Shown here in pieces: positions 1 through 64,000 of a stretch of 64,000 bases of DNA (positions are counted from its first letter, which is position 1; each line of letters starts with the position of its first letter). The DNA lies in NCBI GenBank assembly GCA_017847725.1, contig JAGAXW010000025.1:68067-132066 (forward strand), read 5' to 3'. The notes beneath the pieces were generated by a model. The model was not told the DNA's origin. It was given only the letters and a program-made list of their open reading frames with translations, and made no database searches. This stretch comes from Prevotella sp. GTDB taxonomy: Bacteria; Bacteroidota; Bacteroidia; Bacteroidales; Bacteroidaceae. The position numbers and the translations under genes were made by a program.

Positions 1-630
1 CCCGAGATGGAGCAGCTGATGGGAGCCGTGGGCAAGGCCGAGGGCGACATGACGAAGGTGAACGGAGACAGTATCTGGCCCGTGCTGAACATGCTCAATG
101 CCAAGTATTTCGTGATGCCGCTACAGAGCGGTCAGACGGTACCGCTGGAGAATCCCTATACCTACGGCAACGCATGGCTGGTAGACAAGGTGCATTTCGT
201 GGACAATGCTAATGAGGAGCTGGACGGCGTCGGACGGCTGTCGCTGCGCCATGAGGCCGTTGCCGACAAGAAGTTTGAGGCAGTGCTTGGCGAAAGCCAC
301 CAGCAGGATACCCTCAGTCTGGTACGTATCAAGGCATACGAGCCGAACCGGCTGACCTATGATGTGCAGACAGACAAGGGCGGCGTAGTGGTGTTCTCAG
401 AAATCTACTATCCGGGTTGGACGGCTACGGTAGACGGCGTGGAGCAGGAACTGGGCCGTGTCGACTACGTGCTGCGCGCGCTCAAGGTAGCCCCCGGACG
501 CCACGAAATCGTGCTGAGCTTCTTCCCCAAGAGCATCGACCACACAGAGACCATCGCCTATGCCGGCTATGCTGCTCTGCTGGCTATTCTGCTGTTGGTC
601 GGACTGTCGGCATACCGTCGTCGGAAATGA
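1..630 (+). CDS. YfhO-family membrane protein, C-terminal part (5' end outside window)
   Basis: The open frame runs in from the left edge and ends at a TGA at 628-630, leaving about 209 residues. The segment with YYPGWTATVDG followed by a short beta-rich stretch and APGRHEIVLSF is characteristic of the extracytoplasmic tail of YfhO-like multi-pass proteins (the B. subtilis protein is linked to glycosylation of wall polymers). A single hydrophobic helix, then basic residues YRRRK, closes the protein, as expected for a final membrane segment. The catalytic or transport part is off-window, so function cannot be judged. The last 47 bases overlap the 3' end of the convergent fucose permease gene. 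Confidence 0.8.
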   Translation, partial: PEMEQLMGAVGKAEGDMTKVNGDSIWPVLNMLNAKYFVMPLQSGQTVPLENPYTYGNAWLVDKVHFVDNANEELDGVGRLSLRHEAVADKKFEAVLGESHQQDTLSLVRIKAYEPNRLTYDVQTDKGGVVVFSEIYYPGWTATVDGVEQELGRVDYVLRALKVAPGRHEIVLSFFPKSIDHTETIAYAGYAALLAILLLVGLSAYRRRK

Positions 631-1936
631 TATGGAACCGCACGTAGGTGCGATGGCCGTACCATACGACGACCAATAGGCAGATGAGCGGAATGAGGAA
701 CGACACGTTGGTGCAGGGCAATCCTAACAGGGATATCTGACTCTGTATGAGCGCAGCCTGTATGGGAGGAAAAAACGACCCACCCAGAATGGCCATGACG
801 AGGCCGGCGCTGGCTATCTTGATTTCGTCGCCGACGCCGACCAGTGCCAAGCCGTAGATGGTGGGGAACATCAGCGACAGACATCCGCTGACCATCACCA
901 GGCAATAGATGCCGTTGCGGTCGGTGAAGAAGATGGTGCCCAGAAGAGCGACAATGCCGATGATGCCCAGCGTGGACAGCAGACGGCTGGGCGAGAACCA
1001 GCGCATGAGCCATGTGCAGATAAAACGGCCACAGACGAAGAGGAACATGGCGAAGGCGTTATACTTCTGCGACAATACTTCTGCAGCCTGCTCTGTCATA
1101 CCCTCGGCGGTGAAAATGCGCGTACCGTACTGGATGATGAAAGTCCAGCATGTCACCTGTGCGCCGACATAGAAGAATTCGGCGATGACTCCCTCACGAT
1201 AGTTCTTGTGCTTCAGCAGATTGCCCAAGATGCTCCATGTCCCCTTAGTTGTATGTATGTCAGTGTCGTTAGGCAACTTCAGGAGATATACCAGGACAAA
1301 GACCAGCACGACGACGGCTCCGATGTAGATGTATGGCTGAATGAGGATGTCGAGGTCGTGGGCCTTGACAATCTCAAACTGCTTTGCAGGCAGCTGCATG
1401 CGTATCCGGCTGTCCATGGGGATGATGTGTGAATGGATAGAACCAGCTATCGCCATGCCGACAAGCGAGCCGATGGCGTTGAAGGCCTGGGCGGCATTCA
1501 GTCGGGGTATTGCAGTCTTCTGACTCCCCAGGCTGTAGATATAGGGATTGCTGCTGGTTTCAAGAAACGACAGGCCGCAGGTCAGTATGAAGTAGGCCGA
1601 TAGGAACGGGTAAAAAGACCCCGCCATCTTAGCCGGCAGAAAGAGCAGGGTGCCTATGGCATATAGCCCCAGTCCGACCAGTACGCCCCATTTGTAGGAA
1701 TATTTCTGAATAAACATGGCTGCGGGGAATGCCAGGCAGAAATAGCCCATGTTGAATACGACCGGTACGAGCGATGCTTCTGTCGTGCTGATGCGGAATA
1801 TCTTAGAGAATGTGCCAACCATCGGAGTCGTCACGTTGTTGGCAAATCCCCAAAGTGCGAAACAGATAGTGATGAGAACCCATGCGGTAATGTAGCTCTT
1901 GTTTTCGATGTGGAAAAAGTTACTTTCCTTAGCCAT
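584..1936 (-). CDS. fucP: L-fucose:H+ symporter-type MFS permease
   Basis: A 450-residue major facilitator superfamily protein with about 12 hydrophobic segments. The N-terminal stretch with FALWGFANNVTTPMV and the motif GLSFLETSSNPYI are the hallmarks of the FucP subgroup, which imports L-fucose and related sugars with protons across the inner membrane. It is divergent from the fucokinase/GDP-fucose pyrophosphorylase gene, with about 108 bp between the starts containing one promoter for each, so import and activation of fucose are probably paired. A minus-strand TATCTTTG -7 box lies about 30 bp upstream of the start. The exact sugar is inferred from family and neighbour; another deoxy sugar or hexose is possible. 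The 3' end overlaps the convergent YfhO-like gene. Confidence 0.82.
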   Translation of the reverse strand: MAKESNFFHIENKSYITAWVLITICFALWGFANNVTTPMVGTFSKIFRISTTEASLVPVVFNMGYFCLAFPAAMFIQKYSYKWGVLVGLGLYAIGTLLFLPAKMAGSFYPFLSAYFILTCGLSFLETSSNPYIYSLGSQKTAIPRLNAAQAFNAIGSLVGMAIAGSIHSHIIPMDSRIRMQLPAKQFEIVKAHDLDILIQPYIYIGAVVVLVFVLVYLLKLPNDTDIHTTKGTWSILGNLLKHKNYREGVIAEFFYVGAQVTCWTFIIQYGTRIFTAEGMTEQAAEVLSQKYNAFAMFLFVCGRFICTWLMRWFSPSRLLSTLGIIGIVALLGTIFFTDRNGIYCLVMVSGCLSLMFPTIYGLALVGVGDEIKIASAGLVMAILGGSFFPPIQAALIQSQISLLGLPCTNVSFLIPLICLLVVVWYGHRTYVRFHIISDDGMPTVRPTAE

Positions 1937-1965
1937 AAGTTTGTCATTATTGGTGTTCTTGTGTG

Positions 1966-1973
1966 CAAAGATA
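1966..1973 (-). promoter_or_regulatory. -7 promoter element for fucose permease gene
   Basis: The minus strand reads TATCTTTG, an exact match to the Bacteroidetes TAnnTTTG element, about 30 bp upstream of the permease start codon at 1936. Confidence 0.7.
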
Positions 1974-2017
1974 CGAATAAAATGATAATTATAGATTAAA
2001 AATTAAAGATTATTTAT

Positions 2018-2025
2018 TATCTTTG
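2018..2025 (+). promoter_or_regulatory. -7 promoter element for fkp
   Basis: TATCTTTG on the plus strand, 20 bp before the fkp ATG at 2045. It predicts a leader of roughly 12 to 15 nt. Together with the minus-strand element at 1966 it forms a compact divergent promoter pair. Confidence 0.72.
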
Positions 2026-2044
2026 CCGTCAAAATAATGAAACA

Positions 2045-4684
2045 ATGAAGAAATTACTTTCCTTGCCGCCCAATCTGGTTGGTTGCTTTCATGATATTAC
2101 GGGACTGTCACGAGAGGAGTTTTTCTGTACGAATGACCCGATAGGCCATAAATTAGGTTCAGGTGGCGGTACGACGTGGCTACTGCAACAGGCAGCAGAC
2201 TGGCTGAATGGTGAGCGCTGCATCATCCTGCATGCAGGCGGGCAGAGCCGGCGCCTGCCAGCCTATGCGCCCAGCGGCAAGATTCTGACCCCGCTGCCCG
2301 TTTTCCGATGGGAGCGTGGCCAGCGCCTGTCGCAGACCCTGCTCGACTTGCAGCTGCCGCTCTATGAGCGCATGATGCAGCAGGCCCCCAAGCGACTGAC
2401 CACCATGATAGTCAGCGGCGATGTCTATATCAGGGCAGCAGAGCGTATCGGAACCATCCCCGAGGCCGATGTGGTTTGTTATGGACTGTGGCTGGACGCT
2501 TCTGTTGCCAAGGACCACGGTGTATTCGTGAGCGACCGCAAATCGCCAGCCGTGCTCAAGCAGATGCTGCAGAAACCTTCGGTTGGCACGCTGGCCGACC
2601 TGCTGAAGGAGCATTTCTATCTGACGGATATTGGTATTTGGCTGTTGAGCGACCGCGCTGTCGAGCTGCTGAAGAAACGCAGCCTCGACGAGCAGTCGCA
2701 GGTGAAGGAATACGACCTGTATAGTGAGTTCGGCTGTGCGTTAGGTACGAATCCCCTGATTGACGACGCCGAGCTCCGCCAGCTGTCCGTAGCCATCGTC
2801 CCCCTGCAGGGAGGCGAGTTTTACCACTTCGGTACTTCGGGCGAGATGATTTCGTCTACGGTGGCCATTCAGAATATCGTGAACGACCAGCGGGACATCA
2901 TGCACCACGACCGCAAGCCGCATCCCTCTATTTTCACACAGAATGCCCAGACCGACTGCCGCTTCACCGAACAGAATCGGAATATATGGATAGAGAACAG
3001 CCATATCGGAAAGGGCTGGACCCTGACGCGCGACAACATCGTGACAGGTGTACCGGAGAACGACTGGAAGGTCACGCTGGAGCCTGGCCAGTGCATCGAC
3101 GTCATACCTATTGGTGAGACCCAGTATTGTGTGCGCCGCTATCGTATCGACGACAAGTTTGCCGGTGCCGAGCAGCAGCGAAAGCAATTCCCCGTAGTCG
3201 ACAGTATTCCAGACAACTTGGATAGGCTGGAGGAGCAGGCCGTCTGCCACCTTTCGGCAGAGGATATATCGACGCAGGCCAATCTGCGCCGTCTGTTTGC
3301 CCAGCGTCGCCGCTTCCGCAGCCGCAACTGGCCGGCATTGGCCCGCAACTGGCAGCACAGCGTGTTCTATCAGCTGGACCTCGACGATGCAGCCCGTGAG
3401 TTTCGCGACCTCCAGCTACCTCTTCCTGACCCCATCCCCAGTTCGGCGCCATTGATGACCCGCATCCATGATGCGATGTTCCGGGACGACAGTGCCACCG
3501 CTTTCGCCCTGCTGCGCGAGGGACTGACACAGGAGGTGCTGAGCGAGAAGCAACAGCCCCGGCAGTCCGTCTATCCTGATCAGATAGTATGGGGCCGTTC
3601 TCCCGTGCGTATCGACCTGGCCGGTGGCTGGACAGACACCCCTCCCTATTGCCTGATGGAAGGCGGCAGTGTGGTGAATATTGCTATTGAACTGAACGGG
3701 CAGCCGCCCTTGCAGACCTATGTGAAGCCCTGCAAGGAGCCGCATATCGTGTTGCGTAGTATCGACCTCGGCGCTATGGAGGTGATAGAGACCTACGAAC
3801 AGCTGTCTGCCTACAACCAGGTAGGGTCGCCGTTCTCGATACCCAAGGCTGCGTTCGCACTGGCAGGATTCCTGCCGACATTCTGCCAAGAGAACTTCCC
3901 AACGCTGCGGGCGCAGCTGGAGTCTTTCGGCTGCGGTATTGAGCTGACGCTGCTCTCTGCCATCCCGGCAGGCAGCGGCCTGGGTACGAGCAGTATCCTG
4001 GCAGCCACGGTGCTGGGAGCCATTAGTGATTTCTGCGCATTGGCATGGGACAAGAACGAGATAGGCAAGCGCACACTGATACTGGAACAGCTGCTGACGA
4101 CGGGTGGCGGCTGGCAAGACCAGTTTGGCGGTGTGCTTGGCGGTGTCAAGCTGTTGGAGACGCAGCGGGGCTTCGACCAGAATCCGGTCGTGCGCTGGTT
4201 GCCCGACGGCATCTATACCCAGCCGGAATACCAGCAGTGCCATCTGCTCTATTATACAGGTGTTACCAGAACGGCCAAGAAAATACTGGGCGAGATTGTG
4301 CGCAGGATGTTCCTCAACCACCGCAGCGAACTGAGACAGCTGCGAGGCATGAAGGCACACGCAATGGATATGTATGAAGCCATCCAGCGTCAGGACTTCC
4401 ATGAGGTGGGCATGCTGGTGCGCAAGACGTGGGAGCAGAACCAGTTGATAGACAGCGGTACCAATCCGGACAGCGTGCGACGAATCACTGATTTGGTCGA
4501 TGACCTCTGTCTGGGCTATAAACTGCCTGGAGCGGGTGGAGGCGGCTATCTGTATATGGTAGCGAAAGACCCGGAGGCTGCAGCTCGCATCAAGCAGAAG
4601 GTTAACGCGATGCAGCCCAATGCGAATGCGCGTTTCGTGGATATGGCTCTGTCGAAAAACGGTCTGCAAGTCAGTAGGAGTTGA
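2045..4684 (+). CDS. fkp: Bifunctional L-fucokinase / L-fucose-1-phosphate guanylyltransferase
   Basis: This 879-residue protein joins two activities of the fucose salvage pathway: it phosphorylates L-fucose and then makes GDP-L-fucose for surface glycans. The N-terminal half has the pyrophosphorylase signature LHAGGQSRRLPAYAPSGK near residues 62-79. The C-terminal half is a GHMP kinase with PVRIDLAGGWTD near 520, the ATP loop IPAGSGLGTSS near 640 and a terminal GAGGGGYL motif near 828. Characterised Bacteroides Fkp is about 950 residues, so this copy is shorter, mainly between the two catalytic halves. It is followed 18 bp later by the GSCFA gene. The start is set by the upstream -7 box at 2018. 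Confidence 0.93.
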   Translation: MKKLLSLPPNLVGCFHDITGLSREEFFCTNDPIGHKLGSGGGTTWLLQQAADWLNGERCIILHAGGQSRRLPAYAPSGKILTPLPVFRWERGQRLSQTLLDLQLPLYERMMQQAPKRLTTMIVSGDVYIRAAERIGTIPEADVVCYGLWLDASVAKDHGVFVSDRKSPAVLKQMLQKPSVGTLADLLKEHFYLTDIGIWLLSDRAVELLKKRSLDEQSQVKEYDLYSEFGCALGTNPLIDDAELRQLSVAIVPLQGGEFYHFGTSGEMISSTVAIQNIVNDQRDIMHHDRKPHPSIFTQNAQTDCRFTEQNRNIWIENSHIGKGWTLTRDNIVTGVPENDWKVTLEPGQCIDVIPIGETQYCVRRYRIDDKFAGAEQQRKQFPVVDSIPDNLDRLEEQAVCHLSAEDISTQANLRRLFAQRRRFRSRNWPALARNWQHSVFYQLDLDDAAREFRDLQLPLPDPIPSSAPLMTRIHDAMFRDDSATAFALLREGLTQEVLSEKQQPRQSVYPDQIVWGRSPVRIDLAGGWTDTPPYCLMEGGSVVNIAIELNGQPPLQTYVKPCKEPHIVLRSIDLGAMEVIETYEQLSAYNQVGSPFSIPKAAFALAGFLPTFCQENFPTLRAQLESFGCGIELTLLSAIPAGSGLGTSSILAATVLGAISDFCALAWDKNEIGKRTLILEQLLTTGGGWQDQFGGVLGGVKLLETQRGFDQNPVVRWLPDGIYTQPEYQQCHLLYYTGVTRTAKKILGEIVRRMFLNHRSELRQLRGMKAHAMDMYEAIQRQDFHEVGMLVRKTWEQNQLIDSGTNPDSVRRITDLVDDLCLGYKLPGAGGGGYLYMVAKDPEAAARIKQKVNAMQPNANARFVDMALSKNGLQVSRS

Positions 4685-4702
4685 TGTTAGCGGCATAGGA
4701 AG

Positions 4703-5521
4703 ATGGAGTTTCGTACACAGGTAGAGATTCGAAAGAGTCGTTTTGAGATTCTTCCTTGCGAGCCAGTGCTGTTGGTTGGTTCGTGTTTTGCCGACGGTGT
4801 GGGACGACGCTTCCGCGACGAGGGATTCCCTGTGACGGTGAATCCCTATGGCACGATGTATAATCCAGTGTCGGTCCTGCACACCCTGCAGCGATGGCTG
4901 CCTCTCCAGGCAGCGGCCGACGTGCCGCGCATCGTCTTCCTGACACTGGGAACCAACCACGTCTACAGACTGAAGGAAACCGGCGAAATCGTGGACAACT
5001 GCGAGAAACGCCCGCAGGCACTCTTTCAGGAGGAGGTGCTCAGCATGGACGACTGCCTGCAGGCTCTGAGACAGATACTCACCCTCTTGTCGCAGTATCG
5101 GGCGGATGTGCAGGTCGTGTTTACGGTCAGTCCTATCCGCTACCGGAAATATGGCTACCACGGCAGTCAGCTCTCTAAGGCGGTGCTCCTGCTGGCTGTG
5201 GACAAGATTGTAAATGAAAACGAGCATGCCGACTATTTTCCTGCCTACGAGCTGCTGATGGATGAACTGCGTGACTATCGTTTTTATGCTGCCGATATGC
5301 TGCATCCTTCGGAACAGGCCGTCGACTATGTGTGGGAACGACTGATGGACGCCTGCTTCTCATTGCAGGCCAGGCAGTTTGTTGAAGAGTGGCGCCCCCT
5401 CAAACTGGCGTTGGCTCATAAGCCATACCATCCCGATTCGGAAGAATATCAGCATTTCGTGGCTAAAACTATGTTAAAAGTCTCAGAATTACGAAAAAAA
5501 TATCCTACCTTTGTGCTATGA
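4703..5521 (+). CDS. GSCFA-domain protein
   Basis: A 272-residue protein that opens with a short strand and then VLLVGSCFADGVGRRF, which contains the G-S-C-F-A signature of this family. The fold is expected to be SGNH-hydrolase-like; the family has no settled biochemical role, though an esterase or acyl-transfer activity on glycans or lipids is plausible. There is no signal peptide, so it should be cytoplasmic. It lies between fkp and the murF-alr fusion gene. Its stop overlaps the next start by four bases (ATGA at 5518-5521), which argues for translational coupling with murF-alr. Confidence 0.88.
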   Translation: MEFRTQVEIRKSRFEILPCEPVLLVGSCFADGVGRRFRDEGFPVTVNPYGTMYNPVSVLHTLQRWLPLQAAADVPRIVFLTLGTNHVYRLKETGEIVDNCEKRPQALFQEEVLSMDDCLQALRQILTLLSQYRADVQVVFTVSPIRYRKYGYHGSQLSKAVLLLAVDKIVNENEHADYFPAYELLMDELRDYRFYAADMLHPSEQAVDYVWERLMDACFSLQARQFVEEWRPLKLALAHKPYHPDSEEYQHFVAKTMLKVSELRKKYPTFVL

Positions 5522-7986
5522 ATTATACCATAGAAAAGATTACCACACTCATCGGCGCACGCCGCATCGGCACCGCGGATGCGAATATCGGCTGGCTGCT
5601 AACTGACAGCCGGTCGCTCTGTTTCCCTGAAGAAACATTGTTTTTTGCCTTGAAGACATCACGCAACGACGGACACCTGTATCTGGACGACCTGTACAGA
5701 AGAGGTGTTCGTAACTTCGTGGTACAGCAGGTTCCCGAGCATCCCAAAGCTGATGCAAACTATCTGAAGGTAACGTCGCCGCTGGCCGCCCTGCAGCGTC
5801 TGGCAGAACGCCATCGCGACGAGTTCGACGTCCCCGTCGTGGGTATTACCGGCTCCAATGGCAAGACCATGGTGAAGGAGTGGCTATACCAGTTGCTTTC
5901 TTCGTCGATGAACGTGACTCGCTCGCCCAAAAGCTACAATTCGCAGATAGGCGTGCCGCTTAGCGTGTGGCTGCTCAATGAGCATACCCAGGTGGCGCTC
6001 TTTGAGGCTGGCATCAGTCTGCCGGACGAGATGGACTCCCTGGCTGATATCATCCAGCCCACCATTGGCGTGCTGACCTCGCTGGGTACTGCCCATCAGG
6101 AGAATTTCCGCTCGATGGAAGAGAAATGTATGGAGAAGCTGAAGCTCTTTCACAGCGCAAAGGTCATTGCCTATGATAGCGACGACGATATGGTAAGCCG
6201 TTGCGTGCGCCGCTCTGCTTATCGTGGAGAGAGAATAGGGTGGAGCCGCGAAAACAGTTCGGCGGCGCTCTATATCGAAAAGGTAGCAGACACCGCCCCT
6301 TACACCACCGTCACCTATATATATAAAGGTACACGAGGCAGCTACCGCCTGCCGTTTGTGGACGAAGCCTCGCTCAAGTGTTCCTTTGCATGTGCTGCCG
6401 TAGCCCTCTATCTCGGTCTCTCGCCCGAACAGTTGGCTGAGCGGATGGAACAGTTGGAGCCCATTGCCATGCGGCTGGAGGTCAAGGAGGGACGTCACGG
6501 CTGCCTGCTGATCAACGACTCCTACAATTCAGACATCAACTCGCTGGACATAGCCCTTGACTTCATGGCTCGCCGACAGCAGCCCACCACGATTGCCCAC
6601 CGCACACTCGTCATCAGCGATATCTATCAGAGCGGAAGGGCAGCGACAGAACTGTATCGTGAGGTCAACGACCTTTGTGTGGAGCGAGGCGTCGACAAAC
6701 TGATAGGCATTGGTGCCGAAATCTGTGCACAGCAGGAGCAGTTCACCCAACCGCAGAAGTGGTTCTTCCACACGACGGCAGACTTCATTCACAGTGAGAC
6801 ATTCCGTAGCCTGCACGATGAAGTAATCCTGATAAAGGGAGCGCGCTCGTTTGGATTTGACCATATTACGGAGCTGCTGGAGCAGAAAGTACATGAAACG
6901 ATACTGGAGGTCAACCTCAACGCTTTGGTTGACAACCTCAACTTCTATCGCAGTTTCCTGAAGCCCGAAACAAAATTAGTGTGCATGGTCAAGGCCGACG
7001 CCTATGGTGCCGGTGCTGTCGAAGTGGCCAAGACCCTGCAGGAACACCGTGTCGACTATCTGGCTGTTGCCGTGGCCGACGAGGGCGTGACGCTGCGCCG
7101 CAATGGCATCACGCAGAATATTATGATCATGAATCCGGAAATGACGGCCTTCAAGACAATGTTTGACTACGACCTGGAGCCCGAGGTCTACTCGTTCCGC
7201 CTGATGGATGCACTGATTCATGCGGCAGAGCAACAAGGCATCACGGGGTGGCCCGTGCATATCAAGTTGGATACCGGAATGCACCGCCTTGGCTTTGACC
7301 CCGAGAAAGACATTGACGAGGTCATTCGCCGCCTGAAGGGGCAGAATGCTATCATTCCACGCTCCGTATTCTCTCATTTCGTCGGTTCAGACAGTGACGA
7401 CTTCGACCGCTTCTCTGCCCTCCAGTTTGAGCGCTTCGACGCTGGCAGCCGCCGCCTGCAGGCAGCCTTCTCGCATAAGATACTGCGCCACATGGACAAT
7501 TCTGCCGCGATAGAGCATTTCCCCGAACGGCAGTTGGATATGTGCCGGCTGGGTCTCGGCCTCTACGGCGTAGATCCGCGTGACAACCGTATGCTGTCGC
7601 CTGTGTCCACCCTGAAGACCACCATCCTCCAGATGCGCCGTGTCCCTAAGGAAGAGACGGTAGGCTACAGTCGTAAGGGCATTCTGACTCGCGACAGCGT
7701 TATTGCCGCCATTCCCATAGGCTATGCCGACGGACTGAACCGCCATCTGGGACGTGGTGCATGCTATTGTCTGGTCAATGGAAAGAAAGCCCCCTATGTA
7801 GGAAATATATGCATGGATGTCGCCATGATTGACGTGACGGATATCGACTGTCATGAGGGCGATATGGTAGAGATCTTTGGTGAGCATCTGCCCGTCACGG
7901 TACTCTCCGACGTGCTGCAGACCATTCCCTATGAGGTGCTGACGGGGGTCAGTGGGCGTGTGAAGAAAGTGTATTTCCAAGACTAA
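5518..7986 (+). CDS. murF-alr: Bifunctional MurF ligase / alanine racemase
   Basis: An 822-residue fusion found across Bacteroidetes. The first half is UDP-N-acetylmuramoyl-tripeptide:D-Ala-D-Ala ligase, with the Mur ligase ATP loop GITGSNGKT near residue 110. The second half, from about residue 461, is a PLP-dependent alanine racemase with VKADAYGAGA near 491, whose lysine should carry the cofactor, and IPIGYADGLNR further on. The enzyme thus makes D-alanine and adds D-Ala-D-Ala to the peptidoglycan precursor in the cytoplasm. The start overlaps the GSCFA stop by four bases. Confidence 0.93.
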   Translation: MNYTIEKITTLIGARRIGTADANIGWLLTDSRSLCFPEETLFFALKTSRNDGHLYLDDLYRRGVRNFVVQQVPEHPKADANYLKVTSPLAALQRLAERHRDEFDVPVVGITGSNGKTMVKEWLYQLLSSSMNVTRSPKSYNSQIGVPLSVWLLNEHTQVALFEAGISLPDEMDSLADIIQPTIGVLTSLGTAHQENFRSMEEKCMEKLKLFHSAKVIAYDSDDDMVSRCVRRSAYRGERIGWSRENSSAALYIEKVADTAPYTTVTYIYKGTRGSYRLPFVDEASLKCSFACAAVALYLGLSPEQLAERMEQLEPIAMRLEVKEGRHGCLLINDSYNSDINSLDIALDFMARRQQPTTIAHRTLVISDIYQSGRAATELYREVNDLCVERGVDKLIGIGAEICAQQEQFTQPQKWFFHTTADFIHSETFRSLHDEVILIKGARSFGFDHITELLEQKVHETILEVNLNALVDNLNFYRSFLKPETKLVCMVKADAYGAGAVEVAKTLQEHRVDYLAVAVADEGVTLRRNGITQNIMIMNPEMTAFKTMFDYDLEPEVYSFRLMDALIHAAEQQGITGWPVHIKLDTGMHRLGFDPEKDIDEVIRRLKGQNAIIPRSVFSHFVGSDSDDFDRFSALQFERFDAGSRRLQAAFSHKILRHMDNSAAIEHFPERQLDMCRLGLGLYGVDPRDNRMLSPVSTLKTTILQMRRVPKEETVGYSRKGILTRDSVIAAIPIGYADGLNRHLGRGACYCLVNGKKAPYVGNICMDVAMIDVTDIDCHEGDMVEIFGEHLPVTVLSDVLQTIPYEVLTGVSGRVKKVYFQD

Positions 7987-8043
7987 TTGCATGATTTTAC
8001 AAAAAAAGGGATGCAAAGTGCTTTACTTTATCCAAATTTTTCG

Positions 8044-8051
8044 TACCTTTG
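8044..8051 (+). promoter_or_regulatory. -7 promoter element for MFS carrier
   Basis: TACCTTTG on the plus strand, 46 bp before the chosen ATG at 8097. Its position shows that an in-frame TTG at 8049 cannot be the start codon, because that TTG lies inside the promoter box. Confidence 0.72.
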
Positions 8052-8096
8052 CACACAGTCGATACTAAAACAATTAAAATAAGTAACTTTAAAACA

Positions 8097-9647
8097 ATGA
8101 GTTCTGTACAAACAACGAAAATGACCAACTGGCGTTGGGTGATGTGTGCGATGCTCTTCTTCGCCACGACTGTTAATTATCTGGACCGTCAGGTATTGTC
8201 TCTTACCTTCAAGGAGTTTATCCAGCCCGAGTTCCACTGGACCGACAGTGACTACGGTACGATTACGGGTATGTTCTCTATTTGCTATGCTATCTTCTGC
8301 CTTTTCGCAGGAAAGTTTGTAGACTGGATGGGAACCAAGAAGGGTTACCTCATTGCCATCGTCGTATGGTCGCTGGGTGCTGTGCTGCATGCCGGTTGCG
8401 GTTGGGTAGCTGTCCACTTCGTCGACGGAGTGCCCGATACTGACACGCTGAAAGCTATCGGCGATGCCGTTGCCTCAGCAGTGGCAGGACTCGGTGAGGA
8501 TGCTACTCAGGCTGCCAAAGACGCTGCGATAGCCTCTGCACTCGCTAAGTTTAATGTCACCTCGCAGACGCTGCTGGCCATCAGCAGTATCTCCGTGTGG
8601 TTGTTCCTTGCCTGCCGTATGATTCTCGGACTTGGTGAGGCTGGCAACTTCCCCGCCGCTATTAAGGTGACCGCCGAGTATTTCCCCAAGAAAGACCGTG
8701 CTTTTGCCACCTCTATCTTCAATGCCGGTGCCTCTGTAGGTGCGCTGGCTGCTCCTGCCACTATCCCCTTGCTGGCCAAGAGCCTTGGATGGGAGATGGC
8801 ATTCATCATTATTGGTGTGCTCGGCTTCTTCTGGGCCGCTATCTGGGTCTTTGTCTACGACAAGCCTGCTGAGTCGAAGCATGTCAATGAGGCTGAGCTG
8901 CTGTATGTCAACCAGGACGAGGACGACAGCGAGGCAAAGGCCGCTGCCGACGATGAGAAGCAGATGAGCTTTGCCAAGGCTTTCACCTTCAAGCAGACGT
9001 GGAGCTTCGCCTTCGGTAAGTTTATGACGGATGGTGTTTGGTGGTTCTTCCTGTTCTGGGCACCTGCCTACTTCCAGGATCAGTTCGGCCACAAGGCCAG
9101 CGACCCCATGGGTATTGCCCTTATCTTCACGCTCTATGCCATCGTGACTATCCTCTCTATGTTTGGCGGTTACCTGCCTAAGATATTCGTTGAGAAGAAG
9201 GGTATGAACCCCTATGCCGGCCGTATGCTCGCCATGCTTATCTTCGCCTTCTTCCCCGTGCTGGCTCTGTTTGCCCAGCCGTTGGGCGACTACTTCCACA
9301 GTGCATGGTGGCCCGCCATCATCATTGGTCTTGTAGGTGCTGGTCACCAGGCTTGGTCTGCCAACATCTTCTCTACCGTGGGCGACATGTTCCCCAAGAG
9401 CGCCATCGCTACGATTACGGGTATCGGTGCTATGGCTGGCGGTGTCGGCTCGTTCCTTATCAATAAGGGTTCAGGCGTGCTCTTCGACTATGCTGCCGGA
9501 CAGGGCGAGGCCTTCCAGTTCATGGGCTTCTCGGGCAAGCCTGCCGGATACATGATTGTGTTCTGCGTCTGTGCCGTGGCCTATCTGATTGGCTGGTCGG
9601 TCATGAAGATGCTCGTTCCGAAGTACAAGCCTGTTGTTGTTGATTAA
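8097..9647 (+). CDS. MFS transporter of the anion:cation symporter (hexuronate) type
   Basis: A 516-residue inner-membrane carrier with about 12 hydrophobic segments. NYLDRQVLS early in the protein and RMILGLGEAGNFPAAIK near residues 175-192 match the ExuT/GudP branch that takes up galacturonate, glucuronate or other sugar acids. It carries an unusual alanine-rich, acidic insertion of about 50 residues around residues 105-158, between the third and fourth predicted helices. The ATG at 8097 (MSSVQTTKMTNWRW) was chosen because the upstream -7 box at 8044 excludes the longer frame. A strong terminator follows. The substrate is inferred from the family only. Confidence 0.85.
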   Translation: MSSVQTTKMTNWRWVMCAMLFFATTVNYLDRQVLSLTFKEFIQPEFHWTDSDYGTITGMFSICYAIFCLFAGKFVDWMGTKKGYLIAIVVWSLGAVLHAGCGWVAVHFVDGVPDTDTLKAIGDAVASAVAGLGEDATQAAKDAAIASALAKFNVTSQTLLAISSISVWLFLACRMILGLGEAGNFPAAIKVTAEYFPKKDRAFATSIFNAGASVGALAAPATIPLLAKSLGWEMAFIIIGVLGFFWAAIWVFVYDKPAESKHVNEAELLYVNQDEDDSEAKAAADDEKQMSFAKAFTFKQTWSFAFGKFMTDGVWWFFLFWAPAYFQDQFGHKASDPMGIALIFTLYAIVTILSMFGGYLPKIFVEKKGMNPYAGRMLAMLIFAFFPVLALFAQPLGDYFHSAWWPAIIIGLVGAGHQAWSANIFSTVGDMFPKSAIATITGIGAMAGGVGSFLINKGSGVLFDYAAGQGEAFQFMGFSGKPAGYMIVFCVCAVAYLIGWSVMKMLVPKYKPVVVD

Positions 9648-9668
9648 TCAGCAGCTTGTTAAATAGAC

Positions 9669-9712
9669 AATCGCCGCCACGGGATTTCTCCTCATGGCGG
9701 CGATTCTTTTTA
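9669..9712 (+). terminator. Rho-independent terminator after MFS carrier gene
   Basis: An 11-bp perfect stem (9669-9679 with 9695-9705, AATCGCCGCCA pairing with TGGCGGCGATT) is followed by CTTTTTA. It lies between the convergent MFS and nitroreductase genes and has a T-tract only on the plus strand. Confidence 0.85.
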
Positions 9713-9723
9713 TATCTCTGAAT

Positions 9724-10464
9724 TTATTGGATGAAGCCTTGGCGTCGAAGAGCTTCAAGGAGCCCGGCCGACATCGCTTCGTTGTCTTTCTTGGTATAGC
9801 GGATGTCTGTGAAGACCTGTGCCAGCGTCTCTTTGTGGTTGATGTCGACGAAATGGCGGTTCTCTTCCAGGTTCTCCTTGTATTGATAGTAGGCGTCGAT
9901 GTCCTTGGCAGTATAGTCTTTATACGTCTCCTGGTGGACAAAACTCTCAACGGGCAGACGGTCGCTGAGGCTTCCTTCCTCGGCAGGCCATCCCACGGTG
10001 AGCGTGGCGACGGGCATCGTCAGTTGAGGCAGCTGGAGGGTGTCGATAATCATCTGGGGCATATAGACCGTCGTGCCCAGGTAGCAGTAGCCCAGTCCCT
10101 CTTCGTCCATCAGGTTGCAAAGCGTCTGTGTGAAGAGCAGGGCGTCGATGCTGGCATTGATAAATGACAGGAAGTTGTCGTATCCAGGTTCTGCTTTTCT
10201 GTAGCGGGCCCACTGACTGGTGCGGTTGAAGTCGGCGCAGATAGTCAGCACGACGGGTGCCTGTGTCACCATGGGCTGGTTGAAGTGTGCAGGGGCCAGC
10301 CTCTCCTTCATCTCTGCCGAGCGGGTGACTACGACGCTGTATAGCTGCAGGTTGCCCATTGTTTGTGTACGACTGGCCTCACCCATGAGGCGGTTGAGTA
10401 GCTTTTCGCTCACTTCTTTCTCACTGTATTTGCGAATGCTTCGCCGGGTTGCTAAATTTTTCAT
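9724..10464 (-). CDS. Nitroreductase-family NAD(P)H:FMN oxidoreductase
   Basis: A 246-residue protein starting MKNLATRRSIRKYSEKEV, the usual opening of the FMN-binding nitroreductase fold, with further family features in GLGYCYLGT and the strand MPVATLTVGWP. Members reduce quinones, flavins or nitro compounds in the cytoplasm. The C-terminal 45 residues are rich in charged residues and may be a lid or dimer arm. The start at 10464 was preferred over an in-frame upstream start at 10596 because the family begins at this methionine and a -7-like box (TACCTTCG, minus strand 10469-10476) sits just before it, giving a very short leader. It is divergent from the ribonucleotide reductase gene. Confidence 0.87.
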   Translation of the reverse strand: MKNLATRRSIRKYSEKEVSEKLLNRLMGEASRTQTMGNLQLYSVVVTRSAEMKERLAPAHFNQPMVTQAPVVLTICADFNRTSQWARYRKAEPGYDNFLSFINASIDALLFTQTLCNLMDEEGLGYCYLGTTVYMPQMIIDTLQLPQLTMPVATLTVGWPAEEGSLSDRLPVESFVHQETYKDYTAKDIDAYYQYKENLEENRHFVDINHKETLAQVFTDIRYTKKDNEAMSAGLLEALRRQGFIQ

Positions 10465-10468
10465 GCTG

Positions 10469-10476
10469 CGAAGGTA
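10469..10476 (-). promoter_or_regulatory. -7-like element for nitroreductase gene
   Basis: The minus strand reads TACCTTCG, one base off TAnnTTTG, five bases before the start codon. The transcript would be nearly leaderless. Confidence 0.5.
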
Positions 10477-10551
10477 CGAAGAGTTTTCTAAACCGGGAAA
10501 CTTTTTAAGAAGATTTAGGTGAAAAGTTTCCATGATTAGAAAACTAATATG

Positions 10552-10559
10552 TACCTTTG
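10552..10559 (+). promoter_or_regulatory. -7 promoter element for class II ribonucleotide reductase gene
   Basis: TACCTTTG on the plus strand, 15 bp before the ATG at 10574. It places transcription initiation downstream of the longer in-frame start at 10532, which can therefore be discarded. Confidence 0.72.
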
Positions 10560-10573
10560 CATCCAAAATTTTC

Positions 10574-13162
10574 ATGACTTTTATGCAGACATACACGTAT
10601 GACGAGGCCTTCGAAGCCTCTTTAGCTTATTTTGGCGGCGACGAGCTGGCTGCTCGCGTCTGGGTGAACAAGTATGCGATGAAGGATTCCTTCGGCAATA
10701 TCTATGAGAAATCACCCGAGCAGATGCATTGGCGCATAGCCAACGAGATCGCCCGCATCGAGAATAAATATAAGAACCCGCTTTCTGCGCAGGAGGTCTT
10801 CGACCTGCTTGATCATTTTCGCTATATAATTCCCGCAGGCAGTCCGATGACGGGCATCGGCAACAACTATCAGATAGCCTCATTGTCCAACTGCTTCGTT
10901 ATCGGTCTTGACGGCAATGCCGACTCCTATGGCGGCGTGATGCGCATCGACGAGGAACAGGTGCAGCTGATGAAACGGCGTGGCGGAGTGGGGCATGACC
11001 TGAGCCACATTCGTCCGAAGGGACAGCCTGTCAACAATTCGGCGCTGACCTCCACGGGTCTGGTGCCTTTCATGGAGCGCTATAGTAACAGTACACGCGA
11101 GGTGGCGCAAGACGGTCGTCGCGGTGCGCTGATGCTGTCGGTCAGCATCAAGCATCCCGACTCTGAGGCATTCATCGATGCCAAGATGACAGAGGGTAAG
11201 GTGACGGGTGCCAATGTCTCTGTGAAGATAGACGATGCCTTCATGGAGGCTGCCACACAGGACAAGCCGTATGTGCAGCAGTTCCCCATTACGGGTGATC
11301 ATCCCGATGTACGCAAGGAGATTTCAGCCAAGGCTCTGTGGGAGAAGATAGTCCACAATGCTTGGAAGAGCGCTGAGCCGGGTGTCCTCTTCTGGGATAC
11401 CATCCTGCGTGAGAGTCTGCCCGACTGTTATGCTGACCTCGGCTTTCGCACGGTTTCCACCAACCCCTGCGGCGAGATACCCCTCTGTCCCTATGACTCC
11501 TGCCGTCTGTTGAGCATCAATCTCTATTCCTATGTACGGAATGCCTTTACCCAGCAGGCCTATTTCGACTACGAACTGTTCAAGAAGCATGTACAGATGG
11601 CCCAGCGCCTGATGGACGACATCGTCGACCTGGAGCTGGAGAAGATAGACCTCATACTGGAGAAGATAGACAGCGACCCCCAGTCTATGGAGGTAAAAGG
11701 AGCCGAGAAACATCTGTGGGAGAAGATCAAGGCCAAGAGCTCGAAGGGGCGCCGCACGGGTGTGGGCATTACAGCCGAGGGTGACATGATTGCCGCCATG
11801 GGACTGCGCTATGGTACGCAAGAGGCCACCGATTTTTCGGTAGAGGTTCATAAGACGTTGGCGCTCAATGCTTATCGCTCCAGTGTCGAGATGGCTCGTG
11901 AGCGTGGCGCCTTTGATATCTTCGATGCCCGTCGTGAGGCTCAGAATCCCTTTATGCTCCGCATGAAGGCTGCCGACGAGCAGCTCTATCAAGATATGGT
12001 GAAATACGGTCGCCGTAATATCGCCTGCCTGACCATCGCCCCCACGGGTACCACCAGTCTGATGACCCAGACCACCAGTGGCATTGAGCCTGTATTCCTG
12101 CCTGTCTACAAGCGCCGCCGCAAGGTGAATCCCAACGATACCGACGTCCGTGTAGACTTTGTCGACGAGGTGGGCGACTCGTTTGAAGAGTATATCGTCT
12201 ATCATCCCAAATTCATGGAGTGGATGAAGGTGAACGGCTTTGATACTACCAAGCGCTATACGCAGGAGGAGATTGACGACCTGGTGAGCCGGTCGCCCTA
12301 TTACAAGGCTACGGCCAACGATGTCGACTGGCTGATGAAGGTGCGCATGCAGGGCGCTATCCAAAAGTGGGTAGACCACTCTATCAGCGTCACCGTCAAC
12401 CTGCCCAACGATGTCAACGAGGCTCTTGTCAATCGGCTTTACGTAGAGGCATGGCGCTCCGGCTGTAAGGGGTGCACCATCTATCGCGACGGTTCTCGTG
12501 CCGGCGTGATGGTGTCTGTTACCAAGAAGGAGAAGAAGGACAATAAAGAGGGCGACACTACGAAGGACAATAACATGGAGGCGAAGATGGCTTCCCCCTG
12601 CCAGCATCCCGAGGTCACGGAGGTACGTCCCAAGGAGCTGGAGTGCGACGTGGTGCGTTTCCAGAACAATAAAGACAAGTGGGTGGCCTTTGTCGGCTTG
12701 CTGGATGGCTATCCCTACGAGATATTTACGGGTCTTCAGGACGACGAGGAGGGCATTCTGCTCCCCAAGTCGGTCACCAAGGGCAAGATTATCAAGCAGA
12801 TGAACGAGGACGGCACCAAGCGCTATGACTTCCAGTTTGAGAACAAGCGAGGCTACAAGACAACGGTTGAGGGCCTCTCAGAAAAGTTCAACCCCGAATA
12901 CTGGAACTATGCCAAGCTGATTTCCGGTGTGCTACGCTACCGTATGCCTATCGACCATGTCATCAAGCTCGTATCCTCGCTGCAGCTGAAGTCCGAGAGC
13001 ATCAACACGTGGAAAGTCGGCGTAGAGCGTGCCCTGAAGAAATATATTGTCGACGGTACCGAGGCCAAAGGCCAGAAGTGTCCCAACTGTGGCGCTGAGA
13101 GCCTGGTCTATCAGGAAGGCTGTCTGATATGTAAAAACTGTGGTTCGAGCCGATGCGGGTAA
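10574..13162 (+). CDS. nrdJ: Adenosylcobalamin-dependent (class II) ribonucleoside-diphosphate reductase
   Basis: About 862 residues. The enzyme converts ribonucleotides to deoxyribonucleotides using vitamin B12 and needs no oxygen, fitting an anaerobe. The active-site segment NPCGEIPLC lies near residues 297-305, TIAPTGTTS near 487, and SNCFVIGLDGN earlier in the barrel. The C-terminus has a cysteine cluster (CPNCG, CLICKNCG, SSRCG) of the kind proposed to re-reduce the active site or bind zinc. The start could also be the ATG at 10583 (MQTYTYDE); both lie just downstream of the -7 box. The last 10 bases overlap folB. No cobalamin riboswitch was seen upstream, where the leader is only a few bases long. 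Confidence 0.92.
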   Translation: MTFMQTYTYDEAFEASLAYFGGDELAARVWVNKYAMKDSFGNIYEKSPEQMHWRIANEIARIENKYKNPLSAQEVFDLLDHFRYIIPAGSPMTGIGNNYQIASLSNCFVIGLDGNADSYGGVMRIDEEQVQLMKRRGGVGHDLSHIRPKGQPVNNSALTSTGLVPFMERYSNSTREVAQDGRRGALMLSVSIKHPDSEAFIDAKMTEGKVTGANVSVKIDDAFMEAATQDKPYVQQFPITGDHPDVRKEISAKALWEKIVHNAWKSAEPGVLFWDTILRESLPDCYADLGFRTVSTNPCGEIPLCPYDSCRLLSINLYSYVRNAFTQQAYFDYELFKKHVQMAQRLMDDIVDLELEKIDLILEKIDSDPQSMEVKGAEKHLWEKIKAKSSKGRRTGVGITAEGDMIAAMGLRYGTQEATDFSVEVHKTLALNAYRSSVEMARERGAFDIFDARREAQNPFMLRMKAADEQLYQDMVKYGRRNIACLTIAPTGTTSLMTQTTSGIEPVFLPVYKRRRKVNPNDTDVRVDFVDEVGDSFEEYIVYHPKFMEWMKVNGFDTTKRYTQEEIDDLVSRSPYYKATANDVDWLMKVRMQGAIQKWVDHSISVTVNLPNDVNEALVNRLYVEAWRSGCKGCTIYRDGSRAGVMVSVTKKEKKDNKEGDTTKDNNMEAKMASPCQHPEVTEVRPKELECDVVRFQNNKDKWVAFVGLLDGYPYEIFTGLQDDEEGILLPKSVTKGKIIKQMNEDGTKRYDFQFENKRGYKTTVEGLSEKFNPEYWNYAKLISGVLRYRMPIDHVIKLVSSLQLKSESINTWKVGVERALKKYIVDGTEAKGQKCPNCGAESLVYQEGCLICKNCGSSRCG

Positions 13163-13536
13163 AAGAGAGTTACATCAGTCTGCGCGATATGCGCTTCCAC
13201 GCCTATCATGGCGTGATGCCCCAAGAGCGTGAGGTGGGTGCCGACTTCCTGGTGTCGCTGCGTGCCAAGGTCGACGTGTCGGCAGCCTTCGACCATGATA
13301 TGGTGGAGGTAACTCTCAACTATGCAGACCTTTACGAGGTCGTCAAGTTCGAGATGCTCCACCCCTCGATGCTCATAGAGCATGTCGCGTGCCGCATTGG
13401 TCAGGCTGTCTTCGAAGCCTTTCCGCAGGTGTGCGAACTGGAATTGTCGGTCACCAAGGTCAATCCCCCGATGGGTGCCGACTGCGCAGGTGCCAGTGTC
13501 GAGCTATATTTAATAAATGATAAAACTGTAAAGTAA
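13153..13536 (+). CDS. folB: Dihydroneopterin aldolase
   Basis: A 127-residue protein matching the short FolB family, which converts 7,8-dihydroneopterin to 6-hydroxymethyl-dihydropterin in folate synthesis. Recognisable features are LRDMRFHAYHGVMPQERE at the N-terminus, the catalytic-site region LNYADLYEVV, LIEHVACRI, and the closing strand with a VTKVNPP motif. Its start overlaps the 3' end of the class II reductase gene by 10 bases, so it is probably translated from the same message. Confidence 0.9.
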   Translation: MRVKESYISLRDMRFHAYHGVMPQEREVGADFLVSLRAKVDVSAAFDHDMVEVTLNYADLYEVVKFEMLHPSMLIEHVACRIGQAVFEAFPQVCELELSVTKVNPPMGADCAGASVELYLINDKTVK

Positions 13537-13562
13537 CTGCACTCTATTTGTCAGAAAATAAG

Positions 13563-13570
13563 TACCTTTG
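13563..13570 (+). promoter_or_regulatory. -7 promoter element for amidase gene
   Basis: TACCTTTG, eight bases before the amidase ATG at 13579, predicting a nearly leaderless transcript. Confidence 0.65.
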
Positions 13571-13578
13571 CACACACG

Positions 13579-14868
13579 ATGAAGAATAGGTTATTGGTTC
13601 TTTTATGGATGACGCTGGGTGTTGTGGCATTAGCCGTTGCAGCCAACAAGAAGTTTACGCTGGTCATTGATGCCGGACATGGCGGTCATGATGCCGGCGC
13701 CTTGGGAGCAATCACCAAGGAGAAGACCATCAACCTGAACGTGTCGCTGGCCTTTGGCCGATATGTAGAGCGCAACTGTCCTGACGTGCGGGTTATATAC
13801 ACCCGTAAGACCGATGTCTTTGTGCCGTTGCACACCCGTGCCGACATTGCCAACCGTAACAAGGCCGACCTCTTTATCTCGATACACACCAACTCACTGC
13901 CTCGCGGCCATGTGGCACGTGGCATGGAGACCTATACGTTGGGTATGCACCGTGCCTCCGACAACCTTGACGTGGCCAAGCGTGAGAACTCGGTCATCCT
14001 GATAGAGAAGGACTATAAGCAGCGTTATCAGGGCTTCGACCCCAATTCGTCTGAGAGCTATATCATGTTTGAGTTCATACAGGATCATAATATGGCCCAG
14101 AGCGTAGAGCTTGCCAAGTTTGTGCAGCGGCGCACCTGTGCGCTGGCCAACCGTCCGAACAAGGGTGTCAAGCAGGCCGGCTTTCTGGTACTCCGTGAGA
14201 CCTCGATGCCCAGTTGCCTGATAGAATTGGGATTCATCTCCACCTCTGACGAGGAGCGTTTCCTACATTCCGAAAGCGGCGTCGACCAGATGGCTCGCGG
14301 CATTTATCAGGCTTTTCTGGACTATAAGCGCAAATATGATAAGAATATCAGTGTGCCGTACCGGGCCGAGTCTGTTCAGGAGGTGAAGGTTCCGACCGTG
14401 GTTCCCAAGAAAGCCCCTGAGGCCGATGCCGACTCGACAGCAACTCGTACCGCTGTCCAGCCTGTGGCATCTCAGTCCGAGGCAGAACAGCCCGCCTCCG
14501 TCCGACCCGTACCTGATCAGGCTGTCGCTGCTCGACCGCAGCAACCCTCAGCACCCGTGGCCGAGCCCGTTCTGAAACCGGCAGAGACGGCGCAGCCCGT
14601 CTTCAAGGTACAGATTCTCACCAGTTCTTTCAAACTGGGCAAGAACGCGTCTCAGTTGAAGGGACATGGCGAAGCCGACTACTACGAGGAGGGTGGATGC
14701 TATAAGTATACCGTAGGTGCCTCGAACGACTATAACGAAATATACAGATTGCGCAAGACGCTGATTGGCAGTTTCCCGCAGGCATTCATCATCGCCTTCA
14801 AGGAAGGGCAGAAGATGAACGTCCAGCAGGCCATTCAGGAGTTTAAGGCCAATAGAAACAAAAGATAA
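13579..14868 (+). CDS. N-acetylmuramoyl-L-alanine amidase with C-terminal SPOR-like segment
   Basis: A 429-residue exported protein. Residues 1-22 form a signal peptide ending near VAAN. The Amidase_3 zinc hydrolase domain follows, with IDAGHGGHDAGALG (first zinc histidine), the glutamate in EKTINLN, SIHTNS, and the catalytic region LIELGFIS. It cleaves the bond between MurNAc and the stem peptide in the periplasm. Residues about 255-335 are a low-complexity linker rich in Pro, Ala, Val and Glu. The final 90 residues (beginning FKVQILTSSF) look like a peptidoglycan-binding SPOR-type domain. It is 13 bp upstream of the MCE gene, suggesting a cell-envelope operon. Confidence 0.9.
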   Translation: MKNRLLVLLWMTLGVVALAVAANKKFTLVIDAGHGGHDAGALGAITKEKTINLNVSLAFGRYVERNCPDVRVIYTRKTDVFVPLHTRADIANRNKADLFISIHTNSLPRGHVARGMETYTLGMHRASDNLDVAKRENSVILIEKDYKQRYQGFDPNSSESYIMFEFIQDHNMAQSVELAKFVQRRTCALANRPNKGVKQAGFLVLRETSMPSCLIELGFISTSDEERFLHSESGVDQMARGIYQAFLDYKRKYDKNISVPYRAESVQEVKVPTVVPKKAPEADADSTATRTAVQPVASQSEAEQPASVRPVPDQAVAARPQQPSAPVAEPVLKPAETAQPVFKVQILTSSFKLGKNASQLKGHGEADYYEEGGCYKYTVGASNDYNEIYRLRKTLIGSFPQAFIIAFKEGQKMNVQQAIQEFKANRNKR

Positions 14869-14881
14869 GAAAACAAACAGC

Positions 14882-15787
14882 ATGAAGTTCTTTACTAAAG
14901 AAGTGAAAATAGCCCTGGTATCGATACTCGGTATCGTAGTGCTTTTCTGTGGGATGCAGTTCTTGAAGGGTTTGTCGATGTTCAGCAACGACGATTCGTA
15001 CTATGTGACATTCTCCGACGTCAGTGGCCTGTCGGCTTCGGCGCCGGTCTACGCCAACGGCTACAAGGTCGGTGTCGTCAAGAGCATCGTCTACGATTAT
15101 GCCTCGCAGGGAAAGATTGTTGCCGTGGTAGGCATGGACAAGCAGATGCGTGTACCCAAGGGCTCTCGTGCCGAGATAGCCAGCGACCTGCTGGGCAACA
15201 TCAAGGTAAATATTGTCTTGGGCACCGACCCGCTCAACATCATATCGAAAGGTGACACCATCCCCGGAACCAAGGAGATGGGCATGATGAGCAAGATTGG
15301 TGAACTCATGCCCTCTGTAGAGGCTATGCTGCCCAAGATGGACTCCATCCTGAACAGTCTTAATACGCTGCTGTCCGACCCTGCCCTGCGCAATACACTG
15401 CACCATGTCGAGGGAATGACGGGGCATCTTGAGGCCACCAGTCAAGAACTGCAGACACTCTCCACCTCGCTGAATCGCGAAATGCCCACCATGATGCACA
15501 AGGCCAATGGTGTGCTCGACAATACGCAGCAACTCACGGCCAACCTCTCGGCTATCGACGTAGCCACGATGACGGCCAAGGTCAACCAGACGCTGGCCAA
15601 CGTAGAGCAGATGACGGCCAAGCTCAATAGCAATGAGGGAACGCTGGGACTGCTGATGCGTGATGCGTCACTCTATAATAGCCTCAATTCGACGGTCCAG
15701 TCAGCCGATTCGCTGTTGGTAGATTTGAAGGCACATCCTAAGCGCTACGTTCATTTCTCGATATTCGGAAAATCAGACAAAAAATAG
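14882..15787 (+). CDS. MCE/MlaD-family lipid transport protein
   Basis: A 301-residue protein with one N-terminal membrane anchor (residues about 8-28) and an MCE domain at about 35-120, including FSDVSGLSASAPVYANGYKVG. MCE proteins form periplasmic rings that move phospholipids between membranes, usually with an ABC transporter that is not encoded here. The C-terminal half is a long predicted helical region with repeating ANLSAIDVATM- and ANVEQMTAKL-like stretches, typical of the stalk in single-domain MCE proteins. It is likely co-transcribed with the upstream amidase gene. Confidence 0.88.
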   Translation: MKFFTKEVKIALVSILGIVVLFCGMQFLKGLSMFSNDDSYYVTFSDVSGLSASAPVYANGYKVGVVKSIVYDYASQGKIVAVVGMDKQMRVPKGSRAEIASDLLGNIKVNIVLGTDPLNIISKGDTIPGTKEMGMMSKIGELMPSVEAMLPKMDSILNSLNTLLSDPALRNTLHHVEGMTGHLEATSQELQTLSTSLNREMPTMMHKANGVLDNTQQLTANLSAIDVATMTAKVNQTLANVEQMTAKLNSNEGTLGLLMRDASLYNSLNSTVQSADSLLVDLKAHPKRYVHFSIFGKSDKK

Positions 15788-16150
15788 TGTCTATTTTAAT
15801 TTTGTCTAAATAATTCCCGAGAGTAAAATTCTTTGTACTTGGCGTTTGCAACTTGCTGATATATCAGTTCTTTGAGTGGCACGCGAATGAAATTTTTGCA
15901 CAGGGTTGGATTGGTGTGCGCTAATATCGTAAAATATTGTTTTGTAGGCAGATACAAATACGCAAGAGCCCTTGAGATTAAAAAGTCTTAAAAGGATGTA
16001 ATGGCTCTGAAAATCAGCACGTTACAAAAACCGTAATAGGACGGTCCAAAATCGACGTTTTGCAACATTACAAAAAAATTACGAACTTTGCACTTGAAAA
16101 TAGAATTAACCTAACAAGTGAACTCTTTATATAAATAATTATATCGCCGC
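15788..16150 (+). other. Intergenic region upstream of dnaA
   Basis: A 363-bp AT-rich stretch without a credible gene. It holds several small inverted repeats (ACCGT/ACGGT at 16030-16045; CAAAA/TTTTG at 16047-16062; AGAGCC/GGCTCT at 15965 and 16003) and a weak -7-like GAACTTTG at 16083-16090 that could serve dnaA. A segment at 15836-15855 (ACTTGGCGTTTGCAACTTG) resembles one in the fimbrial leader at 18694-18713. I saw no cluster of DnaA boxes, so this is not clearly a replication origin. Confidence 0.5.
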
Positions 16151-17560
16151 ATGGTAAAAAATCCAAAGGCGCTTTGGGACAACTGCCTTGCCATCATCAA
16201 AGGCAACGTCACGGAGCAACAATACATAGCATGGTTTGAGCCGATTGTCTTCGAGCACTACGACGAAGACAATCAGATGCTCTTGCTGCAGGTGCCGAGC
16301 AGATATTTCTACGAGTACCTGGAGCAATACTATGCGGCTTTGCTGAGCAAGGTGCTCTGCCGTTGCTTTGGAGCCAGCGTGCAGCTGAGCTATCGCATCG
16401 TGGTAGACCGCACCAACCAGCTGACGGTCGACGAAGAGGGTAGTGAGCCCGTCGGTTTCAACGCCCCGGATTCTACAACGCGTGTCAATAAGACTCCTAC
16501 GGTGCTTGACGCCAGCGTGCCCCAGGACCTGAATCCCCAGCTGGATGTGCGCAAGACGTTCCAGAGCTTTATCGAAGGCGACAGCAACAAACTGCCTCGC
16601 ACGGTAGGTCTCTCCATTGCCGAGCATCCGGGCAAGTCGACCTTCAACCCTTTCTTTGTCTACGGCCCGTCCGGCTGTGGCAAGACCCATCTCATCAATG
16701 CCATCGGCATCCGCTGCAAGGAGTTCTACGCCTCCAAGCGTGTACTCTATGTCTCCGCACGCCTGTTTCAGGTGCAGTTTACCGATGCCGTGCGCCAGAA
16801 TACGGTCAACGACTTCATCCAGTTCTATCAGAGCATCGATGTGCTGATTGTCGACGACATTCAGGAGTGGGCCACAGCCTCAAAGACCCTTGATACTTTC
16901 TTCCACATCTTCGACCACCTGTTCCGTCTGGGCAAGCAGATTGTGCTGGCCTCCGACCGTCCGCCTGTCGACTTGTCGGGTGTCAAGGACCGTCTGCTGA
17001 CGCGCTTCTCGTGTGGCTTGGTAGCCGAGTTGGAGAAGCCCAACGTACAGCTCTGTATCGACATTCTGAATGCCAAGTGCCGTCGTGACGGTCTGAAGAT
17101 ACCAGCCGATGTCATCCGTTTTATTGCTGAGACCGCCAATGGCAGCGTGCGCGATTTGGAGGGTGTCATCAATTCGCTCTTGGCCAACTCTATCGTCTAC
17201 AATTCTAATATCGACATGCGTCTGGCCGAGCGCGTCATCAAGCGCGCCGTCAAGATTGACAACCGTCCGCTCACCATTGATGACATTGTCGACAAGGTGT
17301 GTGGCCACTACGGGGTCAGTCAGCAGCAGGTGTTCAGCCGCAGTCGCAAGCGCGACTATGTACTGGTGCGCCAGGTGTCTATGTATCTGGCTCAGAAGTA
17401 CACCAAGATGCCTGCCTCGCGCATAGGTCAGCTCATCGGTGGCCGCGACCACTCAACGGTTATCCACAGCTGTTCCACCATCGAGCAGCGCCTGAAGGTA
17501 GACAAGTCGTTCTCTGCTGAGTTGAACAGCATCGAAAACTCGTTCAAGTTAAAAAAATAG
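16151..17560 (+). CDS. dnaA: Chromosomal replication initiator protein DnaA
   Basis: A 469-residue protein with all four DnaA regions. The N-terminal domain covers about residues 1-90 and is followed by a variable linker. The AAA+ domain has Walker A GPSGCGKTHL near 172 and Walker B VLIVDDIQEW near 230. The C-terminal DNA-binding helix-turn-helix contains GRDHSTVIHSC near 431. It binds DnaA boxes at the origin and opens DNA for replication. The gene stands alone, with no dnaN or recF nearby, which is normal in this phylum. By coincidence of the conserved protein motif, the gene itself contains a perfect TTATCCACA at 17460-17468. Confidence 0.96.
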   Translation: MVKNPKALWDNCLAIIKGNVTEQQYIAWFEPIVFEHYDEDNQMLLLQVPSRYFYEYLEQYYAALLSKVLCRCFGASVQLSYRIVVDRTNQLTVDEEGSEPVGFNAPDSTTRVNKTPTVLDASVPQDLNPQLDVRKTFQSFIEGDSNKLPRTVGLSIAEHPGKSTFNPFFVYGPSGCGKTHLINAIGIRCKEFYASKRVLYVSARLFQVQFTDAVRQNTVNDFIQFYQSIDVLIVDDIQEWATASKTLDTFFHIFDHLFRLGKQIVLASDRPPVDLSGVKDRLLTRFSCGLVAELEKPNVQLCIDILNAKCRRDGLKIPADVIRFIAETANGSVRDLEGVINSLLANSIVYNSNIDMRLAERVIKRAVKIDNRPLTIDDIVDKVCGHYGVSQQQVFSRSRKRDYVLVRQVSMYLAQKYTKMPASRIGQLIGGRDHSTVIHSCSTIEQRLKVDKSFSAELNSIENSFKLKK

Positions 17561-17563
17561 GGT

Positions 17564-17606
17564 AAAAAAAACTGTTAGCTTTCAGCCAATTGCCAAAAGC
17601 TAACAG
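17564..17606 (-). terminator. Rho-independent terminator after nagB
   Basis: An 11-bp stem (17572-17582 with 17596-17606, CTGTTAGCTTT with AAAGCTAACAG). On the minus strand it is followed by a run of eight T, so it terminates nagB; there is no T-tract in the dnaA direction. Confidence 0.82.
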
Positions 17607-17623
17607 CTAAGAGCCAGTCCATA

Positions 17624-18418
17624 TTACAGGAGATTGTCTTTCTCGATATCTTTAAAGTATTTATAGGTAGCCACCTTCAGCTCGTCGGCTGCAGGCTCGT
17701 CGGCAACGATGATGCCGTGCTGGTGCATCTGCAGAGCCGAGATGGTCCACTCGTGTGTTACGGCACCCTCCACGGCAGCCTTCATGGCGCGGGCCTTGTG
17801 GTGACCGTTCACCAGAATCATCACCTCGCGGGCATCCATCACAGTACCCACGCCGACGGTCAGCGCCAGTTTGGGCACCTTGTTGACGTCGTTGTCGAAG
17901 AATCGGCTGTTGGCGATGATGGTGTCTGTGGTCAGCGTCTTCACGCGTGTGCGGCTGGTCAGGCTGGAGTAGGGCTCGTTGAAGGCAATGTGGCCGTCGG
18001 GGCCGATACCTCCGATGAACAGGTCGATGCCGCCGGCCTCCTTGATCATCTCCTCATAGTGTGCACACTCGGCAGCCAGGTCCTTGGCGTTGCCATTGAG
18101 AATGTGAATGTTCTCTTTGGGGCAGTCGATGTGGTCGAACAGGTTGCGGGCCATGAACGAGTGGTAACTTTCGGGATGTACCTCGGGCAGCCCTACGTAT
18201 TCGTCCATGTTGAACGTCAACACGTTCTTGAAGGATACGCGACCCTCCTTGTTGGCTTTCACCAGACAGGCATACATCCCCTCGGGCGAGCTGCCGGTGG
18301 GCAGACCCAGTACAAACGGCTTTTCTTTGGTGGGCTTGAAGGCGTTGATTCGCTCAATGACGTGCTCGGCGGCCCACTGTGACATCTTCTGATAGTCAGG
18401 TTCAATAATAACTCTCAT
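17624..18418 (-). CDS. nagB: Glucosamine-6-phosphate deaminase
   Basis: A 264-residue cytoplasmic enzyme that converts glucosamine-6-phosphate to fructose-6-phosphate and ammonia, linking amino sugar use to glycolysis. Family motifs are [26 protein letters not shown] (with the catalytic aspartate), and [14 protein letters not shown]. The length matches the 266-residue E. coli enzyme. It is convergent with dnaA and has its own promoter (minus-strand TATCTTTG at 18473-18480) and terminator, so it appears monocistronic. Confidence 0.94.
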
Positions 18419-18472
18419 AAGCCTAGTGATTTAATGATTTACTATTTTTTTTATTAGTTTTTTTTTCGCCTG

Positions 18473-18480
18473 CAAAGATA
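18473..18480 (-). promoter_or_regulatory. -7 promoter element for nagB
   Basis: TATCTTTG on the minus strand, about 55 bp before the nagB start at 18418. Confidence 0.7.
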
Positions 18481-18609
18481 ATAATTTTACAGAATACAAT
18501 GGCACAAAGAGGAAAAGAATTTCAGCTTTCGCCCCAAAAATCTTGTGGGAAGTAATCCTATCGTATGTGAATTTGTAGGTAAAGATTTGGATTTTCTGAA
18601 AATATTCCT

Positions 18610-18617
18610 TAACTTTG
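18610..18617 (+). promoter_or_regulatory. -7 promoter element for fimbrial leader transcript
   Basis: TAACTTTG fits TAnnTTTG exactly. No start codon of a recognised gene follows until 19009, so a transcript from here would carry a leader of about 385 nt ahead of the AraC-type regulator. Confidence 0.5.
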
Positions 18618-18623
18618 CATTTG

Positions 18624-19008
18624 CATCCATGCCGAAGCATTACTCGCTGGTGAGGGTGTTAGGTATGTGTGCCTACTTTTGGGAAAAAAGCGTTACTTGG
18701 CGCTTTGTACTTGACGACCCGGAATCTGGCAGTTCCTTAACCAGTCAAGGACAATGCAGCGATGACGCTCATGGGTATGTTATATCCGTACTGAGAAGCA
18801 GCAAATCTTTTGCAGGCTTATTTTAAGTGTACGTGTATATATACATACGGCGTGGGCTTCGGCGTTGCTCGTTCTGACTGGTTGGGCAATGCCAGAGCCT
18901 CGGGTCGTTGGACGAGCAATAAGATGACTCCCACGCTTTTCATATAGTTTCAACAAAGAAAACCGTTCCTGGCAAAGGGAGTTGAAGGGGACATAAAAAC
19001 AGGAAGAG
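18624..19008 (+). promoter_or_regulatory. Long structured 5' leader of the fimbrial operon
   Basis: This gene-free stretch can fold extensively. The clearest element is a two-tier stem: 18850-18856 (GCGTGGG) pairs with 18930-18936 (CCCACGC), and inside it 18864-18874 pairs with 18910-18920 over 11 bp with only G-U wobbles as imperfections. A further hairpin pairs 18948-18954 (TTTCAAC) with 18981-18987 (GTTGAAG) shortly before the regulator's ATG. A smaller hairpin sits at 18734-18751. Two stacked long-range stems in an otherwise unstructured AT-rich genome region suggest a regulatory RNA element (riboswitch-like, protein-binding leader, or small RNA). I do not recognise it as a known class. 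Confidence 0.55.
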
Positions 19009-19500
19009 ATGAATATGCTTATTCTTATCACCCTATTCTCTCTTGCGGCAGCAGCAGTATCTGTCGCTTATGCCGTAACGCTTCGCCGCCGCTATCATAA
19101 AAGCGTGCCGCCCAACCTTGTTATTGCTCCAACCGACAACGAAGACGACATTACCCGTAAGGTTGACGAGTGGATGTGGACAACTATGTCGATTCCCTGC
19201 GACAACAGTATTACACTTGACCGCATTGCGGATGGAATCGGCATCGAGCGCACCGCTCTGCAAGACTATCTGCAAAATCAGCAGCACCTCACCTTCAAGG
19301 CGTGGATTAGCACCATACGCATCAGCCACTGCAAGGAACTGCTTGACACCACGGACTATACTCTGTCCGAGATATCCTATATGTGTGGCTATGCCGACTT
19401 GCCCTCTATGAGCAAAGCCTTCAAGAGACGTTATGGCATGTCGCCCAGCAGGTACAAAAAGCATCTTGAGATGGATTTTGTCAGTAGTTCTGACAAATGA
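19009..19500 (+). CDS. Membrane-anchored AraC-type transcription regulator
   Basis: A 163-residue protein. Residues 1-24 form a single hydrophobic helix (MNMLILITLFSLAAAAVSVAY) followed by basic RRRYHKS, an inside-positive anchor. After a short linker, residues about 45-155 are an AraC-family pair of helix-turn-helix motifs, with TLSEISYMCGYADLPSMSKAFKRRYGMSPSRYKK as family signature split over two helices. There is no ligand-binding domain, so control must come through the membrane anchor, expression level or the RNA leader. It directly precedes fimbrial-type genes and is the likely local regulator. Hairpin 19477-19497 overlaps its stop codon. Confidence 0.85.
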   Translation: MNMLILITLFSLAAAAVSVAYAVTLRRRYHKSVPPNLVIAPTDNEDDITRKVDEWMWTTMSIPCDNSITLDRIADGIGIERTALQDYLQNQQHLTFKAWISTIRISHCKELLDTTDYTLSEISYMCGYADLPSMSKAFKRRYGMSPSRYKKHLEMDFVSSSDK

Positions 19501-19550
19501 CAAGATTCCGAAAAATCTTGTTCTGACAAGTTTTAGCGCCCTAATGACAA
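19477..19550 (+). promoter_or_regulatory. Cluster of TGACAA sites and hairpins between regulator and DUF3575 gene
   Basis: TGACAA occurs at 19491, 19498, 19524 and 19545, with an inverted TTGTCA at 19478. These form two small hairpins (19477-19484 with 19490-19497; 19500-19507 with 19514-19521). The arrangement suits an operator recognised by the AraC-type protein encoded immediately upstream, or a processing or attenuation site in the mRNA. Confidence 0.4.
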
Positions 19551-19572
19551 ACTGTGTATAGGGAAGATGTAG

Positions 19573-19580
19573 TAATTTTG
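19573..19580 (+). promoter_or_regulatory. -7 promoter element for DUF3575 gene
   Basis: TAATTTTG fits TAnnTTTG and lies six bases before the ATG at 19586, predicting a leaderless or nearly leaderless message that separates the structural genes from the regulator transcript. Confidence 0.5.
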
Positions 19581-19585
19581 GCGCT

Positions 19586-20224
19586 ATGAAATTAAAATTG
19601 CTGATACTGTTTTTGGTTATGTGCACGCAGCTTTCGGCTCAGACAAGGCCCTCTTATGCCTTAGACCGGAACTTGGACTCGGTGCCCTATCCCCATACCA
19701 TCAGCGTCAAGACTGATGCGCTGGCGTATGGGCTGCTGATATTCAACGTTGCAGCCGAAATAGATATCGCTCCATACTGGTCCTTCAACCTTCCCATACA
19801 TTATAGCGGCTTAAACTATTTCAGCTCGACCACAAAGTTCAGGGTGTTCAGCGTGCAGCCTGAAGTGCGCTACTGGACTCCCGGCGTGAAGGGACTCTTC
19901 TATGGTGCTCATCTGGGACTTACCTATTTTAATATAGCCGTCAATGGCGCCTACCGTTACCAGGACACCCAGCGGAGGAGGCCTGCCCTGGGCGGTGGCG
20001 TCGCCATTGGCTATCGCAGGGCCTTCAAGCGCAACCCTCGCTGGTTTGTCGAGTTCTCTGCAGGTATTGGCATCTATGACGTCCACTATGAGAAGTTTAT
20101 CAACGAGAGGAACGGCCGTCAGGCCTCGTCCGACATTCATACCACCTACTTTGGCCCAGACCAGCTGCGCGTCTCGTTCGGTTATAGTTTTGATTGGCAC
20201 AAACCTAAGACCCATGAAAAGTAA
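19586..20224 (+). CDS. DUF3575 outer-membrane-type protein
   Basis: A 212-residue protein with a signal peptide (residues 1-19, ending LSAQ). The rest alternates short amphipathic strands, many ending in aromatic residues (FNVAAEIDI, SFNLPIHYSG, YGAHLGLTYFN, RVSFGYSFDW), consistent with a small outer-membrane beta-barrel. DUF3575 genes are commonly found with fimbrial genes in Bacteroidales. Its stop overlaps the start of the DUF5119 gene by 11 bases. Biochemical role unknown; a possible part is in anchoring or assembly of the surface fibre. Confidence 0.8.
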   Translation: MKLKLLILFLVMCTQLSAQTRPSYALDRNLDSVPYPHTISVKTDALAYGLLIFNVAAEIDIAPYWSFNLPIHYSGLNYFSSTTKFRVFSVQPEVRYWTPGVKGLFYGAHLGLTYFNIAVNGAYRYQDTQRRRPALGGGVAIGYRRAFKRNPRWFVEFSAGIGIYDVHYEKFINERNGRQASSDIHTTYFGPDQLRVSFGYSFDWHKPKTHEK

Positions 20225-21248
20225 GTGTATAGGCATATCGTATATAGTTGTGCTACTCCTGGCGTTGTCGTCGTGCGTCCACGAGATGCCTGATACGGAG
20301 AGGGGCGAGGTTTACGTAGACCTGTTGTTCGATATGGACCTGCTGCCCACCTATCGGGAGGTTTACTACAATCTGAACGCTACCACCAGGGCAAACCATG
20401 TGTCGCAGGAGGAGATGGAGCTGCGCTACCTCGTCAGATGCTACCCAGCCAATAGTGACAGCACTTACTCAGACGTAGCCGCCTACGAGTTCAACTACAC
20501 CAACCGCGACCTGTCCCAGCTGGACTACCGCTGCCACCTCTCGCTCGTGCCGGGCAGGTATAAAATCAGGGTATGGGCCGACTACATCAGGGTGGGTGAC
20601 ATAGCAGACCTGTTCTACAACACGGCCAACTTTGCCGACATCAGCATTGCCGGCGACAAGCAAGACTATCAGGGCTCCACCGAGATGCGTTCAGCCTTTA
20701 TTGGCGAACAGAATGTCGACATTCCTGCTACCACCGACCTTGACGAACCTATCAAAGTCGGAGCCCGTGTGGAGATGATTCGCCCTATGGCCAGATACAA
20801 GTTTGTCACCACCGACTTGGCCGATTTCATAGAGAAGTACCTGGGCATCACTGACCCTGACGAGGTCGCACGCGTCGACCTTTCTGGCTATCAGATCATG
20901 TTCCGATACACGGGTTTTCTGCCCACCCATTTCAACGTCTTTACCGACAAGCCTTTCGATGCCGCGCAGGGGTATTCCTATATGTCGACTATCACGGAGG
21001 CTGCCAATGGCGAGGCCACGCTCGGTTTCGACTATGTATTCGTCAACGGCCATGCATCCAGCGTCAGCGTAGCCATCGGTATATATAATAAGGAGGGCAT
21101 GCTCCTCTCGTTCAGCTCGCCTATCGAGGTACCTCTGATGCGCAACAAGCAGACCATTGTGCGCGGGCGCTTCCTGACAACCAATTCTTCTGGCGAAATC
21201 GCCATCAACGAGGAGTATGATGGTAGCTATAATATTATTGTCTATTAA
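20214..21248 (+). CDS. DUF5119-type lipoprotein of fimbrial locus
   Basis: A 344-residue lipoprotein. The signal peptide MKSKCIGISYIVVLLLALSSC ends in a lipobox with cysteine 21. The mature part has beta-rich segments resembling fimbrial minor components or anchors (Mfa2/FimB-like proteins): YVDLLFDMDLLP, a mid-domain at about 110-180, and a second immunoglobulin-like domain with FDYVFVNG. The ATG at 20214 is preferred because it opens a proper lipoprotein signal and overlaps the preceding stop; a longer frame from 19944 is only the shadow of the DUF3575 gene. Confidence 0.8.
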   Translation: MKSKCIGISYIVVLLLALSSCVHEMPDTERGEVYVDLLFDMDLLPTYREVYYNLNATTRANHVSQEEMELRYLVRCYPANSDSTYSDVAAYEFNYTNRDLSQLDYRCHLSLVPGRYKIRVWADYIRVGDIADLFYNTANFADISIAGDKQDYQGSTEMRSAFIGEQNVDIPATTDLDEPIKVGARVEMIRPMARYKFVTTDLADFIEKYLGITDPDEVARVDLSGYQIMFRYTGFLPTHFNVFTDKPFDAAQGYSYMSTITEAANGEATLGFDYVFVNGHASSVSVAIGIYNKEGMLLSFSSPIEVPLMRNKQTIVRGRFLTTNSSGEIAINEEYDGSYNIIVY

Positions 21249-21260
21249 CTCGTCTGCTGT

Positions 21261-21608
21261 ATGAAAAACTATGATGCTATAATACTAAAAGAAATTCGTA
21301 ATAGCGGGAAAGCCATCTACGTCTACAAGATACCTTATATCGGAATCTATGTGAGTTTTGGATTGTCCGCTTTCCATGCTGCACACTATATTCATACTAC
21401 CATCTCCTATAGCGATGAGCTGCTACTGCCTGTCGCCATTTTCAGAGAATATGAATTCTTTGTTCTCAAGAACAAGGTAAAGAAGGTGGACTACGACGAT
21501 GGCGCTTGGACATTCCACATGTCAGACAACTTAAACTATGATAATTACGGCAACTGGATTGATTCTGTAAAAGAAGAAAGAAAAACTATTATTTCACAAC
21601 CTATTTAA
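21261..21608 (+). CDS. Small protein of unknown function in fimbrial operon
   Basis: A 115-residue frame starting 12 bp after the DUF5119 stop and ending 11 bp before the first fimbrillin start, spacing that fits a real operon member. I recognise no domain. It has one moderately hydrophobic stretch (residues about 20-40, with IPYIGIYVSFGLSAF) and a charged C-terminal half rich in Asp, Tyr and Lys. Base composition is more AT-rich than its neighbours. There is no signal peptide. Confidence 0.6.
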   Translation: MKNYDAIILKEIRNSGKAIYVYKIPYIGIYVSFGLSAFHAAHYIHTTISYSDELLLPVAIFREYEFFVLKNKVKKVDYDDGAWTFHMSDNLNYDNYGNWIDSVKEERKTIISQPI

Positions 21609-21619
21609 TATTAACAACA

Positions 21620-24325
21620 ATGAAAAAGTCATTATTATTAGTTGCAGTAGCAGTCACCGCACTGTTCTCTGCATGCTCCAGTGACGATTTGGCCAGAAAT
21701 GGTGCTGCAGACGGGAATACGGTAAACGTCTCGTTCAGTGCCAACTTCGACCAGGTGATGTCCACCCGTAGTGTAGCGGGTGAATCTGACGGCACAGCAG
21801 CCACCAAGCTCTATGTAGCAGTATATAGTGCAGACAACGAACTCATTACGGCCATCAGCCATATTGGAACAGAAGCTGGTGGTCTGGACTTCGTACCTGT
21901 CAGTGGCAAGACTGCTACCGTCAACTTCCAACTCGTGAAAGGCCAGACCTACAATTTTGTATTCTGGGCTCAGAACCCCAATGCGACCGACGGTGCCGTG
22001 GTCTTTAATCCCACAACGGGCAAGGTGGCCGTAGACTACTCGAAGATTACAGCCAACGACGAGTCGTTGGACGCCTTCACCGCTCATGTCAACGGCCTGG
22101 AGGTGACGGGTGCCATCTCGAAGAACGTGGAGCTGAAGCGCCCCTGGGCACAGGTGAACTACGGTTCCGCACAGGCTGACTGGAATGCCGCCGTTGCCGC
22201 AGGTATCACCGTTGCCAAGAGCAAGGTGACCGTCAACAATGTCTACACCACGCTGAATGCCTTGACCGGTCAGGTGGAGGGTGATGCTACAATGGCAGAC
22301 ATCGTCTTGGCAGCCAACACGATTCCTGCTTCATTCACCACTCCGCGCACGCTGACCGTCGGCACCACCGACTACAAGTACGTCGGTCTGAACTACCTGC
22401 TGGTAGGCAACGAGGGAGAGCAGTCGCTCGTCAAGGCCGATCTGGAGTTACAGAAGGCCGACGGTGAGGTGATTAACACGATTGCCTTCTCCAACACTCC
22501 CGTTCAGCGCAACTACCGCACCAACATCGTTGGTAATCTGCTGACCAGTCAGACGCAGTTTAACATCACGCTGGATCCGATGTATGAGGACGATAATCTT
22601 GTAGAGGTATGGGATGGCTCGATTGAGGAGCCTGATGCTCCCGCTGCTGACGGAATCTACCATATCACCAATGCCTCTGAGCTGGCTTGGATAGCCGAGC
22701 AGGTGGCTGCCGGCACCACCTTTGCCGGCAAGACAGTGCAACTGGATACTGACATAGACCTGAATGGCAAGCCTTGGACTCCAATAGGTTCTAACGCCGA
22801 TGACGCAGCGCATAATTTCCAGGGTACTTTTGATGGCAATGGAAAGACCATCTCAAACCTGAACGTAGATTTGACCGCAACACCTGCTTACCGCTCTGCC
22901 GGTCTCTTTGGTGCAGTCAGCGGCAATGCCGTGCTCAAGAACTTTACTGTTGCCAATGCTACCGTGAAGAATATTACATCTGGTAGCGCTACTGTTAACG
23001 GTACGGCAGTTGTAGCCGGTTCGTTCACGTATGGTGGCGGAGGTACTATTGAGAATGTAACAGTCAAGAATTCCACCGTGGAGGGTAACCGTTATGTCGG
23101 TGGTGTTGCAGGCTATTTCGGTGGTACTGTCAAGAACTGTACCGTTGACGGACTGATAATGACCGCTAAGCCAGACAATCTGACCGGTTCATACGATAAT
23201 GGTGACAAGGTCGGTGGTGTTGTAGGCTATGCCAATTCTACTACTAATACCATCACCAATAACACGATTAAGAACTTTACCATTACTGCTTATCGTGACT
23301 TTGGAGGCATCCTTGGATGTGGTAATCTCACGTTTACAACTGTTTCCTCTAACACCGTAACCGATGGTACGCTAATCATCGACCAGATAACGAATAGCTA
23401 CGGTGTAAAGACTGCTAATGCAAATGCCGTTGTCGGACGTGTACTTGGTGGTTCTGTCGATGCCAGCAACCCATCATCCAATGTGACTATCGACGAGAAT
23501 GTGGCTAATGGCATCAGCCGTGCTAACAATATTTACACTGTTACGGGTACAGCAACAACAAGCAGCGCGATTGCCACTATTTATACTAACGCCAAGAATA
23601 ATGGCATTAGCGACTTTACCATCAATCTGCCAGTAGGAAACTTTGTACTCCCGACAATAGTTCAGCAAAATATCACTATCCGCATTAAAGGAGACGGTAA
23701 CAATACCAAGTTGACCGTTTCGGGAGCAAGTCAGGCTTATTTTGGTTGCACGGTCAACTTCTCCGACGTGACAATGGTTGGCGATACTAACACAGACTTC
23801 ACGAAGAATCATGGCTTGTATCATATAGCGAAGGAAACTTACTCAAATGTAACCTTTACCAAGTTCCGCTTCTTCTATGCACCAGAATGTACTCTTAACA
23901 ATTGCAAGTTCGTGCAGGACGCTTATGACTATACCTTCTGCTCATACGGTACCAGAACTATGACGCTCAACGATTGTGAGATGGAGTGTGTAGGCAAGGC
24001 CGCAAAGATTTACGGTGTTGATGCTTCAAACCCTGCTACGGTCACTTTCAATCGTTGTAAGTTTACGTGCGATGGCAGTGCGCGTCAGACTGCTGGAAAA
24101 GACTGGAAAACAGCCCTTGAAATTGATGCCCGAGCTGCAAATAATACCCATTTCACCGTCAACATCAACAATACCGTCGGCTGCACAGGATTCTACACCA
24201 GCGAGAACACGGCTATTGCAAAGACTGATGCCAACTATCAGGGAACTCTCTACAATGTTGATAACGGCAGCGGAAGCAAAATCGTTGTAAATATCGATGG
24301 CGTTCAACAGACTCAAGCATGGTAA
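21620..24325 (+). CDS. Fimbrillin-family lipoprotein with GLUG/beta-helix C-terminal region
   Basis: A 901-residue surface protein. The signal peptide MKKSLLLVAVAVTALFSAC ends in a lipobox (Cys19). Residues about 30-335 are a fimbrillin-type module (DUF6562-like), with FQLVKGQTYNFVFWAQNPNAT and a closing VQRNYRTNIVGNLLT. Residues about 345 to the end form a long repeat region with FQGTFDGNGKTISNLN and successive NCTV- and VKNSTV-type turns, matching GLUG and right-handed beta-helix repeats found in adhesins. It is probably exported to the outer membrane and displayed on a fibre or as a surface adhesin. The N-terminal DNA is nearly identical to the paralogue 2.75 kb downstream. Confidence 0.85.
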   Translation: MKKSLLLVAVAVTALFSACSSDDLARNGAADGNTVNVSFSANFDQVMSTRSVAGESDGTAATKLYVAVYSADNELITAISHIGTEAGGLDFVPVSGKTATVNFQLVKGQTYNFVFWAQNPNATDGAVVFNPTTGKVAVDYSKITANDESLDAFTAHVNGLEVTGAISKNVELKRPWAQVNYGSAQADWNAAVAAGITVAKSKVTVNNVYTTLNALTGQVEGDATMADIVLAANTIPASFTTPRTLTVGTTDYKYVGLNYLLVGNEGEQSLVKADLELQKADGEVINTIAFSNTPVQRNYRTNIVGNLLTSQTQFNITLDPMYEDDNLVEVWDGSIEEPDAPAADGIYHITNASELAWIAEQVAAGTTFAGKTVQLDTDIDLNGKPWTPIGSNADDAAHNFQGTFDGNGKTISNLNVDLTATPAYRSAGLFGAVSGNAVLKNFTVANATVKNITSGSATVNGTAVVAGSFTYGGGGTIENVTVKNSTVEGNRYVGGVAGYFGGTVKNCTVDGLIMTAKPDNLTGSYDNGDKVGGVVGYANSTTNTITNNTIKNFTITAYRDFGGILGCGNLTFTTVSSNTVTDGTLIIDQITNSYGVKTANANAVVGRVLGGSVDASNPSSNVTIDENVANGISRANNIYTVTGTATTSSAIATIYTNAKNNGISDFTINLPVGNFVLPTIVQQNITIRIKGDGNNTKLTVSGASQAYFGCTVNFSDVTMVGDTNTDFTKNHGLYHIAKETYSNVTFTKFRFFYAPECTLNNCKFVQDAYDYTFCSYGTRTMTLNDCEMECVGKAAKIYGVDASNPATVTFNRCKFTCDGSARQTAGKDWKTALEIDARAANNTHFTVNINNTVGCTGFYTSENTAIAKTDANYQGTLYNVDNGSGSKIVVNIDGVQQTQAW

Positions 24326-24369
24326 AAATATTTAAAACAACAAATTATTAATAACAAACTAAAGTAACA

Positions 24370-26061
24370 ATGAAAAAGTCATTATTATTAGTTGCAGCAG
24401 CAGTCACCGCACTGTTCTCTGCATGCTCGAGCGACGAATTGGCCAACAGCAATATTGCTGACGGCGACATGGTGAATGTGTCGTTCAGTGCCAATTTTGA
24501 TCAGGCTATCGCTACTCGTAGCGTGTCTGGTGATACTGATGGTTCACAGGCAACCACACTCTATGTGGCAGTGTACAACGCAAACAACGAGTTGATTAAG
24601 GCCATCAGTAAGATTGGCGTAGAGGGTAGCGAGGCAACCGCAACCGTTAGCGGAAATACCGCTACCGTCAATTTCCAGCTGGTGAAGGGCCAGACCTACA
24701 ACTTCGCTTTCTGGGCACAGAACCCCAATGCGACGGCTTTGGCTTTCGATGCCGAGAACAAGAAAGTCACCGTCAACTATGACAAGGCTAACGACGAGAC
24801 GCTGGATGCCTTTACCGCTCATGTCAACGGCTTGGAGGTGACGGGTGCCGTCTCGAAGAGCGTTGTGCTGAAGCGCCCCTGGGCACAGTTGAACTATGGT
24901 GCTACTCAGGCAGACGTGAAGGCCGCTCACTTGGCCGGTATAGATGTCAAGAAGACGAAGGTGACCGTCAACAACGTATTCAAGACGTTGAACCTGCTCG
25001 ACGGAACCGTTGCCGACCCACAGACGGCAGACTTTGAACTGGCGCTGAACGCCATTCCCAATGGGCAGAATCAGGTAGCCGTGGATATTGACGGAACCAA
25101 CACGCAGAACTACGGTAAACTGACCGTCAACTCTACCGACTATGCCTATATGGGTCTGAACTACCTGCTGGTAGGTGGCGAGAACGACACCCAGTCGCTC
25201 ATCAAGGCTGACCTCTCGCTCTATAAAGAGAACGACGACGTCACGCCAGTCAACACAATAGCCTTCTCTAACGTTCCCGTTCAGCGCAACTATCGCACCA
25301 ACATCGTGGGTAATCTGCTGACCAGCCAGACGCAGTTTAACATCACGTTGAACCCGATGTACGATGACGACAACAACCCTGTATTCGCTGAAGTGAAGAC
25401 GGGTATCTCCAAGGATGGTATCGGTAACTACGTTGTTAGTACCGAGGTAGCAGATAAGACCACCGCCATCAATGATATTCTGACAGACGCCAAGGAGAGC
25501 GGCATCAGCAAGGTGAAGGTAACACTGCCTGACGGCGAGTATAATGCGACACTCTATAGCGGTAGCAGCATCGGAATATCATCATTGACTATAGCAGGTA
25601 ATGGCGACACTCAGGTTAAATTCAATAACTTGCAGGTGATGACATCGCTGTTTGATGAGCTCGTGATAGAAAACTGCGAGATAGAGAGAATGCCCAATAA
25701 GTCATGGGGTATGTGTGTCTTTGGTGGAAGTGGTAAGGCGAATGGCGTGTATACCGTCAAGAACTGCAAATTCACCGGTGTTAGCACTCAGGGCATCTAC
25801 ATCAATGAGACTGCGTCTGGTGCTACCTATAACATTGAGGGCTGCACGTTTGACGGAGACTTCGGTACTGAGGGTGCCATCACTATTCAGAACAATGCGA
25901 ATGTCAATCACATTGTGAACATTAAGAACTGCACATTCAGCAATATCCTTAATACAAGCCACAAGGTATATATTATATATGATTATACCGGCTGGACGCT
26001 GAACACAGAAAATAATACAGGTCTTGATGAGAGCGACATCTACTGGAAAACAAATAACTAG
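24370..26061 (+). CDS. Fimbrillin-family lipoprotein, paralogue of upstream gene
   Basis: A 563-residue lipoprotein. Its first 20 residues and the whole fimbrillin module (to about residue 335) closely match the upstream paralogue, including FQLVKGQTYNFAFWAQNPNAT and VQRNYRTNIVGNLLTSQTQF. The C-terminal 225 residues differ and look like a shorter beta-helix (VIENCEIERMPN, YTVKNCKFTG, YNIEGCTFDG, VNIKNCTFSN). The two genes therefore share an assembly module but display different outer domains. It is 44 bp downstream of its paralogue and followed by a strong terminator. Confidence 0.85.
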   Translation: MKKSLLLVAAAVTALFSACSSDELANSNIADGDMVNVSFSANFDQAIATRSVSGDTDGSQATTLYVAVYNANNELIKAISKIGVEGSEATATVSGNTATVNFQLVKGQTYNFAFWAQNPNATALAFDAENKKVTVNYDKANDETLDAFTAHVNGLEVTGAVSKSVVLKRPWAQLNYGATQADVKAAHLAGIDVKKTKVTVNNVFKTLNLLDGTVADPQTADFELALNAIPNGQNQVAVDIDGTNTQNYGKLTVNSTDYAYMGLNYLLVGGENDTQSLIKADLSLYKENDDVTPVNTIAFSNVPVQRNYRTNIVGNLLTSQTQFNITLNPMYDDDNNPVFAEVKTGISKDGIGNYVVSTEVADKTTAINDILTDAKESGISKVKVTLPDGEYNATLYSGSSIGISSLTIAGNGDTQVKFNNLQVMTSLFDELVIENCEIERMPNKSWGMCVFGGSGKANGVYTVKNCKFTGVSTQGIYINETASGATYNIEGCTFDGDFGTEGAITIQNNANVNHIVNIKNCTFSNILNTSHKVYIIYDYTGWTLNTENNTGLDESDIYWKTNN

Positions 26062-26075
26062 TCATATAAAACCGG

Positions 26076-26118
26076 AGAGGCCATGTCTGCCGATAAGGGC
26101 AGCATGGCCTCTTTTTTT
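26076..26118 (+). terminator. Rho-independent terminator of fimbrial operon
   Basis: A stem of 15 bp in two parts (26076-26085 with 26103-26112; 26087-26091 with 26098-26102), loop of six bases, then seven T. It lies 15 bp after the second fimbrillin stop. Confidence 0.92.
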
Positions 26119-26155
26119 ATTGGAAAGAGCCGGAGTGGAGGGCTCTCTTCCCGTG

Positions 26156-26485
26156 ATGCAGCCGTGGACGCCGTGGATGATACTGCAAAATCGACTGTAT
26201 TATGCAGCTTACTACGCTGTCTCAGCACTATTGATTGCGTACAAAATCCCTGCACATAGTCATGATGGTAATATACAGCAGTTTGGTTTACATTTTGTTA
26301 AGTCGGGAAAGGTTTCTCGTGAAAATGGTAAGCTTCTGAGACAACTGTTTACCATGCGTCAAACGGGAGACTACAGTGACCGCTTTGACTTAGTGGATGA
26401 CGATGTAATTCCCATGATTCAACCTACTGAGGATTTCATCGAATCGATTACCACCTTGGCAAAGGAAAAGTTAGGGATAACATGA
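26156..26485 (+). pseudogene. 5'-truncated HEPN-domain (UPF0332-like) gene fragment
   Basis: The readable frame contains a clear HEPN/UPF0332 segment from about 26189: NRLYYAAYYAVSALLIAYKI, then FGLHFVKSGKVS, LFTMRQTGDYSDRF and a helical C-terminus. Intact family members have about 30 further N-terminal residues forming the first helix; here the sequence before NRLYY (WTPWMILQ) does not fit the family and runs straight into the fimbrial terminator. HEPN proteins are often RNases paired with a nucleotidyltransferase (MNT) antitoxin, but no partner is present. The ATG at 26156 could start a 109-residue product, but I judge this to be a remnant. Confidence 0.65.
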
Positions 26486-26553
26486 GAATGTTATAAAGAC
26501 GGATTTTTTGCATTTATTTGGCGGTGTTTTTTCCGTTATAAGGAAAATGTTCG

Positions 26554-26561
26554 TATCTTTG
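26554..26561 (+). promoter_or_regulatory. -7 promoter element for hflX
   Basis: TATCTTTG, 18 bp before the hflX ATG at 26579. Confidence 0.72.
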
Positions 26562-26578
26562 CAGCCAATAGAGTAAAT

Positions 26579-27826
26579 ATGAAGGAATTTGTTATTTCTG
26601 AGGCAAAGGCCGAAACGGCTGTGCTCGTGGGACTGATTACCCAGGAGCAGGACGAGGCCAAGACAAAAGAATATCTCGACGAGCTGGAGTTCCTGGCCGA
26701 TACGGCTGGCGCCGTCACTGTGAAACGCTTCACGCAGAAGGTGCAGGGCCCTAGCCAGGTAACATACGTCGGCAAGGGCAAGCTCGAAGAAATCAGACGC
26801 TACGTCATGGAGCGCGAGGAGGCTGACGACCCCGTGGGCATGGTCATCTTCGACGACGAGCTGACAGCCAAGCAGATACGTAATATAGAGAGCGAGCTGA
26901 AGGTGAAAATCCTCGACCGCACGTCGCTCATCCTCGACATCTTTGCCATGCGTGCACAAACCGCTGAGGCCAAGACGCAGGTGGAACTGGCGCAGTATCG
27001 CTATATGCTGCCCCGCCTGCAGCGCCTGTGGACTCACCTGGAGCGTCAGGGAGGCGGCTCGGGCAGTGGCGGCGGCAAGGGCAGCGTGGGACTGCGTGGC
27101 CCTGGCGAGACGCAGCTGGAGATGGATCGCCGTATCATCCTGCACCGCATCACCCTGCTCAAACAGCGACTGGAGGAGATAGACCGCCAAAAGACTACGC
27201 AGCGCAAGAACCGCGGACGCCTCATCCGTGTGGCCCTGGTGGGCTACACCAATGTGGGCAAGTCGACCATGATGAACCTGCTGGCCAAGAGCGACGTCTT
27301 TGCCGAGAACAAGCTCTTCGCTACGCTCGACACTACCGTGCGCAAGATGGTCATCGACAATCTGCCCTTCCTGCTGGCCGACACCGTGGGCTTCATCCGC
27401 AAGCTGCCCACCGACTTGGTAGACTCCTTCAAATCTACGCTCGACGAGGTGCGCGAGGCCGACCTGCTGGTACACGTCGTCGACATCTCGCATCCCGACT
27501 TCGAAGAGCAGATTAGGGTGGTCGAGCAGACGCTGGCCGACCTGGGCTGCCGGGAAAAACCGTCGATGCTGGTGTTCAACAAGATAGATGCCTACACCTG
27601 GACGCCGCAGGATGCCGACGACCTGACCGAGCCTACGCGCGAAAATATCTCGCTCGACGAGCTGCGCCGCACGTGGATGGCCAAGATGCAGGGCGACTGC
27701 CTCTTTATCTCGGCTCGCAACAAGGAGAACATCGACGAGCTGCGCAACGTACTTTATAATAAGGTACGCGAACTGCACGTACAGAAGTACCCCTACAACG
27801 ACTTCCTGTACACCATCGACGAGTAG
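26579..27826 (+). CDS. hflX: Ribosome-associated GTPase HflX
   Basis: A 415-residue GTPase. The N-terminal HflX domain includes VTYVGKGKLEEI and is followed by a glycine-rich linker (GGGSGSGGGKGSVG) and GPGETQLEMDRR near 174. The G domain follows with G1 GYTNVGKST near 221, the DTVGF switch, and VFNKID. HflX binds the 50S subunit and splits stalled or stressed ribosomes. It has its own promoter and no terminator before the DUF4954 gene 39 bp downstream. Confidence 0.94.
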   Translation: MKEFVISEAKAETAVLVGLITQEQDEAKTKEYLDELEFLADTAGAVTVKRFTQKVQGPSQVTYVGKGKLEEIRRYVMEREEADDPVGMVIFDDELTAKQIRNIESELKVKILDRTSLILDIFAMRAQTAEAKTQVELAQYRYMLPRLQRLWTHLERQGGGSGSGGGKGSVGLRGPGETQLEMDRRIILHRITLLKQRLEEIDRQKTTQRKNRGRLIRVALVGYTNVGKSTMMNLLAKSDVFAENKLFATLDTTVRKMVIDNLPFLLADTVGFIRKLPTDLVDSFKSTLDEVREADLLVHVVDISHPDFEEQIRVVEQTLADLGCREKPSMLVFNKIDAYTWTPQDADDLTEPTRENISLDELRRTWMAKMQGDCLFISARNKENIDELRNVLYNKVRELHVQKYPYNDFLYTIDE

Positions 27827-27865
27827 AAACTATACCAAACACAAATAACAAAAAAATATAGGATT

Positions 27866-29719
27866 ATGAATCACTACAGAAAACTGACTCAAGAGGAAAT
27901 CCAAGTATTGGAAAACAACAGTTGTTGGGCTGAGGACTGGCAGCGCGTTCTCGTGGCCGACGCCTTCTCGCCCTACGGCTTCCACCGCGTCGTCTTCTAT
28001 GGCGACATCCGCCTGGGCGTATTCGAGAAGCAGGTGGAGGTGACCAGTGGATTCACCAAGCATGCCGGCATCAATGACGCCACCCTGCGCAACGTCACCG
28101 TTGGCGACAACTGCCTGATAGAGAAGGTGGGCAACTTCATCAACAACTATACCATCGGCGACGACTGCTACATCTCCAACATCTCGACCATGGAGACCAC
28201 CGAGGGTGCCACCTACGGCGAGGGCCACCTTATCTCCGTGCTCAACGAGATGGGCGACGGCAACGTGGTGCTCTTCCACGACCTCAACTCCCAGTTGGCA
28301 GCTTTCATGGTGAAATATTTCAAGGACAAGCAGCTCAAGGACAACATCATACGACTCATCAACGAGGAGATACGTTTCACGCAGCCCCAGCAGGGCACCA
28401 TTGGCAACGGTGTCAAGATTATCAACTCGAAGGAGATTACCAACACCGTGGTGCGCGACGACTGCGAAATCAACGGTGCGGCACGCCTCAGCGACTGTAC
28501 CATCATGTCGTCGAAGGATGCCAGCGTCTACATCGGTACGGGCGTCATCTGTGAGAACTCCATCATCTGCAACGGCTGCAGCATCACCAACTCGGTGAAG
28601 ATGCAAGACTGTTTCGTGGGCGAGGCCTGCCAGATTACCAACGGCTTCACGGCCGAGGCCAGCGTCTTCTTTGCCAACAGCTATATGGCCAACGGCGAGG
28701 CCTGTGCCGCCTTCTGCGGACCCTTCTCGGCCTCCCACCACAAGTCGAGCCTGCTCATCGGCGGCGAGTTCTCGTTCTACAATGCCGGCTCGAACACCAA
28801 CTTCTCCAACCACGCCTACAAGATGGGCCCCATGCACTACGGTACGCTGGAGCGCGGCTCCAAGACCGCCTCGGGCGCTTACGTGCTGATGCCGGCCAAG
28901 ATAGGTGCTTTCTCCGTATGCTTCGGCAAGCTGATGAACCACCCCGACATGCGCTGTCTGCCCTTTGCCTACCTGCTGGCCTATGGCGAGACCATGTACA
29001 TCGTGCCGGGTCGTAACATCACCACCGTGGGCCTCTACCGCGACATCAAGAAGTGGCCCAAGCGCGACAAGCGTGCCGCCTCGTCGCGCAAGAGCATCAT
29101 CAACTTCGACTGGCTCTCTCCCTTCACCGTGGGCGAGATTGTCGAGGGCAAGAAGATTCTGGAGTCGTTGCGCCAGGCCGGTGGCAAGAATGTGTCGAGC
29201 TACAACTTCCAGGAGTACATCATCCAGGCCACGTCGCTCAAGAAGGGCATCAAATACTATGACATCGCCCTGCGCATCTATATGGGTGCCGTGCTGAAGC
29301 GCGCCACCAAGGACGGCTTCCTCGGCAAGCCCGTCACCACCGTCGGCCAGGGCAAGTGGAACGACCTCTCGGGTCTGCTGCTACCCGCCAGTGAGGAGCA
29401 GCGCCTGCTCGACGACATCAAGAGCGGTTCCATCGAGAGCGTGCGCGACGTGCTCAACCGCTTCCACGACATCAACAGCCACTATCGCGAGTACCAGTGG
29501 GCATGGACCTACCAGCTCATCCTCGACTACTACGGGCTCACCGAGCTGACCGACGCCGACCTCGCCCGCATCCGCGAGGACTATGTCCGTGCACGCCGTG
29601 CCTGGATTGCCGAGATTCGTAAGGATGCCCAGAAGGAGTTCGACATGGGTGATGTCGAGCAGGAGGTATTCGACGACTTTATTTCCAAACTTGATCACGA
29701 AATAGATTATGAAGACTAA
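27866..29719 (+). CDS. DUF4954 protein with left-handed beta-helix
   Basis: A 617-residue protein conserved in Bacteroidetes and spirochaetes as DUF4954. The central 300 residues contain hexapeptide-like repeats (ATLRNVTVGDNCLIEKVGN, YTIGDDCYISNIST, SIICNGCSITNSV) typical of a left-handed beta-helix, as in acyl- and nucleotidyl-transferases. The C-terminal 200 residues are helical and charged. No signal peptide is present, so it should be cytoplasmic. Function unknown; a sugar-nucleotide or acyltransferase link is only a guess from the fold. The last 11 bases overlap the start of the M16 peptidase gene. Confidence 0.85.
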   Translation: MNHYRKLTQEEIQVLENNSCWAEDWQRVLVADAFSPYGFHRVVFYGDIRLGVFEKQVEVTSGFTKHAGINDATLRNVTVGDNCLIEKVGNFINNYTIGDDCYISNISTMETTEGATYGEGHLISVLNEMGDGNVVLFHDLNSQLAAFMVKYFKDKQLKDNIIRLINEEIRFTQPQQGTIGNGVKIINSKEITNTVVRDDCEINGAARLSDCTIMSSKDASVYIGTGVICENSIICNGCSITNSVKMQDCFVGEACQITNGFTAEASVFFANSYMANGEACAAFCGPFSASHHKSSLLIGGEFSFYNAGSNTNFSNHAYKMGPMHYGTLERGSKTASGAYVLMPAKIGAFSVCFGKLMNHPDMRCLPFAYLLAYGETMYIVPGRNITTVGLYRDIKKWPKRDKRAASSRKSIINFDWLSPFTVGEIVEGKKILESLRQAGGKNVSSYNFQEYIIQATSLKKGIKYYDIALRIYMGAVLKRATKDGFLGKPVTTVGQGKWNDLSGLLLPASEEQRLLDDIKSGSIESVRDVLNRFHDINSHYREYQWAWTYQLILDYYGLTELTDADLARIREDYVRARRAWIAEIRKDAQKEFDMGDVEQEVFDDFISKLDHEIDYED

Positions 29720-32603
29720 ACTCTTATTGCTATTCTGCTTTTTTGCACTTTTACCCTTATCCGCCCGTAACTACGAGCAGGTGGCTGGCGACCTGACAAA
29801 GACGCGCATCTACACCCTGCCCAACGGGCTCAAGGTGTACCTCTCCGTCAACAAGGAGAAGCCGCGAATACAGACCTATATCGTCGTGCGCACCGGATCG
29901 AAGAACGACCCTGCCGAGACCACCGGACTGGCCCACTACCTGGAGCACCTCATGTTCAAGGGCACCCGGCAGTTCGGCACCAACAACGTGCAGGCGGAGG
30001 CTCCGCTGCTCGACGACATTGAGCAGCGCTACGAGCGCTACCGCAAGCTGACCGACCCCGACGCCCGCCGACAGGCCTATCACGAGATTGACAGCGTCAG
30101 CCAGCTGGCAGCCCGCTACTTCATCCCCAACGAGTATGACAAGCTGATGGCTGCCATCGGAGCCAAGGGCACCAACGCCTTTACCTCCAGCGACTATACC
30201 TGCTATGTCGAGGACATCCCCTCCAACGAAATCGACAACTGGGCCCGCATTCAGGCCGACCGCTTCCAGAACATGGTCGTCCGCGGCTTCCACACCGAGC
30301 TGGAGGCCGTCTACGAGGAGTATAATCTCTACCTCAGCGACGACAGCGACAAGACACGGCAGGCCCTGGGCCTGAAGCTCACGCCCACGCACCCCTACGG
30401 CACGCAGACCACCATCGGTACGCAGCAGCACCTGAAGAACCCCTCGATAGTCAACATCAAGAACTATTTCAAGAAGTGGTACGTGCCCAACAATGTGGCC
30501 ATCTGCATGGCTGGCGACTTCGACCCGGAGCGCACCGTCGACATCCTGGAGCGCTATTTCGGCAGTTGGCAGCCCGGTGCTGACGTCGCCCAGCCCGTAT
30601 TCCCCGTCCAGCGTCCACTGACAGCCCCTGCCGACACCACCGTCGTCGGTCAGCAGGCAGAGCAGGTGTGGGTAGGTTGGCTCGCCCACAAGGCCTCCGA
30701 CCTGCAGTGCGACACGCTCGACGTCATCGACCACATGCTCAGCAACAGCCATGCCGGCATCCTCGACCTCAACCTCAACCAAAACATGCAGGTGCAGGTA
30801 GCCGCCGCCGGCCAGCTGAACCGGCAGGACTACTCCACGTTTGTCCTGTTAGGCATGCCCCGCCCGGGCCAGTCGCTACAGGAGGTGCGTGCCCTCCTGC
30901 TTGCCCAGATAGACAGTCTGAAGCAGGGCCGCTTCTCTGACGACCTGCTGCCCTCTGTCGTCAACAACATGAAGCTCAGCTACCAGAAATCGCTGGCCGA
31001 CAACAAATGGCGCACCAGTCAGCACCTCGACGCCTTCATCAACGGCCAGTCGTGGCAGCAGCATGTCGGCAAGCTGCAGCGCATCGCCGCCATGAGCAAG
31101 CAGCAGGTGGTCGACTTTGCCCGCCGCTTCTTCACCGACGGCTATGCCACCGTCTTCAAGCGCCAGGGCGTCGACTCTCTCCAGCAGAAGATAGAGAAGC
31201 CCGCCATCACGCCCATTCCCACCAACCGCGACCTGGTGAGCCCGTTCGTGCGTGAGATACAGAACAGCAAGGTGGAGCCCATCCAGCCCCAGTTTGTCGA
31301 CTTCCACCGCGATCTCACCGTCGGCCAGGTGCACAAGGGACTGCCTCTGCTCTATAAGCACAACGACGACGACGACCTCTTCACCCTCACGTTCCGCTAC
31401 GAATTCGGCCACGAAGACGACAACCGCTACAACGTCGCTGCCAACTATCTCGACTACGTGGGCACCGACCGCCTCACGGCCAGCCAGGTCAAGCAGCAGT
31501 TCTACCGACTGGCCTGCAACTATAGCATCAATGTCTACGCCGACCACCTCACCGTCAGCCTCAACGGTCTGTCCGAGCATATGGCCGAAGCCCTGCAGCT
31601 CCTCGAGGAGGTGATGCAGAACGCCCGTGCCGACCGTGAGTCGTACGACCAGTATGTCAGCTTGCTGCTCAAGTCGCGCGACGACGACAAGCTTGACCAG
31701 CCCACTTGCTTCGACTACCTCTACCAATATGGTGCCTACGGGCCCCACAACATGCGTCGCAGCAACATGAGCGCCCAGCAGCTGCGCCAGGCCGACCCCC
31801 AACAGTTGCTCGACCTGCTCAAGGGACTGCGCCAGCTGCAGCACCGCGTGCTCTATTATGGTCCACTGTCGCAGCGCGAGGCCGTGGCCGCCGTCAACCG
31901 CTACCACCCGACGCCCAGGCGACTGGCCGCCGTGCCTCAGGGACAGCCCTTCGTGACACAGTCCACGCCGCAGAACGAGATACTCCTCGCCCCCTTCCAG
32001 GCCAAGAACATCTATCTACGCATGTATCACAACGAGCAGCGCCCCCTGCATGTCGACGAGGCTGCCGTGCAGACCGTCTTCAACGAGTATTTCGGCGGCG
32101 GCATGAACGGCATCGTGTTCCAGGAACTTCGCGAGGCCCGCGGCCTGGCCTACAGCGCCATGGCCCAGTATGTACGCCCCGCCAAGGCCGACCAGTCTGA
32201 ATACTATCTCGCCCACATCATCTCGCAGAACGACAAGATGATGGACTGCATCCGCCAGTTCCATCAGATACTGGACACCATCCCGCAGTCAGAGGCTGCC
32301 TTCCAGATAGCCAAGGAGGCCGTCAGCAAGCAACTGGCCTCGCAGCGCACCACCAAGTACGGCGTCTTTGGAGCCTATCTGCGTGCCCAGCGACTCGGTC
32401 TCGACTATGACCTCTCGCAGAAAATCTATGAGCAGCTGCCGTCGCTCACCCTTCAGGACATCGTCCGCTTCGAGCAGCAGTGTATGAGCCGCCAGCCCTA
32501 CCGCTATATTCTGCTCGGCGACGAGAAGGAGCTCGACATGAAGTCGCTCGAGCAGCTGGCTCCCGTGCGCCGCCTCACGTTAGAAGAGGTGTTCGGCTAT
32601 TAG
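29709..32603 (+). CDS. M16-family zinc metallopeptidase (two-lobed, exported)
   Basis: A 964-residue periplasmic protease. The signal peptide covers residues 1-19. The inverted zinc motif HYLEHLMFKG supplies His76, Glu79 and His80, and the third ligand glutamate lies in TELEAVYEEYN about 75 residues later. The second, inactive M16 lobe with GLAYSAMAQYV lies near the C-terminus, so the full clam-shell architecture (about 950 residues, pitrilysin-like) is present. It probably degrades peptides in the periplasm. The overlap with DUF4954 suggests co-translation, and a terminator follows. Confidence 0.92.
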   Translation: MKTKLLLLFCFFALLPLSARNYEQVAGDLTKTRIYTLPNGLKVYLSVNKEKPRIQTYIVVRTGSKNDPAETTGLAHYLEHLMFKGTRQFGTNNVQAEAPLLDDIEQRYERYRKLTDPDARRQAYHEIDSVSQLAARYFIPNEYDKLMAAIGAKGTNAFTSSDYTCYVEDIPSNEIDNWARIQADRFQNMVVRGFHTELEAVYEEYNLYLSDDSDKTRQALGLKLTPTHPYGTQTTIGTQQHLKNPSIVNIKNYFKKWYVPNNVAICMAGDFDPERTVDILERYFGSWQPGADVAQPVFPVQRPLTAPADTTVVGQQAEQVWVGWLAHKASDLQCDTLDVIDHMLSNSHAGILDLNLNQNMQVQVAAAGQLNRQDYSTFVLLGMPRPGQSLQEVRALLLAQIDSLKQGRFSDDLLPSVVNNMKLSYQKSLADNKWRTSQHLDAFINGQSWQQHVGKLQRIAAMSKQQVVDFARRFFTDGYATVFKRQGVDSLQQKIEKPAITPIPTNRDLVSPFVREIQNSKVEPIQPQFVDFHRDLTVGQVHKGLPLLYKHNDDDDLFTLTFRYEFGHEDDNRYNVAANYLDYVGTDRLTASQVKQQFYRLACNYSINVYADHLTVSLNGLSEHMAEALQLLEEVMQNARADRESYDQYVSLLLKSRDDDKLDQPTCFDYLYQYGAYGPHNMRRSNMSAQQLRQADPQQLLDLLKGLRQLQHRVLYYGPLSQREAVAAVNRYHPTPRRLAAVPQGQPFVTQSTPQNEILLAPFQAKNIYLRMYHNEQRPLHVDEAAVQTVFNEYFGGGMNGIVFQELREARGLAYSAMAQYVRPAKADQSEYYLAHIISQNDKMMDCIRQFHQILDTIPQSEAAFQIAKEAVSKQLASQRTTKYGVFGAYLRAQRLGLDYDLSQKIYEQLPSLTLQDIVRFEQQCMSRQPYRYILLGDEKELDMKSLEQLAPVRRLTLEEVFGY

Positions 32604-32668
32604 CCCTTTGGCAGCGTGGCGATTCCGCAGGTAGCAATCCTACCATGCGAAATCAAAAAGTTACCCTT

Positions 32669-32721
32669 CCGTCACCCTTCCTTCACCCGTTGCGGTGAAG
32701 GAGGGGTGACGGTCGTTTTTT
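32669..32721 (+). terminator. Terminator after M16 peptidase gene, with REP-like palindrome
   Basis: A long palindrome (32669-32677 with 32704-32712; 32681-32687 with 32694-32700) is followed by TCG and six T. It can end the hflX-DUF4954-M16 transcript. Its sequence (GTCACCC, CTTCACCC types) also looks like a dispersed REP element. Confidence 0.7.
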
Positions 32722-32765
32722 CGCAAAAGCGCTTACTGTTTTCCGACCCTGCAAGTGGGAAATCT

Positions 32766-33893
32766 CTATTTACACATGGCCTGGAGCCACAACGCGAAGA
32801 ACTTGTCGTAGACCTCGTAGACACCCAGCGTGCTGGTTACGAAGTTCTTTTCCAGCAGTCCCTTGATGGCCGACTGCACGCTGCTGCTGCCCGGCAGGTG
32901 ATACTTGCGGATGAAGTTGGAGGATGTCAGGTTCTGTGCCTTCCCCTCTTTGCTGATGGCTATGAGCAGTTCCTTCTGCTTTGGCGGCAACTGGAACAGG
33001 GTCGACTGGTAGGTGAATTCATTTGCCCTCAGAATATTGCTGATGGCCAGCGGCACCATGTCGGGTGTGCACTCCTCCCCGCTGGCCGTCATGGAGAAGA
33101 GCTCGTTCAGGACGCGCTGCAGATACCAGGTTATGCCGTCGAACTGCTGGTAAACGACAGCTACCGACGCTGGTAGCAGGTGCTTTCCGGCCTCCTCGAA
33201 ATGCGAGGTGGCAAAGTGGCAGTATGTGTCCTGCGGTATGCTGTTGAGCGACATCAGTGTGGCACTCTGGTAGAAGGGGCGTGACGGGCTGACAAAGATT
33301 TCGCCCATCATCGTACGCTGTGAGCCAGAGAAAATGAACTGTGCGTTGCGGCAGTGCTGTACGTATGTGCGCAGCAGGGCTTCGACGTTGGTGTCGCTAT
33401 AGTTGCTCACCGTCTGGAACTCGTCGATGGCAACGATGCACGGCTTGTCCGCCTCGCCGATGTAGCGGAAAATCTCGTCGAGCGTGGTCCTTGGCTGTTT
33501 GATGTTGCCTATCTCCAGGTTCCACGACGGGTTGCCCATGGCATCGAAGCTGACACCGGTGCGTAGCGACGTGAGGACGTCGACAAAGCGTTGCATCACC
33601 TTGGCTCCCCTCGGGCGTAGTGCCGCCAGCATGGTGGTGCTCATCGCCAGCACCATCTCCTCGAAGTTCTTGGTGGCATAGATGTCGATGAGGAATGTGT
33701 AGTATCTGCCGGCAATGTCTTTCCGGTGGAACAGGTTTTCCACCAGTCCCGTCTTGCCAATGCGCCGCGGGGCGATGAGTGCCACGTTATTGCCGTTGGT
33801 GATGAGCCGCTTCAGCTCTTCTGTCTCTTCCTTGCGGTCGCAGAAATACTTCTCCGACTCATATCCGTAGAGGATAAAGGGATTGTTAATCAT
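32766..33893 (-). CDS. AAA-family ATPase with C-terminal winged helix
   Basis: A 375-residue protein of the archaeal-type ATPase group common in Bacteroidetes. It starts MINNPFILYGYESEKYFCDR, has Walker A ALIAPRRIGKTGL near residues 38-50 and Walker B PCIVAIDEFQTVSNY near 150. It ends with a small winged-helix-like domain (ELLIAISKEGKAQNLTSSNF). Such genes are often solitary and variably present between strains; the function is unknown, and a STAND- or DNA-related role has been suggested for the group. A minus-strand TATCTTTG lies at 33915-33922. It is not part of the glycosidase operon, which ends just beyond. Confidence 0.8.
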   Translation of the reverse strand: MINNPFILYGYESEKYFCDRKEETEELKRLITNGNNVALIAPRRIGKTGLVENLFHRKDIAGRYYTFLIDIYATKNFEEMVLAMSTTMLAALRPRGAKVMQRFVDVLTSLRTGVSFDAMGNPSWNLEIGNIKQPRTTLDEIFRYIGEADKPCIVAIDEFQTVSNYSDTNVEALLRTYVQHCRNAQFIFSGSQRTMMGEIFVSPSRPFYQSATLMSLNSIPQDTYCHFATSHFEEAGKHLLPASVAVVYQQFDGITWYLQRVLNELFSMTASGEECTPDMVPLAISNILRANEFTYQSTLFQLPPKQKELLIAISKEGKAQNLTSSNFIRKYHLPGSSSVQSAIKGLLEKNFVTSTLGVYEVYDKFFALWLQAMCK

Positions 33894-33914
33894 AGTCGTT
33901 ACGCTTTACGGATG

Positions 33915-33922
33915 CAAAGATA
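33915..33922 (-). promoter_or_regulatory. -7 promoter element for AAA ATPase gene
   Basis: TATCTTTG on the minus strand, about 22 bp before the start codon at 33893, inside an AT-rich spacer with an imperfect AT palindrome (about 33934-33972). Confidence 0.68.
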
Positions 33923-34018
33923 ATTATTATACTTTAATTACCGTATTATGATTATTATCTTATAATAATTATTAACGTTGCACGCTTGGCTGCTGCCCGC
34001 CTTGCTCCCATTTCCGGA

Positions 34019-37000
34019 CTATTGTATCTCCAGCTCCTTAAACTCCACGTCGCGGGTGTCGACGTGCAGGGTGTAGGTGCCGGCATTGATCTGGGTGCCG
34101 GTGGTGGTAGAGAGCATTTTGAACTTGTTGGGCGTGGGCGGGAAGGTGACGACGCGGTCGACGAGCACCGTGCGCTTGGAGTCGGTGAGGGTCATCCGGG
34201 CGCTGACGGGCTGCCCCGTGGTGTTCTTGTAGCGGAAGCGCAGGGCATACTCCTGACCGAGGCCGGGCTTGATGACGAAGGTGCCGGTCTTGGTGGGCTG
34301 ACAGATGGTGGCGGGGCGGGCCTCGGTGTCCTTCGGCAGTTCCTCCTTCGGCAGCTTGGCAATGGTATCGGTGTCGAGGCGGCTCCATACGATGGACGAC
34401 GGACGGCTGGCTGTAGGCGTGGGTCTGAGGCTGGCTACGGCGATGCCGCAGATGAGGGCCTGACCGGCTTTGACCTCGGGGAAGGAGATGTGCAGGCGAC
34501 CGTCCTTGGCTTTGGCGGTGACGACGCGCTTCAGCGAACCGCAGTAGCCGGCCTCGGCCCACGGGTCGAGGTCGTCGACGACGGTCTGGCCGTTGACGGC
34601 GACGTCGAAGATGCGCAGTCCCTCGTAGTCGGCCGTCTCAGAGGCGTCGCGACCGTGCCAGGGCTCGACGAAGTAGAGCTCGACGCGGTAGTCGCCGTCG
34701 GCTACGGGCAGGTCGTACCACAGGCGGTGGCGTCCGTAGCGGAAGTGCTGGAACAGCTCGTCGCTTCGCGTGCCGCGGATGTCGGCAGTGATGCGTCGCT
34801 GCGAGGCCTGCAGGGCATTGACGCCCTCGAAGTCCTGGCCCCACGAGTGGCTGAAGAGGGTGTCGTCGGCCACCCACTGCTGGCCGTACTCGTCGGTAAA
34901 GGCATCGCCGCCGCAGTTGATGCGGTAGAGGTAATGGTAGCCGTCGGCTCCTTTGACGAGGTCGCGGTTACGGTCGGCGGCTACGGGGAGGGTGCCCGTG
35001 GCGGGAGCGGCGGCATAGCGCCGACGGTACATGTAGTAAGCCTCTGTGGGCTCCTCCCATGTGGTGACCAGTCCCTTGTAGTTGATGGGGCCTATCTTGT
35101 CCACACGGCGCAGGGCGCCGTCGGGCTGCACGCGGCCGGGGTTGTCGTGTGAGTTGAATATCCATTGGAAGTGGCCGCATACGCCGCTATTACCCGACGG
35201 AGAACCGTCGGGAATGGTGTCGGCGAAGGCCTTCTCGGCCAACTGGGCTTTCTTCTCCAGCAGGCGGGTGAACGACTCCTCGCTGTATTTGGCGTCGCCG
35301 TGCAGGTCGAGGGTGCGCCAGGCACCGTATTCGCCGTTGAGCAATTGCTCGGGGCGGCTCAGTTCGTTGTCGTAGTTGTCGGCCGAGCCGCCGTAGGTGC
35401 CGCTCCAGTTCTGTATGACGTTCCAGTCGGTGCCCTCGCCGCCGTTGCAGGTGGTGATGGCGCGCTGGTCGCGGCAGGTGGGGTCGAGGCTTCGGATGAT
35501 GTTAGCGCACTCTTGGGCAAAGGCCTTGGGCAGCACGCTCTCGTTCTGCAGTCCCCAGAGGATGACGCTGGGCGAGTTGCGGCGCTCCTTGATCCAGCGC
35601 ACGAGCAGCCGCTTGAAGTTGTCGCGGAACTGGGGCGTGTCGTACCAGATGTGGGCCGAGAACTGGCTCCAGAAGAGCATGCCCTGCTCGTCGAAGAGCT
35701 GCTGATAGAGCAGGTTGTGGGGCTGGTGGGCCTCGCGGAAGGCGTTGAAGCCGGCGTTGCGTATCTGTTTGACGCGTGAGCGAATCTGCTCGGGGCTGAA
35801 GGCGTGGCTCTGGCCCAGCAGGTGCTCATACTCGCAGGTGCCGTTGATGAAGGTGGGCGTGCCGTTGAGGTAGAAGCGGTGGTCGCCGTCCTTGCGCAGT
35901 ACGGGCCATGAGACGCAGCGGATGCCGAAGGGCGTACGCACCTCGTCGGTGGTCTTGCCTTCGCGCTTGACCATGGTGGTCAGGGTGTAGAGGTAGGGGT
36001 CGGCCAGGCTCCAGCGGTGGGCTCCCTCGATGCGCTCGGCGTGGCGCAGCGTCTGGCTCTGGCCGGCGGCGAGGGTGAGGGTGGCGGCGTGGCGGAACAC
36101 CTGCTTGCCGGAGGCCAGCGTGAACTTGTTGACCAACTCGATGGTCTGGGCCTCGCGGGTGTAGTTCTTCACCTCGGTCTCAATGAAGACGCTGTCGCAG
36201 GCGGCATTGTTCCAGATGTGGACTCCGAAAGGCTCGATGCGCACGGCGTCCGTCTCGACGAGGCTGACGGGGCGGAAGATGCCGAAGGGCTGGCTACCCT
36301 CGGAGAAGCCCCACTCGCTACTGCATCCGCCGCACACCCACGGCGAGGCGGTCTGCATGGCGGGGTGGTCGACGTCGACCGTCAGCCGGTTGCTGCCGTT
36401 CCGCAGGTGGTCGGTGACATCCAGCGTCCAGACGGTACGCCCGACAAGCTCCTTGGGATAGCGGTGACCGTTCAGCGTGACGGTGGCGTAGGTGCCTACG
36501 CCCTCAAACTGCAGGAAGTAGCGGCGTCCCTCGCGCTTCTCGCAGTCGAACACCTTATTATATATTGCCGTACCGTGCAGGTTGCCGTGGCGCAGCTGGC
36601 GGTAGCCGTAGTAGTCGTCGAAGTTGTGGGGCAGACTGACGGTGGCGACGGTGGTGTCGCGCCCTGCTGTGGCGCGTGCCTGCCAGCCGTCGTTGAGCAG
36701 GGTCGTGGTGCGGCGCCCTTTTCGCTCGGGGGCAGGGAATCCCACTGCCGAGCGGCCCATGGGCACACTGGTGGCTACGGCGATGCCGCGCTGCTGGTCG
36801 TTGTTGACGGCACAGTAGAAGTGGTAGACGACGCCGTCGTGCTTCACCACATAGCTCTTGTGGGCAAACATCTCGTCGTAAGGCTTGGAGGGCACGATGA
36901 GGTCGGCGCCCGTCCAGTCTTGCCAGTGTATGAGATCGCGGCTGACGGCGAAGGTGTTGTAGGCATTGTATTTGCGTGCGGGGTTGTAGGCCGAGAAGTA

Positions 37001-37834
37001 GAACATGACGTAGACGTCGCCCATGCGCACAATCTGGGCGTCGCCCGTGATGATGCCTGGTGCCTCGTGGCTGTAGACGGGGTTCTGGCGGTAGCGCTTC
37101 CACTTCTTCAGGTCGTTGGAGAGGGCAATGCCGATGCGCTCGGCCTTGAGGTTGTTGGCCGGGTTGACGCCGCCGGCGTTGTAGAACATCAGGAAGCGGC
37201 TGCCGAGGGTCTTCTGCGGGTCGTCGTAGATGGTGCTCTTATACTGCGTGAGCTTCTCCCACCACTGGGCGTCCTTGTCGTCGATGGAGAGCAGGGGCTT
37301 GTCGGCCGACTGCCACTCGTGGGCCTGAGCGACATTGCCCTGCGTCCACGCCAGTCCGATGTGCAGCGGTTCGCGCACGGCCTCGTAGCCGGTGCCGTGG
37401 CCGCCGATATAGGTCATCCAGTAGTTCTTCTTGTATTTCGCGATGGCATAGCTGCCGCCCCACGTCCAGTCGATGAGTGCCGGGAAACCGCCGCGCTGGT
37501 TCATGTCCCACCCGTCGGCCTTGTAGGAGAGCAGGCGCCCCTGGGTCTGCCAGTGCAGCAAGTCGTCGCTGCTGGCGAGCCACGTCTCGTAGCCGCGCCC
37601 GTCGTGTCCATCCTTGCCGTTGTAGACGACGTAGGTCATCATCCACTTGCCGTCCGCGCGGAACACCGTGGGGCAGTCTATCTTGTGGTAGTTGTCCGCA
37701 GGGGCCACCACCATGCCGTATTTATAGGGTGTGCGTACCTCGTCGTAGATGCGCTGCATCTGCTGTTGGCTGATATCTTGTGCCGCTACGGCGAGACTCG
37801 CGAGAACTAATAGCGCAGTCAGTTTTGTCTTCAT
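34019..37834 (-). CDS. Trimodular exported glycosidase: beta-propeller + GH2 + malectin-like domain
   Basis: A 1271-residue enzyme with signal peptide MKTKLTALLVLASLAVAAQ. Residues about 25-365 resemble a five-bladed beta-propeller glycosidase (GH43/GH117/GH137-like: CPTVFRADGKWMMTYVVYNG, SDDLLHWQ, GDAQIVRMGDVYVMFYF). From about 378 comes a GH2 enzyme: jelly-roll domain, immunoglobulin-like domain and TIM barrel, with the probable acid/base in WGLQNESVLP near 760 and the nucleophile in NGEYGAW near 834. Residues about 973-1131 look malectin-like. The layout matches the GH137-GH2 protein of the B. thetaiotaomicron rhamnogalacturonan-II degradome (beta-L-arabinofuranosidase plus beta-glucuronidase). 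It is last in its operon, 12 bp after the preceding gene. Confidence 0.75.
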   Translation of the reverse strand: MKTKLTALLVLASLAVAAQDISQQQMQRIYDEVRTPYKYGMVVAPADNYHKIDCPTVFRADGKWMMTYVVYNGKDGHDGRGYETWLASSDDLLHWQTQGRLLSYKADGWDMNQRGGFPALIDWTWGGSYAIAKYKKNYWMTYIGGHGTGYEAVREPLHIGLAWTQGNVAQAHEWQSADKPLLSIDDKDAQWWEKLTQYKSTIYDDPQKTLGSRFLMFYNAGGVNPANNLKAERIGIALSNDLKKWKRYRQNPVYSHEAPGIITGDAQIVRMGDVYVMFYFSAYNPARKYNAYNTFAVSRDLIHWQDWTGADLIVPSKPYDEMFAHKSYVVKHDGVVYHFYCAVNNDQQRGIAVATSVPMGRSAVGFPAPERKGRRTTTLLNDGWQARATAGRDTTVATVSLPHNFDDYYGYRQLRHGNLHGTAIYNKVFDCEKREGRRYFLQFEGVGTYATVTLNGHRYPKELVGRTVWTLDVTDHLRNGSNRLTVDVDHPAMQTASPWVCGGCSSEWGFSEGSQPFGIFRPVSLVETDAVRIEPFGVHIWNNAACDSVFIETEVKNYTREAQTIELVNKFTLASGKQVFRHAATLTLAAGQSQTLRHAERIEGAHRWSLADPYLYTLTTMVKREGKTTDEVRTPFGIRCVSWPVLRKDGDHRFYLNGTPTFINGTCEYEHLLGQSHAFSPEQIRSRVKQIRNAGFNAFREAHQPHNLLYQQLFDEQGMLFWSQFSAHIWYDTPQFRDNFKRLLVRWIKERRNSPSVILWGLQNESVLPKAFAQECANIIRSLDPTCRDQRAITTCNGGEGTDWNVIQNWSGTYGGSADNYDNELSRPEQLLNGEYGAWRTLDLHGDAKYSEESFTRLLEKKAQLAEKAFADTIPDGSPSGNSGVCGHFQWIFNSHDNPGRVQPDGALRRVDKIGPINYKGLVTTWEEPTEAYYMYRRRYAAAPATGTLPVAADRNRDLVKGADGYHYLYRINCGGDAFTDEYGQQWVADDTLFSHSWGQDFEGVNALQASQRRITADIRGTRSDELFQHFRYGRHRLWYDLPVADGDYRVELYFVEPWHGRDASETADYEGLRIFDVAVNGQTVVDDLDPWAEAGYCGSLKRVVTAKAKDGRLHISFPEVKAGQALICGIAVASLRPTPTASRPSSIVWSRLDTDTIAKLPKEELPKDTEARPATICQPTKTGTFVIKPGLGQEYALRFRYKNTTGQPVSARMTLTDSKRTVLVDRVVTFPPTPNKFKMLSTTTGTQINAGTYTLHVDTRDVEFKELEIQ

Positions 37835-37846
37835 CGTTTCTTACTC

Positions 37847-40555
37847 TTATTTTTGGAACAGCCAGTCTACTTCGCCCGAGGGACCGTTGAGGCCACAGTC
37901 GCGCGGCTTGATGTCGTCGCCAGTGAAGCCGGCAACCATCAGGATGCCCTTCGGCAGGCGCAGCGTCTGCCGACCTGCGGGCAGCGTGTATTGGTGGATA
38001 TTGACCTTCGGCATTTGGACGATGCTGATGGCATTGGTGAGGACAGGCTCGGCTTGTCCGTACTCGTTGCCGGTGGCGTCAATCTCCAGCTTGGGTGCCT
38101 TGGCAAACTTGGTGTCGTCGTCCTTGAAGAGGCCGACGAGCAGCTTGACGGGCTTGTCGCTCTCAAACGCGATGGTGGTGCCGACGATGCGCGTGGTGTC
38201 GCGGTTGAGCACCAGGGCCTGCAGACCGGCCAGCTCGGGAGCGATGGAGTCGACGGGGGTGTCGGGACGGTTCTCGAAGAGGATGGCACCCTTCCGGAGG
38301 GGCACCATCGTGCCGGCGTAGGATACCTTGGCGGGCTGCAGGGGCTGTATCTTGACGTTGGTCTGGGCTACGGGGTTCTTCAGCTTTTGCAGGTTCTCCT
38401 TGAAGGCGTCGAGCTCGGCCTGGTAGACCACAGCGAGCTCAGACCACGTCTTCATCTTACCGCCGTCGCCACCCACGGGGATGCGGCGCTGGGCTGTCTG
38501 CATCGAGTTGGCGTAGAGATACCAGTCGTCCGTCATGCGGCTTAGGTCGTACCAGATGCTGAGGCTCTGCTCGAGCCATACGACGGCTGTCTCCAGGTGG
38601 GCGATGTCGTGTGTCCACTTGTAGCGCAGCACTTCGGCAGCAGCACGCACCTTCAGCTGGAAGGCCTTGGCAAACGAGGCATAGCAGAGGATGTCGTTCC
38701 ACACGCGCTGGTATTCGTCGGCATGGCGGGTGGCCTTGGCGGCAGCGGCCCCCATCTCCACGAGGGCACGGTCACCGTGGTTTACGCACTGGTCGACGAT
38801 GTCGAAGGGCAGTTCGCCCTGATGGGGCTGTCCCTTGTATTCCTTTTCGATGTACTCGATAAGTTTCTCACCCTGGGGGCCGCAGCTCTCATAGAAGCCT
38901 GGATAGATGGTGTACTTGTAGGGATTCACCAGCTCGCCCATCGTCATGCCGAGGAGCAACGTCTGTCGGTTGCCCTCGGTGATGCCGAAGCGGCGTAGCA
39001 GTTTGGGGGCTATCTCGCCCGCCTCGTCGTAGGCGTTGAGCACGTGGCCGGCGCTGATGGTGTCGATGCCGTAGTAGTCGGCCAGCGTCTGCTTCCAGTA
39101 GCTCTTGTCCTCGCCGCGCCCGTCGTTCCATGCATAGCGGCCCCATGCCTTATACCACATCCAGTCGCGGTCCAGTTGCTTCAGGCGCTTGCCGTCGGGC
39201 AGCCGGTCGGCGGTGTAGGGCCAGTCCCAGTAGGAGGCCTGCGGGTAGAGGTGCAGCCCTCGGGAGTGGTGCACGCGGTGCATGGCCTGTACGGTCTTCT
39301 CGATGAAGGCGGGACTGGACCAGCGCCACGGCTCCAGATTGGCCAGGATGTGTACGTTGTCGATGTGGATGGGGGCGGCGGCAGCGAGCTGTCGGTGCGT
39401 CTCGCCCCACGGGCCGCCCGGCTCGTAGGTGGTCAGGCTCTCGCCCGTGTATTTCGACATGGTGTAGATGTTGGGATAGAGGGGCAGCGACTCCTTCAGC
39501 ACCAGTGGCCCGTCGGTGTCGTGCGAGCGCAGCACGATGGGGGGCAGCCCCACCCCCGACCCCTCCCCTGTAGGGAGGGGAGCTTCCGGCGCGCAGACTC
39601 CCCTCCCTACAGGGGAGGGGTCGGGGGTGGGGCTGCGCAGGCCGTCAAGAATGCCGGGGATGATGGTTTCCTTCATCCACTTCACGTCGTCGTCGATGGT
39701 GGCCATGGCCTCGCCGAGGCATACCAGCAGGCCGACGTTGGGATAGTTCTTGATGAAGGCGGCTATCGACTTGCGTGTGTAGTCGCTGATGAGCGGCGTG
39801 ATGGGGCGGTGGCGGTCTTGCGTCTTCAGACCGTAGTGGTCGGCGAAGGGCTTGCTGAGGATGATGTTATAGAACATCTGGATGACCCAGATGCCGCGCT
39901 TGTCGGCCTCGTGGGTCAGGAACGAGAACATATCGACGTTCTTCTTGAAGGTTGCCTCGTCGACCTCCAGGGCGAAGGGGTAGTCCTTCAGCTTGACCAG
40001 CGAGGCGAAGGGGTGGCCGTTCCAGAGGTAGAGCGAGTTGTACTTGTTCTCCACCATCATGTCGAGGTATTTGATCCACTCCGCCTTGTCGTAGAACCAG
40101 GGGAAGTTCTTGGGCGTGTAGGGATATTCGTAGACTCCGTGACCGGGCAGGTAGACGGTCTTCTGCAGTCCGATGCATGTGCCGCGCATCGCCATGCCTG
40201 GTTGCTCCGTGACGGGCTTGATGTCCAGTGAGCCGGCCTGCTTGACGCGGTCGGTCAGTTCCACACAGCCGTAGATGACTCCCGTGGCGTCGTTGCCGCG
40301 AACGGTGATGCCCTTCTTGCTGCGCTCAATGGTGTAGCCTTCGGCAGCGCCACCCGTGGCGACCGTCAGTGTAATGTTGCAGTCGGCTTTCTTGTTGCCG
40401 ACGGAATAGCCCATCTCCGTCAACTTTTTCTGCAGATACTGTGCGGCATACTGTTCGCGTGCCGAGGCCTTTTTGCTGGTCTGGATGCTGACACGCTGAG
40501 CCACAACCGTTACTGTCAGGCAGGCGAGAAGTAAAAGGGCTGATAGTCTTTTCAT
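37847..40555 (-). CDS. Exported GH67N/GH20b-type glycosidase (candidate alpha-galacturonidase)
   Basis: A 902-residue protein with signal peptide MKRLSALLLLACLTVTVVAQ. Residues about 25-115 form a GH20b/GH67N-type domain (ending GVIYGCVELTDRV). A TIM barrel follows (WIKYLDMMVENKYNSLYLWNG; GIWVIQMFYNIILSK), then a helical region and a C-terminal beta-sandwich. It is next to the beta-propeller-GH2 gene; in the B. thetaiotaomicron RG-II locus the gene beside the GH137-GH2 gene encodes the GH138 alpha-galacturonidase, so that family is the leading guess. Other alpha-glucuronidase-like families remain possible. A GC-rich palindrome inserted in frame adds about 31 residues near 306-337. Confidence 0.62.
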   Translation of the reverse strand: MKRLSALLLLACLTVTVVAQRVSIQTSKKASAREQYAAQYLQKKLTEMGYSVGNKKADCNITLTVATGGAAEGYTIERSKKGITVRGNDATGVIYGCVELTDRVKQAGSLDIKPVTEQPGMAMRGTCIGLQKTVYLPGHGVYEYPYTPKNFPWFYDKAEWIKYLDMMVENKYNSLYLWNGHPFASLVKLKDYPFALEVDEATFKKNVDMFSFLTHEADKRGIWVIQMFYNIILSKPFADHYGLKTQDRHRPITPLISDYTRKSIAAFIKNYPNVGLLVCLGEAMATIDDDVKWMKETIIPGILDGLRSPTPDPSPVGRGVCAPEAPLPTGEGSGVGLPPIVLRSHDTDGPLVLKESLPLYPNIYTMSKYTGESLTTYEPGGPWGETHRQLAAAAPIHIDNVHILANLEPWRWSSPAFIEKTVQAMHRVHHSRGLHLYPQASYWDWPYTADRLPDGKRLKQLDRDWMWYKAWGRYAWNDGRGEDKSYWKQTLADYYGIDTISAGHVLNAYDEAGEIAPKLLRRFGITEGNRQTLLLGMTMGELVNPYKYTIYPGFYESCGPQGEKLIEYIEKEYKGQPHQGELPFDIVDQCVNHGDRALVEMGAAAAKATRHADEYQRVWNDILCYASFAKAFQLKVRAAAEVLRYKWTHDIAHLETAVVWLEQSLSIWYDLSRMTDDWYLYANSMQTAQRRIPVGGDGGKMKTWSELAVVYQAELDAFKENLQKLKNPVAQTNVKIQPLQPAKVSYAGTMVPLRKGAILFENRPDTPVDSIAPELAGLQALVLNRDTTRIVGTTIAFESDKPVKLLVGLFKDDDTKFAKAPKLEIDATGNEYGQAEPVLTNAISIVQMPKVNIHQYTLPAGRQTLRLPKGILMVAGFTGDDIKPRDCGLNGPSGEVDWLFQK
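39544..39636. repeat. GC-rich palindromic element inserted in glycosidase gene
   Basis: Two perfect inverted 39-bp arms (39544-39582 and 39598-39636) separated by 15 bp. Each arm holds the core CCCCTCCC(T/C)(G/A)TAGGGAGGGG-type palindrome, so the whole is a palindrome of palindromes. It is 93 bp (31 codons), keeps frame, and encodes a Pro/Gly-rich stretch (PTPDPSPVGRG, PLPTGEGSGVG). Confidence 0.9.
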
Positions 40556-40570
40556 GATTCTAAGTAGTTA

Positions 40571-41206
40571 TTATTTCTTGTTTTTCTTGATCCGCTGGAC
40601 GTATGCTCGGTAGATGGTGCGCCAGTCGCGTCCGCTGTTGGTGAAATACTGCTCGTTCTTGGTCTTGAATATTTCGAAGATGGCCGATATCTCCTTCATG
40701 TTCTTGTAGTCAATTGCCATCAGGCGGGCCTCCTTCAGGTTGTTCATCAGATAGGCCTCGTCATCGGCTGTCATGTCGGGGACAATCTCCTTGTAGGCCT
40801 TCATGGTGAAGGCCACCTTCCCCACAGTATAGCAATCCAGGATATGCTCTACCTGCTCTGGCGTGAGGTCGGCATTCAGTCCGTCCAGCAGTTGCTGGCG
40901 GATAGAGGCCGGCTGCGATGAGTCGGCAATCACCTGGCGCTCCAGTGCTGACAGCTTCTTGCCTGTCTGCGGATTGATGGCCCCGTCGGGAATCATGTCC
41001 GCATGCTTGTTGTGCCAGTCGCGGATTGCTGCCAGATGCTTGGCTATCACTTGTGTCACCCGTTCTTCCTTGGCTTTGTCGCCCAGCTGCAGCTGACTTA
41101 CCCAGTCGGCAGCTTTCTTCTGGCTTCCTTCGTCAATCACCTGTGACCAGGTACTGTTGGTCATGCATAGCGTGAGTATGAGAACTAATAAGATTTTTTT
41201 TGTCAT
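40571..41206 (-). CDS. DUF3826 exported protein
   Basis: A 211-residue protein with signal peptide MTKKILLVLILTLCMTNSTWSQ, then a mostly helical domain (DKAKEERVTQVIAKHLAAIRDWHN; LTPEQVEHILDCYTVGKV). DUF3826 proteins are small periplasmic proteins found in pectin-type utilisation loci in Bacteroidetes; no activity is established to my knowledge. It is placed between the GH78-sialidase fold gene (33 bp upstream) and the GH67N-type gene (15 bp downstream), so it is part of the operon. A binding or accessory role is more likely than catalysis. Confidence 0.75.
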   Translation of the reverse strand: MTKKILLVLILTLCMTNSTWSQVIDEGSQKKAADWVSQLQLGDKAKEERVTQVIAKHLAAIRDWHNKHADMIPDGAINPQTGKKLSALERQVIADSSQPASIRQQLLDGLNADLTPEQVEHILDCYTVGKVAFTMKAYKEIVPDMTADDEAYLMNNLKEARLMAIDYKNMKEISAIFEIFKTKNEQYFTNSGRDWRTIYRAYVQRIKKNKK

Positions 41207-41239
41207 GATTTTAATAATAGTTATGTCTTTGTGTGATGA

Positions 41240-44200
41240 TTATAACAACTTAGGGTCAATCTCCTTGTAGGCCATGCGCAGGCGGCGCCAGGTGTAGACG
41301 ACATGCAACTTGCCGTCCTTGCCCTGGATGATGGCGGGATAGGAGTATTGGCTGATGGGCGAGTTTTCGAGTGTCAGGGCGTGGCGCCAGTGGGTACCGT
41401 CGTCGCTGACGGCGATGGAGAGGGGGGTGCGCACGCCCTTCTTCGTGGCGGGCAAGGTCTCGAAGTTGTTGTAGACGAGCACGTGGCGACCGTCGCTGAG
41501 GGTGACGGCATCGGTGCCGCTTTGGTTGTTGGCAACGTCAAGTAGCGTGACGGGGGTCCAGGTGTCGCCGTTGTCTGACGAGAACGAGGTACCTATCCGT
41601 CCGTTGCGGGTGCGCATCAGCACCTGCAGACGACCGTCTTTCAGCTTCAGGATGCTGGGCTGGATGCAGTCGATGGGATGGCGGCCGTCGGCGGCAGCCT
41701 GGCCTCCGGCATCGGGGGCCTCGATGTCCTCATGCTTGCCCGACGGTGTAGCGCCGGGCGTGTTGGCCTTCATGTCCTCGGTGCGCATGGCGAGTTCGGC
41801 CTTGACGGGACCAACGTATTTCCACTCCTTGGTCTTCAGGTCGTAGATTTCCATGTGGAACTTCCAGCCGTTGCCCTCCGTGCTCGACGGACAGAGCAGG
41901 CGGCCGTCAATGATTTCGGGTTTGTTCTTGACGGGGCCGAGGAATCCCTTGGGCAGCGGCTCTTTGTTGCTCCAGGTGCGCCCGCCGTCTTTCGACTTGG
42001 CGAGCCAGCCCGTCCAGTCGGCCACCTTGAGACCTATCTTGAAGAACAGCCATAGCTCGCCGTTGGGCATCTCCGTGATGACGGGGTTCCAGCAGGCCTT
42101 TCTCCTCTGGTTGACTGTGACATTCCCCCGGCTGACGGGACCTGCAGAGGCTGGGGTGCTCTCGGCGGTGATGCCGGCTATCTCGGCTTCTGGCGTATTC
42201 AGGGTGAAGACGCCGTCGGCGGCGAGGATGGGCTGGCTCCATGTCTTGGAGCCCTTCTTCTTGATGCTCACCCAGATGCAGACGTCGGGGTTGCGCTCAT
42301 GCTTGCCGCCAAAGTAGGTGGCTACGAGGTCACCCTTCTTCGTCTCGACGATGCTGGCCGAGTGACACTGGGGGAAGGAGGCTTGGGCATAGAGGAACTC
42401 GTCCTTCACGATGGCGGCATTGGCGGTGGGTATGTCGCAGTAGAAATTGTAGCTGCCTGAGCCGATGGTCTTCACCGTGCCGTCGGGCAGGTAGACGTCA
42501 GCCGTCGTGTTGCATGGAATGAGAACGTGCCAGTCGATGTGGCGTTGCGCTTTCTTCCACTCGCTATGAATGTCGCCGTAGGGAGAATGGAAGATGGCTC
42601 TTGCGCTTTCGCAGCCCTGAATGCCGAAGTCGGGTTTCAGTATGATGTGCTTGTAGGCGGTAGCGACGGAGGAACCGTTGCTCGCAGACTGGGGGGATGG
42701 GGCCGCGGCCTGGCGGATGCCGCCAAGATACTGATAGCACCAGGTGAGCAGGTCGCCGAGCAGCATGACGTGGTTGCCGCTGTTCATGCGGGGACTGGCC
42801 TTGTCGCCGTTCCACAGTTCCCACGTGGTGGTGGCGCCGTTCTCGGCCATGTAGCCCCATGAGGGGTAGCTCTTTTGGGTGGCTATCATGTAGGCAATGT
42901 CGCTGAAACCGTTGTCGCTGAGGCCGCGCAGCAGCCATGAGATGCCGATGACGCCGCAGGGCACATGGGCGTTGTTCTTGATGATGATGTTCTCGACGAC
43001 GTTCTTCACCACCTCCTCACGGCAGTCATCGGGCACGATGCCGAAGGAGAGTGCCAGGAGGTTGGCCGTGGCAGTGTTGTTGCCGTAGAACACGCTGTCG
43101 GGGTAGAGCACATGGCCCGGGCGGGGCGACGTGCCACGACGGACGGTCAGGAAGTGGCGGTTGAAGTCGCGCATCATCTGTTCGCGCAGGGGGCACCAGT
43201 GGTCGGCCTCGCAGCCCCACTGCTCCATGAGCTGCATGGTGCGGATGATGTAGGCCGTGGAGATAAGTGCCACATCCGTCTTGCGTGCCGGGTCTTGCGA
43301 ATGGATGAGTTCCAGCTTCTCGGGTGGCACGCACCAGTCGCCGTACTTACCGCAGTGGATGATACCGTCCTTGCTGTACTCCTCGATGATATGGTTGACC
43401 CACTTCTTGATATAGGGGTAGGAGCGGTCGATGGCCTCGCGGTTGCCGAACTGCCGCCACAGCATGTCGCAGCCGAAGGGCAGGGCGGCGGCCCAGGTCA
43501 CGTCGTCGCTGTAGTAGTTCCAGAAGGCCGGAGCCACGTCGGGGATGCAGCCGTCGGAGCGCTGCGCCTCGCAGATGTCGCGCATCCACTTGGTGTAGAG
43601 GCGCTCGTTTAGGGCCACGAAGCTCTCGCCGAGGCTTCCCATGGTGCGGTCGCCCAACCAGGGTTGGCGCTCGTCGCGTTGCGGACAGTCGACGGGCATG
43701 CCCTTGTAGTTGGCGGCAATGCCCATACAGGCATTCTGCACCACCTTATTTAATATAGTATCGCTGCAACTGAAGCTGTACGGATAAACGGCAATGCCGT
43801 CGTACACCTCCTCGGCCACGAGCTGGCGGGCGTCGAGGTCTTTGATGCCCGACACCTCGACGTAGCGGAAGCCGTGGTAGACAAACGTCGGTCGCCAGGC
43901 GCGGTCGTGGTTCCACTCTTTGGTAACAGGCTCTTGGCCGTTGCAGACGTAGACGTCGGTAGACCGTGCATTGCGCAGGTTCTCGGTATAGAGCGTGCCG
44001 TCGGTGTTCAGCTTCTCGGCATAGCGCACACGAATGGTGTCGCCCGCCTTGCCGTGGGGCATCAGCGACACCCATCCCGCCATGTTCTGGCCGAAGTCGA
44101 TGACGTAGGTGTCAGGCTTGCCGGGCAGGGGCTTCAGTTCCTTCCACTCTACGGGGCCGGGGATGGTCTTGGTCGGCTTCATCAGGTTGTGATAGCTCTG

Positions 44201-45316
44201 CACCAGCATGCTCGGCGTCATCTGTCCGCGCAGCTGACCGGTGGGGATGTCGGTGCGCTGGGCCTTGAGCCACTGGCTGTCGTCGTAGCCCACCTCGGCC
44301 CAGCCGGCCATCTCCATGCGAGCGTCGTACTCCTCGCCGTCATACTCGTTGTTCGAGCGGATGGGGCCGTTGGCCGTCACCTTCCAGCCCTTGTCGTCGG
44401 TCTGCAGGCGCTGAGTGGTGCCGTCGTCATACTCCACGATGACGTTGATGCGGCACTTGGGCAGTCCGAAGACGGGTATCTTGTAGGGCTTGTGCTGCTG
44501 CATGGGGAAGTAGCGGCCGTTGCCGAGGATGATGCCGAGGCAGACGGATCCAGACCCAGCAGCCCCACCCCCGGCCCCTCCCCCGTAGGGAGGGGTGTCG
44601 TTGGTGAGGGCCTTGGTGACGTCGTAGGTGTTGTAGTAGATGGTCTTGCGGTAGTCGCTGGGGACGGGGGTGAGCACGTCGCGACCGATGCGCTGACCGT
44701 TGACGTAGAACTCGTAAAGACCCAGTCCGGCCACGAAGGCGGTGGCACGCTTGACCTTTGCCTGCTTCAGTTCAAACTCTTTGCGCAGGTAGCGGGCGGC
44801 CATTCGGGTGTGGAAACCACGCTCCTCGCCGGGCTGCAGGCTTTCCAATCCTATCCAGTAGCCCTTCCATTTCGACTCGTTGAGCAGGCCCGTGCTGAAG
44901 TAGTTGGTGTTATGGTTCCAGCCGGTCTCACCCTTGTTGGTCTTCACACGGACGTTCCACCAACAGTGACGGTTGCTGCCCAGCGGCTTGCCGGCGTAGG
45001 GAATCCACAATTGCTCGTCGCTCTCCACCCAACCCGTGTCCCAAAGGTCGCCCTCTCCGGATTTTATCTTCTCGTACGTAGAGGAGACGATGATTTGATA
45101 GGCCGTCTGGCGCACATCTTTCTCTTTGTAATGGTCGTTGAGCACCCACGAGAATCGGGGCTTGTCGGTGTCGATGCCTAACGGATTGGTCATGTTCTCC
45201 ACGCGTAGTCCGACGACATTGACAGACCCTCCCCCATGTCCCTTCTTTGCAGGGAGGGGAGTGGTTAGTAAGAGCGCAAGAATCGTCACTAAATATTTTA
45301 TGTTTCTCATCGTCAT
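41240..45316 (-). CDS. Fusion of GH78 alpha-L-rhamnosidase and sialidase-fold (BNR) domain
   Basis: A 1358-residue exported enzyme. The N-terminal 930 residues have all parts of GH78: DKPRFSWVL at the first beta domain, ENMTNPLGIDTDKPRF, and the (alpha/alpha)6 barrel with CPQRDERQPWLGDR near 543, then the C-terminal beta domain. From about 972 a six-bladed sialidase-like propeller follows, with YFGGKHERNPDVCIWVS, Asp-boxes SKDGGRTW near 1105 and SSDNGDTW near 1245, and YPAIIQGKDGKLHVVYTW. Such a pair could remove rhamnose and then the ulosonic acid it caps. A signal peptide at 1-24 is followed by a glycine-rich junction. A palindromic repeat arm is inserted near residues 240-253. Confidence 0.82.
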   Translation of the reverse strand: MTMRNIKYLVTILALLLTTPLPAKKGHGGGSVNVVGLRVENMTNPLGIDTDKPRFSWVLNDHYKEKDVRQTAYQIIVSSTYEKIKSGEGDLWDTGWVESDEQLWIPYAGKPLGSNRHCWWNVRVKTNKGETGWNHNTNYFSTGLLNESKWKGYWIGLESLQPGEERGFHTRMAARYLRKEFELKQAKVKRATAFVAGLGLYEFYVNGQRIGRDVLTPVPSDYRKTIYYNTYDVTKALTNDTPPYGGGAGGGAAGSGSVCLGIILGNGRYFPMQQHKPYKIPVFGLPKCRINVIVEYDDGTTQRLQTDDKGWKVTANGPIRSNNEYDGEEYDARMEMAGWAEVGYDDSQWLKAQRTDIPTGQLRGQMTPSMLVQSYHNLMKPTKTIPGPVEWKELKPLPGKPDTYVIDFGQNMAGWVSLMPHGKAGDTIRVRYAEKLNTDGTLYTENLRNARSTDVYVCNGQEPVTKEWNHDRAWRPTFVYHGFRYVEVSGIKDLDARQLVAEEVYDGIAVYPYSFSCSDTILNKVVQNACMGIAANYKGMPVDCPQRDERQPWLGDRTMGSLGESFVALNERLYTKWMRDICEAQRSDGCIPDVAPAFWNYYSDDVTWAAALPFGCDMLWRQFGNREAIDRSYPYIKKWVNHIIEEYSKDGIIHCGKYGDWCVPPEKLELIHSQDPARKTDVALISTAYIIRTMQLMEQWGCEADHWCPLREQMMRDFNRHFLTVRRGTSPRPGHVLYPDSVFYGNNTATANLLALSFGIVPDDCREEVVKNVVENIIIKNNAHVPCGVIGISWLLRGLSDNGFSDIAYMIATQKSYPSWGYMAENGATTTWELWNGDKASPRMNSGNHVMLLGDLLTWCYQYLGGIRQAAAPSPQSASNGSSVATAYKHIILKPDFGIQGCESARAIFHSPYGDIHSEWKKAQRHIDWHVLIPCNTTADVYLPDGTVKTIGSGSYNFYCDIPTANAAIVKDEFLYAQASFPQCHSASIVETKKGDLVATYFGGKHERNPDVCIWVSIKKKGSKTWSQPILAADGVFTLNTPEAEIAGITAESTPASAGPVSRGNVTVNQRRKACWNPVITEMPNGELWLFFKIGLKVADWTGWLAKSKDGGRTWSNKEPLPKGFLGPVKNKPEIIDGRLLCPSSTEGNGWKFHMEIYDLKTKEWKYVGPVKAELAMRTEDMKANTPGATPSGKHEDIEAPDAGGQAAADGRHPIDCIQPSILKLKDGRLQVLMRTRNGRIGTSFSSDNGDTWTPVTLLDVANNQSGTDAVTLSDGRHVLVYNNFETLPATKKGVRTPLSIAVSDDGTHWRHALTLENSPISQYSYPAIIQGKDGKLHVVYTWRRLRMAYKEIDPKLL
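44559..44597. repeat. Single arm of GC-rich repeat inside GH78-BNR gene
   Basis: A 39-bp segment with the same order of motifs as the arm at 39544-39582 (GCAGCCCCACCCCCG, then CCCCTCCCCCGTAGGGAGGGG). It is in frame and encodes the glycine-rich PPYGGGAGGGAAG. Confidence 0.85.
45226..45255. repeat. Decayed GC-rich repeat at signal-peptide junction of GH78-BNR gene
   Basis: CCCTCCCCC and GGGAGGGG flank 15 bases, an imperfect version of the palindrome, exactly where the signal peptide meets the mature protein (residues about 20-31). Confidence 0.5.
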
Positions 45317-45364
45317 ATATTGCTGGGTTTTATTACATCTACTTACAATGTCTATCGCTATCTA

Positions 45365-45403
45365 CTCCCCTCCCTACAGGGGAGGGGCGGGGGGAGGGGC
45401 TTC
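45365..45403. repeat. GC-rich repeat between GH140 and GH78-BNR genes
   Basis: Contains the core CTCCCCTCCCTACAGGGGAG plus a G-rich tail, matching the arm at 39598-39636 except in the tail. It directly abuts the GH140 stop codon, in the 87-bp gap before the next gene. Confidence 0.85.
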
Positions 45404-46864
45404 TTATTCATTAAAGTCGCGCTCTTTAGCCTTGTAGCCGTCGGGCGACAGCTCCGTCTGGTCTTTCTTGATGTAGTCCTTTGTGGCATCGACGGCAATG
45501 AGCACACCGTCCTCGATGCGTGCCGACTGCGGGTGGTAGCGGAAGGTGAGCTCCTTCGAGTCGTACTCTCCCAGGTACTTCAGCTTGCCGGTGGCTGCCG
45601 TCATCCACCAGACATGCTTCTTCGCACCGCTGATTTTCGTCAGGTCTACGCGCATCGAGTTGCCGTTGTAGTTATACACCAGCAGGTAGTCGGTGCCGCG
45701 GGTGGCTATCAGACGACTGTACTTCTCGCCGTTGTCGTGGATGATACTCTGGTCGGCCACACGCTCAAAATAGGGGAAGGTGAGCATGAGGCGCTTCAGG
45801 TATTGCATCTGCAGGAATCCAGGGTCGTGCAGAGCCTGATACCACGTCTTCACGTCGCCGGCATCGCCATACGAGGTGGGGTAGCCGGGCTTGAGCATCT
45901 GCATAATGGCGTTGTGGCCGTAGGTGTGGCCGCACGAGCCGGCAAAGACGCTCCAGTAGGCATAGCGGCGCACGTCGTAGTCCTGCCAGCGGGCCTCGTT
46001 GGGGTCGTGCAGACCCACGGGGATGTCCTCGTACGAGGGTTCAGCATCGAGTACGGGCTTGATGGGGTTGTACTTCCACGTGGAGTCCACGTACATCCAG
46101 TTGTCCTCCTCCGTGTTGTCGGGGATGGGGTAGTTGGCATTGCCCATGCGTTGTCCGTAGCGACGGTGGCCGCTCTGGAAGGTGTGAAAATCCATCCACT
46201 TGGCCTTCGACCACCACTTGGCCGACGTGTAGCGGCCGCGCGGATGGTAGGTCATGAGGTGGTTCTTGTCGATGGACTTGATGGTGGTGGCTAGCGCCTC
46301 CCACACCTCGGGCTTGATGTCGCCCTGGATGTCGCCACCCATGAACCAGATGATGTTGGGCTTCGACTTATAGCGGTTGGCCAGGAAGGTGCCGTACTTC
46401 TTGGCATCCTCCACCGAGAGTTTGCCGTCCTTGACGAGTCCGCCCCAGATGCACACCATGCCGATGTAGATGCCGTGGTCGGCAGCACGGTCGATGATGT
46501 AGTCCATGTGGTCCCAGTAGCCATAGACGCCCTTGCGGTCGATACCTTTGAAGTTCCATCCGTCGATATTCGACATCTGGCCGTAGATGTTGTAGGCCGG
46601 CACGCCGTCGATGGTCTGCACCTGCACCACGTTGTAGCCTGCCTTGGCCACACTCTGCAAGTACCATTCGGCCTCGGCGCGGTCGAGCCGTTCGGGCAGT
46701 AGCCAGCCCGTTTCGCCCAGCCAGAAGAAGGGCTGTCCGTTCTCAAACTGCAGATAACGCTGGTTATCCGATACGCATAGCTTGCCGTTGTCCCACGGCT
46801 TGCTGGCTGCCTGTGCCGACAGGGTCAGCAGTGCGAGGCATCCTATTATCAATAGTTTCTTCAT
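45404..46864 (-). CDS. GH140-type apiosidase (DUF4038)
   Basis: A 486-residue exported protein: signal peptide [22 protein letters not shown] barrel of the DUF4038/GH140 family, then a small C-terminal beta domain. [15 protein letters not shown] opens the barrel; the catalytic acid/base is probably Asp178 in FMGGD and the nucleophile Glu275 in [10 protein letters not shown], by analogy with the characterised apiosidase from the RG-II system. Apiose occurs in plants mainly in RG-II and apiogalacturonan, which makes this gene one of the best substrate markers here. The start at 46864 overlaps the GH95 stop by four bases; a longer frame to 47170 is antisense shadow. Confidence 0.85.
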
Positions 46865-49239
46865 AGTCCTTTTATGGTATAAGTCATGCCGGCCTTCGTG
46901 GCCAGTGAGTAGACGCCTTTCTCCTTGGTCTTCTTGATTCCCTTTCCGCTCAGCGGCGTGTTGCTGCGCAGCAGGCAGCGGCCACCGTGCTTGGCGCGGA
47001 TGGTGGCTACAGCCAGTCGACCGTCCTTCCAGTCGATGTCTACCTCGAAGCCGCCACGGGCCACGAGTCCCTTGACGCTGCCGTCTTTCCATAGGCCGGG
47101 CAGGGCGGGCAGCAGGTAGACGAAGCCGTCGTAGCTCTGCATGAGCATCTCGGCAATACCTGCCGTGCACCCGAAGTTGCCGTCAATCTGGAAGGGCGGG
47201 TGGGCATCGAACATGTTGGGATAGGTGCCGCCACGCTGCTTGACGGTGCCGAAGATGAGGAAGGTGTCGGCCGTCAGCGTCAGCTGGTCCTTGATGAGCT
47301 TATAGGCGTGGTCGCCGTCGAGCAGGCGTGCCCATGAGCATACCTTCCAGCCCATCGACCAACCGGTAGAGACATCGCCGCGGGCCTCGAGCGACTTGCG
47401 GGCTGCCTCCCACAGCTTGGGGGTGCGGTAGGGTGATATCTGGTTGGAGGGATAGAGGCCGAAAAGGTGGGAGAAGTGACGGTGGTTGTCCTTCGGGTCG
47501 TCCAGGTCGTCGAGCCACTCCTGCAGTTGTCCCCAGCGGCCTATCTGCATGGGCGGCAGCTGAGGCAGCTGTGCCTTGATGATGGTGAGCGTGGAGTCCT
47601 GAATGCCCAGTATGCGGGCGGCCTCCAGCACGTTGGTGTACAGCTCTGTCACTATCTGGTTGTCCATCGTGACACCCGCATCCAGCGGCGAGGGACGTCC
47701 CTTGCCGCCATGTTCTGGCGACTCACCCGGGCAGACGACCAGCCAGCCCTTGGTGGGGTGCTTCTGTAGCGTCTGCGTATAGAAGCGGGCAGCCTCGAAC
47801 ATGATGGGATAATACTGGCGCAGGAAATCCTTGTCGCCCGTGTAGAGGTAGTGCTCCCACAGGTGGCGGCACAGCCAGGCAGAGCCGGTGGGCCAAAGCC
47901 CCGTCTGTGCATGGTCTACGGGACCCGTGATGCGCCACTGGTCGGTGTTGTGGTGCAGCACCCATCCCTCGGCGCCATACATGTCGCGTGCCGTCTCGCG
48001 ACCGGTCACGCTGATTTCGCGGATGAGCTTGAACAACGGCTCGTTCAGTTCCGTCAGGTTTGTCACCTCTGAGGGCCAGTAGTTCATCTCCAGGTTGATG
48101 TTGGTGGTGTATTTCGAGTCCCACGAGGGCAGCATCTTGTCGTTCCAGATGCCCTGCAGGTTGGCAGGGTTCGTGTTGCCGGGCTGCGACGACGAGATGA
48201 GCAGGTAGCGCCCGAACTGGAAGTAGGTGGCCACGAGGTAGTTGTCTGTGACGCGCCCGAACTGCTCGATGCGCTTGTCGGTAGGCATGCTGGCAAAGGT
48301 ATCCTTGCCCAAGTCGAGCCTGACGCGATTGTAGTAGCGGTGGTAGGTCTTCTCGTGCAGCGCCTTCAGGGCTTCGTAGCCTAACTGCATGGCACCGTGC
48401 AGGCGCTCGCGCGACTGCTGTGCCTCGTCGCCTGTGATGTCCTTGTAACTCTTGACGTTGGTGCCTACGGTCAGGTAGACTACGGCCTCGTCGGCTCCCA
48501 CCACGCTGATGTTGCCGTTGCTGCTGCTCACCTTGCCGCCCTCGGCATCGACGGCCATGCGACCCATAAAGCGCACCTTACCCTTCAGGCTCTCGTGCTT
48601 GGCCGACACACCGAGCAGCGTAGCCTCTAACCCCTCGCTGCCGATGAGTACGTTCTCGTGAGGCGACGTCATGTTGGCGGTAAAGGTAATCTTGCCTTTC
48701 TCGCTGGCTGTCAGGCGGACGGCGATGACCTCGTGGCCGCCCAGGGGAGCGATGGTCTCGCGCTCGTACTGTACACCGTCTACCTTGTAGCGCACCATGC
48801 TCCTGGCATTGTCCAGGTCGAGCCAGCGCTCATAGGCGGTATAGTCGGCATGACCGGGCACGGCGATATACAGGTCGCCGAAGGGCTGATAGGGCATGCC
48901 CATGTTCTTGCCCGCACTGACGGGCATCACCTTCTCGTTGGCCAGTTGCTGCGCCTCCTTGTACTTGCCCTCAAAGATGAGTTGGCGCACCTTGGGCAGG
49001 GCCTCCTTGGCATGGGGGTTCACCACCTGGTTGGGTTGTCCGGCCCAGATGGTCTCTTCGTTCAGCTGGATGTGCTCGACGGCCGGAGTGCCGAACACCA
49101 TGCCGCCCATGACACCGTTGCCCACAGGCAGGGCCTGTGTCCACGTCATGGCCGGCCGGTTGTACCACAGCCTATATTCCTGAGCTGTCATCGTGACGAC
49201 AGCCATTAATCCCACAAAAAAGCAGTTTAGTCTTTTCAT
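46861..49239 (-). CDS. GH95 alpha-L-fucosidase / alpha-L-galactosidase
   Basis: A 792-residue exported enzyme starting [17 protein letters not shown]. Family features: [26 protein letters not shown], the barrel motif [13 protein letters not shown] near 378 with the asparagines that hold the catalytic water, [10 protein letters not shown] near 501 with the acid glutamate region, and [14 protein letters not shown] near 686. GH95 enzymes remove alpha-1,2-L-fucose, or L-galactose in plant glycans. It is first in the operon and its stop overlaps the GH140 start (ATGA). The start at 49239 was preferred to 49293 because it opens directly with the signal peptide. Confidence 0.88.
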
Positions 49240-49473
49240 CGTTTTATTTGGTTTACTATAAATAAGACTAACGACTGCTTTTTTTGTCGTCAACAGTGTT
49301 TCTTATACCAAGAGCGGAACTGTTCTACATTGACGTACCGCAACGTGTACGAAACCGATTTTCTTAACTATTTAAGAGTTCAATAACTAATATGTTTTTC
49401 AACAAATGCTGAAGGAGTTAAAATTTCAATCCGTGACTGATGGCATGGGTCAGTGGCACAACAGTCGACATGA
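49240..49473 (-). other. Spacer between sigma operon and GH95 operon
   Basis: 234 bp, AT-rich. It must hold the promoter of the GH95-led operon and the end of the sigma-factor operon transcript, but no TAnnTTTG box or convincing terminator was seen, so the GH95 operon may use another sigma factor or an activator. Confidence 0.4.
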
Positions 49474-50565
49474 TTATTTTTGCAGCCGCTGGCGGGTTAT
49501 GTCCAGTTTCAGTTGCATCTCCTGTGTCAGCTCTGGAATGGGGTGCCCATCTATGTAGCGGTCTATCTCGGCCGGCGAAAGGGAAAGAGGCTGGTTCTGG
49601 TGGGCACTACGGTCTGCCTTGTATTCTTTCTTGGTCAGCAGTTCTGCATCCAAGGGGAAGTAGTCGTCGAACAGCCAGAGGTTCATGGCATAGTTCTCAT
49701 ATCCTTTTCGCCTCATGGTGCCTTTCAACCGTCGTATTTCGCTATAGGCCAACAGGTCTCCCTGCGACACGTGCGGGTAGGGGCTGAGCTGATAGACGGC
49801 ATGCTGCGAGTCCATGACCATCTGTGGCGAGGCCACGGTCTCGTAGCCACTGGCTTCGCGTGCTATGAGCAAGTCGACCTTGCGACTCTTGCGAGGGGCC
49901 AGGGCGTCGTACACGGTCTTGATGGTCTGCGCCACCGTGTCTCGTTGGACGGTGATGGGCAAGTCTGGGTAGTCGTTGTGCAAGTCGGGGAAGGAGGGCA
50001 GCACAAAGGAGGGCATGTTCTCGTCGGCCCCGACGGGCATCATGCGGTCTGTGATGACTTCACGGTGGGCCAACTGGATGCGGCGGGTCGTCTTGTAGGG
50101 ATTGCTGAAGACATAGAGGTTGCAGATGCCGTCGACAAAGCAGACTACGGGTGGCAGCTCGTCCAGTGTACCTTTGCCATTCACCAGATACTGGCGGTGG
50201 TAGCAGGTCAGCTTCAGACAATAGCTTTTCTTCTTGTTCTTCTCCTTGACGACTTCTTTGAGCCGATAGGCCATGGGCTGCAGGCGAAGCACAGGGCCTG
50301 TCTGGCTCACCTCGATGTCCAGGGGCTGATAGGCAATATGGGTGATGCGGATATGGCCGTTGCTACTCATATCGGGCAGTCGGCCGTCGGCATCGGTCAC
50401 ACCGATTATCTTGCCCTGCTCGTCGTAGACGGAGGCCTGAATGACGGGCTGGCCGGTTATGGCGTCAAGGATGACGGTGGCATCCCCTCCAACTCCTCCC
50501 CTGCAGGGGATAGAAGCGACTGTGCAGAGGGCTACAGACAACAGAAAGTATAGCAGGCGCTTCAT
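49474..50565 (-). CDS. Exported protein with CarboxypepD_reg-like domain
   Basis: A 363-residue protein starting MKRLLYFLLSVALCTVAS, a signal peptide. Residues about 30-105 form a carboxypeptidase-regulatory-like (Ig-fold) domain (ATVILDAITGQPVIQASVYDEQGKIIGVTDADG), as found at the N-terminus of TonB-linked receptors and in surface proteins. The rest has no domain I recognise. Its start overlaps the preceding stop by four bases. A GC-rich repeat sits at the signal-peptide junction (IPCRGGVGG). Last gene of the sigma-factor operon. Confidence 0.75.
   Translation of the reverse strand: MKRLLYFLLSVALCTVASIPCRGGVGGDATVILDAITGQPVIQASVYDEQGKIIGVTDADGRLPDMSSNGHIRITHIAYQPLDIEVSQTGPVLRLQPMAYRLKEVVKEKNKKKSYCLKLTCYHRQYLVNGKGTLDELPPVVCFVDGICNLYVFSNPYKTTRRIQLAHREVITDRMMPVGADENMPSFVLPSFPDLHNDYPDLPITVQRDTVAQTIKTVYDALAPRKSRKVDLLIAREASGYETVASPQMVMDSQHAVYQLSPYPHVSQGDLLAYSEIRRLKGTMRRKGYENYAMNLWLFDDYFPLDAELLTKKEYKADRSAHQNQPLSLSPAEIDRYIDGHPIPELTQEMQLKLDITRQRLQK
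50488..50515. repeat. GC-rich repeat at signal-peptide junction
   Basis: TCCCCTCCAACTCCTCCCC then TGCAGGGGA forms part of the same palindromic family and encodes PCRGGVGG between the signal peptide and mature domain. Confidence 0.6.
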
Positions 50566-52841
50566 TCTATGACTTGTTGGTGATGGACGACGGTGCCGTC
50601 GTCGCTGATGCCTTCGAGGGTGACGAGGTAGCGCTTGGACAGGTCGCTGGCATAGAAGCGGATGGTGGCACGCCCGTCGGCATCGGTCTGTACCTTGGGG
50701 TTCCAATAGAGCGTGGTACGATGGTCGGGGCGTGTCTTGGCCGACGGGTCGGTGTACTGAGGTGAGTAGAAGTCGACATTGGGCTTCCATCCCTGTTGCT
50801 GGACGGTGGCCATGGAGAGTGGGCGGAAGGTCCTGCCCTTCAGACCAGGCTTCTGCCGGACAAGCAGCAGTCCGGAGGTTGACACGTGCCAGCCGTAGAT
50901 GGTCATGTGGGTTGCACCGACGTGGTCGAACCACTCGATGGACTCGATGGTCTGGGGCTGCAGCATCAGCAGTTCCTCCACGTTGCTGCGGAACTCGTCG
51001 ATGAAGACGACTGGCCCCTGCGATGATGGAGTCACAACGTTGTTCGAGTAGCGGATGCACAGCTCGCCCTCGGCATCGCGATAGACGGGGATTCCTAAGG
51101 TGCTGAGCAGAATCTCCATCGAGTGGAAGTTGTTGAGCATGGGGTCGTCGTCGTAGAAAGCACGGAAGGGCGGCATACCCATGAGGTTGGTGGGTTTGTG
51201 CTGACGCTTCTTCTCCTTGACCACCTCGGGCAGGTTGATGACTCGGTCGACGCTGCCGTACATGACCTGCTCCTGGGCCTGACGGACGAAGGCGTCGGGT
51301 ATGGCGGGCGCCGTGTGGCGGGCGCCGAACGGTGCGTGCAGGGTGGGGAAGGCCTGCGGGGTGATGTCCAGTTGTACGAGGCTGGTGCTACCCGTTTTAC
51401 GCATGCCCTCCAGCACATAGGTGGTGCCGTCGGGGAAGTCGAGTCCGTTGATGGTGAAGCGTGAACTGTCGCCCAGCTCGAAGGTCTCGCGGAAACCGGT
51501 GTCGGGGCGGATGAGCATCAGCTTGGGGCGCTTGACGCGCTTGAAGAGGGTGCCGCGAATCTGGCCGGAGATGGTCTGCGAGGTCTGGAAACCGTAGTCA
51601 ATACGGGGGTACTTGTTGCTGAGCATGTCGTCCAGCGAGTAGTCGTCGCTCTGCTGCATCAGGCTCTCGCTGATGGAGGGCTGCACGCTGTCGGGCTTCA
51701 CCACGTCGTAGTCGGCAACGCTCACGGAGAAGTTGCCGTAGACGGGGGTGCCGTCGGCCTCGGCAATGTCAATGGTCAGCTGCATGGGCTCGTTGTGTTG
51801 GCGGGCCTCGCCACGAATGGTGACCTGCGGCTCGGGAGCCTCGATACGGGCTTGGCTCTCAGCGATGATGTCGCCCGTCTGACGGTTCACCATGGCGACG
51901 CTGAGGCTGCCCGGACGTAGCGAATGGCCGTCGATGCGCAGCACCTTGCCCGGCGTGTAGTCCGTCACGATGAGGTTGCCGCTACCGTAAAGCACGCAGG
52001 ATAGCGGACCCGTCGCCGCCTCGTCCAACTGGATCAGCAGCTGTCCCTTACGCTGTACGAGTTGTAGCCTTCGGGATGCCTGCGGCACACCGTCTTTCTG
52101 CCTCAAGCCGACTCCCCTCCTGCCTGCAGCCGGCTCCCCGTCTACCTGAGGCGTCTTTCCTGCCACCTGCAATAGCTTATAGCAGAAACGCTCTGCGGGG
52201 AAGTTGCGCATCCATTGGGTATAGGCTGCCAGCGTGTAGCTGCCGCCATGCAAGTGGTGCGGCAGGGTGATGGCATTGGCGAAGACACCGTCGCTGTCGC
52301 ATCGGACGATGATGCGCTGAACCAGCGTGTCGGCAGCGTTGTCGAGCAGTTCGACATAGACGTAGCGCGAGCGGCTGATGGGGGTATGCGTGACGGCATC
52401 CACCAGATGGGCGCGGAACCACACGGTGTCGCCAGGCACATAGTAGGGACGGTCGGTGTGGATGTGGATGACCTCTTGGGGTACGTGGGCATAATAGTTC
52501 AGTATGCGCTGCTCGATGTCCAGCGAGTCGGTCTTGCCGAGCAGTAGTTGGCTGGCCCTGCTCAGTTGCGAGCGCTGATAGGGGTCGGCTGTCAGGTCCT
52601 GCATCTGTTGTATGCAGGCATGCAATTGCTTGTACTGACTGCGTGACAGCTGCCCCCGATAGTCGTCGCCCAGCCTGTACATGATGACGGTGATGGCGCG
52701 GTCGTTGTCGGTGCCTTGGCCGGTGTACTTCTCCTTCATGTGCTGCACCTTGGCCATCAGTTCGTGGAAGGATGCGGACTGCTGGGCGTGACAGTCCAGT
52801 GCCAGTATCAGAAGCAGTGAAAGGTTGAAGATATGTCTCAT
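50562..52841 (-). CDS. MG2-domain / TonB plug-like exported protein
   Basis: A 759-residue protein with signal peptide MRHIFNLSLLLILALDCHAQ. A helical segment is followed near 130 by HTDRPYYVPGDTVWFRAHL, the MG2 motif of alpha-2-macroglobulin-like proteins, then further beta domains. Residues about 577-657 (LGIPVYRDAEGEL; VVFIDEFRSNVEELLML) resemble the plug of TonB-dependent receptors but lack a barrel. Proteins of this layout are widespread in Bacteroidetes and of unknown role, perhaps surface protein or peptide handling. A Pro/Gly/Arg linker near 230-256 looks like a decayed GC-rich repeat. Both ends overlap neighbours by four bases. Confidence 0.75.
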   Translation of the reverse strand: MRHIFNLSLLLILALDCHAQQSASFHELMAKVQHMKEKYTGQGTDNDRAITVIMYRLGDDYRGQLSRSQYKQLHACIQQMQDLTADPYQRSQLSRASQLLLGKTDSLDIEQRILNYYAHVPQEVIHIHTDRPYYVPGDTVWFRAHLVDAVTHTPISRSRYVYVELLDNAADTLVQRIIVRCDSDGVFANAITLPHHLHGGSYTLAAYTQWMRNFPAERFCYKLLQVAGKTPQVDGEPAAGRRGVGLRQKDGVPQASRRLQLVQRKGQLLIQLDEAATGPLSCVLYGSGNLIVTDYTPGKVLRIDGHSLRPGSLSVAMVNRQTGDIIAESQARIEAPEPQVTIRGEARQHNEPMQLTIDIAEADGTPVYGNFSVSVADYDVVKPDSVQPSISESLMQQSDDYSLDDMLSNKYPRIDYGFQTSQTISGQIRGTLFKRVKRPKLMLIRPDTGFRETFELGDSSRFTINGLDFPDGTTYVLEGMRKTGSTSLVQLDITPQAFPTLHAPFGARHTAPAIPDAFVRQAQEQVMYGSVDRVINLPEVVKEKKRQHKPTNLMGMPPFRAFYDDDPMLNNFHSMEILLSTLGIPVYRDAEGELCIRYSNNVVTPSSQGPVVFIDEFRSNVEELLMLQPQTIESIEWFDHVGATHMTIYGWHVSTSGLLLVRQKPGLKGRTFRPLSMATVQQQGWKPNVDFYSPQYTDPSAKTRPDHRTTLYWNPKVQTDADGRATIRFYASDLSKRYLVTLEGISDDGTVVHHQQVIE

Positions 52842-53458
52842 GGCTGTCCCTCCGTCTTTTCGTTGCCAATCATGGCCTCCATGGGTAGGTCGCTGTTCCC
52901 AATCTCCCCCATCATGATGCGTCGTACGAGCCGTTGCAGACGGGCGTCGGCACGGATTATCTGTTCGGCCTTGGCCGTATAGCTGCTGTCCGACACCTGC
53001 GCCAACTCCTGCTCCAGACGCTCAATGTAGATTTGCAGGCTGTCGGCATTGTCGGCAGCCTTGGAAACTGTCTTGGCCTTTGCGGGCTTGGACACCACCT
53101 TCTGCGCCACAACAGGGGAGGGGGCTGTTGGTGAAGCAGTGAGGGTGTCGCCGACAGCGACTGCCGCCACCTCCTTTGCTACGGCCCTGACGTGGCCCGT
53201 GTCCCCTTCGTCGTGAGGCCACAGTACGACGGAACCCGCTGCGACAACGATGGCGACGACAGCTGCCACGGCCCCGCGTAGCAGTCGGCGGCGCATCTGT
53301 CGCCGTCCTACGATGCGGTCATATACCTCCGTCTCGTCCTCCACCAGCCATTGGTCGACATGCTCCTGCGACTGTTGACGCAGCAGTTGGGCTATCAGGT
53401 GCTCCTCCTCGGGGGTGGTCTGCTCCTGCAGCAGTTTGTTAATCAGTTTGTCGTTCAT
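52838..53458 (-). CDS. Single-pass membrane protein, probable anti-sigma factor
   Basis: A 206-residue protein. The N-terminal 60 residues are cytoplasmic and helical (MNDKLINKLLQEQTTPEEEHLIAQLLRQ), followed by basic residues and one membrane helix at about 64-84 (RLLRGAVAAVVAIVVAAGSVVLW). The periplasmic part has a Pro/Ser/Ala-rich linker and a helical C-terminus. Position immediately after a sigma-factor gene, with four-base overlap, and topology suggest an anti-sigma factor, but it lacks a recognisable FecR or zinc-finger domain. It is translationally coupled to both neighbours. The start at 53458 replaces a longer shadow frame. Confidence 0.7.
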   Translation of the reverse strand: MNDKLINKLLQEQTTPEEEHLIAQLLRQQSQEHVDQWLVEDETEVYDRIVGRRQMRRRLLRGAVAAVVAIVVAAGSVVLWPHDEGDTGHVRAVAKEVAAVAVGDTLTASPTAPSPVVAQKVVSKPAKAKTVSKAADNADSLQIYIERLEQELAQVSDSSYTAKAEQIIRADARLQRLVRRIMMGEIGNSDLPMEAMIGNEKTEGQP

Positions 53459-53955
53459 CGTGAACCTCCTTTCTTTTTTGTCATTTCTAATAGTTTCCGC
53501 TTGGCTGTGCTCAGTATGGCACTGATCGAGCGCGGACCGATGCCCGTCACAGCCGTAATCTCCGCCAGTTCCATCTCCAGTTCGTGACGCATGCGAAACA
53601 GACGCTGCTCGGTGGGTGCAAGCCGGGAGATGGCCGAGCGCAGCAGCGCCACGTCGTCGCGGGCTTCCAGCTGTTGGCTGATGGTCTCGCTGGCGACAGC
53701 CTCCTGGACCAGAGACACCGCTTGTCGGGTCTGTCTCTTGCGCCACTCGCTGACGCACAGGTTCTTGGCCATTCGGATGGCTAACGGCTCTACGCCTATC
53801 TGTAAGTCGATGCGCTCCTGCAGCAGCCACAGCCGCATGAGCGTTTCCTGGGCGATGTCCTCGGCAGTATCGTTGTCGCCGAAGAATGCTCGCCCTACTG
53901 TCAGCAGTCGGGGGCGTAGCGTCTTGGCAATATGTTCGAACTCTTGGCGGGTCAT
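53455..53955 (-). CDS. ECF-type RNA polymerase sigma factor
   Basis: A 166-residue sigma-70 family protein with region 2 (RAFFGDNDTAEDIAQETLMRLWLLQ) and region 4 (RLAPTEQRLFRMRHELEMELAEITAVTGIGPRSISAILSTAKRKL) and no regions 1 or 3, so group IV. It probably activates its own operon and perhaps other genes when released by the downstream membrane protein. The start is the only credible methionine. Four genes follow in the chain sigma, anti-sigma-like, MG2/plug, CarboxypepD, each pair overlapping by four bases. Confidence 0.9.
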   Translation of the reverse strand: MTRQEFEHIAKTLRPRLLTVGRAFFGDNDTAEDIAQETLMRLWLLQERIDLQIGVEPLAIRMAKNLCVSEWRKRQTRQAVSLVQEAVASETISQQLEARDDVALLRSAISRLAPTEQRLFRMRHELEMELAEITAVTGIGPRSISAILSTAKRKLLEMTKKKGGSR

Positions 53956-53994
53956 GTCGCTTTAAATACGTGCGAGGCGGACGGATGTTAAGTA

Positions 53995-54029
53995 AAAAAG
54001 GCTCAACTTTTTCGTTTGAGCCTTTTTTT
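53995..54029 (-). terminator. Rho-independent terminator after esterase gene
   Basis: The stem GGCTCAA/TTGAGCC (54000-54006 with 54016-54022) is flanked by A-rich and T-rich runs on both sides and ends the minus-strand FucI-esterase transcript; it may work in both directions. Confidence 0.85.
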
Positions 54030-54032
54030 GAT

Positions 54033-55328
54033 TTATTTGTAGAGTGACTTCAGAGCCTCGTCGGGCTCGATGGTTATCTTGTCTTCGTCGAGCATCGAGC
54101 GGTCCAGGCCGAAGACGTCGATGAAGAAGTCGTATACGGCCTGACGCTTGTCGCGGTTGAAGTCGTGGCGCTGTTTGGGCAGGTGGATGTTCCTAACTTT
54201 GTCCTTAGCCCCATAGAAACCGTAGATGCGCTGCAGATAGGGGAACTCCAGTGTGGGCACGCTGCTGGTCCAGTCGCCGCCGTCGCTGACGACGAGCATG
54301 GGCTTGGGAGCGATGACGGCAGCCAGCTCCGGTTCGCAGGTGCCGCCGGCTGCGAGTTGTACGGGCTTGCCGCTCTCACAGGGACAGCCGCCGTCGAAGT
54401 GGCTGGCCAGGTGGACTACAGGGGCCGAGGCGGTGACACGGTTGTCCAGCAGTGACAACAATACGGTATGGGTGCCGCCGCCAGAGCCGCCCATCACGCC
54501 GACGCGCAGGGTGTCGATGTCTTTGCGGTTCTTGAGCATATAGTCCAGTAGCACGTAGCCGCAGGCAGCCTGATAGACGTGGGCACGACTGGTGTGGTGG
54601 GCCTTGGCGCCCACCTCTTTCTCAGATTCGCCCCATCCGTAGAGGTCGAAGTCGACACAGACGGCTCCCATGCGTGCCAGCGTGCCGAGGCGCTGCTGCT
54701 CGTCCTTGCGATAGCGCAGGGGCCAGTGGCCGTCGGGACAGACGATGAGGGCGTGCTTGCCCTTCTTCGTCGAGGCGTAGATGGTGCCGAACAGGTGCTG
54801 ACCGGGCGTCAGTTCAATGCAGATGTTCTGCGTGGTGTAGCCGTCGTGCTTGCGTATCTTCGACAGCAGGGGTTTCCCCAGCACGCACGAGTCGAGAAAC
54901 TGGTCGAGCTCCAGACGCTGGCGCACCTCGCGGCGCAGCGTGTCGCGACGGGCCTCCCATTGGCTCTTGTCGCTGTAGAGCGACGACAGATAGTCGAGCA
55001 TCATCTTGCCCTCCTGCTCGTGGCGGCGCGGATATTCGTAGCGCTTGATCTTATAGAGGTTGCCCGACTGCTTCCACCAGTTCCAGTCATAGTGCTTGCA
55101 GATGTTGTCGAGCGTCATTTCCAGAGAGTAGGGACGCACGCGAAAGTCGGCATAGGCCAGTCGCTTGCCCACGGTGTCGACGTTGGCATCGAACTTGAAC
55201 TTGACACCAAAGCGACGGGCCACGTCCTGCATCAGGTCGTGGACGGGGCGTTCGTAGCGCGTCTCAAATGTCTGGGCCATCGCGAACGATGACACAGACA
55301 TGAGGACGGCAAACAGCAGTTTTCTCAT
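54033..55328 (-). CDS. Exported alpha/beta-hydrolase esterase with N-terminal STN-like domain
   Basis: A 431-residue protein with signal peptide MRKLLFAVLMSVSSFAMAQ. Residues about 25-95 look like an STN (secretin/TonB short N-terminal) domain, and from about 165 an alpha/beta-hydrolase follows, with nucleophile serine about 282 in VGVMGGSGGG and a late histidine in KQRHDFN. The family includes acetyl-xylan esterase-like enzymes and serine pectin methylesterases; a serine-type pectin methylesterase is known from the B. thetaiotaomicron RG-II locus and is a candidate match. It follows FucI by 10 bp and is the last gene of the downstream-ending operon. Confidence 0.78.
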   Translation of the reverse strand: MRKLLFAVLMSVSSFAMAQTFETRYERPVHDLMQDVARRFGVKFKFDANVDTVGKRLAYADFRVRPYSLEMTLDNICKHYDWNWWKQSGNLYKIKRYEYPRRHEQEGKMMLDYLSSLYSDKSQWEARRDTLRREVRQRLELDQFLDSCVLGKPLLSKIRKHDGYTTQNICIELTPGQHLFGTIYASTKKGKHALIVCPDGHWPLRYRKDEQQRLGTLARMGAVCVDFDLYGWGESEKEVGAKAHHTSRAHVYQAACGYVLLDYMLKNRKDIDTLRVGVMGGSGGGTHTVLLSLLDNRVTASAPVVHLASHFDGGCPCESGKPVQLAAGGTCEPELAAVIAPKPMLVVSDGGDWTSSVPTLEFPYLQRIYGFYGAKDKVRNIHLPKQRHDFNRDKRQAVYDFFIDVFGLDRSMLDEDKITIEPDEALKSLYK

Positions 55329-55338
55329 CTTTCAACTT

Positions 55339-57162
55339 TTATTTATACAGGGGACCGAAATTCTGGCAGGCGCGATAGTCGGCACCTTCCTTGTCCATGC
55401 CGAAGGCATTCCATGCGGCGGGACGGAAGATGTCCTTGTCCTGTATGTTGTGCATGCATACGGGGATGCGCAGCATGGCACAGAGCGTAATCAGGTCGGC
55501 ACCCACGTGTCCGTAGCAGATGGCACCGTGGTTGGCTCCCCAGTTGTTCATGACGGAATAGACGTCCTTGAAGGCATCCTTTGCGGGGTCGAGACGGGGT
55601 ACAAACCAGGTGGTAGGCCATGTTGGGTCGGTGCGCTTGTCGAGGATGTCGTTTACGTTCTGTGGCAGGTCGACCGTCCAGCCCTCGGCCAGCTGCAGTA
55701 CGGGACCGAGGCCTGCGACGAGGTTGATGCGCAGCATGGTCATCGGCATTCCGCCGCGGGTGAGGAAGTGGCTTGAGTAGCCGCCGCCACGGAAGTAGTC
55801 GCGGTCGGCAGGCATCCAGCTGGTAGCCTTCAGGCAGGCTTCCACGTCGCTGTCGGTGAGCTCCCAGTGGGGCTTCATGACGGCCTTGCCGTCCTTGTCG
55901 CTGACGGCACCGGTGGCGTCGAGCGTAGTGGCACCGCTATTAATCAGGTGGATGAAGCCGTTGGCTGCTCCGCCCTCGGGCTTCCAGCCGCTGACGCGCT
56001 CTACGGCCTCAGGGCTCCAATAGGTGCGGATGTCGGAGAACATGACGCCGCGGTTGGTCAGCAGGTGGCCGAAAAGCATGGAGATGCCGTTGAGCGAGTC
56101 GTTCTCAGTGGCCAGCGTGTAGGCCTCGCGCGGACCGTTCCAGTCGAACGAGGTGCACATCAGGGATTCGGGGAAGTCGAAGTTGGGCTTGTAGTCGGTC
56201 CACTGGCGCTGTCCCTGCACGCCGGCAGCAATGGCGTTGTGGCCGATGGCCTCTTCCTTGTAGCCCATCTGGAGCAACTTGTCGGAGCCTTGCATCAGGT
56301 CGCGGATAATCATCATGCTCTTTACGGTGAACTCCCAGTCCTGGTCTTTCTCCTCGCGGTTCTTTCCCTTTCCCTTGCCGTTGAAGGTGGTCATGGGAAC
56401 GCCGGGGAACAGCGGACGGTCTTCGTTGTAGTCGTGACCCTCCTGGGGCTTGCAGTATTTGTCTACCCACTGCATGGCGCGCTCGAACTCCTCCTTGTCA
56501 TAGATGCCAAAGTCGACACGGCGCAGGATTTCCACCAACGACACATACTCTGTGCGCATGCCAAGGTACTGCTGCATGAAGTCGGCGTTGACAATCGAGC
56601 CGGCAATACCCATGCAGGTGTTGCCCAGTGAGAGGTATGACTTGCCGCGCATGGTGGCGACGGCCTGTGCGGCGCGGGCGAAGCGCAGCAACTTCTCAGC
56701 GACGTCGGCGGGGATGGTGTTGTCGTCGAGGTCCTGCACGTCATGGCCATAGATGCCATAGGCGGGCAGTCCCTTCTGTGCGTGGGCGGCCAGCACGGCA
56801 GCCAGGTAGACGGCGCCGGGGCGCTCCGTACCGTTGAAGCCCCATACGGCTTTGGGGTAGGTGGGGTTCATGTCCATGGTCTCAGAGCCGTAGCACCAAC
56901 AGGAGGTGACGGTGATAGTTGAGCCGACGCCCTCGCGCTCAAACTGCTCGGCACACTGGGCCGACTCGCCGACGCGACCGATGGTGGTGTTGGAGATGAC
57001 ACACTCGACGGGCGAGCCGTCGCCGTTTCTCAGGTTCGACTCGATGAGCTGTTTCACGGCCTTGGCCAGATTCATGGTCTTCTCTTCAAGGCCTTCGCGG
57101 ATGCCGCCCTGGCGACCATCGATGGTGGGGCGAATGCCGATTTTAGGGTAGTTTGCTTTCAT
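55339..57162 (-). CDS. fucI: L-fucose isomerase
   Basis: A 607-residue cytoplasmic enzyme close in length to the 591-residue E. coli FucI, starting [20 protein letters not shown]. It contains [28 protein letters not shown] and [18 protein letters not shown], all family-typical. It converts L-fucose to L-fuculose; enzymes of this family also isomerise D-arabinose, and L-galactose can be a substrate. It sits between the SSS transporter (6 bp) and esterase genes. No fuculokinase or fuculose-1-phosphate aldolase gene is in the window. Confidence 0.93.
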
Positions 57163-57168
57163 ATGAAT

Positions 57169-58680
57169 TTACTTGTTTTTGAATAGATACGTGAGAAAAA
57201 ATCCTACCAGGAAGATGACACAGGTGCCTAGCACAATGGCGAGGTAGGGGTGCAGGTGAGGGCCGGGCAGCTGCCACATGTCGGCCAGCGATATCCAGCC
57301 GATGACGGCGACGCCGGCCAGACAGCCTGTGAGTGCTGCCAGGCGGTTGATGCGCTGGGGAATGCAGCCCAGCAGGAATAGTCCCAGCATGCCGCCGGAG
57401 AAGATGCTCGAGAGGGTCCACCAGGCATCGATGATGCTTTCTACGGATAGCATGGCGATGGCCACGCAGGCCCCTAACAGTCCCACGCCAAAGCTGCTTA
57501 GCCGGACGATGGCCAGCTCCAACTTCTGATGGCGGTGATGGTTGGCAGGGTCGTGGTGGCGCAGGTGGTCGGCCACGTTGCGGGCCTTCAGGAAGAAGGG
57601 ACGCACGTAGTCGGTCAGGATGATGGTGGCGGCAGAAGTCACGGAGGTAGACACCGTGCTCATGCCGGCTGCGAAGATGCTGGCAATGAGCAGTCCGCGC
57701 AGTCCTACGGGCAGTCCGTTGACGATGAAATAGGGGAACACGTAGTCGGGCTTCTGGGCTATCTCGGCAGGCAGTTCGGCCACTCCGGCCTGGTAGTAGG
57801 AGTAGAGCGCAGAGCCTATCAGGAAGAATAGGGCCGACACGGGGATGAACAGGTAGCCGCCGAAGAGGGCCGAGAACTTGGCGTCGGCGTCGGTCTTGGC
57901 AGCGTGGTAGCGCTGTACGTAGTTCTGGTCGATGCCGTAGTTCTGCAGGTTGATGAAGATGCCGTAGATGAGGCATACCCAGAAGGTGCTGGTGGTGAGG
58001 TCGCTGGTGAAGGCCCCCAGGGAGAACTTGTTGCCCTCCGGCGAGTTGGCTGCCAGGTCGAAGGTCTGCATGGGACCCTCCGGCATGGAGAACATCAGGA
58101 TGGCCAGGCAGAGCAGTGCGCCGCCTATCAGGATGATGCCCTGGATGGCGTCAGCCCAGATGACGGCCTTCAGTCCGCCCATCATCGAATAGACGATGAT
58201 GCCGATGCTGGTGAGGATGATAACCATGTGCATGTCCCAACCCATCAGGATGTACATCGGGACGGCCAGCAGATAGAGGATGGAACCCATGCGAGCCACC
58301 TGCGTCAGCAGGTAGCAGGCAGAGGCGTAGAGGCGTGCCCATGCGCCAAACTTCTCCTCCAGAAACGTGTAGGCTGAGACGGAGCCCGAGTGCCGGTAGA
58401 ACGGTACGAAGTATTTGGCTGCGAAGTAGCTGGCGATGGGGATGGACAGTGAGAACACAAAGGCGTTCCAGTCGGCAGCGAAGGCCTTGCCCGGATAGCC
58501 GATGTAGGAAATGCTCGACACGTAGGTGGCGAATATCGACATGCCCACCACCCAGCCGGGTATGCTGTGCCCTGCCGAGGTGAATTCGTCGGCCGAAGAG
58601 CCTTTCTTGAAGAACGAGCAGCCGAAGATGACTACCCCCAGCGTGAAGAGGATGAAGATGACGAAATCGACTACATGCAT
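57169..58680 (-). CDS. Sodium:solute symporter (SSS) family transporter
   Basis: A 503-residue inner-membrane protein with about 13 hydrophobic helices. Features: GHSIPGWVVGMSIFATYVSSISYIGYPGKAF near the N-terminus, GGLKAVIWADAIQG, and the cytoplasmic loop with ASIFAAGMSTVSTSVTS. Homologues carry sugars, sialic acids or other organic anions with sodium. Here it is placed between FucI and a DapA-type aldolase, so it probably imports a product of the local glycosidases, for example a keto sugar acid or a deoxy sugar. The start overlaps the preceding stop by 10 bases. Confidence 0.85.
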   Translation of the reverse strand: MHVVDFVIFILFTLGVVIFGCSFFKKGSSADEFTSAGHSIPGWVVGMSIFATYVSSISYIGYPGKAFAADWNAFVFSLSIPIASYFAAKYFVPFYRHSGSVSAYTFLEEKFGAWARLYASACYLLTQVARMGSILYLLAVPMYILMGWDMHMVIILTSIGIIVYSMMGGLKAVIWADAIQGIILIGGALLCLAILMFSMPEGPMQTFDLAANSPEGNKFSLGAFTSDLTTSTFWVCLIYGIFINLQNYGIDQNYVQRYHAAKTDADAKFSALFGGYLFIPVSALFFLIGSALYSYYQAGVAELPAEIAQKPDYVFPYFIVNGLPVGLRGLLIASIFAAGMSTVSTSVTSAATIILTDYVRPFFLKARNVADHLRHHDPANHHRHQKLELAIVRLSSFGVGLLGACVAIAMLSVESIIDAWWTLSSIFSGGMLGLFLLGCIPQRINRLAALTGCLAGVAVIGWISLADMWQLPGPHLHPYLAIVLGTCVIFLVGFFLTYLFKNK

Positions 58681-59609
58681 AGCTTGCCGTCTTTAATGGG
58701 GAGAGCTGCTAACGCCTGGCGTATCTTCTCACGCTCGGGTGCCTCAAACTTGTAGAACGGCGAAGCCACGAAGTCGTCGTTGATGATGCCCAGTAGCGAC
58801 AGGGCACACTTCAGTCCCTTCAGATAGCTCGAGCCGTGCTTGCCCACCGTGTAGATAGTGGTGGAGATCTGCATGATCAGCTGTTGCAGCTTCAGCACGG
58901 TATCCATGTCGCGGTTCTTGGCTGCGTTGTACATGCCCACATACAGTTCGGGGAACATGTTGGCACCGCCGTTGATGCCTCCGTGGCCGCCCAGCAGAAC
59001 GCACTCGCCGGTAATCTCCTCGGGGCCTACCAGCATGGCGAAGTCCTTGCGGTGCTGCATCTTGTACATCACGGACTGGAAGTAGACGGCATTGGCCGAC
59101 GAGTCCTTGAAGCCGACCACCTGCGGATTTTCGGCAATGCGCCTGACGGTGTCGGGGCCAAAGCTGACCTTCACGTGCGACGGCATGTTGTAGAGGAATA
59201 CGGGTAGCGGCAACTGGGGCACCAGCTCCTCATAGAACTGGGCAAGCTCGGGCTGGCCAGTGGCAAAATAGTAGGGGGGAGCACTGACGACGCCGTCGGC
59301 ACCATAGTCGGCAGCCTTTCGGGCCAGCCGGATGCTCTCTTCTATCGACGTGTCGGTAATACAGGCCAGCAGGGGAAGGCGGCCGCGGTTGATGCGGCAC
59401 GACTCCTTGATCATCTGCTTGCGCACGTCGTACGAGAGGCTTTGCTCCTCGCCTGTCGTGCCGAGCACGAACAGTCCGTGGACGCCGCCGGCTATCAGGT
59501 GTTCAATCAGTCGCTCGAGGCTCTCGACGTCGAGGGTCTCATTGTCTTTCAAGGGGGTAACGAGCGGCGGGATGATGCCGCTCAGGGGTGTTCTGAAATT
59601 AGGTGTCAT
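58671..59609 (-). CDS. DapA-family aldolase/dehydratase (candidate keto-acid sugar aldolase)
   Basis: A 312-residue class I aldolase fold enzyme. The Schiff-base lysine is Lys168 in VGFKDSS, the catalytic tyrosine is Tyr140 in FLYNMPSH, and LGTTGEEQSLS near 49-59 is the pyruvate-binding loop. Members include dihydrodipicolinate synthase, N-acetylneuraminate lyase and 2-keto-3-deoxy sugar acid aldolases. Lysine biosynthesis is unlikely given its position in a carbohydrate operon with SSS, FucI and GH78 genes. A KDO- or Dha-cleaving aldolase is attractive because the locus has candidate ulosonic acid-releasing enzymes, but the sequence alone does not fix the substrate. Confidence 0.82.
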   Translation of the reverse strand: MTPNFRTPLSGIIPPLVTPLKDNETLDVESLERLIEHLIAGGVHGLFVLGTTGEEQSLSYDVRKQMIKESCRINRGRLPLLACITDTSIEESIRLARKAADYGADGVVSAPPYYFATGQPELAQFYEELVPQLPLPVFLYNMPSHVKVSFGPDTVRRIAENPQVVGFKDSSANAVYFQSVMYKMQHRKDFAMLVGPEEITGECVLLGGHGGINGGANMFPELYVGMYNAAKNRDMDTVLKLQQLIMQISTTIYTVGKHGSSYLKGLKCALSLLGIINDDFVASPFYKFEAPEREKIRQALAALPIKDGKLCM

Positions 59610-59641
59610 AGCTATGATTAGTTTTTACATTTAAGACGTTT

Positions 59642-61900
59642 TCACTGTTTTGTTGTCATCACTTGTTCACTCCATGTGTGGTGGCCGGCTCCGACGTGGT
59701 GGACGGTGTGGCTGTAGGGCATGGTGACGTCGGCAGTGCATCCTTGCGGAATGTCGACGTCGAGCGTGAGGCGTGCTTGCTTGATGTACCACGCCACGCG
59801 TATGTCGCCCGTCGAGCCGCGACACCAGGTGAGGTCGCCTACGGGATGGGGAGCTATCTCGACGTGCTCACCGTGGCGCCAGATGCCCAGGAAGTAGGGG
59901 ATGAGCAGATTGTTCAGGTGCCCCATCATGAAGTGGTTCATCGAGGCGCCGTGCTCCGGGTTCCACTGCTCGGTCAGCGTGGTGTGCCCCAGTTTAATCT
60001 GGTAGCCATAGCCGGGCACGTCGTAGTGGTTGAGCATCTGATAGAGCAGTTCCTGCTGACCATTGTGGATGAGCGCATTGAAAAGATAGCGATTGCCCAC
60101 GTCGCCCGTGGTGAGGCGGTTGCCGTGGCGACGGATGTCGTCGACAAGGTTCTGCACAACGGCCTCGCGGTCGCCGTCGGGTACGAGCCCCATCTCCAGA
60201 GCGATGGCGTTGGCACACTGGCTCCCCGTGCCAAACTGGTGGGTGTCGGGGTGGTAGAACTCGCGGATGAACGCCGTGCGGATGCTGTCAGCCCGTGGCG
60301 CCCCCATCAGCTTGTTCCACCAGTAGTAGTGGGCGGTAGACACCAGTGGCATGGGGGTGTTCTGGGCAAAGCCGGCACGCCCCGGACCGAAGTCGTACCA
60401 GTCGCCGAGTCCTTGTCTGAGGATATAGGCGGAGTCCTGCGTGGCCAGATAGTCCGTGTAGCGCTCCATCTGCTGACGGTATTGGCGCAGCAGGCTGTCG
60501 TCGCCATAGTAGTCGCGGTAGAGGAAGGGCAGTGCGATGAAGGCACCTCCCCATTCGGGCGACTCGAGGAATGGCGGTGCCCACGAACCTTCGAAGACAC
60601 ACAGGTTGGGGGCTATCTCCGGCAGGGCCCCGCTGGGCTGCTGGGCGTCGGCGATGTTCTGCATGGTCTGCTCGATGAACGAGCGGCAGTCATAGTTGCT
60701 GACCAGTCCCTCGCCGTTCAGCCAGTCTTGTTCCAGCCAGCCCAGCTTCTCGCGGTGCGGACAGTCCGTCCATACTGACTGCCAGTTGGAGCGGATGGCA
60801 CGGTCTATCAGTCGGTAGGCGTCATTGAACAGCGTGTTGGAACAGACGAAAGAGCCTGTCTTGCGGGCAGAATTGTAGACGAAGCATGACTCGACGCCTT
60901 TCAGCGCGTCGAGGTCGCCCTCTATCTGCAAATAGCGATAGCCGTAGTAGGAGAACCGGGGGTGCCACGCGACGCGTCCTGTCCCCCTCAGGGTGTAGGT
61001 GTAGTAGTGCGGCCGTCCTGTCTGCTTCTGGTTCACCAGTCCTTCCTTGGTCAGTGTCTCGCCGGGCGTTATCTTCAGACGCTGCCCACTCTTGCCCATG
61101 ACGGTGATTTCGGGGAAGCCGCTGAGGTTCTGCCCCATGTCGAGCACCAGCACCGAGTCGTTGCGCACGGTGTCCTTGACGGCGAAGCGCTCCATGATTC
61201 TTACGGGCTCGGCTATCTGTTTTCTGAGCACGCCGAGGGGTGCCTGCTGTATGACGGCGGGGCGCCAGTCGGTGGGTGTGATGCGGTCGTCGAAGTCCTC
61301 GCCGCCATAGATGCTGTTGAAGGTGATGGGACTGTATGCCCACTGCCACGAGCCGTCGCTGACGTAGTCTGCCGTGTGTCCGTCCTCGTATGCTACGTAC
61401 AGCCGGAACAGCAGTGTCGGCGGGCCGAACGCAATCTTCATCTTGGCGTAGCGGCGCCCCTGTTCGTTATAGAATCCGTTGCCCAGCAACACCTGCACGT
61501 CGTTCTCCCGGGCCAGCATGGCCGTCACGTCGTACTCGTTGTAGAAGATGCTCTTGTCGTAGTCGCTCCACAGGGGCGCAAACTCGGCGTTGCCCACTTT
61601 CGCGCCGTTGATGGTCAGCTCGTAGAACCCCAGTCCGCAGATGTAGACGGTGGCCCGGCGTATGCCGCCCTCCAGCCGTATCATCTTGCGCAGACTGATG
61701 CTGCGTGCCGACATGGTGTCCACGGCAGCCCAGGCGGCCTTGACGGCAGGCTCCTTCAGTTTGGCGCCCGTGAAGTTGCGCCCTTGTGGCAGCCTGGCCT
61801 GCTGGCGCGTCATGTGGCCAATCCACTGTGCGGCTCCGAAGTCGTCGGCCAGCGTGGAAAGGCTCCACAGTGTACATAGGATGAACGACAGGATTCTCAT
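59642..61900 (-). CDS. GH78-type alpha-L-rhamnosidase (CPHREKLGW subgroup)
   Basis: A 752-residue exported enzyme with signal peptide MRILSFILCTLWSLSTLA. It has the N-terminal beta domains (GLGFYELTINGAKVG; MGQNLSGFPEI) and the (alpha/alpha)6 barrel with TDCPHREKLGWLEQDW, which replaces the classic CPQRDER sequence, then GLGDWYDFGPG. This marks a distinct subgroup, perhaps with different linkage preference from the GH78 domain at 41240-45316. It starts within four bases of the upstream stop (ATGA at 61897-61900). The start at 61900 was chosen because it opens with the signal peptide. Confidence 0.85.
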   Translation of the reverse strand: MRILSFILCTLWSLSTLADDFGAAQWIGHMTRQQARLPQGRNFTGAKLKEPAVKAAWAAVDTMSARSISLRKMIRLEGGIRRATVYICGLGFYELTINGAKVGNAEFAPLWSDYDKSIFYNEYDVTAMLARENDVQVLLGNGFYNEQGRRYAKMKIAFGPPTLLFRLYVAYEDGHTADYVSDGSWQWAYSPITFNSIYGGEDFDDRITPTDWRPAVIQQAPLGVLRKQIAEPVRIMERFAVKDTVRNDSVLVLDMGQNLSGFPEITVMGKSGQRLKITPGETLTKEGLVNQKQTGRPHYYTYTLRGTGRVAWHPRFSYYGYRYLQIEGDLDALKGVESCFVYNSARKTGSFVCSNTLFNDAYRLIDRAIRSNWQSVWTDCPHREKLGWLEQDWLNGEGLVSNYDCRSFIEQTMQNIADAQQPSGALPEIAPNLCVFEGSWAPPFLESPEWGGAFIALPFLYRDYYGDDSLLRQYRQQMERYTDYLATQDSAYILRQGLGDWYDFGPGRAGFAQNTPMPLVSTAHYYWWNKLMGAPRADSIRTAFIREFYHPDTHQFGTGSQCANAIALEMGLVPDGDREAVVQNLVDDIRRHGNRLTTGDVGNRYLFNALIHNGQQELLYQMLNHYDVPGYGYQIKLGHTTLTEQWNPEHGASMNHFMMGHLNNLLIPYFLGIWRHGEHVEIAPHPVGDLTWCRGSTGDIRVAWYIKQARLTLDVDIPQGCTADVTMPYSHTVHHVGAGHHTWSEQVMTTKQ

Positions 61901-64000
61901 AGGGCGTTGGGGATAATGAGTTTGCCCATATCGCTGCGCTGGCCGACGCATCGGCCGTTGACATAGACCTTCAGGCCTTTTCCCTGATGATAGCGCGAGC
62001 CGTCACGGTCCCAGACGATGGTGATGTCGTGGCCGTGATAGCGCACGTTGTCTAAGCAGAAGTAGCTCCACTTGTCCTCAGGCAGCAGCGGGTTGACCTC
62101 GATGGTGTTGTCCTGGCGGGGACGCAGACCGCAGATGCCGGTGATGATGAGGTCGTTCCACGTCGAGTGGTTGTAGTAGCGTGAGCGCTCCTGGTCGCCC
62201 TTCAGCCAGTAGCCGGTCGTCTCGTCGAGATACTCGCCGATGTATGGCTTGCCGCGCATGTGCTGGCTTTGCATGTACTTCTCCATCTCTGCATAGAAGA
62301 GCGAGTCGCCGACCACGGGCTTGCTGTAGTCGTTGAGGTAGTTGGCCATGGCCGTCAGGGTCTGACTGGTGGCGAAGGGCCATACGGCGCCGTCCCATTC
62401 GCACTTGCCCACACCGTGGGTGCGGAACTGTGGGTGGCGGCGTTCGGCAGTGGTCAGTCCGTAGGGGGCCGAGAAGCCGCTTGGGTCGGCAGCCTGCAGC
62501 CAGGCTACGGCATATCGGGCCTCGTCCTTGGCCATGTGGGTGTACCAGGGCATGAAGCCGATGGCTTCGCGGACGTTGGCGCTGGAGTCGATGCGGTGGG
62601 TCTCGAAGAAGGCGTGGCGCTCATTCCAGAGCCTGGCATGCACATTCTCCTTCAGTGCGGCGGCCTTGTCGAGATAGGTCTTGGCCTTGTCCTTGTCGCC
62701 CGCGAGCTGTGCGATGTGGCCGATGGCCCGGGCGTTGCCGTACATATAGCTGTTGATGCTGGGGCGCAGATACTTCTTCCTGCGTCCGCCGCTGATGGTC
62801 TCTTCCATGGCGTCCTGTACGTCGGCCTGCCAGTAGAGGATACCCCCCTCCAAATCTCCTCCTGCAGAGGAATCTCCCCCTCCACGCTGAGCATCAGAAT
62901 CTCCCCCTCTATCAGAGTTTCCCCCTCCACGCTGAGCATCAGAATCTCCCCCTCTACAGGAGGGGGCAGGGGGGAGGCCTCTTGTATGCGTACTCTCCCA
63001 GTGCTTATACTCCCACTCCAGTGATGGCAGCATGGATACTATCCAGTCCTTGCGGCCGTCTACGAGATAGCGGCCCCACATGGCGTGCGGCATCCACGAC
63101 GAGTAGTTGGCAATCTTCTTCATGGGTTGTCCGTTGTTGCCCTTGTACCATGTCTGCATAATCTGGTCGAGGTAGACGGGGTTGCGCAGCCAGCGGCTTT
63201 CCAGTATGTGGTGGCCGACGCCGGAGGCAATGAGGTTGTACTGGTCGGCATAGCTGCGGTTGACGAGGAACTCGGTCATCGCATAGCCCACGGGTGTCTG
63301 CCTGATGTGCTTTCTGAGGGTCCACCAGCGGAAGTACCACATCTCCTCGAAGTCATGGTTGGAACATTCGAAGAGCGGCACGTTCTGCGTCATCCACTGC
63401 CAGCTGTCCTTGTTGGGGATGGCCTGCCGGATGCCTTCCGGCTCCATCGTGTTGAAGTAGTCGACGTAGTGGCGGTAGTCGTTGTAGTGCAGCAGGGCGG
63501 CACTGCCGTCGGCGTCCGTGGCCGCCGTCTTGAAGTTGCTGATGGCATAGACGGCCAGCGGCTCGTCCTCGCCGGCATTCTCCAGCACGCCGTCCCAGTC
63601 GGCAGGGGTGTCGATGTCGGGGAAGGTGCGGCGGGCACCTGTGCGCAGCATGACGCGTTCTATCGACTCGACGGGCGCAAAGAACATGCGCTGTCCTGCT
63701 TTCTTGCCGTTGATGTATACTTCTATCAGTCGTCGGTCGACGCTGAGCACGGCCTTGACGTGGTAGACGGTGTTGGGCTCATACTTGCCCAGTCCGCCAA
63801 AGCGGGCACCGCCCTTGCAGCGCATCTCGCCCGCGTCGGTCAGTTCGATACGCGAGCAGGCCGTGCCGTGCTGGTCGAGGAATTCTATCTGCAGCAGTCC
63901 CGTGTTGTTCTGCCGTGCGCGCAGGTCGAACTCGACACTGAGTTCTCTGGTGGCTGGTATCTTGCGCTCCACGCGGGCATAGTCGAAGGGATTGCTGTCG
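61897..64000 (-). CDS. Exported-type (alpha/alpha)6 barrel glycosidase, N-terminus beyond window
   Basis: The frame continues past the right edge; 701 residues are visible. The first 150 form a beta-sandwich like the C-terminal domain of GH32/GH43-type propeller enzymes (SVDRRLIEVYINGKKAG). The rest is an (alpha/alpha)6 barrel of the MGH1-like/GH142-like type, with CEWDGAVWPFATSQTL and YNHSTWNDLIITGICGLRP, plus a short beta domain. A propeller before the sandwich would give the layout of the RG-II enzyme with GH143 and GH142 parts, so its upstream sequence is informative. A repeat-derived insertion of about 40 residues lies at 62870-62975. The GTG at 63972 is internal, not a start. Confidence 0.68.
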   Translation of the reverse strand, partial: DSNPFDYARVERKIPATRELSVEFDLRARQNNTGLLQIEFLDQHGTACSRIELTDAGEMRCKGGARFGGLGKYEPNTVYHVKAVLSVDRRLIEVYINGKKAGQRMFFAPVESIERVMLRTGARRTFPDIDTPADWDGVLENAGEDEPLAVYAISNFKTAATDADGSAALLHYNDYRHYVDYFNTMEPEGIRQAIPNKDSWQWMTQNVPLFECSNHDFEEMWYFRWWTLRKHIRQTPVGYAMTEFLVNRSYADQYNLIASGVGHHILESRWLRNPVYLDQIMQTWYKGNNGQPMKKIANYSSWMPHAMWGRYLVDGRKDWIVSMLPSLEWEYKHWESTHTRGLPPAPSCRGGDSDAQRGGGNSDRGGDSDAQRGGGDSSAGGDLEGGILYWQADVQDAMEETISGGRRKKYLRPSINSYMYGNARAIGHIAQLAGDKDKAKTYLDKAAALKENVHARLWNERHAFFETHRIDSSANVREAIGFMPWYTHMAKDEARYAVAWLQAADPSGFSAPYGLTTAERRHPQFRTHGVGKCEWDGAVWPFATSQTLTAMANYLNDYSKPVVGDSLFYAEMEKYMQSQHMRGKPYIGEYLDETTGYWLKGDQERSRYYNHSTWNDLIITGICGLRPRQDNTIEVNPLLPEDKWSYFCLDNVRYHGHDITIVWDRDGSRYHQGKGLKVYVNGRCVGQRSDMGKLIIPNAL
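62876..62956. repeat. 36-bp direct repeat inside glycosidase gene
   Basis: Two identical 36-bp copies (62876-62911 and 62921-62956) with a 45-bp period, each containing CCCCCTCCACGCTGAGCATC. The period equals 15 codons, so frame is kept, and the insertion encodes RGGDSDAQRGGG-type repeats. Pyrimidine-rich edges and a flanking AGGAGGGGGCAGGGGGGAGG suggest origin from the GC-rich repeat family nearby. Confidence 0.9.

Follow-up and report, generated by a model that had tools for sequence, protein, structure and literature searches.

A candidate rhamnogalacturonan II degradation locus with a putative KDO utilization cassette in Prevotella sp.

We analyzed a stretch of 64,000 nucleotides from a Prevotella sp. 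genome (the window, whose coordinates are used throughout) and found on its minus strand a set of carbohydrate-active enzymes whose substrate is almost certainly rhamnogalacturonan II (RG-II). One operon of this locus also carries genes for an aldolase, a symporter and an isomerase, and both genomic association and chemistry make it rather likely that the substrate of this cassette is KDO. The explanation as a whole, an RG-II locus with a KDO-using cassette in its operon 2, is one that we hold with good confidence. RG-II is the most complex plant pectin and KDO is one of its rarest sugars.

Results

Enzymes of the RG-II locus

Pfam and solved-structure sequence matches placed all enzymes named in the original prediction on the minus strand, in line with its claim of a single strand; the matches extend over the greater part of each domain or protein and are far too strong to be chance (E-values as low as 0). 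The features of the locus other than the cassette are as follows.

34019..37834, minus strand: GH137-GH2-malectin protein, BT0996-like (5mt2/5mui; GH2 and malectin Pfam domains)
37847..40555, minus strand: GH138, BT0997/BPa0997-like alpha-galacturonidase (6hzf/6hze, E 0, 1116 bits, residues 22-900)
40571..41206, minus strand: stand-alone DUF3826 protein, perhaps BT1022-like (PF12875, E 6.9e-62)
41240..45316, minus strand: GH78 rhamnosidase-BNR (sialidase-like) fusion (PF17389, E 5.5e-93; PF13088, E 1.6e-78)
45404..46864, minus strand: GH140 apiosidase, BT1012-like, 486 aa (PF13204 Apiosidase, E 4.6e-110; 3kzs/5msy, E 4.1e-205)
46861..49239, minus strand: GH95 (PF22124, E 4.6e-179; 4ufc, E 3e-242)
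49474..53955, minus strand: block of ECF sigma factor, FecR-like, MG2-domain and CarboxypepD-like genes (PF04542/PF08281 for the sigma factor)
53994..54029, minus strand: intrinsic terminator at the end of operon 2, 3' of the esterase gene (hairpin and U run, -16.6 kcal/mol, z -5.9)
54033..55328, minus strand: BT1017-type pectin methylesterase, DUF3826 domain absent (6goc, E 6.3e-184)
59642..61951, minus strand: second GH78 rhamnosidase, with ATG 61900 as a possible start (PF17389, E 2.2e-76)
61897..64000, minus strand: C-terminal half of a GH43-like-GH143-GH142 protein (5mqr, E 8.4e-284), the gene continuing to 66180, beyond the window

The predicted GH95, GH140-type, GH78-BNR and second GH78 proteins were thus recovered under the same names, the start of the GH140 gene being probably ATG 46864, because the longer ORF overlaps GH95, whose own start was chosen by eye. 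Other labels had to be revised. The protein described as propeller-GH2-malectin retains its GH2 and malectin domains, while the propeller is now assigned to GH137: residues 5-372 match 5mt2/5mui with E of about 1e-183 (2.5e-183 for 5mt2), and residues 1187-1261 match 7zvo, which we take to be the BT0996-C CBM. The enzyme called GH67N-type is present but belongs to GH138, which only 26 of the 301 genomes sampled from the taxonomic family contain; the match entry of 6hzf gives the name BPa0997. The predicted (alpha/alpha)6 enzyme likewise exists, not as a whole protein but as the GH142 part of a GH43-like-GH143-GH142 protein of 1,427 residues, the other half of which matches 5mqr as well (E 1.9e-217); the Pfam name for its GH143 propeller is 'BT_1020-like'. 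We take 5mt2, 5msy and 5mqr to be BT0996, BT1012 and BT1020, respectively, and the family numbers GH137, GH138, GH142 and GH143 are those that we presume for the locus proteins. The gene list of the prediction had left out the BT1017-type esterase, the DUF3826 protein, the aldolase, the SSF symporter and the fucose isomerase.

In the literature, BT0996 of B. thetaiotaomicron is described as having beta-L-arabinofuranosidase and beta-glucuronidase activities (PMC9843283), alpha-galacturonidase is the name given to BT0997, and 6goc is identified as BT1017 (both PMC7939467). The catalytic triad of the esterase is kept in the window protein (Ser282, Asp352 and His388, with the same numbering as in BT1017). 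The idea that a BT1017 protein had been split into an esterase gene and a DUF3826 gene was set aside because BT1022 is mentioned, in PMC7939467, as a separate protein likened to DUF3826.

The BNR domain of the GH78 fusion (residues ~960-1358) matches PF13088 strongly and sialidase B weakly (E 3e-6). Arginines 1072, 1139, 1235, 1296, 1344, 1345 and 1347 are invariant in 25 of 25 aligned rows, which comprise the window and those 24 of 30 fetched loci that have an ORF of at least 700 residues, the other six having been dropped. This fusion may be the enzyme that acts on side chain C (Rha-KDO), with its BNR domain as a possible GH33-type KDO hydrolase.

Homology suggests which bond each glycosidase of the locus may cut. 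Enzymes with signal-peptide-like N-termini would strip RG-II: GH95, for which an alpha-L-galactosidase specificity like that of BT1010 is expected, would remove L-galactose; GH137-GH2 would remove arabinofuranose and glucuronate, GH138 alpha-GalA, and GH78 together with GH140 rhamnose and apiose; the BT1017-type esterase would remove methyl esters, while GH143-GH142 and GH78-BNR would release the Dha chain and the Rha-KDO chain, respectively.

Organization of the locus

Operon 2 reaches position 67105, beyond the window edge, and ends at the terminator listed above. The latter was read by eye and then folded; the promoter/terminator scan did not list it, probably because its loop is long. The block between the esterase gene and GH95, in which the MG2 and CarboxypepD scores are below their own Pfam cut-offs and the FecR-like label was given by eye, Pfam naming no family, is not sugar machinery and is probably not part of the locus function. 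GH95 directly follows the esterase gene in seven of the 14 relatives that have this gene. The region is best explained as a single ancestral RG-II degradation locus, since split by the inserted block.

No SusD gene was found near the locus, the sole match on contig C33 (33426-33893) lying ~68 kb away among 11 SusD matches in the genome, and no TonB-receptor domain was found among the locus ORFs scanned. Scans of the window gave no Rfam match at the gathering score and no tRNA, and the ATPase gene beside the locus had no match in PHROGs.

The aldolase, symporter and isomerase cassette

55339..57162, minus strand: L-fucose isomerase FucI, proposed D-arabinose isomerase (TIGR01089, 1062 bits, cut-off 850)
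57169..58680, minus strand: SSF sodium:solute symporter, proposed KDO importer (PF00474, E 2.6e-37)
58671..59609, minus strand: DHDPS-superfamily aldolase, proposed KDO aldolase (PF00701, E 1.4e-62)

The aldolase scores below the cut-offs of all seven NCBIfam models listed for it: 182 bits with the dapA model (cut-off 206.15), with which the genome's own dapA on contig C34 scores 329.9; with the nanA model it reaches 112 against a cut-off of 382. YNMPSH or YNMPTH is found in 11 of 11 aligned members of its subfamily, while the C34 dapA has YNVPGR; in what we take to be the DapA motif, YNxPxR, the Arg is replaced by His. On the dapA cut-off and this replacement, DapA identity was rejected. GFKDSSAN and YNMP are also present in all 11 aligned members. 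The Schiff-base Lys (in GFKDSS) and the Tyr of YN, which are expected of a class I pyruvate aldolase of the DHDPS superfamily, are kept in the subfamily. The nearest solved structure by far is 4xky (E 1.3e-146; the next structure 3.6e-37), presumably from B. thetaiotaomicron. It was deposited as a dihydrodipicolinate synthase and belongs to the same subfamily as the window aldolase; judging by sequence, this subfamily is probably not DapA despite the depositors' name.

Counted on mechanical ORFs, the aldolase is followed immediately by the SSF gene in 76 of 80 related loci, and in 46 of those 76 the two genes overlap by 4-13 bases. FucI, the sole PF07881 match in the source genome, directly follows SSF in 9/80 loci and was matched anywhere in the locus in 27/80; for carriers without a local FucI, the check covered 25 of 53 such loci.

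Together these proteins would form the following route. The SSF symporter would import released KDO, the aldolase would cleave it to pyruvate and D-arabinose, FucI would convert D-arabinose to D-ribulose, and D-ribulose could enter the pentose phosphate pathway by way of a ketopentose kinase. Of the three FGGY matches in the genome, none was recognised as a dedicated ribulokinase or fuculokinase. N-acetylneuraminate lyases are reported to form KDO from pyruvate and D-arabinose, with 1-1.5% relative activity on D-arabinose (PMC4016182), FucI enzymes are reported active on D-arabinose (PMC6894278), and KDO and Dha are stated to be restricted to RG-II in plants (PMC12168206).

The FucI proteins of different cassettes seem to differ in origin. 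The window FucI shares 72-74% identity with FucI encoded in fucose-operon-like places (in genomes G219 and G013 and as a second copy in G257, where its surroundings resemble a full fucose operon) but only 63% with the FucI of the G257 and G245 cassettes. In the tree the latter two stand on their own branch, with a program warning that these two long branches may be joined falsely; subject to this warning, the separate branch speaks against one FucI having been inherited by all cassettes. In the regions read from two groups of carriers (six from genus g8 and two from g13), FucI lies apart from the aldolase-SSF pair and adjoins a fucose-permease-like gene (label by eye). The presence of FucI in several carriers may thus have another reason, which weakens co-occurrence as a clean proof.

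Association of the cassette with RG-II degradation

Among the 301 sampled genomes, GH138 was found in 10 of 13 aldolase carriers and in 16 of 288 others (Fisher p 9e-10), and FucI in 13 of 13 carriers and 87 of 288 others (p 3.5e-7), both values being uncorrected for relatedness; eight of the 13 carriers belong to the single genus g8. Conversely, the aldolase is missing from 16 of the 26 GH138 genomes. Of 31 aldolase-carrying genomes, chosen by hand and searched with no non-carrier control, 30 gave a BNR-domain match. RG-II enzyme homologues are neighbours in 61 of 80 loci. This count is loose: it takes the best BLAST label for each ORF, distant GH78 and GH95 labels among them, and retains loci truncated at contig ends. 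The remaining 19 of the 80 loci have no RG-II-type neighbour. Carriers of such loci include the cultured laboratory strains Prevotella sp. tc2-28 and tf2-5. In G257 and G245, which represent another genus, aldolase, SSF, YhcH/DUF386, a LacI-type regulator and a divergent FucI lie together; G245 carries the cassette and gave no GH138 or BNR-domain match.

Alternative explanations

The aldolase might instead serve Dha, with FucI serving L-galactose or fucose. The aldolase shares its operon with GH143-GH142, Dha is also a 2-keto-3-deoxy acid, L-galactose would come from GH95, and the title of a reference cited in PMC6894278 describes a FucI that acts on L-galactose. We nevertheless consider this possibility unlikely, since the four-carbon acid from Dha cleavage would be unusable by FucI, which leaves the repeated aldolase-SSF-FucI unit (adjacent in 9/80 loci, and present in G257 and G245) unexplained. 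Moreover, the sole class II aldolase match in the source genome sits in an arabinose-operon-like set, and 12 relatives have one AraD-like gene each, joined in 10 of the 12 by one longer RhaD-like gene; as these class II aldolases are only AraD-like or RhaD-like, a fuculose-phosphate aldolase was not recognised among them. Unless a Pfam or NCBIfam match is given, the names araA, araB, araD, fucR, fucA, fucK, fucP, kdsA and kdsD reflect our interpretation of sequence and gene order.

Salvage of KDO (or of an acid related to it) from LPS made by other gut bacteria or from the cell's own envelope, with coincidental RG-II neighbours, would fit the occurrence of KDO in LPS, the 19 loci that lack an RG-II-type neighbour, and the kdsA-like and kdsD-like genes (labelled from sequence) found near in three of six g8 regions. 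The enrichment of GH138 in aldolase carriers (10/13 vs 16/288), the BNR domain in 30 of the 31 carriers tested and the presence of RG-II enzyme homologues, loosely labelled, at 61 of the 80 loci make such salvage distinctly improbable.

A second dihydrodipicolinate synthase gene placed there by chance would agree with membership in PF00701 and with the deposited name of the nearest solved relative, but is hardly credible given the score under the dapA cut-off, the clear dapA (330 bits) on C34, the His in place of the DapA Arg in 11/11 subfamily members and the symporter gene next to the aldolase in 76/80 loci.

RG-II as the best-fitting substrate, proposed in the original prediction, is supported by the GH137, GH138, GH140, GH143-GH142 and BT1017-esterase matches. 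The founding members of GH137, GH138, GH140, GH142 and GH143 are RG-II enzymes. GH140 and the fusions, proposed as key markers, are indeed present, but GH137, GH138 and GH143-GH142, which had gone unrecognised in this stretch, are stronger ones; by structure matches and presumed family numbers, the key proteins do not fall into families without RG-II activity. Contig C56 of the same genome encodes a split transketolase, an FGGY kinase and a fucose-isomerase-C-type isomerase adjoining GH2, the GH106 rhamnosidase (located outside the window) and a SASA esterase; this set is apiose-pathway-like and resembles a second piece of the RG-II gene set. GH141 was seen in one relative's locus. Borrowed families attacking a different polymer (RG-I, arabinogalactan or a host glycan) are very unlikely: GH78, GH95 and GH2 are found in many loci and no SusD gene lies beside this one, but GH137, GH138, GH140, GH142, GH143 and the BT1017 esterase occur together with strong matches, and the apiose-pathway-like set lies with GH106 and GH2 on C56.

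Comparison with known systems

Ndeh et al. (2017) reportedly described the loci by which Bacteroides thetaiotaomicron degrades RG-II.

These loci, parts of which are described in PMC7939467 and PMC9843283, resemble ours in GH137-GH2, GH138, GH140, GH95, GH143-GH142, the BT1017-type esterase, the stand-alone DUF3826 protein and GH78. Our locus differs in that it has no adjacent SusD gene, its esterase lacks the DUF3826 domain of BT1017, and its 1,427-residue protein has a GH43-like domain before GH143-GH142 (the 5mqr chain has 1108 residues). The aldolase-SSF-FucI genes inside the operon may be a further difference.

With sialic acid (nan) catabolism the cassette shares a DHDPS-superfamily lyase and an SSF importer, to which two loci from another genus add YhcH/DUF386; however, it has FucI instead of amino-sugar enzymes, and its aldolase scores far under the nanA cut-off (112 vs 382).

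The clustering of GH137-GH143 in MAGs of rumen Bacteroidetes, as RG-II PULs, has already been reported (PMC7260996), and the portion of that text compared does not mention a KDO cassette. A literature search by title, with most subscription journals outside its scope, gave no paper describing the use of KDO from RG-II. RG-II loci in rumen Bacteroidetes are thus known, and the KDO cassette is the point worth testing.

We suggest, with moderate confidence, that a widespread, previously unrecognised KDO cassette (SSF, a new aldolase subfamily including 4xky, FucI and sometimes a YhcH-type anomerase) lets RG-II degraders live on one of the diagnostic sugars of this pectin, that it was joined to RG-II operons in rumen-type Prevotella, and that at least two FucI lineages were recruited to it. 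The cutting of RG-II bonds by gut bacteria is known, but much less is clear about the fate of the rare sugars that this liberates. The predicted set for KDO import and cleavage offers a testable three-protein pathway for one of these sugars. This reading of the cassette also suggests a new name for 4xky, a protein that is solved and probably misnamed, and the cassette may serve as a marker for RG-II users.

Gene content of the locus

The window corresponds to C33:68067-132066, C33 being one contig of the source genome (2.39 Mb, 80.6% complete). A rhamnogalacturonan II (RG-II) locus had been proposed at 34019-64000, and families founded on RG-II enzymes as well as the catalytic triad of BT1017 were indeed found there. 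The genes are listed below; positions beyond 64000 lie on the same contig past the window edge.

Genes of the locus
34019-37834, minus strand: GH137-GH2-malectin protein (family and structure matches)
37847-40555, minus strand: GH138 (structure match)
40571-41206, minus strand: DUF3826 protein (family match)
41240-45316, minus strand: GH78-BNR fusion (family matches)
45404-46864, minus strand: GH140 (structure match, start-codon check)
46861-49239, minus strand: GH95 (structure match)
49474-53955, minus strand: block of ECF sigma, FecR-like (by eye), MG2 and CarboxypepD-like genes
54033-55328, minus strand: BT1017-type esterase (structure match)
Between the esterase and the 1,427-residue protein, minus strand: FucI, SSF symporter, DHDPS-family aldolase, GH78
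61897-66180, minus strand: 1,427-residue protein, crossing the window edge
66230-67105: alpha/beta hydrolase gene, first gene of operon 2

GH137, GH138, GH140, GH142 and GH143 were all founded on RG-II enzymes; the numbers GH137, GH138, GH142 and GH143 given to the locus proteins are our own assignment. The GH95, GH140-type, GH78-BNR and second GH78 proteins of the original prediction are all present on one strand, the minus strand, by family or structure matches, while three of its labels needed revision: the "propeller-GH2-malectin" protein keeps its GH2 and malectin parts and becomes GH137-GH2-malectin; the "GH67N-type" gene exists and encodes a GH138 protein (E 0 to BPa0997); and the "(alpha/alpha)6 enzyme" corresponds to the GH142 half of a larger protein, a GH43-like-GH143-GH142 fusion. 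In this 1,427-residue fusion, a GH43-like N-terminal stretch of ~300 residues (PF22847, E 3.3e-8) precedes the part matching 5mqr (chain of 1108 residues; taken to be BT1020), which begins at residue 302. Relatives contain 28 ORFs that received this label: 14 span 1389-1485 codons and the other 14 are shorter, many of the latter being cut by contig or locus ends. The esterase retains Ser282, Asp352 and His388, the triad of BT1017. BT0996, BT0997, BT1012, BT1017 and BT1021 are described in excerpts of PMC9843283 and PMC7939467.

Genome-wide, SusD had 11 matches, the single one on C33 lying ~68 kb off and none near the locus. Past the alpha/beta hydrolase gene are chromate-transporter and purL-type genes; directly past the 3' end of the locus is an ATPase_2-type AAA gene (32766-33893, minus strand) without a match in PHROGs. 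In rumen-type Prevotella, a protein joining a xylose-isomerase-like TIM barrel to DUF3826 (L075:1377-2834 and eight other loci of its cluster) was seen near RG-II enzymes (family scan, one representative).

A strong terminator at 54029-53994 (-16.6 kcal/mol, z -5.9) closes operon 2. In 14 esterase-carrying relatives, GH95 directly follows the esterase gene in seven (L017, L018, L027, L040, L049, L052, L082), an ECF gene comes after it in four (L023, L024, L036, L037) and an MG2-type gene in one (L044); the locus stops shortly past the esterase gene in two (L015, L026). We read the ECF block (49474-53955) as an insertion splitting one locus.

Conservation of the aldolase cassette

The aldolase (58671-59609) and SSF (57169-58680) genes overlap by 10 bases, and FucI lies at 55339-57162. 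The aldolase scores 182 bits against the dapA model cut-off of 206, versus 330 for the gene on contig C34. All 11 aligned members of its subfamily keep the Schiff-base lysine and carry YNMPSH or YNMPTH, versus YNVPGR in the C34 DapA. Among solved structures, 4xky (its deposited name is DHDPS) comes closest, at E 1.3e-146 against 3.6e-37 for the next. Contig C21 encodes another DHDPS-family aldolase that is not DapA (L014:1327-2382), with YNILAT where YNxPxR is expected, directly followed by an apparent SSF symporter gene (L014:2369 on; by eye).

The best 80 of 123 loci by aldolase (identity 83-95%) are titled Prevotella or Prevotellaceae (79) or Bacteroidales (one), many being of ruminant origin judged by titles. 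In these best 80, SSF was matched in 78 (the next ORF in 76) and FucI in 27 (the next ORF after SSF in nine); an RG-II-type neighbour is absent from 19, of which many lie on short contigs. Other neighbour families, by representatives, include GH106, GH2, GH141, GH127 and GH78-like. For the 53 loci without local FucI, it was found elsewhere in the genome in 24 of 25 tested. Of 31 aldolase carriers tested (only carriers were covered), 30 gave a match to the BNR domain from the GH78 fusion; in three of these 30 the matched frame contains a single stop codon.

In one sample of 301 genomes of the family, the aldolase occurs in 13, GH138 in 26 and FucI in 100. GH138 was found in 10/13 aldolase carriers vs 16/288 others (p 9e-10), and FucI in 13/13 vs 87/288 (p 3.5e-7) and, within GH138 genomes, in 10/10 vs 6/16 (p 0.0026); these tests ignore relatedness, and eight of the 13 carriers belong to one genus. 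The three carriers without GH138 are 81%, 65% and 99% (G245) complete.

In G257 and G245, genomes of another genus, the aldolase and SSF accompany FucI, YhcH/DUF386 and a LacI-type regulator, with no RG-II marker enzymes near the cassettes in the regions read. Their cassette FucI proteins form a separate branch of the FucI tree. G257 has a second FucI in an apparent full fucose operon, which makes a different role likely for the FucI of its cassette. Six genomes of genus g8 and two of g13 have no FucI beside the aldolase-SSF pair; theirs is elsewhere, adjoining a fucose-permease-like gene. In G109, G077 and G094 (L123-L128), kdsA- and kdsD-like genes (by eye) were seen ~2-6 kb from the pair.

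Contig C56

At C56:19332-34194 (L140, L141) of the source genome, two transketolase halves, an FGGY kinase and an isomerase with a fucose-isomerase C domain directly precede GH2, GH106, SASA esterase and GH2 genes on a single strand, which looks like a second piece of the RG-II system. The split transketolase, kinase and isomerase resemble the apiose pathway reportedly published by Carter et al. in 2018. This resemblance is only a lead, because the kinase scores on glycerol-kinase models: over the subfamily cut-off (626 vs 498) and narrowly under the equivalog cut-off (583.5 vs 590).

Proposed role of the cassette

A pyruvate aldolase travelling with FucI should release a substrate of FucI. 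The aldolase would cleave KDO to pyruvate and D-arabinose, which FucI would isomerise; an araB-like kinase on contig C17 could then phosphorylate D-ribulose, this step being a guess. Excerpts of the literature report that FucI enzymes isomerise D-arabinose (PMC6894278), that DHDPS-superfamily lyases form KDO, weakly, from pyruvate and D-arabinose (PMC4016182), and that in plants KDO and Dha occur only in RG-II (PMC12168206). Dha as the aldolase substrate would yield a four-carbon acid without use for FucI. Fuculokinase, fuculose-phosphate aldolase and their rhamnose equivalents were not seen in the 80.6% complete genome (three FGGY matches, one class II aldolase match), absences that are weak because the genome is incomplete.

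Since RG-II loci have already been noted in rumen Bacteroidetes (PMC7260996, in excerpt), the locus itself is a variant of a known system, and what deserves testing in it is the predicted KDO cassette.
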